Of a DNA stretch of 64,000 nucleotides, positions 1 to 64,000 are shown one piece after another. How positions within the stretch are numbered: the first letter of the stretch is position 1; the number at the start of each line of letters is the position of its first letter. The notes under the pieces were generated by a model, which worked only from the letters and a program-made list of their open reading frames with translations, had not been told where the DNA came from and made no database searches. The translations under genes were made by a program, and so were the position numbers. The DNA comes from Micromonospora sp. NBC_01740 (GTDB lineage Bacteria; Actinomycetota; Actinomycetes; Mycobacteriales; Micromonosporaceae): contig NZ_CP109150.1 in NCBI RefSeq assembly GCF_035920365.1, positions 4,278,001-4,342,000 of the forward strand, read 5' to 3'.

Positions 1-18
1 TCGTCCCGGCGCGGAGAC

Positions 19-58
19 GACGGTGGGGAGGGACGGTGATCCGTCCCTCCCCACCGTC
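19..58. terminator. Strong hairpin terminator after the first gene
   Basis: A perfect 18-bp inverted repeat (19-36 with 41-58) encloses a four-base TGAT loop. It lies just past the stop of the leftward gene ending at 70. There is no clear T-run, which is usual for actinobacterial terminators. Confidence 0.75.
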
Positions 59-69
59 GACCGTGCCGC

Positions 70-936
70 TCAGGACAGGAACTTGTCCAGGGCGGCCTCG
101 ATGCTGCCGGAGTCCGGCGCCGCGTGCGACTTCATGGTGGTCTTGTTGTACGAGATGAAGCTCGGGCAGCGCGCCGCCGGGGCGTTGACGGTGCCGCCGT
201 CGCCGATCTTCTCGGCGGTCTTCGCGGCGTAGAAGGTCAGGGTGTAGCGCGACGAGATGTAGTCGATGGTGACCTGCTTGCCGGCGCTGTCCTTGTACTG
301 GCACTTCTTCGGCGCGCCCTCGCTGCCCTCGACGAACTTGAGGCAGCCGACCACGGACACCGTCTGGAAGTCGGCGCTCTTGGCGTAGTACGGCTTGTTC
401 GAGGCGACCGACTTCGACGACCAGAAGTTCGGCCGGTCGGGGTTGTTCGAGAACGTGTACGCCTTGGCGCCGGACGGGCCGTTGTAGGTGGCCGCGTTCA
501 GGATCTGGCCGCCGTCGCAGACGTTGGACAGGTCGCTGGAGTAGCGGGCGGTGACCGCGTTGTTGTTCGGCTCCTGCGTCTCCTGCTGCCCGGGGGTGGG
601 GGAGGCGTCCGTGCCCGGCGTGCTGCTGGTGCCGGCGTCGGGGCTGGGACCGCCGGTCGCGACGATGGTGGGCTCGTCGTCGTCACCGTTGACCAGGACG
701 AGGCCGATGCCGGCGCCGCAGATGGCGAGCACGAGGACCACCGCGCCGGCGACCAGTCCGATGACCAGGCCCTTGTTCGACTTCTTCGGCGGCGGGAAGG
801 GAGCGCCGAACTGCGGCGCCTGCGCTGGCTGCCCGTAACCCGGGTACCCGCCCTGCTGCGGGGCCGGCGGCCCGCTCCAGGGGGTGACGTTCGGGTCCGG
901 CTGCTGCCCTCCGTACGGAGGGTAACTGTCGCTCAT
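70..936 (-). CDS. Single-span membrane protein with Pro/Gly-rich cytoplasmic tail and extracellular domain
   Basis: This 288-residue protein has three parts. Residues 1-50 are rich in Pro, Gly, Gln and Tyr, as in many actinobacterial envelope proteins. Residues about 55-83 form one hydrophobic membrane segment preceded by a KKSNK positive patch, predicting an inside N-terminus. A Thr/Ser/Pro-rich linker (about 90-125) leads to an extracellular domain of about 160 residues with four cysteines that could form disulfides. I do not recognise a catalytic motif, and the function is unknown. It appears monocistronic, with a strong hairpin immediately downstream and a 408-bp gap upstream. Expression of the hydrophobic topology is clear, but a role as a sensor, secreted-ligand binder or septal protein cannot be separated from sequence. 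Confidence 0.8.
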   Translation of the reverse strand: MSDSYPPYGGQQPDPNVTPWSGPPAPQQGGYPGYGQPAQAPQFGAPFPPPKKSNKGLVIGLVAGAVVLVLAICGAGIGLVLVNGDDDEPTIVATGGPSPDAGTSSTPGTDASPTPGQQETQEPNNNAVTARYSSDLSNVCDGGQILNAATYNGPSGAKAYTFSNNPDRPNFWSSKSVASNKPYYAKSADFQTVSVVGCLKFVEGSEGAPKKCQYKDSAGKQVTIDYISSRYTLTFYAAKTAEKIGDGGTVNAPAARCPSFISYNKTTMKSHAAPDSGSIEAALDKFLS

Positions 937-1278
937 GTGAAGCCCTTATCGCTGTCGACGTGTGCCCAGGCACGGGATCAGGGATCAGGGTAGTGAGCGC
1001 CGCAAACCGTGACGATGGGCGGCTGAATTCGATAGAGGCACAGTTCGGTACCGACGGCGTCACGCGTGACTCTACGTACGAGTTACGGGCCAGTACGTGG
1101 CGAGATGCCCACAGATCCGGGGGTCGCGGACCGTGTGGATCCGGGCCGCCGGAAGGGAATTCCGTTGTGCGGCCCCGGGTGCGGACCGATGGGCGGGTCC
1201 AAGGCGGTGGTGTGACCAACATCACTCATTCGTGAGCCGAGATGTAGCCGACATTCCGCTAGGAAGACCGCGACCGCT
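937..1278. promoter_or_regulatory. Gene-free intergenic stretch upstream of the membrane protein
   Basis: No convincing gene is visible here. The stretch is less GC-rich than its neighbours and presumably carries the promoter for the leftward gene starting at 936. I could not assign -35/-10 boxes with confidence. The only clear structure is the hairpin that follows at 1279-1309. Confidence 0.4.
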
Positions 1279-1309
1279 GGCCCGGACGCCTGCTCTGGGC
1301 GTCCGGGCC
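1279..1309. terminator. Hairpin terminator downstream of the SGNH esterase
   Basis: A perfect 12-bp inverted repeat (1279-1290 with 1298-1309) has a seven-base loop and lies about 35 bp after the stop of the leftward esterase gene ending at 1345. Confidence 0.7.
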
Positions 1310-1344
1310 GACCGCGCCGGTGCCGTGCTGGTGAGGGGCGGATG

Positions 1345-2439
1345 TCAGGCGGGCGCGCAGGTCACCGTCGTCGTGGCGGCGCCCCCGGTGGTGCTGCCGA
1401 GGAAGCCGAAGGTGGCCTGCGCGCCGGGGGCGAGGGCGCCGTTCCAGTCCACGTGGCGGGCGGTGACCTCGGCCCCGTCCTGCGTCAGCCGGGTGTTCCA
1501 GGACTGGCTGATCCGCTGACCGTCGGTGAACGCGAAGCGGACGGTCCATCCGGAGATCGGCGCGGCGCCGGAGTTACGTACCGTCACCTCGCCCTGGAAG
1601 CCGCCCTGCCACTGGCCCACCACCCGATAGCTCGCGGCGCAGCCGTCAGCCGGGCCGGTGGGCGTCGGCGTCGGGCTGGCGGTGGGCGTCGGGCTGGCGG
1701 TGGGCGTCGGAGTGACGCCGCCCAGCGCCGCGGCCAGGGCCGGGTACCAGCGGTCGGCCATCTTCTGGTCGCCGGCCGCGTTCGGGTGTACGCCGTCGTA
1801 GGTGTCGGTGGCCGTGCTGAACCCGGTCCACTGGTCGACCACCACCACCGGCGAGGCGGGGGTGCCGGTCGCCGCCGCCCAGCCGTCGATCGCGCCGTTG
1901 AGGGCCGTCACCCGCTGGCCGCACTCCGGGCACGTGGGCGGCGCCATGGGGATGATCTTCGCGACGAGGACCCTCATCGCCGGGTTGCTGGCCCGCATCT
2001 GGTCCACCAGCCTGCCGTACGCGGCGAGGATCGTGGCGGGCGGGATGTTGCTCCACACGTCGTTGGTGCCGAAGTGCATCAGGACGATGTCGGGCCGGGT
2101 GGCGGCGAGCCAGCCCGGCAGCAGGTTCTGGTTGGCCACGTTGGTCACCAGGTAGCCGCCGTGCCCCTCGTTGTCGCCGTCGTGGGGCTGGCCGCAGCCC
2201 TGCGGGCCGAGCGTCCCGACGAAGTCGACGTCGGTGTGGCCGGTGGCCTGGAGGCGGTTCCAGAGCACGGAGCGCCAGCAGCCGGGGGACCCGGTGATCG
2301 AGTCGCCCAGCGGCATCACCCGTGCGGGCGCGGCGACCGCCGGCAGCGCGGGGGAAGGGGCGGTGAGCCCGGCGGCGAGGGTGAGGGGGATCGCCGCCAG
2401 AGCGGCGAGCAGGGCGTGGAGCAGGGGCCTTCGGAGCAT
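1345..2439 (-). CDS. Secreted SGNH/GDSL esterase with C-terminal CBM2
   Basis: The 364-residue product starts with a signal peptide (about 1-37). The catalytic domain (about 38-240) shows block I GDSIT, a block III GTND and the C-terminal DGVHPN with the catalytic Asp/His pair. This pattern is typical of SGNH carbohydrate esterases such as acetylxylan esterases. A Thr/Pro/Ser linker with repeated TPTASP units follows. The final ~100 residues are a family 2 carbohydrate-binding module, with conserved tryptophans and terminal cysteines. The likely role is removal of acetyl groups from hemicellulose bound to cellulose. It is divergent from the protease at 2709 and close to a CBM2 cellulase, consistent with a secreted plant-polymer set. 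The exact substrate is inferred, not shown. Confidence 0.88.
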   Translation of the reverse strand: MLRRPLLHALLAALAAIPLTLAAGLTAPSPALPAVAAPARVMPLGDSITGSPGCWRSVLWNRLQATGHTDVDFVGTLGPQGCGQPHDGDNEGHGGYLVTNVANQNLLPGWLAATRPDIVLMHFGTNDVWSNIPPATILAAYGRLVDQMRASNPAMRVLVAKIIPMAPPTCPECGQRVTALNGAIDGWAAATGTPASPVVVVDQWTGFSTATDTYDGVHPNAAGDQKMADRWYPALAAALGGVTPTPTASPTPTASPTPTPTGPADGCAASYRVVGQWQGGFQGEVTVRNSGAAPISGWTVRFAFTDGQRISQSWNTRLTQDGAEVTARHVDWNGALAPGAQATFGFLGSTTGGAATTTVTCAPA

Positions 2440-2708
2440 GGTGGAGGAACTCCTGTCACAGGTCGAGGTGCGGTGTGTGACGGCCCGGTGCTCCCCCGAC
2501 AGTCAACCAGCAAAGTCGACGTATCTCAATGGAATCCCGTTTCACGCAAGGCATTCACGACCAGTGCTTCTCAACATCTTCCTCATATCGTGAACATCAA
2601 CAAAATTTACGATCATGAATGTGGCGGCTAAGGTTTGTCCATCGTCCAGACCGCCTGTCGGGTGTGCCACGAGCCACCCGGGGGCCACCACAGTAGGAGG
2701 ACCGGGAG
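2440..2708. promoter_or_regulatory. AT-rich divergent promoter region
   Basis: This spacer between the leftward esterase and the rightward protease has an AT-rich core at about 2515-2620, well below the window's GC content. It probably holds promoters for both genes. A strong ribosome-binding site (AGGAGG) lies at 2696-2701, eight bases before the protease ATG. Confidence 0.5.
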
Positions 2709-3944
<1,236 letters not shown>

Positions 3945-3961
3945 CCAACACCGTCGGCACA

Positions 3962-3993
3962 CCGGCCCCGGGGCGTCCGCGCCCCGGGGCCGG
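3962..3993. terminator. Hairpin terminator after the S8 protease
   Basis: A perfect 14-bp GC-rich inverted repeat (3962-3975 with 3980-3993) has a four-base loop and begins 18 bp past the protease stop codon. Confidence 0.75.
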
Positions 3994-4063
3994 CGCGCGT
4001 GCGGAAGACGTCGACGGATGTCCATGTTGCGGGGAGCCCGGGGCGCGCCTAAGCTGCCGTCAG

Positions 4064-4077
4064 TGGGAGCGCTCCCG
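4064..4077. promoter_or_regulatory. CebR-like operator upstream of the GH5 cellulase
   Basis: The sequence TGGGAGCGCTCCCG matches 13 of 14 bases of the palindromic CebR operator (TGGGAGCGCTCCCA) known from Streptomyces and related genera, where cellobiose releases the LacI-type repressor. It lies about 155 bp before the cellulase ATG at 4233. Control by cellobiose is inferred from the match and the enzyme type. Confidence 0.75.
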
Positions 4078-4232
4078 GGCCCGTGGGCGGGGATCTGTCG
4101 CGAGGCTCCCGGCCCGACGGCCCGCCTGCGGGCCGTCGGCGTACGAACTGCCGTACCCGTCGGGCGGACGTGGCGTCCCGCCGCCCTGCGCTGCCGGCAC
4201 CCCCACCACCGATCGGAAGCGAAGGCACCCGC

Positions 4233-5690
4233 ATGAAGCTCCTACCGCGCCCGTCCCGGCGCACCCTGGTCATGGCCGGCGCGGTCGGCGCGCTGACCGT
4301 CGCGGCGTCGGCCGCGGTCCCGGTCGCCAGCGCCCAGGCCGCCACCGGCTGCGCCGTCACCTACACCACCAGCAGCTGGTCCGGCGGCTTCACCGCCAAC
4401 ATCACGATCAAGAACCTGGGCGACGCGGTCGACGGCTGGACGCTCGGCTTCGCCTTCCCCGACGCCGGCCAACGGGTCGGCCAGGGCTGGTCGGCGACCT
4501 GGAGCCAGGCCGGCGCCGCCGTCACCGCGCGCAACGTGAGCTGGAACGGCGCGCTGGCGACCGGTGCGTCGACCAGCATCGGGTTCAACGGCACGTGGAG
4601 CGCCGCCAACCCCGCGCCGACGGCGTTCACCCTCAACGGCACCGCCTGCACGGGCGCGACCACGCCGACCACCCCGCCGGCCCCCACCACGCCGCCGCCG
4701 ACGACCCCGCCGCCCACGACCCCGCCGCCGACGACCCCGCCGCCGGGCGGTCAGACGCCGGTCGCGATCAACGGCCAGCTGCGGGTGTGCGGGGCCAACC
4801 TGTGCAACCAGTACGGCAAGCCGATCCAGTTGCGCGGCATGAGCACCCACGGCATCCAGTGGTTCGCCAACTGCCTCAACGACGCCTCGCTCGACGCGCT
4901 CGCCGACGACTGGCGGGCCGACCTGCTGCGGATCGCCATGTACGTCCAGGAGGACGGCTACGAGACCGACCCGGCCGGCTTCACCAACCGGGTCAACACC
5001 CTGGTCGACGAGGCCGAGCAGCGCGGCATGTACGCGCTGATCGACTTCCACACCCTGACGCCGGGCGACCCGATGCACAACCTCGCCCGGGCCAAGACCT
5101 TCTTCGCCGCCGTCTCCGCCCGCAACGCCGCCAAGAAGAACGTCATCTACGAGATCGCCAACGAGCCCAACGGCGTCAGCTGGGCGACCATCAAGAGCTA
5201 CGCCGAGCAGGTCATTCCGGTGATCCGCGCCAACGACCCGGACGCGGTGGTCGTGGTCGGCACCCGCGGCTGGTCCTCGCTGGGCGTCTCCGACGGCTCC
5301 AACGCCAACGAGGTCATCAACAACCCGGTGAACGCGACCAACGTGATGTACACGTTCCACTTCTACGCCGCGTCCCACCGGGACAACTACCGGGCCGAGG
5401 TGGAGCGGGCCGCCGCCCGGTTGCCGCTGTTCGTCACCGAGTTCGGCACGGTGGACTACACCGGTGACGGTGGGGTCGACGCCGCCAGCAGCAACGCCTG
5501 GCTCGACCTGCTGGACCGCCTGAAGATCAGCTACGCGAACTGGACCTACTCGGACAAGGCCGAGGGCAGCGCCGCGCTGCGGCCGGGCACCTGTGCCGGG
5601 AGCACCTACACCGGCCCGGGCGTGCTCACCGAGTCGGGCGCCCTGATCCGGGACCGCATCCGTACGCCGGACAACTTCCCCACCGCCTGA
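4233..5690 (+). CDS. Secreted GH5 endoglucanase with N-terminal CBM2
   Basis: The product has 485 residues from the ATG at 4233, which has a GAAGG site upstream. Residues 1-36 are a signal peptide with a twin-arginine-like start. A family 2 carbohydrate-binding module follows (about 38-137), bounded by cysteines. A Pro/Thr linker with TTPPP repeats (about 140-175) then leads to a glycoside hydrolase family 5 domain. The acid/base Glu311 lies in the NEP motif and the nucleophile Glu403 in TEFG, so both catalytic residues are present. The enzyme should cleave internal beta-1,4-glucan bonds of cellulose outside the cell. A CebR-type operator lies upstream and a hairpin downstream, consistent with cellobiose-induced single-gene expression. 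Confidence 0.93.
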   Translation: MKLLPRPSRRTLVMAGAVGALTVAASAAVPVASAQAATGCAVTYTTSSWSGGFTANITIKNLGDAVDGWTLGFAFPDAGQRVGQGWSATWSQAGAAVTARNVSWNGALATGASTSIGFNGTWSAANPAPTAFTLNGTACTGATTPTTPPAPTTPPPTTPPPTTPPPTTPPPGGQTPVAINGQLRVCGANLCNQYGKPIQLRGMSTHGIQWFANCLNDASLDALADDWRADLLRIAMYVQEDGYETDPAGFTNRVNTLVDEAEQRGMYALIDFHTLTPGDPMHNLARAKTFFAAVSARNAAKKNVIYEIANEPNGVSWATIKSYAEQVIPVIRANDPDAVVVVGTRGWSSLGVSDGSNANEVINNPVNATNVMYTFHFYAASHRDNYRAEVERAAARLPLFVTEFGTVDYTGDGGVDAASSNAWLDLLDRLKISYANWTYSDKAEGSAALRPGTCAGSTYTGPGVLTESGALIRDRIRTPDNFPTA

Positions 5691-5702
5691 TCCCGTTCCC
5701 AC

Positions 5703-5734
5703 GCGAGGCCCTGCCACACCCGGCGGGGCCTCGC
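5703..5734. terminator. Hairpin terminator after the cellulase
   Basis: Inverted arms 5703-5711 and 5726-5734 pair perfectly over 9 bp, and pairing can extend inward by four more pairs including one wobble. The element starts 13 bp after the cellulase stop codon. Confidence 0.7.
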
Positions 5735-6058
5735 CGTGCTCCCTTGAACGAACGGGGCGCCGGCCGGCGGAGGACCCGCCCGCGGGGCCTGTCGAGCTGA
5801 TGTCGTGGACGATTCACCGCCGCCCGCCGCCCGCCGCCCGCCGCCCGCCGCCCGCCGCCCGCCGCCCGCTGCCCGCCGCCTCCGTCGCCCGGAAACCGCC
5901 TGATGTCACAGACGACTCAGCTCGACAGCGTCGCGCGACCCTTCCGCCGCGGACCGGCTCGGCGGCCACACCGCAGCGCGCAGCGCGGAGCGCGGAACCG
6001 CCCGTCACCGGGCCGGCGCTCGCGTGACCGACCGCAGCCGGCCGGTCGCACCGCGCCC
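5735..6058. other. Gene-free spacer between the cellulase and the siderophore locus
   Basis: I see no convincing gene in this stretch. It contains the heptanucleotide tandem repeat at 5821-5876, listed separately, and then GC-rich sequence up to the stop of the leftward acetyltransferase at 6059. Confidence 0.5.
5821..5876. repeat. CGCCCGC heptanucleotide tandem repeat
   Basis: Seven perfect copies of the 7-bp unit CGCCCGC are followed by one variant copy (TGCCCGC) and a partial copy. The tract lies in a gene-free spacer. Slippage would change spacer length only, so no coding effect is expected. Confidence 0.85.
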
Positions 6059-6619
6059 TCAGGCCGGCACGGCGTGGTCCGCCTCGAACCGCTCCCGGGT
6101 GAGGAACGCCAGCTGGGCCCGCTTGTCGGGCATGTCGATCTCGTCGGCGAAGGTGAAGCCCTCCCGCCGCAGCCGGTCGAGCGCGCGCTCGTTGCGGACG
6201 TCGGGCTCGACGACGATCCGGAGCCGGGTGGGGTCGGCGAACAGGTAGCGGGCGAGGGCGGGTCCGATGGCGGTGGTGAGGCCCTTCGGCGGGCGCCTCC
6301 CGGGGGCGAGCAGCAGGTGCATGCCGACGTCGCCGGGCCGCACGGTGTAGCGCTCGCCGACCGGGTCCGCCTCCGGCTGGTAGGTCTGGAACAGGCCGAT
6401 CGGCGCGTCGTCGAGCATGACCAGGTACGCGTGGTGGGTGTCGAGGCCGTCGACGAACTCGTAGATCTCCCGCACCTCGTCGACCGAGTGCGAACCCATG
6501 CCCCAGAACGCCGCCCGGGGCTCGGTCACCCAGCCGTGCACCAGCTCCGCGTGGGCCTTCGGGTCCAGCGCGACGAGCGACAGCTCGCCGAAGCCGGGGA
6601 TGTTCTCCTGATATGTCAC
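6059..6619 (-). CDS. GNAT-family acetyltransferase of the siderophore type
   Basis: The 186-residue protein uses a GTG start whose GTGA overlaps the stop of the upstream penicillin-acylase-family gene, so translation is probably coupled. It matches the siderophore-biosynthesis acetyltransferase family (RhbD, IucB and DesC relatives). Shared features include the WVTEPRAAFWGM-type start, GDVGMHLLLAP, and the VEPDVRNERA acyl-CoA-binding segment. It resembles the DesC homologue at 13754. The likely reaction is acylation of a hydroxylamine or amine on a hydroxamate precursor. Its presence beside a second, iron-box-controlled gene suggests a different acyl donor or substrate from DesC. The exact substrate is unknown. 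Confidence 0.85.
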   Translation of the reverse strand: MTYQENIPGFGELSLVALDPKAHAELVHGWVTEPRAAFWGMGSHSVDEVREIYEFVDGLDTHHAYLVMLDDAPIGLFQTYQPEADPVGERYTVRPGDVGMHLLLAPGRRPPKGLTTAIGPALARYLFADPTRLRIVVEPDVRNERALDRLRREGFTFADEIDMPDKRAQLAFLTRERFEADHAVPA

Positions 6620-8685
6620 GGTGTCGCGTCTCCTGGTTCTGGGGTGAGTTCTCGCCAGTCGGTGACCACCGGAACCAGCTCGCCGCCGGCCCACAGTGGC
6701 AGTTGGTCCTCGAAGTGCGGGTCGCCGGGGCGCCCGGACGCGCCGAAGGGGACGATCCAGCGGCTCTCGGCGGGGTCGGTCAGGTCCCACACGTAGCGGG
6801 CCACCGGGCCCCGCCAGCACGCGTCGGACACGCCGGGCACGCTCGACGTGGCCAGCACGCAGTCGGCGTCGCCGGCCAGCTCGACCCGCTCCCGCATGCC
6901 CCGTACCGCCTCGTCGGTGGCCGCCGCCACGCCGAGGTGGACGGGGTGCAGCACGTGCCGCCGGCCCCACGGCCCCGGCGGGTCGCCCGCCGCGACGTCC
7001 TCGAGCGCCCCGGCCGCCACGGGACCGATCTCGCCGCCGAGGCGGTGCAGCCCGGTGGCCACCCCCTCCAGGGCGTGGCCGATGCGGGACAGCGGGTCGG
7101 TCCACGGCGCGAACAGGCCGTCGAACGCGCTCGGGGCGTCGCGCAGCGGACGCAGGCACGGGTGGTCGTACAACCTGCGGGCCAGGGCCGCGCGCCAGGC
7201 GGCCCAGGCGCCGGCGTCGGCGCTGTCGGCCCGCATGTCCCCGTCCCACGTGGTCAGCCGGTCCCGCAGCCGCCGGGCCGGCCCGCTGAGCCCGCCGGGG
7301 TCGACCCGGTCGAGCAGGCCGCGCAGCGCCCCGGCCGCCAGCCGGGTGTCCATGTGTACGGCCTCCGCCCGGGCGCCGTCGGCGAGCAGGGCGCGGATGC
7401 GGCGGGCCCGGTGCGGCGGGGCGAAGCCGGTGCCGAGGTCCGCCACGTCGGGGCGGCGGTCGTTGGCGCAGACCGCGAACCCGTCGACGGCGGTGCGGCT
7501 CGGCTCGGCGTAGCCGCCCTGCCACCGGTACCGGGGATCGTCGCCGGGCACCGGCTCCCGGCGGCACCGGTCGTCGCGGAGCGGGACGAGGCCGGCGACC
7601 AACTGGTGGACCGTTCCGCGCCGGTCGGCGACCAGGACGCTGTTGACCGGCTCGACCCAGTCGCGCAGCGCGTCGGCGACGTCGTCGGCGCTGCGGGCGC
7701 GCAGCAGCGGCAGCAGCGCGTCGAAGCCCAGGCGCTCCTCGACCCGGCTGGGGGTACGCAGGCTGATCGCCTCGCCGGTGTTCCGGTCGTGGTCGACGAC
7801 CGGCCCGCGCGGCGTCTCGATCACCTCGACGGACTCCGGTTCGCCGCCGCGGACCTCGATCCGCTCGACGTGCCGGTGCGCCGGCACCCAGCCGTCCGCC
7901 TCGCGGACCAGCACCCGGTCGCCGTCGCGGCGCAGCTGTTCGCGGTAGAGGTCCTGGTAGTCGGCCATCGCGTTGGTGACGGCCCAGGCGACCTCGCCGG
8001 CGTGTCCGAAGTGGGGGAGGCCGGGCACGCCGGGGAACGCGAAGCCGAACACGTCGAACTCGGGGCAGGCCAGGCGCATCTGGTGGTAGATGCCGGGCAG
8101 TTCGAGGATGCGGTGCGGGTCGCCGGCGATGACGGGCGCCCGTCCGGTACCGGGGTCGCCGGGCACGGCCCAGGCGTTGCTGCCCGACCCGTCGGGGCCC
8201 TCGACGGCGAACAGGTCCGTCGCGGACGGGCCGAGGGTGGCGGCGACGTGGGCGTGCCACAGCTTGTTGGGGAAGGTGGAGAAGAGCACGTGCTGGACGA
8301 GGAAGACCCCCAGCGGCGACCACGGCCGCCACCGGCCCGGGGCGCAGCCGACCGCCGCGAACTCGGGTGCCGCGGCGGCGCCCTCGGCGAGTCCCTCGTT
8401 GACCCCGTCGACGTAGGCGCCGACCCACTGCCGGGTGGCGGGGGTGAGCCGCTCGTAGCAGCGCCGGGCGGTGTCGTCGAGGCGGGCCCGGCGGGCGAAG
8501 CGGTCCCAGCCCAGCTCGGCGGGGCCGACGTGCTCGGCGAGCCGGCCCTCCGAGCGCCACCGTTCCACTTCGATCTGCCAGGCCCGGTCGACGGCGGCGA
8601 CCCGGCCCTGCAACCGGGCGAGGCCGTCGACGCTGTCGGCGCTCAGGTGCGGCACACCCCACCGGTCGCGATGGACGCCGGTCAT
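6616..8685 (-). CDS. Penicillin acylase family (Ntn-hydrolase) amidase, probably cytoplasmic
   Basis: The protein is about 689 residues from the ATG at 8685. A GTG at 8724 is an alternative start, and neither has a strong ribosome-binding site. The family start RDRWGVPH is near residue 6. Ser169 in the GSN motif is the expected N-terminal nucleophile, exposed by autocatalytic cleavage after Gly168. Downstream blocks fit the beta chain, including HFGHAGEVAWAVTN. There is no signal peptide, unlike periplasmic PvdQ or secreted penicillin acylases. It is co-transcribed with the GNAT and lies behind an iron box. A role in deacylating a siderophore intermediate or used siderophore is inferred from this context. 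Beta-lactam acylation is unlikely. Confidence 0.87.
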   Translation of the reverse strand: MTGVHRDRWGVPHLSADSVDGLARLQGRVAAVDRAWQIEVERWRSEGRLAEHVGPAELGWDRFARRARLDDTARRCYERLTPATRQWVGAYVDGVNEGLAEGAAAAPEFAAVGCAPGRWRPWSPLGVFLVQHVLFSTFPNKLWHAHVAATLGPSATDLFAVEGPDGSGSNAWAVPGDPGTGRAPVIAGDPHRILELPGIYHQMRLACPEFDVFGFAFPGVPGLPHFGHAGEVAWAVTNAMADYQDLYREQLRRDGDRVLVREADGWVPAHRHVERIEVRGGEPESVEVIETPRGPVVDHDRNTGEAISLRTPSRVEERLGFDALLPLLRARSADDVADALRDWVEPVNSVLVADRRGTVHQLVAGLVPLRDDRCRREPVPGDDPRYRWQGGYAEPSRTAVDGFAVCANDRRPDVADLGTGFAPPHRARRIRALLADGARAEAVHMDTRLAAGALRGLLDRVDPGGLSGPARRLRDRLTTWDGDMRADSADAGAWAAWRAALARRLYDHPCLRPLRDAPSAFDGLFAPWTDPLSRIGHALEGVATGLHRLGGEIGPVAAGALEDVAAGDPPGPWGRRHVLHPVHLGVAAATDEAVRGMRERVELAGDADCVLATSSVPGVSDACWRGPVARYVWDLTDPAESRWIVPFGASGRPGDPHFEDQLPLWAGGELVPVVTDWRELTPEPGDATP

Positions 8686-8736
8686 CGTCGCGCCGGGCGG
8701 ATGGGCGGTCGTCCCGCCTGCCACAGGAATGTCAAC

Positions 8737-8755
8737 TTAGGCTACCCTCCCCTAA
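8737..8755. promoter_or_regulatory. Iron box (IdeR/DmdR-type) between divergent siderophore genes
   Basis: TTAGGCTACCCTCCCCTAA matches the 19-bp palindromic iron box of actinobacterial DtxR-family repressors with a few central mismatches. It lies between the leftward amidase/GNAT pair and the rightward reductase/MFS pair and could repress both when iron is plentiful. Confidence 0.8.
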
Positions 8756-8783
8756 CTGAGGCAGACCTTACCTGGAGGGGCGC

Positions 8784-9494
8784 GTGAAGCGAAACTGGGA
8801 AGCCCTGGTGCTCAAGGCGATGGGCGGCCGCGAATTCCGGCTGACCGTGCTCGGCACCGAGGCCGTCGGCGAGCGCTACCGTCGACTGCGCATGGACGGC
8901 GGCGGGCTGCTGGAGGCGTGCGGCGTGCACCCCACCATGTGGGTGCGGCTGTGGTTCGACAACGACGGCAAGCCGCACCAGCGCGCGTACACCCTCGTCG
9001 ATCCCGACCCGGAGACCGGCCGCTTCGACCTGGAGTTCGCCATCCACGACGGATGCGCCGCCCGGTGGGCCGCCGCCGCCCAGGTCGGCGACACCATCGA
9101 GGCCACCGTGCAGGGCACCGCCTTCACCCTGCCGGACCCCGCCCCGCAGCACCTGTACCTGGTGGGCGACGCCGCCTCGCTCCCGGCGGTGAACAGCCTG
9201 CTCGCCGCGTCCCCCGACACCCCGGCGACGGTCTGGCTGGAGTACGCCCACGAGGGCGAGAAGGAGCTGGCGCCGCGCGCCCACGCCAGGCACCAGGTCA
9301 CCTGGGTGCCGCGCCGCGACGAGGGCCAGCACCTGGTCGAGACGGTCTGCGCGGCCCTGCCCGCCGCCGAGGACGCCCACTACTGGGTGGCCTGCGAGGC
9401 GGCCAGCACGCGCGGCATCACCAAGCACGTGCGGCGGAACCTGGGCGTCGGCAAGCACCAGCTCACCTCGCTGGCCTACTGGAGCGCCCGGTGA
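8784..9494 (+). CDS. Siderophore-interacting FAD-dependent reductase (SIP family)
   Basis: This 236-residue protein has a GTG start with GGAGGGG four bases upstream. It has the two-part SIP layout: an FAD-binding beta-barrel (about 15-125) with RAYTLVD and DLEFAIHDG, then an NAD(P)H-binding Rossmann-like domain with LVGDAASLPAV. The C-terminal SLAYWSAR is typical. Such proteins reduce ferric siderophores in the cytoplasm to release ferrous iron. It overlaps the next gene by GTGA, so reductase and importer are probably made together. An iron box lies 29 bp upstream. The siderophore used is probably the desferrioxamine made by the neighbouring operon. Confidence 0.92.
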   Translation: MKRNWEALVLKAMGGREFRLTVLGTEAVGERYRRLRMDGGGLLEACGVHPTMWVRLWFDNDGKPHQRAYTLVDPDPETGRFDLEFAIHDGCAARWAAAAQVGDTIEATVQGTAFTLPDPAPQHLYLVGDAASLPAVNSLLAASPDTPATVWLEYAHEGEKELAPRAHARHQVTWVPRRDEGQHLVETVCAALPAAEDAHYWVACEAASTRGITKHVRRNLGVGKHQLTSLAYWSAR

Positions 9495-10732
9495 GAGGTC
9501 GGCTCGGCACGCTGACCGCGCTCTACGTCACGCAGTACCTCGGCATCGGCTTCATCACCGTCGGGCTGACCGCCATCCTGCGAGACGGCGGCACCTCCCT
9601 CGACACGCTGGCGCTGTTGCAGTTCGTCGGCCTGGTCTGGCCGATCAAGTTCCTCTGGGCGCCCGTCCTCGACCGGTACGGCTCCCGCCACCGTGGTCAC
9701 TACCGGTCCTGGCTGCTGGTGCTCCAGGGCGGCCTGGTGCTGGCCCTGCTGGCGCTGCTGCCGTTCGACCGCCCGGCCGCGCAGCTCGGGCCGGTCGTCG
9801 CGATCTGCGTCGCGTACGTGTTCCTCTCCGCGACGCAGGACATCGCCGTCGACGCCGTCGCCGTCCGGCTGCTCTCCGAGCGCTCGCGGGGTACCGGCAA
9901 CGGCATCCAGGTCGCCGCGAGCTACGTCGGCAACCTGCTCGGCGGCGGCGCCTGCGTGGTCGTCTACGACCGCTTCGGGTGGGCGCCCGCGATCCTGCTG
10001 CTCGCCGCCCTGACCGCCGTCGGCCTGCTGGTGGTGTGGCGGTTCCGCGAGCCGGACCGCACCGACCGCGTCGAAAGCGCCGGTGCGGCGTACCGGGCGC
10101 TGCTGTCGGTGCTGAGCCAGCCCGGCTGCCGCCGGTGGACCTTCGGCGTGGTGCCGCTGGTCTACATCGGCGCGGGCGCGACGTACGCCCTGGTGACACC
10201 GGCCCTGGTGGACGCGGACTGGTCCCTGGCGCGCATCGGCGTGGTGACCGGCGTGGTGACCAGCCTGCCGGCCATCGTGGCCGGTCTGGTCTCCGGGGCC
10301 GCGATCGGCCGGTTCGGGCGGGGCCGCGTGCTCGTCGCCGGGGGAGTGGCGCTCGCGCTGTCCACGGCGATGCTGCTGCCGTTGCTGAACGGCCGGGCCC
10401 CGCTCGCCGGGACGGTCGCCGCGCTCTGCTGCTTCATGGCCGCCTACACGATCGCCAACGTCGTGCTCTACACGGTCAACATGGACTATTCCCGGCCCGG
10501 CACGGGCGGTACGGACTTCACGGTGCTGTCGTCGTTCGGGCTGGTCTGCTCGTTCGTGGCGGCCTCCGTCGCGCTGGCCGCGGCCGAGGTGTTCGGCTAT
10601 CCCGCGGTCGCGGTGGCCTCCGTCGTCCTGGTGGCGCTGGGCGTCGCGCTGGGCCTCGGGCACCAGCGGCGGTTCCCGCCCCGATCCGTTGTGGCGCCGG
10701 GGGAGCGCGAGTTGTCGAAGGTGTCCGGCTGA
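9491..10732 (+). CDS. MFS transporter, probable ferric-siderophore permease
   Basis: The 413-residue product starts at a GTG overlapping the reductase stop. About twelve hydrophobic segments are visible. The early LYVTQYLGIGF and TQDIAVDAVAV segments resemble the AmpG/RhtX/FptX group of MFS permeases, which includes single-protein siderophore importers. The coupled position behind a siderophore reductase and an iron box supports import of a ferric siderophore or a related molecule. Export cannot be excluded from sequence alone. Confidence 0.85.
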   Translation: MRGRLGTLTALYVTQYLGIGFITVGLTAILRDGGTSLDTLALLQFVGLVWPIKFLWAPVLDRYGSRHRGHYRSWLLVLQGGLVLALLALLPFDRPAAQLGPVVAICVAYVFLSATQDIAVDAVAVRLLSERSRGTGNGIQVAASYVGNLLGGGACVVVYDRFGWAPAILLLAALTAVGLLVVWRFREPDRTDRVESAGAAYRALLSVLSQPGCRRWTFGVVPLVYIGAGATYALVTPALVDADWSLARIGVVTGVVTSLPAIVAGLVSGAAIGRFGRGRVLVAGGVALALSTAMLLPLLNGRAPLAGTVAALCCFMAAYTIANVVLYTVNMDYSRPGTGGTDFTVLSSFGLVCSFVAASVALAAAEVFGYPAVAVASVVLVALGVALGLGHQRRFPPRSVVAPGERELSKVSG

Positions 10733-10760
10733 GTGATATCGCTCAATGTGGGCAACGATG

Positions 10761-10790
10761 TTGACACATCCTTAGGTTAGGGTAACCTAA
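10761..10790 (+). promoter_or_regulatory. des operon promoter with overlapping iron box
   Basis: TTGACA at 10761-10766 is a consensus -35. The perfect-looking iron box TTAGGTTAGGGTAACCTAA occupies 10772-10790 and covers the expected -10 region (TAACCT at 10783-10788, 16-bp spacer). DtxR-family repressor with Fe(II) bound here would block RNA polymerase. The first gene starts 84 bp further on. Confidence 0.9.
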
Positions 10791-10873
10791 GCTCGCTCGA
10801 TCACCGACTGCGGGCGGATGGTGACGTCCCGCCATCCCGCCGTACCGTCCATTCCCGACCGTTGAGGACCCGC

Positions 10874-12430
10874 ATGAGCCTGCCCGGATCCACCGTCCAG
10901 GTGCCTTCGACCGGGGTGACCCCCGCCTCCGACGGCGCCCGCGCCCACCTCTTCACCGCCGGCACGGTGGAGGACTACCGGCGCGTGCTGGCCGAGGGGA
11001 TCGGCCGGGTCGCGACCCGGATGGCCGAGGTGGACCGGCCGTTCACCGGCGTGACACCGGACGAGCTGGTGCCGCGGATCGCCGGCATCGACCTGGACCG
11101 GCCGCTGGGCGACAGCGGCGCCGCGCTCGACGAGCTGCACGACGTCTACCTGCGCGACGCCGTCTACTTCCACCACCCCCGCTACCTCGCGCACCTCAAC
11201 TGCCCGGTGGTGATCCCCGCGCTGCTCGGCGAGGCGGTGCTCAGCGCCGTGAACTCCTCGCTGGACACCTGGGACCAGAGCGCCGGCGGCACCCTGATCG
11301 AGCGTCGGCTCATCGACTGGACGGCCGACCGGATCGGGCTGGGGCCGGCCGCCGACGGCATCTTCACCAGCGGCGGCACCCAGTCCAACCTCCAGGCGAT
11401 GCTGCTGGCCCGCGAGGAGACCTGCGCGAACCTGGTCGGCCGGGCGACCGAGCGGCAGTCCCGCCCGGAGCTGCTGTCGCGACTGCGCATCCTCACCTCG
11501 GCGGCCGGTCACTTCAGCGTGCAGAAGGCGGCCAAGCTGCTCGGCCTCGGCGCCGACGCGGTGGTCACCGTGCCCACCGACGCCGACCGGCGGATGCGCA
11601 CCGCCGACCTGGCCCGGGAGATCGCCCGGTGCCGGGAGGAGGGGCTGGTGGTGATGGCCGTCGTCGCCACCGGTGGCACCACCGACTTCGGCACCATCGA
11701 CCCGCTGCCGCAGATCGCCGACATCTGCGCCGCCGCCGGCGTGTGGCTGCACGTCGACGCCGCGTACGGCTGCGGGCTGCTGGTGTCGCCGACCCGGCGG
11801 CACCTGCTCGACGGCATCGAGCGGGCCGACTCGGTCACCGTCGACTACCACAAGTCGTTCTTCCAGCCGGTCAGCTCCAGCGCACTGCTGGTGCGCGACC
11901 GGCGCGTGCTGCGGCACGCCACCTGGCACGCCGACTACCTCAACCCGGCGCGGATGGTCGAGCAGCGCATCCCCAACCAGGTCGACAAGAGCATCCAGAC
12001 CACCCGCCGATTCGACGCCCTCAAGCTCTGGCTGACCCTGCGGATCATGGGGCCGGACGCGATCGGCGAGCTCTTCGACGAGGTGGTCGACCGGGCCGCC
12101 GCCGCGTGGCAGCTGCTCAGCGGGGACCCCCGCTTCGAGGTGGTGACCCGCTCGCAGCTGAGCACCGTGGTCTTCCGCTACCTGCCGGCCGCCGCCGGCC
12201 GGGAGGTCGTCGACGACGCCAACCTGTACGCCCGCGAGGCGCTGGCCGCCTCCGGCGCCGGGCTCGTCGCCGGTACCAAGGTCGACGGCGCGCACTACCT
12301 CAAGCTCACCCTGCTCAACCCCGAGACCACGATGGACGACATCGCCCACGTCCTCGACCTCCTCGCCGAACACGCCGGCTGGTACGCCCAGACCAGGACC
12401 ACCGCCGAGCTGTCCTGCCCCGTCGGCTGA
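10874..12430 (+). CDS. desA: PLP-dependent lysine decarboxylase, desferrioxamine pathway
   Basis: The enzyme has 518 residues from the ATG at 10874, chosen for its GAGGA site six bases upstream over a TTG at 10862. It belongs to the group II PLP decarboxylases (DesA, DABA and glutamate decarboxylase relatives). [13 protein letters not shown] and HVDAAYGCG are typical cofactor-site segments, and Lys327 in DYHKS is the Schiff-base lysine. The predicted reaction is L-lysine to cadaverine, the first step of desferrioxamine synthesis. It is the first gene of an iron-box-controlled operon with desB, desC, desD and an exporter. Assignment to lysine rather than diaminobutyrate comes mainly from that context. 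Confidence 0.93.
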
Positions 12431-12458
12431 CGATCCGCCCCCCGCTCTGGAGAACCGC

Positions 12459-13757
12459 ATGTCGACGCACGACTTCATCGCCGTCGGGCTGGGCCCGTAC
12501 AACCTGGGCCTGGCCTGCCTGACCGAGCCGATCGACGAGCTCGACGGAATCTTCCTGGAGGCGCGGGACACCTTCAGCTGGCATCCCGGGATGCTGCTGG
12601 AGTCGACCCGGCTCCAGACGCCGTTCATCGCCGACCTGGTCACGCTCGCCGACCCGACCTCGCCGTACTCCTTCCTGAGCTACCTCAAGGAGTCCGGGCG
12701 GCTGTACCCGTTCTACATCCGGGAGAGCTTCTTCCCGCTGCGCAGCGAGTACGACGACTACTGCCGCTGGGCCGCCGGCAAGCTGGGCAGCGTCCGGTTC
12801 GGTCAGCAGGTCACGGCGGTCGAATTCGACCCGGCCGACGAGCACTACACCGTCACGGCCACGGTGACGGCCACGGGCGGGTCGGTCACCTACCGGGCCC
12901 GGCACCTGGTGCTCGGCACCGGCACCCCGCCGTACGTGCCGGAGGCCTGCGCGGGGCTCGGCGGCGACGCGATCCACAACTCGCGGTACCTGGAGCACCG
13001 GGCGGCGCTGCGCGCGAAGCGGAGCATCACCGTGGTCGGCAGCGGGCAGAGCGCGGCCGAGATCTACCACGACCTGCTCGGCGACATCGACACGTGCGGC
13101 TACCAGCTCAACTGGGTGACCCGTTCGCCCCGGTTCTTCCCCCTCGAATACACCAAGCTCACCCTCGAGATGACCTCGCCGGACTACGTGGACTACTTCC
13201 ACGCCCTGCCGGAGTCCACCCGCTACCGGCTGGAGTCCGAGCAGAAGGGGCTGTTCAAGGGCATCAACGCCGACCTGATCAACGAGATCTACGACCTGCT
13301 CTACGCCAAGAGCATCCCCGGCCCGGTCCGCACCCGGCTACTGACCAACACCGCGCTGACCACCGCCACCCACGACGAGTCGAGCGGGACGTACACGCTG
13401 GGGCTGCGCAACGTCGAGCAGGAGCGCGACTTCACGCTGGACACCGAGGGGCTGGTGCTGGCGACCGGCTACCACTACCGGGTCCCGGAGTTCCTGGAGC
13501 CGGTGCGCGACCGGATCCGCTGGGACGCGCACGGGCGCTTCGACGTGGCCCGCAACTACAGCATCGACCACACCGGCCGGGGCATCTTCCTTCAGAACGC
13601 CGGCACCCACACGCACAGCGTCACCTCGCCCGACCTGGGCATGGGCCCGTACCGCAACTCGTGGATCATCCGCGAGCTGCTGGGCCGCGAGCACTACCCG
13701 ATCGAGAAGGGCATCGCCTTCCAGGAGTTCGGCGTGCCGGCCGGGGCCGCGTCGTGA
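12459..13757 (+). CDS. desB: FAD/NADPH-dependent amine N-monooxygenase (cadaverine hydroxylase)
   Basis: The 432-residue protein is an L-lysine 6-/ornithine 5-monooxygenase family member. It shows the FAD site [11 protein letters not shown] near the start, the NADPH site [16 protein letters not shown] (about 190-205) and the C-terminal [12 protein letters not shown] segment. In the desferrioxamine pathway this enzyme hydroxylates cadaverine to N-hydroxycadaverine. A GGAGA site lies just before the ATG. The stop overlaps the GTG of desC, showing tight coupling. Confidence 0.95.
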
Positions 13758-14329
13758 CCGAGGTCGTGCACCGCCGCGCCGACGGCCGGCTCGGCGAGTT
13801 CGCCCTGCGTACGCTCGACCCGGACGCCGACGCGCCGCTGCTGCACCGTTGGGTGACCCACCCGAAGGCGGCGTTCTGGCTCATGCAGGACGCCGACGTG
13901 GCCCGGGTCGCCGAGGAGTACCGGCGGATCGCCGCGCACCCGCACCACGACGCGTTCCTCGGCCTGCACGAGGGCCGACCGGCTTTCCTCGCCGAGCGGT
14001 ACGACCCCGCCCACGTCGAGCTCGTCGGCCTGTACGACGCGGCCGACGGCGACGTCGGCATGCACTTCCTCTGCGCCCCCGCCGACGCCCCGGCGCACGG
14101 CTTCACCCGGGCGGTGATCACGACGGTGATGGCGTGGCTCTTCGCCGACCCGGCCACCCGCCGCGTCGTCGTGGAGCCCGACGTGCGCAACACGGCGGTG
14201 CACGCGCTCAACGCGGCCGTCGGCTTCACCGTGGTGGGCCCGATCCGCAAGCCCGAGAAGGACGCGCTGCTCAGCGTCTGCACCCGTGACCAGTTCCACG
14301 CCGCAACCCGAGGAGACGTGCCCGCGTGA
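13754..14329 (+). CDS. desC: N-hydroxycadaverine acyltransferase (GNAT)
   Basis: This 191-residue siderophore acetyltransferase starts at a GTG within the desB stop (GTGA). Conserved segments include [23 protein letters not shown] and [11 protein letters not shown], typical of DesC/RhbD/IucB. In desferrioxamine synthesis it transfers acetyl or succinyl from CoA to the hydroxylamine, giving the hydroxamate that binds iron. It resembles the second GNAT in this window at 6059. The gene overlaps desD by GTGA. Confidence 0.92.
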
Positions 14330-16140
14330 ACCCGCTCGCATCCGTGGCCCACCTGACGCCCGCCAACTGGGCGCACGCCAACCGGCTGCTGGTCCGCAAG
14401 GCGCTGGCCGAGTTCGCCCACGAGCGCCTGCTCGCGCCCGAGCCGCTCGACGCGGACCAGGCGGCATCCTTGACGGGGGAGCGGCGGTACCAGGTGCGCG
14501 GCGACGACGGCGAGGTCGTCTACCGGTTCACCGCGAGCCTGCTGGCCCTGGACCACTGGCGCATCGACGCCGACAGCATCACCCGCCACCGCGGCGACGC
14601 CGAGCTGCCGCTGGACGCCCTGGAGTTCTGCCTCGACCTGCGCGGGGCGCTCGGGCTGAGCGACCAGATCCTCCCCGTCTACCTGGAGGAGATCAGCTCC
14701 ACGCTGGCCAGCACCGCGTACAAGCTCGACAAGCCGGCGGTCAGCGCCGCCGAGCTCGCCGACGCGGACTTCCAGGCCATCGAGACCCAGATGACCGAGG
14801 GCCACCCGGGCTTCGTCGCCAACAACGGCCGCATCGGCTTCGGCATCGACGAATACCGGGCGTACGCCCCGGAGGCCGGCCGCCCGCTGCGGCTGCTCTG
14901 GGTGGCCGGGCACCGCGACCGGACGAGCTTCAGCTGCGCCGCCGACCTCGACTACGACACCCTGATCCGCGCCGAGCTCGACGAGGAGACCCGCGCCGGG
15001 TTCGCCGACACCCTGACCGGGCTCGGCCTCGACCCGGCCGACTACCTGCTCATTCCGGTGCACCCGTGGCAGTGGTGGAACCGGATCTCCGTCACGTTCG
15101 CCGCCGAGGTGGCGCAGCGCCGGCTCGTGTGCCTCGGCCCCGGTCCCGACGAATACCTCGCCCAGCAGTCCATCCGCACCTTCTTCAACGTCACCGACCC
15201 GTCCCGGCACTACGTCAAGACCGCGCTGTCCGTGCTGAACATGGGCTTCATGCGCGGGCTGTCGGCCGCGTACATGGCGGCCACCCCGGCCATCAACGAC
15301 TGGCTCGCCGAGCTGATCGACGGCGACGAGGTCCTCAAGCGCACCGGGCTGACGATCATCCGCGAGCGGGCTGCCGTCGGGTACCGGCACCTGGAGTACG
15401 AGGCGGCGACCGACCGGTACTCGCCGTACCGCAAGATGCTGGCGGCCCTGTGGCGGGAGAGCCCGGTGCCCGCGCTGGAGCCGGGCCGGCGACTGGCCAC
15501 CATGGCGTCCCTGCTGCACACCGACCGCGAGGGCCGCTCGTTCGCCGCCGCGCTCATCGCCCGGTCGGGGCTGGCGCCGCAGGTGTGGCTGCGCCGCTAC
15601 CTCGACGCCTACCTCACCCCGCTGCTGCACAGCTTCTACGCCCACGACCTGGCGTTCATGCCGCACGGCGAAAACGTCATCCTCGTCCTCGACGGCGGCA
15701 CGGTCGAGCGGGCGATCTTCAAGGACATCGCCGAGGAGATCGTGGTGATGGACCCGGACGCCGACCTGCCCCCGCTGGTCGAACGGGTCAGGGCCGACGT
15801 GCCGGAGGACATGAAGCTGCTCTCCATCTTCACCGACGTCTTCGACGGCTTCCTGCGCTACCTCAGCGCCATCCTCGTCACCGAGGGCGTCCTGGACGAG
15901 GAGACCTTCTGGCGGACGGTCGCCGGGTGCGCCGCCGACTACGCCGACAGCGTCCCGCACCTGGCCGAGCGGCTGCGGCGCTACGACCTGTTCGCCCCGG
16001 AGTTCGCGCTGTCCTGCCTGAACCGGCTCCAGCTGCGCAACAACCAGCAGATGGTCGACCTCGCCGACCCGTCGGCCGCGCTGCAACTGGTCGGCACCCT
16101 GACCAACCCCATCGCCGGCTTCGCCCCGGCCGCCCGATGA
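14326..16140 (+). CDS. desD: NRPS-independent siderophore synthetase (IucA/IucC family)
   Basis: The 604-residue protein matches the type C NIS synthetases. Recognisable blocks are GHPGFVANNGRIGFG near residue 160, IPVHPWQWWN near 243, SIRTFFNVTD near 285 and an IucA/C C-terminal FhuF-like part. These enzymes use ATP to adenylate a carboxylate and join it to an amine. DesD condenses and cyclises N-hydroxy-N-succinylcadaverine units into desferrioxamine E and relatives. It starts with GTG overlapping desC and ends in ATGA overlapping the exporter, so five genes form one coupled unit. Confidence 0.95.
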   Translation: MNPLASVAHLTPANWAHANRLLVRKALAEFAHERLLAPEPLDADQAASLTGERRYQVRGDDGEVVYRFTASLLALDHWRIDADSITRHRGDAELPLDALEFCLDLRGALGLSDQILPVYLEEISSTLASTAYKLDKPAVSAAELADADFQAIETQMTEGHPGFVANNGRIGFGIDEYRAYAPEAGRPLRLLWVAGHRDRTSFSCAADLDYDTLIRAELDEETRAGFADTLTGLGLDPADYLLIPVHPWQWWNRISVTFAAEVAQRRLVCLGPGPDEYLAQQSIRTFFNVTDPSRHYVKTALSVLNMGFMRGLSAAYMAATPAINDWLAELIDGDEVLKRTGLTIIRERAAVGYRHLEYEAATDRYSPYRKMLAALWRESPVPALEPGRRLATMASLLHTDREGRSFAAALIARSGLAPQVWLRRYLDAYLTPLLHSFYAHDLAFMPHGENVILVLDGGTVERAIFKDIAEEIVVMDPDADLPPLVERVRADVPEDMKLLSIFTDVFDGFLRYLSAILVTEGVLDEETFWRTVAGCAADYADSVPHLAERLRRYDLFAPEFALSCLNRLQLRNNQQMVDLADPSAALQLVGTLTNPIAGFAPAAR

Positions 16141-17642
16141 CGACGACGCTCGCGCCCCCCGGCGGGGCGCCGGCCGGCGGCGCGGACGGTCGGGTGCGGG
16201 GCCGGTGGCTGATCCTCGCCGTGCTCTGCCTCGCCCAGGTCACCGTGGTGCTCGACAACACGGTGCTGACCGTGGCGATCCCCGTGCTCACGACCGAGCT
16301 GGCCGCCAGCACCGCCGACGTGCAGTGGATGATCAACGCGTACGCGCTGGTCCAGTGCGGACTGCTGCTCACCGCGGGCAGCGCCGCCGACCGGTACGGT
16401 CGCCGCCGGATGCTGCTGGCCGGCCTCGTGCTGTTCGGGCTCGGGTCGCTGGCCGCCGGGCTCGCCCAGTCCAGCGGCCAGCTCATCGCGGCCCGGGCCG
16501 GCATGGGAATCGGCGGCGCGCTGCTGGTCACCGCCACCCTCGCGGTGGCGATGCAGGTCTTCGACGACGCCGAGCGGTCCCGGGCGATCGGCCTCTGGGC
16601 GGCGGCGAGCGCGCTGGGCTTCGCGGCCGGGCCGCCCTTCGGTGGGCTCGTCCTCGCCCACCTGCCGTGGGGGGCGATCTTCCTGGTCAACGTCCCGATC
16701 GTGCTGGTCTGCCTGGTGGCGGCGTGGGCGCTGGTGCCGGAGTCGCGCCAGCCGGCCGGCGGCCGCCTCGACCTGGGCGGGGTGCTGCTCTCCACGGCCG
16801 GCCTGACCGCGGTCGTCTACGCGATCATCGCCGGGCCGGAACACGGCTGGGCCGCCACCCCGGTGCTCGTCGCGGCGGTGACCGGGGTGCTCCTGCTCGC
16901 CGCCTTCGTGGCCTGGGAACGGCGGGTCGCCGACCCCATGCTGGACATGCACTTCTTCCGCAACCCCCGCTTCGTGGGCGCGGTCTCCGGCGTCGTCCTG
17001 ATCACCTTCGGCGCCACCGGCGCGCTGTTCCTGCTCACCCAGCACCTCCAGTTCGTCCGCGGCTACCCGGCCTGGGAGGCGGGGCTGCGGATGATGCCGT
17101 TCGCGCTCTCCATCGTCCTGCTGAACGTGGGCGGCGTCGCCACGCGGGTGATCCACCGGCTCGGGCTGGCGTACTCGATCGCCCTCGGCATGACGCTGCT
17201 CGCCGCCGGTCTCGCCCTGATCACCCACGCCCCGTCGGACGGCTACGGGGTGCTGCTGCCGGGCCTGCTGGTGATGGGCGCCGGCTGCGCCGTGGCGAAC
17301 CCGGCCATCGTCGAGGCCGTGATGAGCGCCATCCCGCCGGAGAAGGCCGGGGCGGGCGCGGGCGTGGACGGCACCATGACGGAGGTCGGCAGCAGCCTCG
17401 GCGTCGCCGTGCTGGGCGCGATCCTCAACGCCCGCTTCGCCGCGCTGCTGCCCGCCGCCGTGGCCGGCGCCGGCTCGTTCCCCGCCGCGCTGGCCGCCGC
17501 GCGCAGCGAGTCGGAGCGCGCGCTGGTCTCCGACGCGTTCCGCTCCGCCCTGGAGACCGGGCAGACGGTCGGTGCCGTGGCCGTCTTCGCGGGCGGCTGC
17601 GTGGCCGCCGCGCTGCTGCGCCGCGCCGAGCGGGCCGGCTGA
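16137..17642 (+). CDS. DHA2-type (14-helix) MFS exporter, probable siderophore efflux
   Basis: The 501-residue protein starts at ATG overlapping the desD stop. It shows the DHA2 multidrug-exporter pattern: VTVVLDNTVLTVAIP near helix 1, the motif A-like ADRYGRRRML, and about fourteen hydrophobic helices. Position as the last gene of the des operon suggests export of desferrioxamine. A drug-resistance role is possible but less supported. A hairpin follows 30 bp downstream. Confidence 0.88.
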   Translation: MTTTLAPPGGAPAGGADGRVRGRWLILAVLCLAQVTVVLDNTVLTVAIPVLTTELAASTADVQWMINAYALVQCGLLLTAGSAADRYGRRRMLLAGLVLFGLGSLAAGLAQSSGQLIAARAGMGIGGALLVTATLAVAMQVFDDAERSRAIGLWAAASALGFAAGPPFGGLVLAHLPWGAIFLVNVPIVLVCLVAAWALVPESRQPAGGRLDLGGVLLSTAGLTAVVYAIIAGPEHGWAATPVLVAAVTGVLLLAAFVAWERRVADPMLDMHFFRNPRFVGAVSGVVLITFGATGALFLLTQHLQFVRGYPAWEAGLRMMPFALSIVLLNVGGVATRVIHRLGLAYSIALGMTLLAAGLALITHAPSDGYGVLLPGLLVMGAGCAVANPAIVEAVMSAIPPEKAGAGAGVDGTMTEVGSSLGVAVLGAILNARFAALLPAAVAGAGSFPAALAAARSESERALVSDAFRSALETGQTVGAVAVFAGGCVAAALLRRAERAG

Positions 17643-17672
17643 GCGCCGACCCGCCCCGTTCCGCTCCGGCGA

Positions 17673-17699
17673 GCCGACGCCGCCAGCCGCGGCGTCGGC
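17673..17699. terminator. Hairpin terminator after the des operon
   Basis: A perfect 11-bp inverted repeat (17673-17683 with 17689-17699) has a five-base loop and lies 30 bp after the exporter stop codon. Confidence 0.75.
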
Positions 17700-17701
17700 G
17701 T

Positions 17702-17789
17702 CCGGCCCGACCGCGTCGACGTCCGGGGCCGGACGGTGCCGGCGTCAGGGCCGGACGGTGCCGGGGCCCGGCCCGACCGCGTCGACGTC
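17702..17789. repeat. Imperfect 22-bp direct repeats between convergent genes
   Basis: A 22-bp sequence at 17702-17723 recurs exactly at 17768-17789. Between them a 16-bp segment (GGCCGGACGGTGCCGG) occurs at 17727-17742 and again at 17749-17764, 22 bp apart. The array separates the convergent des exporter and flavin-reductase genes and slightly overlaps the latter's stop. Confidence 0.75.
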
Positions 17790-18348
17790 AGGGCCGGCGG
17801 AGCGTCCGCAGTGCGCCGGCCCAGGCGACCACCTCGTCGAGCATGGTGTTGAGGGCCTGCTCGTGGTGCGCCGCCGGCCGGAAGTCACGGAAGTTGACGA
17901 AGTCCGTCGTCAGGGAGAGCGCGACCTGGGACCGGACGTCGGCCACGCCGAGCTGCCCGAGCACCAGCCGCAGGTGCTCCGCCGCCCGCGTGCCGCCGTG
18001 CACGCCGTAGCTGACCAGGCCGGCGGAGGCGTGCTGCCACTCCTTGAACAGGAAGTCGACGGCGTCCTTCAGCGCGCCCGGGATCGAGTGGTTGTACTCC
18101 GGGGTGACGAAGACGAAGCCGTCGAACCCGGCGATCGTCGACGCCCAGCGGCGTACGGCGGGGCGCCTCGACGGCGCCATCGACGGCGGCAGCACCTCGT
18201 CGAAGTGCGGCAGGTCGTGGTCGGCGATGTCGACCAGCTCGACCGTGGCGTCGCCCCGCTTGGCGGCGACGTCGGTCACCCAGCGGGCCACGGCGTCGGC
18301 CTTGCGGCCGGGCCGCGTGCTGCCGACGATGACACCGATCCTGACCAT
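17788..18348 (-). CDS. NADPH-dependent FMN/quinone reductase (flavodoxin-like)
   Basis: The protein has 186 residues. GSTRPGR near residue 9 binds the FMN phosphate, and VTPEYNHSIPGALKDA (about 88-103) contacts the flavin ring, as in the NADPH_dep_FMN_red (ArsH/azoreductase-like) family. A consensus AAAGGAG site precedes the ATG. It is the last gene of a leftward run beginning with the rifJ-like gene at 20182, with short gaps. A role in quinone or flavin reduction for AHBA-derived aromatics is possible but unproven. It could equally be a general stress quinone reductase. Confidence 0.88.
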   Translation of the reverse strand: MVRIGVIVGSTRPGRKADAVARWVTDVAAKRGDATVELVDIADHDLPHFDEVLPPSMAPSRRPAVRRWASTIAGFDGFVFVTPEYNHSIPGALKDAVDFLFKEWQHASAGLVSYGVHGGTRAAEHLRLVLGQLGVADVRSQVALSLTTDFVNFRDFRPAAHHEQALNTMLDEVVAWAGALRTLRRP

Positions 18349-18360
18349 GGCTGATCTCCT

Positions 18361-19296
18361 TTACCGGGTGGTTATGGAACGCACGGGGGCCGGCGGGCCG
18401 GTCAGGCCACGGGCCAGCTCCACCGCGCCGTGCAGGGACGACAATCCGCCCAGGGCGGCGGCCCGTACCGGTGGCGCCGGCCGCCCGGGCCGGCCGGCGG
18501 CGCGGGCCCGCTCGGCCACGAGCGGCACGAAGTCGGGCAGACCGGCGGCGAACCCGCCGCCGACGATCGCCAGCGCCGGGTCCAGCAGCTCGCCGAGGCT
18601 CACGACCGCCGCCGCCAGCGCCCGGCAGCTCGCGTCGACCGCCTCCACCGCCCACGGCCGGCGCTCGTCGAGCCCCGCCCGCAGGTCGTCGAAGCTCACC
18701 TCGGCGCCGCGGCCGGCGCCCGCCCGGCGCAGGGTGGCCGGGCCGGACGCGATCGACTGGAGACAGCCGCGCCGGCCGCAGTCGCAGCGCTCGCCGTCGA
18801 GGGCGACGACCATGTGACCGATCTCGGCGGAGGAGCGGCCGGGCACCGAGCGCCCCGCCAGCACCACGCCGCCGCCGATCCCGGTGCCGACGCCCAGGTA
18901 GACCACGTCGTCCCGGCCGGCGTGCCGGGCCTCGGCCAGCGCGGCGAGGTCACCGTCGTCGGCGACGGCCGTCGCCGCGTCGGGGAAGAGGCGGCGCAGC
19001 GCACCGGCGAGGTCCAGCCCCGCCCAACCGGGCCGGCCGGGCCAGGTGGTGACGGTGCCCGCCGGGTCCGTGGTCGCCGGCATCGCCACCCCGACCGCAC
19101 CCACCGGTCCCCACACCTCGCGCAGCCGGTCCGCCTCGGCGGCCAGCGCGGCCAGGTCCGCGGCCGGGTCGGCGCCGCGTGGCCAGCGGAAGGTCCGGTC
19201 GTACGCCGGCCGTCCGGGCGCCTCCGCGCGCAGCGCCACCTTGGTGCCGCCGACGTCGACACCGAGCACGCCGTCGCCCCGCTGCGGACCGGTCAC
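18361..19296 (-). CDS. rifN: ROK-family sugar kinase, probable kanosamine 6-kinase (RifN-like)
   Basis: The 311-residue ROK protein has the phosphate-binding DVGGTKVAL near residue 13, GVGTGIGGGVV (about 135) and the zinc motif CDCGRRGC. The usual Glu after GC is replaced in GCLQS, while SAEIGHM is intact. In AHBA pathways RifN phosphorylates kanosamine to kanosamine 6-phosphate. Assignment rests on the family plus the adjacent rifJ/K/L/M-like genes. A general glucokinase is the main alternative. It begins with GTG nine bases after the DoxX stop, so the two are probably co-transcribed. Confidence 0.8.
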   Translation of the reverse strand: MTGPQRGDGVLGVDVGGTKVALRAEAPGRPAYDRTFRWPRGADPAADLAALAAEADRLREVWGPVGAVGVAMPATTDPAGTVTTWPGRPGWAGLDLAGALRRLFPDAATAVADDGDLAALAEARHAGRDDVVYLGVGTGIGGGVVLAGRSVPGRSSAEIGHMVVALDGERCDCGRRGCLQSIASGPATLRRAGAGRGAEVSFDDLRAGLDERRPWAVEAVDASCRALAAAVVSLGELLDPALAIVGGGFAAGLPDFVPLVAERARAAGRPGRPAPPVRAAALGGLSSLHGAVELARGLTGPPAPVRSITTR

Positions 19297-19305
19297 GCCC
19301 GCGCC

Positions 19306-19659
19306 TCAGCCCTCAAGCACGTGCAGGACCACGAGCGCGACGGCTGCCACCGCGAAGATCACCGGCGTCAGGGTCATCGGGGCCGGGTCCTTCGCGCGGG
19401 CGTGGTAGACCACCGCGCCCACCATCTGCAGGGCGAGGCCGATCGCCGCCGCGATGCCCAGCGGCGCCCAGAGCAGGCCGAGCAGCAGCCCGGCGACCGC
19501 GGCGAGTTCCAGCACCCCGAGCAGGCGCGTCAGCCCGGGCGAGACGCCGAGGTGGTCCATCCGCTCGCGCATCTGCGCCTGCCCGGTGAGCTTCGGCACG
19601 GCGGTGCCCAGGAACACCGCGGCGAGGATGAGGGTCAGGACGAGGATGGGAATGTGCAC
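19306..19659 (-). CDS. DoxX-like small membrane protein
   Basis: The product is about 117 residues from a GTG at 19659, chosen because a GAAGGA site lies just upstream. An in-frame start at 19713 has no such support. Four hydrophobic segments and the early TAVPKLTGQ match the DoxX/DoxD-like family of quinone-linked or redox-associated membrane proteins. It lies between the rifJ-like and rifN-like genes, apparently in one operon. No specific role in AHBA synthesis is known to me. Confidence 0.8.
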   Translation of the reverse strand: MHIPILVLTLILAAVFLGTAVPKLTGQAQMRERMDHLGVSPGLTRLLGVLELAAVAGLLLGLLWAPLGIAAAIGLALQMVGAVVYHARAKDPAPMTLTPVIFAVAAVALVVLHVLEG

Positions 19660-19750
19660 GTGATGTCCTTCGGGAAGAGTCGGAACGTGCGGACGACCGT
19701 ACCGCTGGCGCATCGACGCCGATCGGGCCGGACGGCGCGGTGACGGGTCG

Positions 19751-20182
19751 TCATCGGACGGTCGCGGCGAGGGCGCGGGCGGCCAGGCGGTAGCCCAGCG
19801 ACCCGAGCCCGACGATGACGCCGCTGGCCAGCGGGGCGATCACCGAGTCGTGCCGGAAGCTCTCCCGGGCCCAGACGTTGGACAGGTGCACCTCGACGAA
19901 GGGCCGGGGATAGTTGGCCAGCGCGTCGCGCAGGCTCCAGCCCGCGATCATCAGGGCGCCCGGGTTGACGATGGCGCCCACGGTGTCGTAGTTGTCCTGG
20001 ATGGCGCGGATCATGGCGCCCTCGCAGTCGTGCTGCTGGGCCACCACCCGCCAGCCCCGTTCCGCGATCTCCTCGCCGACGGCCCGTTCGATGTCGTCCA
20101 GGGTGTCGGTGCCGTAGATCTCCGGCTCCCGTCGGCCGAGGATGCCCAGGTTCGGGCCGTTCAGCAGCAACACGTCCGACAC
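19751..20182 (-). CDS. rifJ: AminoDHQ dehydratase, type II 3-dehydroquinase fold (RifJ-like)
   Basis: The 143-residue protein is a type II dehydroquinase. It shows LNGPNLG with the following IYG tyrosine, VNPGALM and SLRDAL, and the EVHLSN block carrying the catalytic His. The sequence between NPGA and SLRDAL reads LMIAGW rather than the usual YTHTS-type segment, which may mark the amino-sugar-derived substrate. In AHBA synthesis this enzyme converts 5-deoxy-5-amino-3-dehydroquinate to the aminodehydroshikimate. It starts with GTG behind a GAGGTG site and is divergent from AHBA synthase across a shared regulatory region. A shikimate-pathway AroQ role is possible but less likely here. Confidence 0.87.
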   Translation of the reverse strand: MSDVLLLNGPNLGILGRREPEIYGTDTLDDIERAVGEEIAERGWRVVAQQHDCEGAMIRAIQDNYDTVGAIVNPGALMIAGWSLRDALANYPRPFVEVHLSNVWARESFRHDSVIAPLASGVIVGLGSLGYRLAARALAATVR

Positions 20183-20516
20183 GCTTCACCTCGCGGGGCG
20201 TGGCCCTGTCCCGACAAGGCCCGATGACTGGTCCACCGCAGTCTTACTACGCCCGCGACGTCGGGCGAACCGGCGGTGGCCGTGGCGCGGCGGACTAAGG
20301 GGTGGCTAGGGGCTGTTAGGGGCGGTGACCGCGCGTCCGCTTCGGTTACCGTCCTCCCTGCCGAAGCGACGCCGCCGGCTCCAACGGAAGCGTCACCTAC
20401 CTCGAACCGGCCATCGGCGCCCCGGTGCGCCCGGACCGCGTGCCGGCGGTACCCGGTCGTCCCGCCCGATGGTCCGGCGAAGCCCCTGGTCTGCCCGAGT
20501 TGGGAAGTGGGAAGTC
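20183..20516. promoter_or_regulatory. Divergent AHBA promoter region with three phased TAGGGG elements
   Basis: The 334-bp region between rifJ-like and rifK-like genes has no gene. Its main feature is three elements, TAAGGGG, CTAGGGG and TTAGGGG, whose GGGG blocks start at 20299, 20309 and 20319, exactly 10 bp apart. They therefore face the same side of the DNA helix. They lie about 115-140 bp from the rifJ start and 195-220 bp from the rifK start. The same element occurs at three other cluster promoters in this window. Binding by a pathway activator is inferred. Confidence 0.7.
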
Positions 20517-21680
20517 ATGAGTGGTCAGCCCTCGACGGTGTCGGAGTTCCCCGAGTGGCCGCAGTTCGGCGACGAGGAGCGCGCCGGACTGATCCGCGCC
20601 CTCGAACAGGGGCAGTGGTGGCGGATGGGCGGCAGCGAGGTCGACTCCTTCGAGAAGGAGTTCGGTGACTACCACGGCACGCCGCACGCGCTCGCCGTCA
20701 CCAACGGCACCCACGCCCTCGAGGTCGCCCTGGAGGTGCTCGGCGTCGGGCCGGGCACCGAGGTGATCGTCCCGGCCTTCACGTTCATCTCGTCCTCGCT
20801 GGCCGCGCAGCGCCTCGGCGCGGTCGCCGTGCCGGTCGACGTCGACCTCGACACCTACTGCATCGACCCGGCCGCCGTCGAGGCCGCGATCACCCCCCGC
20901 ACCAAGGTCGTCATGCCGGTGCACATGGCCGGTCAGTTCGCCGACATGGACGCGCTGGACAAGCTCGCCGCCGACGCGGGGGTGGCGGTGCTCCAGGACG
21001 CGGCGCACGCCCACGGCGCGCAGTGGCAGGGCAAGCGGTCCGGGGCGCTCGGCTCGGTGGCCGCGTTCAGCTTCCAGAACGGCAAGCTGATGACCGCCGG
21101 CGAGGGCGGGGCGGTGCTCTTCCCCGACGAGGAGCTGCGCGAGCGGGCGTTCCTCGTGCACAGCTGCGGCCGGCCCCGCACCGACCGGGACTACCTGCAC
21201 GGCACCACCGGCTCGAACTACCGGATGGGCGAGTTCACCGCCGCCGTGCTGCGCGCCCAGCTGTCCCGCCTGGACGAGCAGATCGCGCTGCGCGAGCAGC
21301 GTTGGCCGCTGCTGTCGAGCCTGCTCGCCGAGATCCCCGGCGTGGTTCCGCAGACCACCGACCCCCGTACCGACCGCAACCCGCACTACATGGCGATGTT
21401 CCGCGTCCCCGGGATCACCATCGAGCGCCGCCGCGCCGTGGTCGACGCGCTCATCGCCCGGGGCGTCCCGGCGTTCGTGGCGTTCCGGGCGATCTACCGG
21501 TGCGAGGGCTTCTGGAAGGCCGGCGCCCCCGACGAGTCGGTCGAGGCGATCGCGGCCCGCTGCCCCAACGTCGAGCAGATCCACTCCGACTGCATCTGGC
21601 TGCACCACCGCACCCTGCTCGGCACGGAGCAGCAGATGCACGAGATCGCCGCCGTGCTCGCCGACGTCCTCGCCGGATGA
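20517..21680 (+). CDS. rifK: AHBA synthase / UDP-3-keto-glucose aminotransferase (RifK-like)
   Basis: The 387-residue protein is a DegT/DnrJ/EryC1 PLP enzyme, nearly the same length as RifK. Signature segments are VTNGTHALEVAL, IVPAFTFISSS, QDAAHAHGA and FSFQNGKLMTAGEGG, with Lys190 as the PLP lysine. In rifamycin and related pathways it has two roles: with RifL it makes UDP-kanosamine, and it aromatises aminodehydroshikimate to AHBA. The start has GGGAAG close upstream. The stop overlaps the next ATG. This gene is the best single marker that the cluster makes an AHBA-derived product such as an ansamycin. Confidence 0.95.
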   Translation: MSGQPSTVSEFPEWPQFGDEERAGLIRALEQGQWWRMGGSEVDSFEKEFGDYHGTPHALAVTNGTHALEVALEVLGVGPGTEVIVPAFTFISSSLAAQRLGAVAVPVDVDLDTYCIDPAAVEAAITPRTKVVMPVHMAGQFADMDALDKLAADAGVAVLQDAAHAHGAQWQGKRSGALGSVAAFSFQNGKLMTAGEGGAVLFPDEELRERAFLVHSCGRPRTDRDYLHGTTGSNYRMGEFTAAVLRAQLSRLDEQIALREQRWPLLSSLLAEIPGVVPQTTDPRTDRNPHYMAMFRVPGITIERRRAVVDALIARGVPAFVAFRAIYRCEGFWKAGAPDESVEAIAARCPNVEQIHSDCIWLHHRTLLGTEQQMHEIAAVLADVLAG

Positions 21681-22810
21681 CGGCCCTGCCCCCGGCCGCC
21701 GCGCCCGACCGACCGGTGCGGGTCGCGGTGGCCGGCCTCGGGTGGGCCGGGCGGGAGATCTGGCTGCCCCGGCTCGCCGCGCATCCGGGCTTCGAGGTGA
21801 CCGCCGTGGTCGACCCGGAGCCCGGCGTACGCGACCGGGCCCGCGCCACCCACGACGTTCCGTCCGCGTACGCCGACGTCGACGACCTGCCCGCCGGGGC
21901 GGTCGACCTGGTGGTGGTCGCCGTACCGAACCACCTGCACGCCACCGTGGCGGTCCGGCTGCTGCGCCGGGGCGTACCGGTGTTCCTGGAGAAGCCGGTC
22001 TGCCTGACCTCCGCCGAGGCGACCCTGCTGGCCGACGCGGAACGCGACGGCGGCGCGGTGCTGCTGGCCGGCAGCGCCGCCCGCTACCGGGCCGACATCC
22101 GGGCCCTGACCGGGGTGGCCGCCGAGCTGGGCCCGATCCGGCACGTCGACGTGGCCTGGGTCCGCGCCCGGGGGGTGCCCGACGCGGGCGGCTGGTTCAC
22201 CCGGCGCGACCTCTCCGGCGGGGGAGCGCTGGTGGACCTCGGCTGGCACCTGCTCGACACGGTGCTGCCGATGCTCGGCCCGACCCGGGTCACCCACGCC
22301 ATCGGCAGCGTCTCCGACGACTTCGTCAACGACAGCGCCGCCCACGCCGCCTGGCGCAGCGACACCGGCGCCGGTGGTCGCGCCCCCGGGGACGTCGAGG
22401 ACACCGCCCGGGGCTTCCTGCTCACCGCCGAGGGGACCTCGGTCGCCCTGCACGCCTGCTGGGCCTCGCACGAGTCGCTGGACCGCACCACTGTCACCGT
22501 GCACGGCGCCGCCGGATCGGCGACGCTGCGCTGCACGTTCGGCTTCAGCCCCAACCGGGAGCCGGCGCCGGTGCTGACCCGCACCCGGGACGGCGAGACC
22601 GTCCGGCTGTCGCTGCCCGAGGAGCCGATCGGCGCCGAGTACGACCGCCAGCTCGACGAGCTGCCCGCGCTGCTCGCCGACCCGGCGTCGCGGGGCGCGG
22701 CCGTCGCCGAGGCCCGCCGGACCATCGACATCATCGAACGGATCTACCAGTCCGCCCGGCCCACCGCGCCGGAGCGGCAGCACGCGCTGGCGGGCCATCG
22801 CGACCGGTGA
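21677..22810 (+). CDS. rifL: GFO/IDH/MocA oxidoreductase (RifL-like)
   Basis: The 377-residue protein has an N-terminal NAD-binding Rossmann fold (VAGLGWAGREIW) and the family EKP motif (FLEKPVCLT). A C-terminal alpha/beta domain includes LVDLGWHLLD. RifL oxidises UDP-glucose to UDP-3-keto-glucose for RifK. It overlaps the AHBA synthase gene by ATGA and is followed 37 bp later by the rifM-like gene, the same K-L-M order as in the rifamycin cluster. Confidence 0.92.
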   Translation: MTALPPAAAPDRPVRVAVAGLGWAGREIWLPRLAAHPGFEVTAVVDPEPGVRDRARATHDVPSAYADVDDLPAGAVDLVVVAVPNHLHATVAVRLLRRGVPVFLEKPVCLTSAEATLLADAERDGGAVLLAGSAARYRADIRALTGVAAELGPIRHVDVAWVRARGVPDAGGWFTRRDLSGGGALVDLGWHLLDTVLPMLGPTRVTHAIGSVSDDFVNDSAAHAAWRSDTGAGGRAPGDVEDTARGFLLTAEGTSVALHACWASHESLDRTTVTVHGAAGSATLRCTFGFSPNREPAPVLTRTRDGETVRLSLPEEPIGAEYDRQLDELPALLADPASRGAAVAEARRTIDIIERIYQSARPTAPERQHALAGHRDR

Positions 22811-22847
22811 GAACCACCGTCGGCCACACTCGCTTCCGGGAGCAGCC

Positions 22848-23543
22848 ATGAGCCATCCATCGTCCACCGTCGAGGTGACCCCGCCGTCGCCGGGCCGCGG
22901 CCCGATCCGCGCGGTCGTGTTCGACCTCGACGGCGTCATCGTCGACAGCTCGGCCGTCATGCGTGAGGCGTTCAGCATCGCGTACGCCGAGGTGGTGGGC
23001 GACGGGCCGGCGCCGTTCGAGGAGTACAACCGGCACATGGGCCGGTACTTCCCGGACATCATGCGGCTGATGGGGCTGCCCCTGGAGATGGAGGAGCCGT
23101 TCGTCCGGGAGAGCTACCGGATGGCCCACCTGGTGCCGCTCTTCCCCGGCGTCCGGGAGACCCTGGAGACGCTGCACTCCCGGGGGATCCGGATGGCGAT
23201 CGCCACCGGCAAGGCCGGCCCCCGGGCCCGCTCCCTGCTCGACCAGCTCGGCGTGCTGGGCCTCTTCGGTCAGGTGATCGGCTCCGACGAGGTGGCCCGC
23301 CCGAAGCCCGCCCCGGACATCGTGCTCCAGGCGCTCGGCCACCTCGACGTGCCGCCCGGCCAGGCGATGATGGTCGGCGACGCGGTCATCGACCTGCTCA
23401 GCGGCCGGGACGCCGGGGCGACCGCGGTGGCCACCACCTGGCACGGCGGGGACGTCGCCGCGCTGCTCGCCGCCGGCCCCGACCTGGTCGTGCACGCCCC
23501 GACGGAGCTGCTCGCGCACTGCCCGGCGGCCCTCGTCCACTGA
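22848..23543 (+). CDS. rifM: HAD-family phosphatase (RifM-like)
   Basis: The 231-residue HAD-IA protein has motif I VFDLDGVIVDS, a motif II Thr in IATGKAGP, motif III Lys in RPKPAPD and motif IV VGDAVIDLLSGRDAG. In AHBA biosynthesis RifM-type phosphatases release kanosamine from its UDP form or act on related phosphates. The gene completes the K-L-M set and has a GGGAG site before its ATG. A bidirectional hairpin follows. Confidence 0.92.
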   Translation: MSHPSSTVEVTPPSPGRGPIRAVVFDLDGVIVDSSAVMREAFSIAYAEVVGDGPAPFEEYNRHMGRYFPDIMRLMGLPLEMEEPFVRESYRMAHLVPLFPGVRETLETLHSRGIRMAIATGKAGPRARSLLDQLGVLGLFGQVIGSDEVARPKPAPDIVLQALGHLDVPPGQAMMVGDAVIDLLSGRDAGATAVATTWHGGDVAALLAAGPDLVVHAPTELLAHCPAALVH

Positions 23544-23599
23544 GACCCGCCCGCCCGCTCCCCGTCGTGACGGGCGCGACCCGAACCTGTCGTGCACGT

Positions 23600-23626
23600 C
23601 CGGCCCGCCCTGAACAGGCGGGCCGG
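23600..23626. terminator. Bidirectional hairpin between convergent genes
   Basis: A perfect 10-bp inverted repeat (23600-23609 with 23617-23626) has a seven-base loop. It lies between the rightward rifM-like gene and the leftward M23 peptidase and can stop transcription from both sides. Confidence 0.72.
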
Positions 23627-23678
23627 GACACCGTCCGGAGTCCCCGCCCGCCTGTCCGGTGTGCCCGGTCGGGTCGGT

Positions 23679-24461
23679 TCAGCCGTTGCGGCTGACCGGC
23701 GCCGTACCCACCACGTAGTTGGTGCCGACCTCGACGCTGTTGGGGATCTCGCGGCTGGTCTGGGTGTCGCAGTTGACGATGTTCCAGTGCAGGTGCGGGC
23801 CGGTCACGTTGCCGGTCGCCCCGGAGGTGCCGATCCGCTGTCCCTGCGCCACGCGGTCACCGTTGTTGATGATCGTGGCACTCAGGTGGGCGTACTGGGA
23901 GCACCGGTTGTTGCCGTGGTCGACGAGCGCCATGATCCCGCCGCCGCCCGCCCAGCCCTCGAAGCGGATGGTGCCCGCGGCGGACGCGAGGATCGGCACG
24001 CCCACCGGCATGCCGAAGTCGATGGCGTGCCGGTTGTAGACGTCGTTGTGGGAGAAGCTGCTGCCCGCCGCCTGGGTGATCGGGTAGGCGCGTCCGGCAG
24101 GGAACGGCAGCTTGAACTGGGCAGAGCTGCCGCAGGGCGGGACGACCGGGCCGTTCGAACCGGTCTCCAGGAATCCGTCGGTGAGCCACCCGCCGCCCGA
24201 GAGCTTGTTCCAGATGTTGGTGACGCCGGCGAAACCCTGGACGGAGTCCCCTCGGACGTGGCAGGTGATGGTGACGGTGTTGCCGTTGGGGACACTGCCG
24301 ATCACCGCTGCGCTCACCGACGGCGCATTGCGGATGTTCAGCGGGAGTCCACTGGGTACGTACACCCTGACCTGGGCGGCGGCGTGTGCCGGCACAGCCG
24401 ACAGGGCCACGGTCAAACAGGAGACCAGGACAGCGATCAGGGTCTGCGTTACGCGGCGCAG
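23679..24461 (-). CDS. Secreted M23 (LytM-type) peptidase with SH3-like domain
   Basis: The precursor has a signal peptide ending AVPAHA, then a bacterial SH3-like segment (NIRNAPSVSAAVIGSV) and a LytM/M23 metallopeptidase domain. The zinc motifs are visible as the His and Asp in RHAIDFG and the HxH in GPHLHW. It likely cleaves peptidoglycan cross-bridges or binds wall peptides outside the cell. The start is uncertain. A perfect GGAGGTGA site at 24467-24474 points to a CTG start at 24461, giving a neat RR-type signal peptide. GTG at 24470 overlaps that site, and the ATG at 24509 lacks one. It lies inside the biosynthetic cluster but has no obvious pathway role. Confidence 0.87.
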   Translation of the reverse strand: MRRVTQTLIAVLVSCLTVALSAVPAHAAAQVRVYVPSGLPLNIRNAPSVSAAVIGSVPNGNTVTITCHVRGDSVQGFAGVTNIWNKLSGGGWLTDGFLETGSNGPVVPPCGSSAQFKLPFPAGRAYPITQAAGSSFSHNDVYNRHAIDFGMPVGVPILASAAGTIRFEGWAGGGGIMALVDHGNNRCSQYAHLSATIINNGDRVAQGQRIGTSGATGNVTGPHLHWNIVNCDTQTSREIPNSVEVGTNYVVGTAPVSRNG

Positions 24462-24578
24462 GGAAATCACCTCCGACTGGCCCGCCGGGGGCGGGCGATA
24501 GATCATCATCGACAGCGGTGATGCTAGCCCCGGCGGAAGCCGTGGCGATACACGTCGATAGGGGCCCCTGAAGCGCTC

Positions 24579-27500
24579 TCAGTGCGCGCCGTCGACGGCC
24601 CCGGGTCCGGCTTCCAGGAAGCGCAGCATGGCGGTGGCCAGGATCTCGGCGACGGGGGCCGGGACCAGGTCGGTGCGGATGGTGACGCGCAGGAGGGCGC
24701 CCCCGTCGCCGGGAAGCACCTCGGCGACGCAGGAACCCGACCACTCCCGGGCGTACGGCTCGACGACCTCCTCGGTCCGGCAGCCGGGCAGCTCCAGCGG
24801 CAGCACCACGTTGTCCTGGTAGGCGAACGAGGGCATGCTGTTGGCCACCTCGCGGGACATGCCGAGGACCGGGTCGACGGTCATCTCCACGAAGGAGACG
24901 TCCTGGGCGGCCATCAGCGCGTCCGCGGTGCGCTGGACCGCTCGGATCAGGTCCTTCTCCGGCCCGTCGAAACGGACCCGCAGGCAGTTGGAGGTGATCC
25001 TGCTCGTGAAGGTGGAGTCGAGGATCCGGCTGCCGCGCTGGGCGACGATCATCAGCAGGGCGATGTCGTCCTGCTGGTGGATGGTGCGCAGCGCCGAGGC
25101 GTAGGCGGCGGCGAAATAGGTGGAGCGGCTGAACCGCTGTTCGCGGGCGGCCCGGTCCCAGCGGTCCAGCACCTCCGGAGGGACGGTGACGATGTGCCCG
25201 GTCCGAGGGCCCCAGGTCGGGGTCTGCTCCAGCAGCGACTGCGGCCGGCCCTCGCCCTGGCGGGCGAGGCCGCGCAACTGCTCGCGCCAGTAGTCGCGCT
25301 GCGCGTCGAGGTCGGTGGCGGCCCGCAGGCGGGTGTGCTCGTCGTGGAACTGGCGCAGCGTGGGCGCGGGGCGGTCCCAGCATGGCGCCCGGCCGGCCAG
25401 GCGGGCGGCGTAGGCGTGGCCGAGGTCGCGGACGAGCAGCGCGTGTGACCAGCCGTCGAAGGCGATGTGGTGGATGCCGATGCCGAACAGGATGCGCCCG
25501 GTCGACCTGTCGCGGATGAGCGCGGCCCGCCAGTTGCGGCCCTGGGTGTAGTCCAGCGGCTGCTGCACGGCCTCGGCGAGCTGGTCGAGGGCCTCCTGCT
25601 TGCTGGTGGCGTCGGTGAGCAGTCGCAGCTGCGGCATGCCCGGCTTCGGTGGGACGACGGCCACGGGGGGGTCCACCCGCCGGTAGCGGGCGTACAGCGC
25701 CTCGTGCCGGCGGTGCACGTCGCCGAGCGCCGCCATCAGCGCGCGCAGGTCCAGCTCGCCCTCGATCCACCAGGTGGTCGGGCAGACCAGGTCGAAGGGG
25801 AGCCAGACGAACTTGCCGACCGACAGGGTCAGCGGGACGGGCCCGGCCGGGCCGGGACGGCCGGTGACGGACGGTTCCGGTTCGGCCGGGGGACGGCGGG
25901 GCGCGGTGGTGAGCCAGTGCGCCAGGCCGTGCGGGGTGGGCGTGCGGTGGATCTGCGAGACGGGTACGACGACGTCGGCGGCCTCGTCGACGGCCGCGGC
26001 GACGGCGGCGGACTGCAGGGAGGTGCCGCCGAGGGCGAAGAAGCTGTCCCGCGTGCCGACCCGGTCGATGCCGAGGACGGTCGCAAACACTCCGGCCACG
26101 AGACGTTCCTCGTCGGTGGCGGCCTCGACGTAGTCCACGCCGAGGTCCGGGCGCTGCGGGCCCGGCTCCGGCAGCGCCCGCCTGTCGATCTTGCCGGTGC
26201 CGCCGACGGGGAACCGGTCGAGGACCATGATCACGGCGGGGACCATGTACGGGGGCAGCACACCCGAGGCGTGCTCCCGCAGCTCGGTCACGGCCGGCTT
26301 GCGGCCGTCGCGGCCGGTCACGTAGCCGACCAGCCGGGCGACGCCCCGGTCCTCGCGGCGGACGACCACGGCCGTGCCGACGCCCGGGTGCTGTTCGAGG
26401 ACGGCCTCGATCTCGCCGAGCTCGATGCGGATCCCGTTGACCTTCACCTGGTGGTCCATCCGGGCGAGGATCTCCAGCGCCCCGGAGGCGTTCCACCGGC
26501 CCAGGTCGCCGGTGCGGTAGGCGACCCCGCCGCCGTACGGGTCGGTGACGAACCGTTGGGCGGTCAGCTCGGGTCGGTTGAGGTAACTGTCGGCGACCCC
26601 GGCGCCGGTGATGAGGATTTCGCCGGCCACGCCCATGGGGACGAGGTCGAGGTTGGCGTCGACGACGCGGATCTGCCGGTTGGGCATGGGCCAGCCGATC
26701 GGCACGTACGCGCCGCTCCAGCCGGCCGACGCGTCGAACCACGTGCACGCCACGGCGGCCTCGGCGGGCCCGTACGCGTTGATCAGGCGCGCGCCGGCCG
26801 CGATCCACCGTTGCGCCATGCGCGGCGGAACGGGCTCCCCGGCGAGGGTCACGCAGGACATGCTCGGGCAGTCGGCCGGGTCCACGGCGGCGAGGTTGGT
26901 GGGCGGGCAGAACGCGTGGGTGGTCTCCTCCTTCGCGATCAGCTCCGTCAACCGGCGGGCGTCGAGCAGGTCGTCGCGGGAGCTGACGACGACGCGGGCG
27001 CCGGAGGTCAGCGCGGTGTAGATCTCGCCGAGGGCGACGTCGAAGACCGGCGCGCAGCAGTGCAGCATCCGGCTGTCCGGGCCGACCGCGCACTCGTCGC
27101 GCATCCAGGTGACGAAGTTCGTCAGCATGTCGTGGGTCAGCACGACGCCCTTCGGCGTGCCCGTGGAGCCGGACGTGTAGATCACGAACGCCGGCCGGGA
27201 GGCGTCCACGACCGGCAGCTCGCCCGCTTCGGCCGCCTCCACGGCGGACCACTCGTCGTCGAGGGCGACCACCTTGACGCCGTCCGGGCGCGGGATGCGT
27301 GGGGCGACCTCGCCGACGGTGAGCACGACCCGGGCGCCGTGGTCGGCCAGCAGCAGCCGCATCCGCTCCGCCGGCCAGGACACGTCCATCGGCGTGTACG
27401 CCGCGCCCGCCCGCAGCACGGCCAGGGTGGCGACGAGGGTCAACATGCCGCGGTCCAGCGCCAGCGACACCACGTCCCCGACGCCGACACCGGCGGAGCG

Positions 27501-28283
27501 CAGGTAGCGGGCGAGCAGCTCCGAACGGCGTGCCAGTTCCGCGTACGTGACGACCTCGCCGTCGGCGACGCCCGCGATCGCGTCCGGCGTGCGGCGCGCC
27601 CACTCCAACACCAGCTCGTGCAGCGGCTCGGCCGGCACCGGGCGGACCGGACCCCGGCCCCACGCGAGCAGCCGCTCCCGATCGGCCGCGCCCAGCAGCG
27701 GCAGCCCGGACAGCGGGACCTCGGGTTCCCGCACGCCGGCCGATAGCAGCGTCACGGTCTGGTTCAGCAGGCCCCGCACCCAGTCCGCGGAGAAGCCCTC
27801 CGCCGTGTGGTCCGCCCGCAGCCCGGACCCGTCCGAGGCCACGCTGACCATCAGGTCGACGTCCACCGTCTCCGGGCCCACGCCGGGCACCGGGCCGTCG
27901 ACCAGGTCGACCGCCACCGGGCCCACCACACCCGCACCCGCCGCCGGCGCGGCCCACGCCGCACGCACCCGGCCCACCAGCTCACCGAACGCCGGATCGT
28001 CCGCCACGCCCACCCGCAGCACCGTCCCGCCCGAGGACAGGCCGAGCGCCACCTCCTCCTGACCGGTGTAGCGGGCCAGCACCCCGACGAGGCCCGCCAG
28101 CACCACCAGTCCCGCCGGCTCCGGGCCCGCCAGGTCGGGTAGCGCGAGCGTACGCAGCTCGGACGCCGCCCGGGCCGGCCACGCCAGCGGCCGGCGCAGG
28201 TCACCCATCAGGTCGAGGGCCTCGAAGTCGGGCCCCGCGACACCCGCGGTCGGGGCCTGGGCACCTACGAGCCCGACGGACAT
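24579..28283 (-). CDS. NRPS 1: half-condensation / adenylation / carrier / condensation
   Basis: The protein has 1234 residues. Residues about 25-200 resemble only the C-terminal lobe of a condensation domain (VLARYTGQEEVALGLSS onward) and lack the HHxxxDG lobe. The adenylation domain (about 215-705) has YTSGSTGTPKG at 369-379 and the catalytic Lys near 698 (GGTGKID). The carrier domain has Ser755 in LGGTS. A complete condensation domain (about 815-1234) has an intact HHIAFDG at 938-944. By hand alignment to GrsA the pocket reads D-V-G-F-T-A-A-V-A-K, which I cannot match to a known substrate. It is the last of three leftward paralogues, 84 bp after NRPS 2. No epimerase or thioesterase is present. 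Confidence 0.92.
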   Translation of the reverse strand: MSVGLVGAQAPTAGVAGPDFEALDLMGDLRRPLAWPARAASELRTLALPDLAGPEPAGLVVLAGLVGVLARYTGQEEVALGLSSGGTVLRVGVADDPAFGELVGRVRAAWAAPAAGAGVVGPVAVDLVDGPVPGVGPETVDVDLMVSVASDGSGLRADHTAEGFSADWVRGLLNQTVTLLSAGVREPEVPLSGLPLLGAADRERLLAWGRGPVRPVPAEPLHELVLEWARRTPDAIAGVADGEVVTYAELARRSELLARYLRSAGVGVGDVVSLALDRGMLTLVATLAVLRAGAAYTPMDVSWPAERMRLLLADHGARVVLTVGEVAPRIPRPDGVKVVALDDEWSAVEAAEAGELPVVDASRPAFVIYTSGSTGTPKGVVLTHDMLTNFVTWMRDECAVGPDSRMLHCCAPVFDVALGEIYTALTSGARVVVSSRDDLLDARRLTELIAKEETTHAFCPPTNLAAVDPADCPSMSCVTLAGEPVPPRMAQRWIAAGARLINAYGPAEAAVACTWFDASAGWSGAYVPIGWPMPNRQIRVVDANLDLVPMGVAGEILITGAGVADSYLNRPELTAQRFVTDPYGGGVAYRTGDLGRWNASGALEILARMDHQVKVNGIRIELGEIEAVLEQHPGVGTAVVVRREDRGVARLVGYVTGRDGRKPAVTELREHASGVLPPYMVPAVIMVLDRFPVGGTGKIDRRALPEPGPQRPDLGVDYVEAATDEERLVAGVFATVLGIDRVGTRDSFFALGGTSLQSAAVAAAVDEAADVVVPVSQIHRTPTPHGLAHWLTTAPRRPPAEPEPSVTGRPGPAGPVPLTLSVGKFVWLPFDLVCPTTWWIEGELDLRALMAALGDVHRRHEALYARYRRVDPPVAVVPPKPGMPQLRLLTDATSKQEALDQLAEAVQQPLDYTQGRNWRAALIRDRSTGRILFGIGIHHIAFDGWSHALLVRDLGHAYAARLAGRAPCWDRPAPTLRQFHDEHTRLRAATDLDAQRDYWREQLRGLARQGEGRPQSLLEQTPTWGPRTGHIVTVPPEVLDRWDRAAREQRFSRSTYFAAAYASALRTIHQQDDIALLMIVAQRGSRILDSTFTSRITSNCLRVRFDGPEKDLIRAVQRTADALMAAQDVSFVEMTVDPVLGMSREVANSMPSFAYQDNVVLPLELPGCRTEEVVEPYAREWSGSCVAEVLPGDGGALLRVTIRTDLVPAPVAEILATAMLRFLEAGPGAVDGAH

Positions 28284-28286
28284 GGG

Positions 28287-28300
28287 TCAACCTCCGATCA
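28287..28300 (-). promoter_or_regulatory. Conserved ribosome-binding leader of NRPS 1
   Basis: On the minus strand this reads TGATCGGAGGTTGA just before the ATG. The same leader precedes NRPS 2 (32067-32080) and, over 13 bases, NRPS 3 (35891-35903). It supports the starts and shows the duplications included the translation signals. Confidence 0.8.
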
Positions 28301-28367
28301 GGACCGGCACCACCGGCAGGGGGTACGGCCGGGTCAGGAAACCAGGAACAGGTGCGTGTACGGGCGG

Positions 28368-32063
<3,696 letters not shown>

Positions 32064-32066
32064 CAG

Positions 32067-32080
32067 TCAACCTCCGATCA
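32067..32080 (-). promoter_or_regulatory. Conserved ribosome-binding leader of NRPS 2
   Basis: The minus-strand sequence TGATCGGAGGTTGA is identical to the NRPS 1 leader and sits three bases before the NRPS 2 ATG. Confidence 0.8.
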
Positions 32081-32189
32081 GGCCCGGCGTCGCCTGCGGG
32101 GGTACGCCGGGGAAGAACCACGAACTCCGGGGACGCGGCCCGCGCGCCCACGGCCATGACAAGCAGCCCGATGTGTACGGGGTGGACGG

Positions 32190-35100
32190 TCAACCGGTGG
32201 TGGGTGAGCCCGCCGGCCCGGCTTCCAGGAAGCGCAGCATGTGCCCGTTCAGCTCCTCGGCGAAGCTGTACGGCAGGTAGTCGGTGCGGATGGTGACGCG
32301 CAGGAGGGCGTGGTCGGCGCGGGGAAGCACCTCGACCGTGAGCCCGTTGGGCACCTCCCGGGCGTACGGGTCGACGACCTCCTCGGCCCGGCAGCCGGGC
32401 AGTTCCAGCGGAAGCACCACGTTGTCCTGGAACACGAAGGTCGGCAGGCTGGCGACCACCTCGCCGGAGAGCCCGGCGGCGGGGTCGTCGGCGGTCTCCG
32501 CGAAGGGGACGTCCTGGGCCCGCATGAGGTCGCTGATCGTCTCGTTGACCCGCAGGACGAGTTTGTCGTCCTCCGGCCCGTCGAAGCGCACCCGGACGCA
32601 GTTGAGGTTCAGCCGGGTGGTGAAGGCGGAGTCGAGGACGCGGCTGCCCCGCTTGGCCACCACCATCAGCAGGCCGATGTCATCCTGCTGGTGGACGGCG
32701 CGCAGCGCGGAGGCGAACGCCGCGACGAAGTAGCTGGACCGGCTGAACCGCTGCTCCCGGGCGGCCCGGTCCCAGCGCTGCATGACCTCCGGCGTGACGG
32801 TGACGGTGTGCCCGGCCTTCGGACCCCACGCCAACGCCTGCTCCAGCGGTGCGGTGGCGTCGCCCCGGCCCTGGCGGGGCAGGCCGCGCAGTTGTTCGCG
32901 CCAGTAGGCCCGCTGCGCGTCGAGGTCGGCGGCGTCGCGCAGCCGGGCGTACTCCTCGTACGACTGGCGCAGCGTCGGCGCCGGCCGCGCCCACACGGGG
33001 GCCGCGCCCGACAACCGCGCCGCGTAGGCGTGGCTCAGGTCCCGCACCAGCAGCGCGTACGACCAGCCGTCGAAGGCGATGTGGTGGATGCCCACGCCGA
33101 ACAGGACCCGCCCGGTCGACTTCTCCCGGATCAGGGCGGCCCGCCAGACGCGGCCCTGGGTGTAGTCGAGCGGCTGCTGCACCGCCTCGGCGAGCTGGTC
33201 CAGGGCCTCCTGCTCGCTGGCGGCGTCGGTGAGCAGCCGCAGCTGCGGCATCGCCGGGTTCGGCGGGACGAGCGCCACCGGGGGAGCCGTCCGCCGGTAG
33301 CGGGCGTGCAGGGCCTCGTGCCGGCGGTGCACGTCGCCCAGCGCCGCCATCAGCGCCCGCAGGTCCAGCTCGCCCTCGATCCACCAGGTGACCGGGACGA
33401 CGACCTCCGGCGGCGACATCAGGCACTTCGCGACCTGCTGCGCGAGCGGAACCGGGCCGGGACGCTGACGGGCCTGCCCGGCGGTCGAGCCGGCGTCCGT
33501 ACGGCGGGGCGCGGTGGTCAGCCAGTGGGCCAGCGCCTGCGGTGTGGGGGTGCGGTGGATCTGCGAGACGGGCACGACGACGTCGGCGGCCTCGTCGATG
33601 CGCGTCGCCACCGCCGCCGACTGCAACGACGTGCCACCCAGGTCGAAGAAGCTGTCGCCCGTGCCGACCCGGTCGATGCCGAGGACGGTCGCGAACACGG
33701 CGGCGACGAGGCGCTCCTCGTTCGTCGCCGGCTCGACGAACTCCACCCCGAGGTCGGGGCGCCGGGTGTCGGGTGCGGGCAGGGCCCGCCGGTCGACCTT
33801 GCCGGTGCCGCCGACGGGGAAGTGGTCGAGGACCATGACGACGGCGGGAACCATGTAGGACGGGAGCACGGTGGCGGCGTGCGCGCGCAGGTCGCCGACG
33901 GCGGGGGTACGGCCGTTGCGTCCGGTGACGTAGGCGACGAGTCGGGCGGTGCCGTCGTCCTCGCGGCGCACGACCACGGCGGCGCCGACGTCGGGGTGCC
34001 GGGCGAGGGTGGTCTCGATCTCGCCGAGTTCGATGCGGATGCCGTTGACCTTGACCTGGTGGTCCATCCGGCCGAGGATCTCCAGCGCGCCGGTGGCGTT
34101 CCACCGTCCGAGATCGCCGCTGCGGTAGGCGGTGCCGCCGCCGTACGGGTCGGTGACGAAGCGTTCGGCGGTGAGTTCGGGGCGGTTGAGGTAGCCGTCG
34201 GCGACCCCGAAGCCAGCGATGAGGATTTCGCCGGGTACGCCCATCGGGACGAGGTCGAGGTTGGCGTCGACGACGCGGATCTGCCGGTTGGGCATGGGCC
34301 AGCCGATGGGCACGTACGCGCCGCCCCAACCCGCCGACGCGTCGAACCACGTGCACGCCACGGCGATCTCCGCCGGCCCGTACGCGTTCACCACCCGCGT
34401 GCCCGCCGTCAACCACCGCTGGGCCAGCTGCGGCGGGACGGCCTCGCCGCCGAAGATGATGCAGCGCAGACCCGGGCAGGCGGCCGGATCGAGCGGGGCG
34501 ACGTTGGTGGCCGGTCCGAACGTGTGGGTGACGTCGTGCCGGTTGATGAGGTCGGTGAGCCGACGCGCGTCGAGCAGGTCGTCGCGGGAGCAGACGACGA
34601 CGCGGCCACCACCGGTGAGCGTCGCGAAGATCTCCCCGAAGGCGGCGTCGAAGACCGGTGCCGCCGAATGCAGCATCCGGCTGTCGGGGCCGATGGCGCA
34701 CTCGTCGGTCATCCACGCCAGGAAGTTCGTCAGCCTCTCGTGCGTCAGCACGACACCCTTGGGCGTGCCCGTCGAACCCGACGTGTAGATCACGAACGCC
34801 GGCGCGGACGCCGGCACCACCGGCAGGTCCACCGGCTCACACGCCCGCACCACCGGCCAGTCGTCATCCAACGCCACCACCGACACCCCGTCGCCACCGG
34901 GAATCCGGGGCGCGACCGCACCGACGGTCAACACCACCCGGGCGCCGTGGTCGGCCAGCAGCACCCGCATCCGCTCCACCGGCCACGACACGTCCATCGG
35001 CGTGTACGCCGCGCCCGCCCGCAGCACACCCGTCGTCGCCACCAACGACCACAGTCCGCGTTCCAACGCCACGGACACCACGTCACCGGCGCCCACGCCC

Positions 35101-35888
35101 ACCGACCGCAGATACGCCGCCAGCGCGGCCGACCGGCGATCCAGTTCCCCGTACGTCAACACCTCATCGCCGGCGACACCCGCCACCGCCTCCGGCGTGC
35201 GCCGCGCCCACTCCAGCACCAGCTCGTGGATCGGCTCGGCCGGCACCTCACGCACCGGGCCCCGGCCCCACTCCAGCAACCGCTCCCGCTCCGCATCGCC
35301 CACCAACGGCAACGCCGACAACCCCACCTCCGGCCCCGCCAACCCGGCGGAGACCAGCACCACGACCTGGTCCACCAGGCCCCGCACCCACTGCGCCGAG
35401 TAACCCTCCGCCGCGTAGTCCACCCGCAGCGCCGACCCGTCCGAGGCCACACCGATCACCAGGTCGACGTCCACCACTGCCGGCCCCGCGTCCGCCACCG
35501 GAGCGTCCACCAGCCCGAGCACCACCGGGCCCACCGGCTCCCGGCCCACGGCCACCGGCGCCGCCAGCGCCGCGCGCACCCGCGTCACCAACTCGCCGAA
35601 ACCCGGATCACCCGCCACGTCCACCCGCAGCGCCGAACCGCCGCCACCGGACGCCAGGCCCAGCACCACCTGCTCCTGGGCCGTCCAACGGGCCAGCACC
35701 GCCACGACCCCCGCCACCACGACGTCGCCGCCCAGCCCGTCGTTCGGCGGCGAGGAGGGCAGCACCCGGTGCACCGAGGCGGCCCGGGCCGGCCACACCG
35801 TCGGCCGGCGCAGGTCCCCCACCAGGTCCAGTGTTTCGGCGTCGACCGCGCCGTCCACGGTCCGCGCACCATCGAACCCGACAGACAT
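32190..35888 (-). CDS. NRPS 3: half-condensation / adenylation / carrier / condensation
   Basis: This 1232-residue protein shares the layout of NRPS 1 and 2: C-lobe remnant, adenylation, carrier (LGGTS) and complete condensation domain with HHIAFDG. Its adenylation domain differs from the other two mainly between motifs A3 and A5, where FDAAFGEIF and IIFGGEAV replace FDVALGEIY and VTLAGEP. The hand-read pocket is D-A-G-F-I-G-A-V-A-K, so it probably loads a different substrate. It is the first NRPS of the leftward operon. Its ATG overlaps the TGA of a small upstream frame (TGATG). TAGGGG-type elements lie about 350 bp upstream. Confidence 0.92.
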   Translation of the reverse strand: MSVGFDGARTVDGAVDAETLDLVGDLRRPTVWPARAASVHRVLPSSPPNDGLGGDVVVAGVVAVLARWTAQEQVVLGLASGGGGSALRVDVAGDPGFGELVTRVRAALAAPVAVGREPVGPVVLGLVDAPVADAGPAVVDVDLVIGVASDGSALRVDYAAEGYSAQWVRGLVDQVVVLVSAGLAGPEVGLSALPLVGDAERERLLEWGRGPVREVPAEPIHELVLEWARRTPEAVAGVAGDEVLTYGELDRRSAALAAYLRSVGVGAGDVVSVALERGLWSLVATTGVLRAGAAYTPMDVSWPVERMRVLLADHGARVVLTVGAVAPRIPGGDGVSVVALDDDWPVVRACEPVDLPVVPASAPAFVIYTSGSTGTPKGVVLTHERLTNFLAWMTDECAIGPDSRMLHSAAPVFDAAFGEIFATLTGGGRVVVCSRDDLLDARRLTDLINRHDVTHTFGPATNVAPLDPAACPGLRCIIFGGEAVPPQLAQRWLTAGTRVVNAYGPAEIAVACTWFDASAGWGGAYVPIGWPMPNRQIRVVDANLDLVPMGVPGEILIAGFGVADGYLNRPELTAERFVTDPYGGGTAYRSGDLGRWNATGALEILGRMDHQVKVNGIRIELGEIETTLARHPDVGAAVVVRREDDGTARLVAYVTGRNGRTPAVGDLRAHAATVLPSYMVPAVVMVLDHFPVGGTGKVDRRALPAPDTRRPDLGVEFVEPATNEERLVAAVFATVLGIDRVGTGDSFFDLGGTSLQSAAVATRIDEAADVVVPVSQIHRTPTPQALAHWLTTAPRRTDAGSTAGQARQRPGPVPLAQQVAKCLMSPPEVVVPVTWWIEGELDLRALMAALGDVHRRHEALHARYRRTAPPVALVPPNPAMPQLRLLTDAASEQEALDQLAEAVQQPLDYTQGRVWRAALIREKSTGRVLFGVGIHHIAFDGWSYALLVRDLSHAYAARLSGAAPVWARPAPTLRQSYEEYARLRDAADLDAQRAYWREQLRGLPRQGRGDATAPLEQALAWGPKAGHTVTVTPEVMQRWDRAAREQRFSRSSYFVAAFASALRAVHQQDDIGLLMVVAKRGSRVLDSAFTTRLNLNCVRVRFDGPEDDKLVLRVNETISDLMRAQDVPFAETADDPAAGLSGEVVASLPTFVFQDNVVLPLELPGCRAEEVVDPYAREVPNGLTVEVLPRADHALLRVTIRTDYLPYSFAEELNGHMLRFLEAGPAGSPTTG

Positions 35889-36154
35889 CAGCTCAACCTC
35901 CGATCGAGAGGGGGTGACCGGAAGGCACGGGGCCTCGGTACCGCACCACCGGGCGCATTCCGGTCGGCGCGGCAGGGGCGGTTCGCGGGCACCGCGGCCG
36001 ACTCGGGTGGCCGGGCGCGGACATGCGGTGCGACCAGGACGGGGTCACCGTCCGAATTCCGGGTCGCCACCACGTCGTCGATCGAAAGGAGCAGGTCGGT
36101 GCCCGATCCGATCACCGGCGCCTCCCGTCCGTCCGGGGCGCCGCGCACCCACAC
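35888..36154 (-). CDS. Possible small protein translationally coupled to NRPS 3
   Basis: A frame of 88 residues starts at GTG 36154 and ends at a TGA overlapping the NRPS 3 ATG (TGATG), an arrangement typical of coupled genes. Third-position GC is about 83% by hand count. The centre reads like protein (SGTDLLLSIDDVVATRNS), while the Arg/Pro-rich C-terminus is less convincing. It is not an MbtH protein, since the conserved Trp pattern is absent. The TAGGGG-type elements lie 80-108 bp upstream of its start, a spacing similar to other cluster genes. I do not recognise a family. It may instead be untranslated leader. Confidence 0.35.
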   Translation of the reverse strand: MWVRGAPDGREAPVIGSGTDLLLSIDDVVATRNSDGDPVLVAPHVRARPPESAAVPANRPCRADRNAPGGAVPRPRAFRSPPLDRRLS

Positions 36155-36953
36155 TCGTCCCCGCCCGGTGCAATGAAAGGGAACGACGAACCGATGGGGC
36201 CCGACCCTACGAAGCGCGGTGGAGTGGCGTACACCCCTAGAGATGCGCACGTCGACCCCTAGGGTGACGGCCGGAGATTCCGGCCGGGGGCCGCCGAGGA
36301 TACGTCCGGAGCAATGACCGACCACCGGTCCGCGTCCCGTGTCCTCGCCGCCGGATCGGCAATTTGCGCTGGTCAGTGTGGTGTTCTCTGCTGATGATTG
36401 ATCAGGATCGCGGCCAGATGCCGCGAATTTTTCGGCATTAACACACGCGGCTATATCTTTTCTATAGTGGATGGTTGGCGCCCTCCGGCAGGGTCGATGC
36501 ACGAATGTCCGGGTTTCGACGGAGAACGATCCCGGGGTCTAAGTCGAAAAAGGCTATTCGGTCAGCCCAGGTCCAGGGTTCGAATCGGAGAATTGGCGAT
36601 CCCGGCGACGGAAAGGGCCGCCCGCGGTCGGCTGACCGGCCCATCCCACGGAAATGAGGATTGACTATGCTTTGCCGATCATGACCCAGTCGGTGACTGG
36701 CAAATTCAGCCACCGCCTGTTGGTGTGCACCTCGCCGAACGCAGCGCTGACCACAAGCCAGCCCGCTACCTGGCCGGTCTCGCCAGAGACCGGCCGGCCG
36801 GTGCACGCGGTACGCCCGACTCTCGTGGCCGAGCGGCCTCATCAGGACCGGGAGCGCCTGCGACCGTCCACGTTCTCCGCAGTTCGTGGTCGTTGCGCAC
36901 CCGGACTCCGTGCCACCCGAGGCCCTTCGTGGGCCGGCATGTCAGGAGATCCA
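36155..36953. promoter_or_regulatory. Long intergenic region with TAGGGG-type elements and an AT-rich promoter zone
   Basis: CCCCTAG occurs at 36234-36240 and 36256-36262, 22 bp apart, with a weaker ACCCTAC 20 bp to the left (36214-36220). On the minus strand these read CTAGGGG toward the NRPS operon. Position 36361-36480 is AT-rich for this genome and includes CTATAG, a possible -10 for the rightward ATP-grasp gene. From 36480 to 36953 I see no reliable gene. A frame continuous with the ATP-grasp extends back to 36654 but is poorly supported. Confidence 0.55.
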
Positions 36954-38144
36954 ATGGACGGACCTATCCAGGTACAGGTGTTCGCTCACGACGGGGTGGT
37001 CCTGGCCCGGCCACCCGATCCGGTGACGACCGCCGGCAGCCGCTATCTCGCCGGTGCGGGCGCCGCCCTGTACAACGGGCTGGACATGATCACCGGTCTG
37101 CACCTGACCCTTCCGCACCAGTCGGCGGCCATTTGCAGCACCGGCTCCAGCGCGGACAAGTCGCTGCGCCTGCTCAGTCGGTGCGGTCTCAAGACGCCCA
37201 GCGACCTGCGCGAGTTCCGCTCCGGCGCGCAGGCGGTGCAGTTCGCCCGGGACGCCGCCGAGCGGGGCGAGACGCTGGAGTTCCAGTTCCCCCCGCACGA
37301 TCCGCAGTTGCGGGCCGCGCGGGCCCGGGTCGCCCCGGACCTGCTGGCCCGCCTCAACAACAAGACCACCCTGGAAACACTGATCGCGCCGGAATACCTG
37401 CCCCGTCGCCAGGTCGCCACCCCCGCCGAGGTACGCCGCATCGTGCAGCAGGACCGGCGGCCGGCGGTGCTAAAACCGGCCGGCGTCGAGGTGTACAGCG
37501 GGATCGCGATCTTCACGAGGCGGTTGCAGGACCGGCGGCACCGGTCCCTGTTCAACCAGCTGGAACAGGTGAGCGATCGGTGGATCGTCGAGGAGGAGGT
37601 GCCCTTCCGGACGATCTGGGGCGTCCAGTTCGGCGTGACGGAGAGCGGAGCGGTGCAGTACTTCGGTGCGTCCGTACACCTGCCGCAGCCCACTTCGACG
37701 TGGGTCGGTTGTGTGCTGGACGACGACCAGCCGCCGGCGGAGCTGATCGAAGCGCTGACCGTAGGGGTCCGAAAGGCCAGTGCCCTCGGGTACCGCGGGT
37801 ACTGCTCCTTCGACGCCGGGATCGGTCGGGACGGCGCCCTGCGGGTCATCGACCCGAACTTCCGGGTCAGTGGGGCCACCACCTCGCTGCTGCACCGCAG
37901 TTCGCTGCTGGGGCAGCACCCGTGCGCCATGACGACGTTCTTCTCGCTGGCCCCCGGCGTCGACGCCGAGCCGATCCTCGCCCCGTTCATCGACCGGGGG
38001 CAGTTCGTCGCGTTCATGCACCACGACCCGGCGGAGACGGACAACGGCCCGCTGCCGGCCACCATCGTCGGCATGGTCGGCGCTGCGGACCGGTACGCCT
38101 GCGGGGTGCTGGTCGCGCAGATCCAGCGGGCACTGGGCGGTTGA
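36954..38144 (+). CDS. ATP-grasp family carboxylate-amine ligase-like protein
   Basis: The protein is 396 residues from the ATG at 36954, which has AGGAG five bases upstream. An ATG at 36939 is a near alternative. The central part (about 165-330) has ATP-grasp features: PAVLKPAG with a candidate ATP-binding Lys, RWIVEEEVPF, and a metal-binding segment ending RVIDPNFRVSGATTSLL. The family joins a carboxylate to an amine or thiol through an acyl phosphate. Members include amino-acid ligases and peptide-natural-product ligases. The closest named family is unclear to me. It is divergent from the NRPS operon and followed 114 bp later by a hydrolase. A role in amide formation for the product is plausible. 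No precursor peptide was found. Confidence 0.8.
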   Translation: MDGPIQVQVFAHDGVVLARPPDPVTTAGSRYLAGAGAALYNGLDMITGLHLTLPHQSAAICSTGSSADKSLRLLSRCGLKTPSDLREFRSGAQAVQFARDAAERGETLEFQFPPHDPQLRAARARVAPDLLARLNNKTTLETLIAPEYLPRRQVATPAEVRRIVQQDRRPAVLKPAGVEVYSGIAIFTRRLQDRRHRSLFNQLEQVSDRWIVEEEVPFRTIWGVQFGVTESGAVQYFGASVHLPQPTSTWVGCVLDDDQPPAELIEALTVGVRKASALGYRGYCSFDAGIGRDGALRVIDPNFRVSGATTSLLHRSSLLGQHPCAMTTFFSLAPGVDAEPILAPFIDRGQFVAFMHHDPAETDNGPLPATIVGMVGAADRYACGVLVAQIQRALGG

Positions 38145-38258
38145 CGCGTCGTCCCTCTCCGGGCCGTGGTGACGGTCCGGAGGGGAGGCCCGACCGACCA
38201 CGGCGGCGCCCGTCCCGCCCGGGGGAAAACGCCGTGCGCGCTCGCCGGCGCCGCGGCC

Positions 38259-39140
38259 ATGATGAGGATCATGAGCGTGCGCGTCGACGATCCGGTCCGC
38301 CTCGGTGAGAGCCGACTCCCCGACGGGCGGTTGCTCGGCTGGGCCGAGTGGGGGCCGCCGGACGGTGTCCCGGTGTTGCTGTGCCCGGGGGCGGCCACGA
38401 GCCGGTGGCTCGGCTTCGGCGCGGACGTCGTCGACGCGCTCGGGGTGCGTCTCGTCTCCGTGGACCGCCCGGGGCTCGGCAGCTCGACCCCCGCGCCCGG
38501 CCGGACGTACGCCGACTTCGCCGCGGACATCCGCGACCTCGTCGGACTGCGGGGGCTGGCATGCCCCGCGGTGGTCGGCAACTCGCAGGGCGCGCCGTTC
38601 GCACTCGCGTGCGCCGAGGCGGGCGTCGCCGGCGCGCTGGCCATCGTGGCCGGCGCGGACGAGGTCGCCGCGCCGGAGTTCGCCGAGGCGCTGCCGGCGG
38701 AGCTGCGTCGGCTCGTGGACACGACTGCCGTCGATCCGGCCGGGGCGGAGCAGATCTTCGCCGGCTTCGACGCGGACGCGATGTGGGACATGGTGACGAG
38801 CGGGAGTCCCGAGGCCGACCTGGCGGTGTACCGGGAGCCGGGCTTCGAGGCCGCCTACCGCCGGGCCCTGCACGAGGGGTTCGCCCAGGGCCCGGCCGGC
38901 TACGCCCGGGACACCGTCCTGGCCATGGGGCGATGGCCCTTCGACCTCGCGGAGATCACGGTTCCGGTCGACGTCTGGTACGGCGAACAGGACACCAGCC
39001 ACTTACCCGACAACGGAGCGACGCTGGCCGCCCGGATCCCCGGTGCCGTCCGGCACCTCGTCCCGGGGACCGGTCGCGCGGTGCTGTGGACCCGTGCCGA
39101 GCCGATCCTCCGCTGTCTGCTCGGACGAGCATCCACCTGA
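38259..39140 (+). CDS. Alpha/beta-hydrolase fold protein
   Basis: The product is about 293 residues from clustered ATGs at 38259, 38262 and 38271, so the exact start is unsure. It has the oxyanion-hole region LLCPGAAT (about 40-47), SVDRPGLGSS and the nucleophile elbow VGNSQGA with Ser109. The late Asp is probably in WYGEQDTSH. The expected catalytic His is not clear, because the usual H near the C-terminus reads LVPGTGRAVL. It is monomeric, cytoplasmic and co-oriented with the ATP-grasp gene. It could trim an ester or thioester in the pathway, but the substrate is unknown. Confidence 0.85.
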   Translation: MMRIMSVRVDDPVRLGESRLPDGRLLGWAEWGPPDGVPVLLCPGAATSRWLGFGADVVDALGVRLVSVDRPGLGSSTPAPGRTYADFAADIRDLVGLRGLACPAVVGNSQGAPFALACAEAGVAGALAIVAGADEVAAPEFAEALPAELRRLVDTTAVDPAGAEQIFAGFDADAMWDMVTSGSPEADLAVYREPGFEAAYRRALHEGFAQGPAGYARDTVLAMGRWPFDLAEITVPVDVWYGEQDTSHLPDNGATLAARIPGAVRHLVPGTGRAVLWTRAEPILRCLLGRAST

Positions 39141-39172
39141 GCCGGGCTGCCGGCGGTGTCGGGTGCCGGCCG

Positions 39173-40213
39173 CTACATGCCGGTCAGCGCGGTGCGTACG
39201 GCGGGCTCGGGGACGTCGGCGACCAGCTCGGGCCCGGCCGGGCCGTCCAGGACGAAGGACAGGCCCGAAGTGGCTTTCTTGTCCCGCCGCATCAGCGCGA
39301 CCAACTCGTCGTGGTCGACACCGCCGGGCAGCGCGGTGTCGAGGCCGTAGCCCGCCACCACCTCGTGGTGCTCGGCCACCCGGTCGGCCGGGACGCGGCC
39401 GAGGACGCCGGCCAGCCGGCCCGCGAAGACCGTGCCGACGCCGACCGCCTCGCCGTGCCGCAGGCCGAAGTCGGTGGCCCGCTCCAACGCGTGCCCCAGC
39501 GTGTGACCGTAGTTGAGGATGTGCCGCAGACCGGAGTCACGCTCGTCGGCGGCCACCACCCGCGCCTTCAGGGCCACGCAGGCGGCGATCTGCTCCGCCA
39601 CCGGCCGGTCGCGCAGCTCGCCCGCGCCGATGAAGTGCGCCCGGGCGATCTCCCCGTAGCCGTTGCGCCACTCCCGCTGCGGCAGCGTGCCCAGGTGCTC
39701 GGTGTCGCAGAGCACCGCCCGGGGCTGCCAGTACACCCCGACCAGGTTCTTGCCCTCCGGCAGGTTGACCGCCGTCTTCCCGCCGACGCTGGCGTCCACC
39801 TGGGCGAGCAGCGAGGTCGGCAGGTGGATCACCGCGACGCCCCGGTGGTAGAGGCCGGCGGCCAACCCGACCACGTCCGTGGTGGTGCCGCCGCCGCAGG
39901 AGACGACGGCGTCGGCGCGGGTCAGTCCGAACTCGGCGAACGCACGGCAGAGCTGCTCGACCGTGGCCAGGTTCTTGTCGTGCTCGCCGTCGCGGGCCGG
40001 CACCACCCGGTGCGGCACACCCGGGTCGGGCGTCCACTCCGGAGGCCGGGCCGAGACCACCACGACCCGCCGGGCACCGATCCGCGCCACCTCCGCCGGC
40101 AGCCGGTGGCGCACACCGGGGCCGATCAGCACCGGGTACGCGCGCTCGCCGAGCGCCACCTCGATCCGGGCCGGCTCGGCGGGGGCGTGCGGGTCAGGTG
40201 CGGACGGGTGCAT
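39173..40213 (-). CDS. rifG: AminoDHQ synthase (RifG-like, AroB family)
   Basis: The 346-residue protein is a 3-dehydroquinate-synthase-fold enzyme. It has GGGTTTDVVGLAAGLYHRG (about 112-130), the LPTSLLAQVDASVGGK block, NLVGVYWQP and zinc-site histidines in HILNYGHTLGHALE and GLRHGEAVGVG. In AHBA clusters this homologue cyclises aminoDAHP to 5-deoxy-5-amino-3-dehydroquinate. GGGTTTD replaces the more usual GGGVVGD of primary AroB enzymes. It overlaps the LanB-like gene by 20 bp, so the two form a leftward operon about 20 kb from the other AHBA genes. Confidence 0.9.
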   Translation of the reverse strand: MHPSAPDPHAPAEPARIEVALGERAYPVLIGPGVRHRLPAEVARIGARRVVVVSARPPEWTPDPGVPHRVVPARDGEHDKNLATVEQLCRAFAEFGLTRADAVVSCGGGTTTDVVGLAAGLYHRGVAVIHLPTSLLAQVDASVGGKTAVNLPEGKNLVGVYWQPRAVLCDTEHLGTLPQREWRNGYGEIARAHFIGAGELRDRPVAEQIAACVALKARVVAADERDSGLRHILNYGHTLGHALERATDFGLRHGEAVGVGTVFAGRLAGVLGRVPADRVAEHHEVVAGYGLDTALPGGVDHDELVALMRRDKKATSGLSFVLDGPAGPELVADVPEPAVRTALTGM

Positions 40214-41030
40214 GTGGCTGCTGCCTCCTCTTGACGACGGGCACCGGTGCGGCGGCGACCGGGCGTTCCCGGACCATCGACAGGCGCAGCGCCAGCGCGG
40301 CCAGCGAGTCGACGTCCGGCCCGATGCCCCAACGGTCGTGGGTGAGCTGGGCGTGGTGCGCCAGCAGGAAGCCCGACGGCGCCGCCGGGTGGTGCCGGCC
40401 GACCACGTCGGTCACCCGGTCCAGGTAACGCCGCCAGGCCACGGCGACCTCCCCGCACAGCGGCAGGTCGCCGGCCGCCAGGACGATCTTCTCCGCGCCG
40501 GCGTCCGCCTGCGCGGCCAGGTCCCGCCGCTGCGCGGCGGTCAGCCGCTGGCTGCGTTCCTGCCAGTGCAGGAAGAGGAACGCCAGCCGGTCGGCCGCCG
40601 GCACCAGCCCCGTCAGGTACCGCAGGTGCGCCACGGCCAGCGGCAGTTCGACGCCGGCCAGCCAGGGAGTGTCCCCGCCGAGCAGGGTCAGGGCCAGGTC
40701 GCTGCCCGCCGACGCGAGCGGGCCGCCCCGGGCGGCGTCGCGCACCACGTACCGGTCGGCGGCGAAGGAGACCCCCGGGTCGTACGCGAGCAGCCCCGCC
40801 CGTACCGCGTCGAGCGCGGCCGGGGCGGCGTGGAAGCCGAGGCTCACGTGCGGCCCGGCGGGGGAGCCCTCCGGGTCGAAGAACCAGTCCATGCCCGGAT
40901 CGGCCCGGCGGGCGGCGGCGACCAGACCGGCGAGGACCGTGCCGACCAGCTCGGTCACCCGCGTGTCCGGGGACCCGTCGGCCGGCACGGCCGAGCGGGC
41001 GAACAACCAGCAGCGTTCCAACGACGGCAC
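40194..41030 (-). CDS. LanB C-terminal (SpaB_C / thiopeptide-type) domain-like protein
   Basis: The 278-residue protein resembles stand-alone members of the lantibiotic dehydratase C-terminal family, also called thiopeptide-type bacteriocin biosynthesis domains. Matching features are an early CWLFARS strand, a WFFDPEGSPAGPHVSLGFH segment like the family's RYADPxPHLRLR, and a late HHAQLTHDRWGI segment like its HMHxNRL. In RiPP pathways this domain eliminates glutamate or catalyses pyridine-forming cycloaddition. No LanB N-terminal partner or precursor peptide is in the window. It is translated ahead of, and overlaps, the aminoDHQ synthase, and it shares the regulated region with PKS1. Its role here is unknown. 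The assignment is by pattern only. Confidence 0.65.
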   Translation of the reverse strand: MPSLERCWLFARSAVPADGSPDTRVTELVGTVLAGLVAAARRADPGMDWFFDPEGSPAGPHVSLGFHAAPAALDAVRAGLLAYDPGVSFAADRYVVRDAARGGPLASAGSDLALTLLGGDTPWLAGVELPLAVAHLRYLTGLVPAADRLAFLFLHWQERSQRLTAAQRRDLAAQADAGAEKIVLAAGDLPLCGEVAVAWRRYLDRVTDVVGRHHPAAPSGFLLAHHAQLTHDRWGIGPDVDSLAALALRLSMVRERPVAAAPVPVVKRRQQPHAPVRT

Positions 41031-41256
41031 CTCGGCTGACGGGCGGGTGGAGCACAGGACTCGACGGTCTGCGGGGGAGTGGCCCCATCATCGGCCTGCG
41101 GCCCGTCCCACCACCTGATCAGCGGTCCGAACTGGGGACGACTTAGGGGGTGACAGGGGTAGGACGCCGGCAGGGTGCTCGGAAGACTTGGGCCGCTACG
41201 GCGAGCGGGGTCTACGCCGCGGATGAGAAGTCTCGCCGACGGACGGATGTGGTGAC
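41031..41256. promoter_or_regulatory. Divergent PKS1 promoter region with TAGGGG elements
   Basis: TTAGGGG at 41143-41149 and ACAGGGG at 41153-41159 have GGGG blocks exactly 10 bp apart, with another CTGGGG just before (41132-41137). They lie about 100-115 bp before the PKS1 ATG and a similar distance from the leftward LanB-like gene. No gene is visible in the spacer. Confidence 0.7.
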
Positions 41257-56196
<14,940 letters not shown>

Positions 56197-56275
56197 TGGC
56201 CGCCCGGCCGCGCCGCACGGCGCGAGCCGTCCCTTCCGACACCGTGTCCGACCGACCCCCGAGGAACCGATACCG

Positions 56276-57853
56276 ATGCTGATGACCGACGTCCTGATCG
56301 TGGGCTACGGCCCCGTCGGTGAGATGCTCACGATCCTGCTGGCGCAGCGAGGTCTCACCGTCACGGCGGTCGAGCGCTGGGCCACCCCGTACAACTTCCC
56401 GCGCGCGGTCTCGTACGACGGGGAGGCGAGCCGCATCCTGGCCGCCGCCGGCGTCGCCGACCGGCTCGGACCGGTGGTGGAGTCGTCGGGCGAGTACACC
56501 TTCAAGAACGGCTTCGGCCGGACCCTGCTGCACGTCAAGGTCACCGGCGACGGCCCGATGGGCTGGCCCGACTCGGTCTCCTTCTACCAGCCCGGGCTGG
56601 AGGCGCTGCTCGCCGAGCGGGGAGCGGAGCTGCCGGGCGTGACGGTGCTGCGCCCGTACCAGGTGACCGGCCTGGTCGAGCACGACGACCGGGTCGAGGT
56701 CACCATCGCCGGCCCGGAGGGCGAGGAGGTCCACGCGGCCCGCTGGGTCGTCGGCTGCGACGGGGCCAACAGCTTCGTCCGGGAACACCTGGGCAGCGAC
56801 GTCACCGACCTCGGCTTCACGTACGACTGGCTGGTCTGCGACGTCGTGCCGCACGAGGCCCGCGAGTTCAAGCCGAACAACCTCCAGGTCTGCGACCCGG
56901 CGCGCCCCCGCACGGCCGTGTCGGCCGGCCCGGGGCACCGGCGGTGGGAGTTCATGCGGGTGCCGGGGGAGAGCCGGGAGGAGTTCGAGACCGTCGAGAG
57001 CGTGTGGCGGCTGCTCGGCCTCTTCGACATCACGCCCGACAACGCGACCCTGGAACGGTACGGCGTCTACACCACCCAGGCGTGCTCGGCCGACCGTTGG
57101 CGGTCCAACCGGATCCTGATCGCCGGCGACGCGGCGCACGTGATGCCGCCGTTCATGGGGCAGGGCATGAGCTCGGGTTTCCGCGACGCCCTCAACCTCG
57201 CCTGGAAGCTCGACCTGGTGCACCGCGGCCTGGCCGAGGAGGCGCTGCTGGACACCTACCAGGAGGAGCGCTGCGCGCACGTGCAGCACGCCATCCGGAT
57301 GTCCATGGACTCGGGCACGGTGATCTGCGAGACCGACCGCACCGCCGCCGCCGGCCGGGACTCCGTCATGCTCGCCGAACTGCGCCGACGCACCTCCCGG
57401 CCGCGTACCCGTTCCCTGCTGGAGCCCCTGGCCGGCGGGGTCCTGCACGCCCGTACGGCCGAGGCCCCGGCGGCCGGCGCGGGCGTGCCGATGCCGCAGG
57501 GCCGCGTCGAGGTCGACGGGCGCGCCGGCCTCTTCGACGAGGTCGTCGGCACCGGCTTCGTCCTGGTCTGCGCCGAGGACCCCGACGACCTGCTCGACGC
57601 GGACGCCCGGGCCTTCCTGGACTCGCTCGACGCCCGGGTCGTCCGGGTCGTCCCCGCCGGCGCGCCCGCCCCCGGGCCCGGCGCCGCGCCGACCGCCTTC
57701 GACCTCGACGACGTGTACCTGTCCCACCTCAAGCGGTACGACGCCGTCGCGGTGCTCGTCCGGCCCGACTTCTACGTCTTCGGCACGGCAGCCGACCCGG
57801 CCGGTGTACCCGCGCTCGTCGAGGACCTGCGCCAGCAGGTCCGGCGCGGCTGA
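56276..57853 (+). CDS. FAD-dependent aromatic hydroxylase (MhpA/GdmM-like)
   Basis: The 525-residue protein belongs to the class A flavoprotein hydroxylases. The dinucleotide site is VGYGPVGEM near residue 9. The second FAD motif is AGDAAHVMPPFMGQGMSSGF (about 283-302), and a DG motif precedes it (GCDGANSFVRE). The C-terminal ~120 residues form a thioredoxin-like domain seen in phenol-hydroxylase relatives. Comparable monooxygenases in ansamycin clusters, such as GdmM and Rif-Orf19, oxidise the AHBA-derived ring or naphthoquinone. Here it follows PKS1 by 79 bp, so hydroxylation or quinone formation on the AHBA ring is the leading role. Confidence 0.88.
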   Translation: MLMTDVLIVGYGPVGEMLTILLAQRGLTVTAVERWATPYNFPRAVSYDGEASRILAAAGVADRLGPVVESSGEYTFKNGFGRTLLHVKVTGDGPMGWPDSVSFYQPGLEALLAERGAELPGVTVLRPYQVTGLVEHDDRVEVTIAGPEGEEVHAARWVVGCDGANSFVREHLGSDVTDLGFTYDWLVCDVVPHEAREFKPNNLQVCDPARPRTAVSAGPGHRRWEFMRVPGESREEFETVESVWRLLGLFDITPDNATLERYGVYTTQACSADRWRSNRILIAGDAAHVMPPFMGQGMSSGFRDALNLAWKLDLVHRGLAEEALLDTYQEERCAHVQHAIRMSMDSGTVICETDRTAAAGRDSVMLAELRRRTSRPRTRSLLEPLAGGVLHARTAEAPAAGAGVPMPQGRVEVDGRAGLFDEVVGTGFVLVCAEDPDDLLDADARAFLDSLDARVVRVVPAGAPAPGPGAAPTAFDLDDVYLSHLKRYDAVAVLVRPDFYVFGTAADPAGVPALVEDLRQQVRRG

Positions 57854-57882
57854 TCGGCATCCACCCCTCGGAAGGAACCCAC

Positions 57883-58770
57883 ATGTTCGAGAACCTGAAG
57901 ATCGCCGGCCGGGCGATCCGCACGGTCTTCACCGCCGACCCCATCACCCGGGTCCGGCGCTTCTACGAGATCCAGTCGCCCGACGTCGAGTTCGCGGCCC
58001 GCCGCACGCACTACATGAACGTGGGCTACTGGGAGGACGGCGTCACCGACCTCGACACGGCCGCCGAGGCGCTGGCCGACAAGCTGGCCGACGCCGCCGG
58101 GCTCAAGCCGGACGACACCGTCCTCGACGTGGGCTTCGGCTACGCCGACCAGGACTTCAAGTGGCTGCGCGAGCGCCGGGTCGCCAAGGTGTACGGGCTC
58201 AACATCACCCCGCACCACGTCGAGGCGGCGCAGCGCCGGGCGCAGGAGGAGGGCCTCGCGGACCGCACCGACTTCCGGCTGGGCAGCGCCACCGAACTGC
58301 CCTTCGAGGACAACACCTTCGACCGGGTCGTCGCTCTGGAGTCGGCCTTCCACTTCTACCCGCGCAGCGCGTTCTTCGCCGAGGCGCTGCGGGTGCTGCG
58401 CCCGGGTGGCGTGCTGGCCACGGCCGACATCATCCCTGTCAGCGGAGACGTCGTCCGCGCGGCCATCCAGTCCGGCCCGCTGAGCTTCGTCAAGTTCAGC
58501 ATCCCGAAGGAGAACTGGCACGACCGGGACACGTACCGGCAGGAGCTGGTCGAGGCCGGCTTCGCCAACCCGGAGGTGCACTCGATCAAGGAGCGCACCT
58601 GGGAGGGCTGGCGGGCGTACATGGCGGGACGGACCAACGACCCCGAGTTCCGCGCCGTCGTCAAGCCCGCCGTACGCAAGAGCATGGCCGCGCACTGGAA
58701 GAACCAGGACCTCATGAAGCGCGAGATGGCGCAGCTCGACTACGTGATCGCGGTCGGCCACAAGCGGTGA
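57883..58770 (+). CDS. Class I SAM-dependent methyltransferase
   Basis: The 295-residue protein starts at the ATG at 57883 behind GGAAGGAA. The SAM-binding motif I is VLDVGFGYADQD (about 85-96). Later motifs include LPFEDNTFDRVVALESAFHF and LRVLRPGGVLATADI. This matches the sterol/ubiquinone-type methyltransferase fold common in natural-product O- and C-methylation. It lies 29 bp after the hydroxylase gene and probably shares its transcript, so methylation of a newly added hydroxyl is plausible. The atom methylated cannot be told from sequence. Confidence 0.9.
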   Translation: MFENLKIAGRAIRTVFTADPITRVRRFYEIQSPDVEFAARRTHYMNVGYWEDGVTDLDTAAEALADKLADAAGLKPDDTVLDVGFGYADQDFKWLRERRVAKVYGLNITPHHVEAAQRRAQEEGLADRTDFRLGSATELPFEDNTFDRVVALESAFHFYPRSAFFAEALRVLRPGGVLATADIIPVSGDVVRAAIQSGPLSFVKFSIPKENWHDRDTYRQELVEAGFANPEVHSIKERTWEGWRAYMAGRTNDPEFRAVVKPAVRKSMAAHWKNQDLMKREMAQLDYVIAVGHKR

Positions 58771-58777
58771 CGCCCCG

Positions 58778-58835
58778 CACGGACGAGGGGCCCGCCGACC
58801 GGTCGTGACACCGGTGGACGGGCCCCTCGTCCGTG
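58778..58835. terminator. Large bidirectional hairpin terminator
   Basis: A perfect 17-bp inverted repeat (58778-58794 with 58819-58835) encloses a smaller ACCGGT hairpin. It lies between the convergent methyltransferase and thioesterase genes, eight bases past the methyltransferase stop and just before the thioesterase stop. Confidence 0.8.
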
Positions 58836-58838
58836 GGA

Positions 58839-59600
58839 TCAGACGGCGGGCGCCGCGGTCAGGGCCGTCGAGATGGCCCGCAGGACCGCCGGCTGGTGCT
58901 CGGCCAGGAAGAAGTGCCCGCCCGGGTAGACCTTCAGGTCGAACGGCCCGGTGGTGTGGGTCGACCAGGCCCGGGCCTCCTCGACCGTCGTCTTCGGGTC
59001 GTCGTCGCCGGTGAAGACGGTGATCGGGCAGCTCAGCGGCGGACCCGGCCGGTAGGTGTAGGTCTCCGCCGCCCGGTAGTCGCTGCGGATCGCCGGCAGC
59101 GCGGCCCGCAGCATCTCCGGGTCCCCGAGGACGGCGGAGTTGGTGCCGCTGAGCTTCCGGACGTCGGCCAGCAGGCCCTCGTCGTCGAGCAGGTGCACCG
59201 TCTCGTGCCGCGCCTGCGACGGCGCACGGCGTCCGGACGCGAACAGGTGCGCCGCCGTACCGCCGTCCTGCTCGATCAGCCGGGCGAGTTCGAAGCCGAC
59301 GCTGGCCCCCATGCTGTGCCCGAAGATGGCCACCGGCTCGTCCAGCCACGGCCGCAGCACGGTGAAGACCTCCCGCGCGAGCTGGTGGATGTCACCGATG
59401 CACTTCTCGTGGCGGCGGTCCTGCCGGCCCGGGTACTGGATCGACAGCACCTCGACGGCGGGGGAGAGGCTGCGGGAGACGGGGAAGTAGAAACTGGCCG
59501 ACCCGCCGGCGTGGGGCAGGCACACCAACCGCCTGGCGCCACCCGGAGCCGGGTGGAAGCGTCGCACCCACAAGCCGTTGTCGGTATTTGGCGTGGTCAT
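58839..59600 (-). CDS. Type II thioesterase (RifR-like)
   Basis: The 253-residue editing thioesterase has LVCLPHAGGSASFYF near residue 26, the nucleophile Ser96 in FGHSMGA, a late Asp in FTGDDDPK and catalytic His in YPGGHFFL. Such enzymes remove stalled or wrong acyl groups from PKS and NRPS carriers. RifR does this in rifamycin synthesis. It is divergent from PKS2 across a region with TAGGGG-type elements. Confidence 0.95.
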   Translation of the reverse strand: MTTPNTDNGLWVRRFHPAPGGARRLVCLPHAGGSASFYFPVSRSLSPAVEVLSIQYPGRQDRRHEKCIGDIHQLAREVFTVLRPWLDEPVAIFGHSMGASVGFELARLIEQDGGTAAHLFASGRRAPSQARHETVHLLDDEGLLADVRKLSGTNSAVLGDPEMLRAALPAIRSDYRAAETYTYRPGPPLSCPITVFTGDDDPKTTVEEARAWSTHTTGPFDLKVYPGGHFFLAEHQPAVLRAISTALTAAPAV

Positions 59601-59887
59601 CCTTGGCGGTCCTTCCAGCGGCTGCGTTTCCCGACCGGATCTGCACGGACCCGGTCGAGGCGACGCTAGTGCGACGGGTGGGGACCGGACACCCCTAGCT
59701 GGCCCGTTGCCTGGTTAGGGGTTGTCCGCGCTCGCGCACACCCAATAACTTCTCCCCGCAGATGGGGATCTGCGTGGCTCTCGGCCGAGCGAGCCGAACG
59801 ACAGATACAGGTGTCGCCTGAGACTTCTGCGCATTCGTACCGTCGCTTACGTCGAGTCTCCGCCGTGAATCGCGATGGGCTGGGTTG
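59601..59887. promoter_or_regulatory. Divergent thioesterase/PKS2 promoter region with inverted TAGGGG elements
   Basis: CCCCTAG at 59692-59698 and TTAGGGG at 59715-59721 form an inverted pair separated by 16 bp. They lie about 95 bp from the thioesterase start and 170 bp from the PKS2 start. The CCCCTAG copy is oriented as if toward the thioesterase and the TTAGGGG copy toward PKS2. A less GC-rich stretch with AATAAC follows at about 59745. No gene is visible. Confidence 0.7.
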
Positions 59888-62800
59888 ATGGACACCGAAG
59901 ACAAGCTCCGGGAGTACCTGAAGAGAGTCACCGCCGACCTGCGGCGGACCCGGCAACGGCTCCGTGACGTCGAGGCCGATGCGCAGCAGCCCATCGCGAT
60001 CGTCGGCACCGGCTGCCGGTTCCCGGGCGGCGTACGCACGGCCGAGGAGCTGTGGGACCTCGTCGCGGCCGGCGGCGACGCCATCGCCTCCTTCCCCACC
60101 GACCGTGGCTGGGACCTGGACGCGCTCTACGACCCCGAGCGCTCCCGGCCGGGCACCTCCTCGGTCCGCGAGGGCGGCTTCGTGCCCGACGCCGCCGAGT
60201 TCGACCCCCGGCTGTTCGGCGTCTCGCCGCGCGAGGCCCTCGCCATGGACCCGCAGCAGCGGCTGCTGCTGGAGACCTCGTGGGAGGCCGTCGAGTCGGC
60301 GGGCATCGACCCCACCAGCCTGAGGGGCGCCCGCGTCGGGGTCTTCGCCGGCATGACCCACAGCGGGTACGCCCACCCGCCGGAGACCCCGCCGGCGGGC
60401 GTCGAGGACTACCTGGGTCTCGGCAACGCGGGCAGCATCGCCTCGGGTCGGGTGGCGTACTCGTTCGGGTTCGAGGGCCCGGCGGTGACGGTGGACACGG
60501 CGTGTTCGTCGTCGCTGGTGGCGTTGCACCTGGCGGTGCAGGCCCTGCGGTCGGGCGAGTGCGACCTCGCCCTGGCCGGCGGCGTGACGGTGATGCCCAC
60601 CCCGGCGGTGTTCGTCGACTTCACCCGGCAGGGCAACCTCTCCCCGGTGGCCCGGTGCCGGGCGTTCGCCGACGCGGCGGACGGCACGGCGCTCGCCGAG
60701 GGCGTCGGGATGCTGCTGGTGCAGCGCCTGGCGGACGCGCAACGCGACGGCCGCCAGATCCTGGCGGTGGTACGCGGCACGGCCGTGAACCAGGACGGCG
60801 CGTCGAACGGGCTGACGGCACCGAACGGCCCCTCCCAGCAGCGGGTGATCCGGCAGGCGTTGGCGTCTGCGGGTCTGTCCACGGCCGACGTGGACGTGGT
60901 GGAGGCGCACGGCACCGGCACGACGCTGGGCGACCCCATCGAGGCGCAGGCCCTGCTGGCGACGTACGGGCAGGGCCGGGATGCGCCGTTGTTGCTGGGG
61001 TCGGTGAAGTCGAACATCGGTCACACGCAGGCGGCTGCCGGGGTGGCCGGGATCATCAAGATGATCTCGGCGATGCGGACGGGTGTGGTGCCGGCGACTC
61101 TGCACGTGGACGCACCGTCGTCGCACGTGGACTGGGCGTCCGGTGCCGTGGAGCTGGTGACGCGGACGCGTGAGTGGCCGGCGGTGGAGCGTCCCCGTCG
61201 GGCGGGCGTGTCGTCGTTCGGCATCTCCGGCACGAACGCCCACGTGATCCTGGAACAGCCGGAACCCGAGACCGATCCCGGGATCGAGGCGGAACCGGCG
61301 GCGGGCCCCCGGGGGCTGCCGGTGCCGTGGGTGGTGTCGGGTCGCTCGGAGCGTGCTCTGGCGGGTCAGGCGGCGCGGTTGGCGTCGTTCGTGCGGGACC
61401 GCGCTGATCTTGCGGTGGCGGACGTGTCGTGGTCGTTGGCGACGACCCGGGCGGCGCTGGAGCACCGCGCGGTGGTGTGGGGCTCGGACGTCGACGAGCT
61501 GGTCGCCGGCCTGTCGGCTGTCGCCGAGGGCGGGCCGGCGGTATCGGGTGTGGTGTCGGCGGGCCGCCGGGCGGTGTTGTTCACGGGGCAGGGCTCGCAG
61601 CGCGCCGGCATGGGCCGGGAGCTGTACGACGCGTTCCCCGTCTTCGCGGCGTCGTTCGACGCGGTGTGCGCCCGGTTCGACGGCTTGCTGCCGCGTGCTC
61701 TGCGCGAGGTGGTGTTCGCGGAGGCGGGTTCGGCTGACGCCGGCCTGCTGGATCAGACCGTCTTCGCGCAGGCGGGGTTGTTCGCGGTCGAGGTGGCGTT
61801 GTGGGAGTTGTTGTCGTCGTGGGGTGTGCGGGCGGACTTCCTGGCGGGGCACTCGATCGGTGAGGTGACGGCGGCGTACGTGTCCGGGGCGTTGTCGCTG
61901 GCGGACGCGTGCGCGCTGGTGGCGGCGCGGGGCCGGTTGATGCAGGCGCTGCCGGCCGGCGGCGTGATGGCGGCCGTCGGCGCGTCGGAGGAGGCTGTCG
62001 CCGAGCTGATCGGCGCGTTGGGTGCGGCCGTGGACATCGCGGCGGTCAACGGTCCCGCGTCGGTGGTGGTCTCGGGTGCCGCCGGCGAGGTGGCCCCGGT
62101 GGTGGCGACCGCCCGTGAGCGGGGCTGGCGGGTCAAGGAGCTCGCGGTCAGTCACGCGTTCCACTCCCGCCTGATGGAGCCGATGCTCGACGAATTCCGG
62201 TCGGTGGTGGCGGGGCTGGACTGGCAGCCGCCGAGGATCCCGATCGTGTCGAACGTGACGGGCGCGGTGGCGGACGCCGCAGAGATCACCGATCCCGGCT
62301 ACTGGGTGCGGCACGTGCGGCAGCCCGTGCGGTTCGCCGACGCCGTACGGACCCTGCACGAGCAGGACGTGACGCACTTCCTGGAGGTCGGCCCCGACGC
62401 CGTGCTCACCGCGATGGCCCAGGACTGCGTCGAGGCGACCGGCGACGTCCGGTTCACCGCCACGCTGCGAGCCAACCACCCCGAGCCCGACACGCTGCGC
62501 ACCGCCCTCGCCGAGCGGTACGTCACCGGCGGCCACGTCGACTGGACCGGATACCTCACCGCTGCCGGGGCACGCCCCCGCACGGTCGCCCTGCCCACGT
62601 ACGCCTTCGACCACCAGCGCTACTGGCTCAACACCACCGACGGCGGCGCGGGCGCGCCCGGGCTCGGCGTCCGCCCCGTCGACCACGCGCTGCTCGGCGC
62701 CGCCGTACGCGTGGCCGACGACGACGCACGGCTCTTCGGCACCGAACTCTCCGCGCGTACCCACCCGTGGCTCGCCGAGCACGTCGTCTGGGACTCGGTC

Positions 62801-64000
62801 GTGGTGCCCGGCGCCGCCCTGGTCGAGATGGTCCTGCACGCGGGCGCGCAGGTCGGCTGCGACGCCCTCGACGAGCTGACCCTGGAGGCGCCGCTGGCGC
62901 TCACCGGGCAGGACGCCCGGTCGGTGCAGGTGAAGCTGGGCACGGCGGACGAGGAGGGACGCCGGCCGGTCACCATCCACTCGCGGGCCGCCGCCGACCC
63001 GGACGGGGAGTGGGACCGCCACGCAGCGGGCGTCCTCGCACCCGCCGCACCGCAGCCCGACGGGGCCGAGCCGGGGCCCTGGCCGCCCACGTCCGGCACC
63101 GCCGTCGCGGTCGACGAGGTCTACACCGAGCTGTCCCGCCTGGGCGTCGAGTACGGCCCGCTCTTCCGTGGCCTGCGCGCCGTCTGGCGTACCGACGACG
63201 AGGTGTGCGCCGAGGTGGCGGTGCCCGACGGCACCGAGGTCGCCGGCTTCGGCATCCACCCCGCCCTGCTGGACGCGGCCCTGCACGTCGTCGGCCTGCT
63301 CGACGCCGACCAGGAGGCGTCCGGCGTACGCCTGCCCTTCGCCTGGACCGGCGTCACCCTCTCGGCGGTCGGCGCGACCACGCTGCGGGTACGCGCCCGG
63401 CGCAGCGGCGGCGGGGTCACCCTGACCCTGGCCGACCCGGCCGGCGCCCCCGTCGCCCGGATCGGCTCCCTGGTCTCCCGCCCCGTGACCGCCGAGCAGG
63501 TACGCGGCACCGACGCGGGCGTCGACTCCCTGTACGACGTCGCCTGGCAGAGCGTCCCGGCGGGCGCCCCGGCGACCGCTGGCGCGGTGCTCCTCGGCGA
63601 CGCCCCGTCCGACCTGGCGGCACTCGCCCGGTACGGGCTCGCCGAGCTGGCCGACGCGGTCGACGTCGGCCTGCTCGACACGGAGCTGGTGCTGCTCGCC
63701 GCGTACGCCGACGACGAGCGCGCCCCGGTCCCCGCCGCCACCCGGACCCGGCTCGCCGCCGTGCTGACCGCCGTGCAGGGCTGGCTCGCCGACGACCGGC
63801 TGGCGGAGCGGCAACTGGTCGTGCTGACCCGGGGGGCCGTCCCCGCCGGCGACACCGGCCGCACGACCGACCTCCCCGGCGCGGCGGTCTGGGGCCTGCT
63901 GCGCTCGGCCCAGGCGGAACACCCCGGCCGCTTCGTGCTGGTGGACCTCGACGAGGCGCGGCGACCGGAGCCCGGCACGGTGGACCTGGTGGCCCGCGCG
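59888..64000 (+). CDS. Type I PKS 2, module 3 start, truncated by the window end
   Basis: The open frame runs 1371 codons from the ATG at 59888 to the window edge. Residues 1-30 ([20 protein letters not shown]) are a coiled-coil docking segment suited to the acidic tail of PKS1. The KS (about 34-455) has Cys206 in VDTACSSS with the HGTGT and KSNIGHTQ histidines. The AT has Ser656 in GHSIGE and HAFH near 757, predicting malonyl-CoA. The DH has His965 ([12 protein letters not shown]) and Asp1129 (HPALLDAAL), so it looks active. The last ~170 residues begin the structural part of a KR. The middle of the KS-AT part uses G- and T-ending codons more than its flanks. Confidence 0.93.

Follow-up and report, generated by a model that had tools for sequence, protein, structure and literature searches.

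A conserved TAGGGG-type element in fixed promoter register in a predicted quinolidomicin-type cluster of Micromonospora, and its candidate LAL-family reader

The cluster and the copies of the element in the window

The 64,000-nucleotide stretch analysed here (the window) contains the first fifth of a ~225-kb cluster of Micromonospora sp. NBC_01740, which its genes predict to be of the quinolidomicin type, product class included. Genes were called with our own codon-usage script, and gene starts are therefore approximate. Three genes on the + strand, recognized by Pfam and found in 8/8 relatives, encode an AHBA synthase-like DegT/StrS aminotransferase (20538-21680), a GFO_IDH_MocA oxidoreductase (21677-22810) and a HAD phosphatase (22875-23543); from the AHBA assignment and the parallels with rif, we take them to form an AHBA set (20538..23543). 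They are followed on the – strand by three tandem NRPS genes of 72-80% mutual identity (24579..35888) within a facultative block, a dehydroquinate-synthase family gene (39173-40213; Pfam) and a gene for a conserved protein of 270 aa, which matches Lant_dehydr_C below threshold (within 39173..41006). Further on lie the qnmA1-like first PKS (4979 aa; 41257..56196, + strand), a thioesterase gene (58839-59525, – strand) and a qnmA2-like PKS (starting at 59888, + strand).

In the whole cluster, our calls give 13 PKS-sized genes, whose open frames occupy PKS positions and measure 1666-9943 aa. The PKS domains, checked in the first PKS and in part of the second, follow the quinolidomicin-type layout, the first PKS having AMP-ligase (CoL-ACP) loading and two extension modules, KS/AT/DH/KR/ACP and KS/AT/DH/ER/KR/ACP, as in the qnmA1 layout printed in Table 3 of PMC8698034. 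In the accessible part of the same paper, the qnm cluster of Micromonospora has the same 13 PKS-sized genes, the same first-PKS loading and two modules and a length of >200 kb, and its orthologs are stated to be widespread in the genus. Regulation is not mentioned in that part, and the main text has no word that starts with "regulator" or "AHBA". One of the strains of that paper, M. okii TP-A0468, carries an ortholog of the regulator LAL1 described below.

An earlier note on this DNA had pointed to TAGGGG-type repeats at four promoters, and a pattern check of the window recovered every copy where the note had placed it. By our gene calls, the four sites do lie between divergent starts (20182-/20538+, 35888-/37023+, 41006-/41257+ and 59525-/59888+). 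Before the AHBA synthase operon, TAAGGGG (20296), CTAGGGG (20306) and TTAGGGG (20316) follow each other in 10-bp steps on the + strand (20296..20322), and a –10-like TACCGT (20347..20352, + strand), which is TAGCGT in some relatives, starts 31 nt from the first base of the proximal copy at 20316. Before the NRPS genes, two CTAGGGG copies on the – strand (CCCCTAG at 36234 and 36256; 36234..36262) are 22 bp apart, the one at 36234 with TAGGGT at 31 nt; the distance of 80-220 bp to the nearest start given in the note does not hold for this site, which lies 346-368 bp from the NRPS start. Before the qnmA1-like PKS, TTAGGGG (41143) and a degenerate ACAGGGG (41153) lie 10 bp apart on the + strand (41143..41159), with AAGACT 30 nt from the proximal copy. 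The last two copies, present as noted, had been read as one inverted pair and are better described as two divergent promoters: CTAGGGG on the – strand (CCCCTAG, 59692..59698) faces the thioesterase gene, with TAGCGT at 30 nt, and TTAGGGG on the + strand (59715..59721) faces the qnmA2-like PKS, with TAACTT at 31 nt. The four units proposed as a set (AHBA, NRPS, PKS1, PKS2) stand, but the set is larger, with ~ten transcription units over ~225 kb. The des operon is indeed not preceded by the element, as the sole TTAGGGG there (8749) belongs to TTAGGCTACCCTCCCCTAA, a sequence near the des genes that resembles an iron box.

Genomic distribution, conservation and promoter register

If the heptamer were just a GC-rich word picked by eye, single TAGGGG copies should be as frequent as in shuffled DNA, and in the window they are, with 10 observed vs 10.8 expected from dinucleotide shuffles of the window, i.e., without enrichment. 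This window-only test for single copies is uninformative and was superseded by genome counts; genome-wide location, conservation and register refute chance, whose probability we consider negligible. The 7.3-Mb genome has 99 copies of YTAGGGG, or ~0.9 per 64 kb, and the window alone has 8. The genome avoids this word, and patterns read backwards as controls are far commoner (1283 for YTAGGGG, 197 for YTAGGGGT, 10 for the direct pair), so that location, not abundance, is the point. The 224-kb span of the cluster sites (4298306-4522016) holds 16 of the 99 copies against 3.0 expected (binomial P 6e-8), and 11 of the 38 copies of YTAGGGGT (P 1e-8), both P values being optimistic because the span is delimited by the outermost cluster sites. 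The direct pair YTAGGGG-N(0-30)-TAGGGG is found four times in the genome, always inside the cluster; the looser TAGGGG-N(2-6)-TAGGGG is found five times, with four inside the cluster and one at 302778, and the inverted CCCCTA-N(0-30)-TAGGGG has a single further genomic place, at 217100. A genome scan thus bears out the enrichment at this cluster that the earlier note had named as support. TAGGGG is also the top-ranked hexamer in the intergenic DNA of the cluster, in a comparison whose flank control omits window positions 8000-20182, where the 8749 copy lies.

Most sites recur at the orthologous promoters of eight relatives, where flanks and spacers drift and the heptamers stay. Counting our own genome, YTAGGGG at the AHBA promoter, TTAGGGG at the qnmA1-like promoter and each of the sites at 59692 and 59715 are present in 9/9 genomes. 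The NRPS block is facultative (present in 5/9 genomes, absent in 4/9), and its promoter site is present in all five genomes with the NRPS genes and absent in the four without them, which supports the proposed tie of the NRPS operon to the AHBA polyketide cluster.

The promoter register is new over the earlier note. At 8 promoters of this genome, a –10-like TANNNT starts 30-31 nt from the first base of the heptamer, and the heptamer therefore would abut the –35 region. Across the nine genomes, the register is found at 62 of 133 intergenic sites, a set that covers the DNA between called genes from the AHBA region onward; most of the others are upstream copies in phase, and no TANNNT occurs at offsets <30 nt among the 133. 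About half of these sites thus have no TANNNT at 30-31 nt, some have none anywhere in range, and the register is missing at the sites before the exporter and before LAL1. Extra copies lie one or two helical turns upstream of the proximal heptamer, and in 65/70 cases an NWAGGGG copy and its neighbour are 10-12 or 20-22 bp apart. The sequence of the element, its genome-wide location, its conservation and its fixed register are matters of observation.

A fixed distance to a –10-like box would also be expected if the heptamer were the –35 element of an alternative sigma factor. We regard this as very unlikely, since a –35 element would have to lie closer to the –10 box than the 30-31 nt counted from the heptamer start, the copies are in helical phase, and at two promoters there are copies in reverse orientation. 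The register agrees better with class II activation of the MalT type, in which the box has a fixed place next to the –35 region, the start sites here being predicted ones. In the accessible text of PMC7567727, MalT of Actinoplanes sp. SE50/110, a MalT-like LuxR regulator from the same bacterial family that also activates a large region, has its box at a fixed place overlapping the –35 region of 17 start sites. The MalT box, by contrast, is a palindrome (TCATCC-5-GGATGA), whereas here single asymmetric heptamers form in-phase direct repeats in an antibiotic cluster, and the box reads YTAGGGG and not GGA(T/G)GA. PAS-LuxR regulators such as PimM also bind a box in the –35 region (CTVGGGAWWTCCCBAG; PMC9774167, in the part available), through a LuxR-type DNA-binding domain, and a half-site of this box resembles CTAGGGG. 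The PimM box is a 16-bp palindrome, which by eye was not found around the heptamers of the aligned promoters, and the reader proposed here belongs to the LALs, its Pfam matches including no PAS domain.

LAL1 and LAL2 as candidate readers

The earlier note had predicted a LuxR/LAL or SARP regulator nearby, and two LAL regulators are indeed encoded in this cluster, at its far end, LAL1 (window-relative 229099-231921, 165 kb beyond the window) and the adjoining LAL2. With 940 and 950 aa, they fall in the ~900-1000 aa range of LALs, and both have an N-terminal AAA ATPase (AAA_16) and a C-terminal GerE domain above cut-off; G-x4-GKT (Walker A) and VDD (Walker B) are invariant in three aligned LALs. 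Between 4160 and 4885 kb, i.e., for ~350 kb either way, they are the only GerE matches (E <= 0.001). The LAL activators MilR, AveR, PikD, GdmRI/RII and FkbN share this architecture and this role. For MilR and AveR, direct action on promoters of their own clusters is reported (PMC5015266); the accessible portion of that paper gives no operator consensus for those LALs, whereas here an operator and a promoter register are proposed.

Taken together, the genome-wide enrichment, the nearby LALs and the conservation support the idea of one activator for AHBA, NRPS, PKS1 and PKS2. The element is probably the operator of a LAL-family pathway activator, most likely LAL1, in class II position, serving a regulon of ~ten promoters; activation, like the –35 and –10 roles of the adjoining boxes, is the most likely reading of the sequence. 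In the mechanism that we propose, one LAL1 protomer would occupy the YTAGGGG that immediately precedes a putative weak –35 region (often TTGTSN), 30-31 nt before the TANNNT –10 box. From there it could contact RNA polymerase in the manner of class II activators, while heptamers 10-12 or 20-22 bp further upstream would dock more protomers on the same helix face. Shared by ~ten promoters, among them those of the AHBA starter genes at one end, the PKS genes and the exporter at the other, this box would make the cluster one regulon, into which the facultative NRPS block would be wired via its own box. The resulting picture would be a simple one, with one protein coordinating ~ten transcription units across 225 kb. 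The box would set the borders of the cluster too, with the NRPS block in and the neighbouring siderophore genes out.

It is possible, and we hold it only tentatively, that both LALs are needed, whether they form a mixed oligomer or act in a cascade from LAL2 through LAL1 to the boxes. LAL1 and LAL2 stand side by side in 8/8 relatives and always co-occur in the nine clusters, and a two-LAL cascade has been published for geldanamycin (PMC6784220, accessible text). Moreover, YTAGGGG is found upstream of LAL1 in 8/9 genomes (TAGGGG in 9/9), so that LAL1 may itself be a target. Against this, only one LAL match is seen in each of the other clusters that follow this grammar, and one LAL can therefore suffice; the recognition helix of LAL2 (TVSAIEQRLTR) also deviates from that of LAL1 (TVSTVEQHLTR). 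The latter, being nearly universal among the LALs compared, is unable to single out LAL1. A correlation of helix with sites (15/35 loci vs 1/34) was withdrawn because the helix pattern missed LALs ending in TRTYRKL, including an S. akebiae LAL with cluster sites.

A regulator encoded elsewhere (a SARP, a response regulator or a global factor) is an improbable reader. The genome has 51 GerE matches, an AfsR-like SARP lies ~33 kb before the AHBA genes, and heptameric direct repeats resemble SARP sites; the scanned cluster genes, however, include no SARP, and it is at this cluster that the box accumulates, with further occurrences close to LAL genes in unrelated clusters and genera. The AfsR-like SARP adjoins a YcaO RiPP locus; the 25 kb preceding the window lack YTAGGGG, and the SARP gives only partial matches, of 37-42%, in 2/8 relatives' stretches, which reach 16-38 kb before the AHBA genes; because of this position and poor conservation it was set aside.

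The same arrangement at other LAL loci

Among the largest antibiotic clusters, many are turned on by LAL activators, yet a general operator is missing from the accessible text of reviews and papers. In the literature covered by our search, no paper has a TAGGGG-type LAL operator, and a published footprint (e.g., of SlnR, NemR or RapH) could exist. That YTAGGGG abutting the –35 region, 30-32 nt before TANNNT, is a common LAL operator code in actinobacterial polyketide clusters is a proposal that we hold to have an even chance of being right. With such a box in fixed register across genera, LAL regulons would be predictable from sequence, including those of many silent clusters, distant member genes could be identified, and the box would guide the activation of silent clusters.

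Across the genus, direct pairs number 130 in 27 genomes that have a LAL2 ortholog (4.8 each) vs 55 in 27 without it (2.0 each), by a per-genome count table, and 21 of the latter still have at least one direct pair. In genomes with a LAL paralog (38-44% identity to LAL2), a pair lies 2.1-3.3 kb upstream of the paralog in only 8/20. A set of 79 loci around distant LAL genes was reduced to 69 by dropping 10 that were taken to be of this cluster type because they come from Micromonospora and are 67-93% identical to LAL1; in the 69, TANNNT lies at 30-32 nt for 20/89 YTAGGGG vs 5/1988 control heptamers. The examined stretch is without YTAGGGG at 27/69 loci and without the composite box at 53/69, so that the code is not universal or the flanks missed the promoters.

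G149, a PKS cluster that is unrelated and has one LAL match, shows sites at several promoters: of nine YTAGGGG, two are strictly in register, three more are in-phase upstream copies, and one is inside a gene. A response-regulator-like gene (by eye) lies ~3.6 kb from the LAL, and another reader is therefore possible there. Of 20 plasmid records matching LAL1, three were examined (H1, H2 and H7). The first stretches around the LAL at plasmid loci L225 and L226 have no YTAGGGG, and a third plasmid locus (L227, 37% identity) has two YTAGGGG and no composite box. H1 and H2 are Streptomyces plasmid PKS clusters with one LAL1-like match each (57 and 56%), for which ~193 of 292 kb and 84 of 228 kb of sequence were covered; the composite boxes emerged only with four further stretches covering the PKS promoters. 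In these two clusters, TANNNT is at 30-32 nt for 3/6 and 1/2 YTAGGGG by strict count, and CTAGGGGTTGNCN boxes, with TANNNT at 30-32 nt, lie 88-189 bp before PKS genes.

Distribution of the YTAGGGG element

Each copy of the TAGGGG-type element that the earlier note had listed at cluster promoters is present in the window at its reported position, and the element, here taken as the heptamer YTAGGGG, was followed over 404 kb of sequence, window included, across which genes were called. The cluster extends between roughly 18 and 245 kb in window-relative coordinates, which are used throughout unless otherwise indicated, and the window (C1:4278001-4342000 of the genome) holds its start only. Thirteen open frames of 1666-9943 aa occupy the PKS positions, the first with domains in agreement with published quinolidomicin qnmA1; orthologs of the quinolidomicin cluster are reported to be widespread in Micromonospora (PMC8698034).

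The hexamer TAGGGG alone is not over-represented relative to shuffles of the window. In the genome (7,317,348 bases) YTAGGGG is an avoided word with 99 copies, some forming sets of identical spacing that resemble repeated operons, and 16 of these fall within the cluster span (genomic 4298306-4522016) vs. 3.0 expected, an enrichment that the earlier note had anticipated. Since the reversed pattern used as a control was more frequent than the element in genome searches, the evidence lies in the position of YTAGGGG and not in its abundance. By our own gene calls, which mark 92% of the region as coding, all 16 cluster copies are intergenic, and the same applies to the two remaining copies in the 404 kb. 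TAGGGG heads the hexamer ranking in cluster intergenic DNA (23 observed vs. 2.0 expected). Copies occur in 11 of 36 intergenic stretches in the cluster and, with window 8000-20182 excluded, in 1 of 80 flanking ones. The proposed shared element is real and supported, and it extends further than first described.

The earlier note saw no copy before the des operon, and this holds: the only TTAGGGG there, at 8749, was rejected as a cluster element because it is embedded in TTAGGCTACCCTCCCCTAA (8737-8755), an iron-box-like sequence which precedes a siderophore-interacting protein gene. The siderophore genes at 8784 and 14326 have orthologs in two of the eight relatives' stretches, whose upstream starts vary. 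The 25 kb preceding the window contain no YTAGGGG; there, an AfsR-like SARP (–15143 to –12192; L002:4857-7808 in the fetched locus) adjoins a YcaO RiPP locus in which two short peptides resembling precursors were recognized by eye.

Promoter register and conservation

Beyond position 64000, further sites precede a phosphoesterase gene at 85095 (84945 and 84966, with TAGGGT 31 nt from the latter), PKS A4 at 86280 (86034; TACCGT at 30 nt), PKS A6 at 143867 (three copies, 143619-143648; TACCTT at 31 nt), an ABC exporter at 225253 (225186, minus strand), the regulator gene LAL1 at 229099-231921 on the minus strand (232202), an AMP-ligase gene at 236944 (236775; TAATTT at 31 nt) and a DUF5988 gene at 244208 (244009; TANNNT at 41 nt). 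Counted from the AHBA region on, nine genome stretches contain 133 intergenic YTAGGGG. TANNNT starts 30 nt from the first base of the heptamer in 21 of them and 31 nt in 41; other peaks, at 41 and 51-54 nt, are mostly upstream copies within the same arrays. As the nine genomes are akin, the independent unit is the promoter, and in this genome the register is found at eight: AHBA, NRPS, thioesterase, qnmA2, 85095, A4, A6 and AMP-ligase. At qnmA1, AAGACT lies 30 nt from a degenerate proximal copy, and the exporter and LAL1 sites lack the register. Three YTAGGGG in 460 kb sampled elsewhere in this genome have no TANNNT in range. Adjacent NWAGGGG copies are 10-12 or 20-22 bp apart in 65 of 70 cases. 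This arrangement would place the heptamer against the –35 region, like the box of Actinoplanes MalT (PMC7567727).

The eight relatives (G103, G031, G034, G012, G024, G033, G072 and G140) carry orthologs of the second regulator, LAL2, with 95 to 63% identity. Counting exact YTAGGGG with the own genome included, the element is found in 9/9 genomes at the AHBA operon, qnmA1, divergent qnmA2 and thioesterase, 85095, exporter and AMP-ligase promoters, in 8/9 at LAL1 (ATAGGGG in G031), in 7/9 at DUF5988 and in 5/9 at A4 (GTAGGGG in the remaining four). For A6 the count is 6/9 by best-hit ortholog and 8/9 with G012 and G072 added by position, no copy being seen at the A6 promoter of G024. At the AHBA promoter the count of 10-bp units differs among genomes and the phase is constant; the AHBA genes are present in 8/8 relatives. 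The NRPS block (24579-38144), with two or three NRPS genes in tandem (72-80% identity in this genome) and a divergent gene with a sub-threshold match to the amino-acid ligase model LdmS, is facultative, being found in five of nine quinolidomicin-type clusters, this one included; all five NRPS promoters carry YTAGGGG, consistent with the suggested tie of this unit to the cluster.

Beside the first PKS, a 270-aa protein (40194-41006) with a sub-threshold Lant_dehydr_C match is kept in 8/8 related clusters. Before A6, a four-gene insertion (138895-142108, locus L006) includes a PrsW-like protease; no ortholog was called in the clusters of the eight relatives, and the adjoining operator array is intact.

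Candidate reader and other LAL clusters

A LuxR/LAL or SARP regulator nearby had been predicted, and two LALs, LAL1 and LAL2 (232697-235549, minus strand, own gene call), lie at the distal end of the cluster as the sole GerE matches from 4160 to 4885 kb of the genome. In the cluster genes scanned (138895-140666 insert genes and PKS 3-13 left out), no other DNA-binding regulator was found, a cold-shock protein present in 4/8 relatives excepted; a conserved ROK protein (18361-19296) has no HTH match. LAL1, whose helix is of a type common in LALs of other clusters, is the preferred candidate, and the LAL2 helix deviates. Across 54 genomes of the genus, direct pairs (YTAGGGG followed by TAGGGG within 30 bp) number 130 in the 27 with a LAL2 ortholog vs. 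55 in the 27 without, at least one being present in 27/27 and 21/27, respectively. In one genome (G008:C1:2811507-2814354) the LAL2 ortholog match is split into two overlapping pieces, perhaps through a frameshift or assembly error. A literature search, covering papers outside subscription, returned none describing a YTAGGGG-type operator.

Of 79 loci fetched around LAL genes from named genomes, the 69 judged not quinolidomicin-type were used for counts. TANNNT lies at 30-32 nt for 20/89 YTAGGGG vs. 5/1988 control heptamers (six permutations in the same DNA; P = 2e-24, an optimistic value given the homology among some of these loci). The 20 copies come from 16 loci, in Streptomyces, Micromonospora, Saccharothrix, Actinomadura, Nonomuraea, Winogradskya, Kutzneria, Acrocarpospora and Herbidospora, and YTAGGGG is absent from 27/69. 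A pair lies 2.1-3.3 kb upstream of a more distant LAL paralog in 8 of the 20 genomes with such a paralog, and one cluster of this kind, in G149 (100 kb read), has one LAL, sites at several promoters and a response-regulator-like gene nearby. Two Streptomyces plasmid clusters (NZ_CP080648.1 and NZ_CP109246.1), picked by LAL1 similarity alone, encode a LAL with 56-57% identity to LAL1 and share the promoter grammar, with the composite box (heptamer plus TANNNT in register) preceding PKS genes; none is found in the stretch read of a third, more distant plasmid LAL cluster. Both accessions (loci L225, L228, L229 and L231, and L226 and L230, respectively) are linear plasmids bearing a large type I PKS cluster with a glycosyltransferase.
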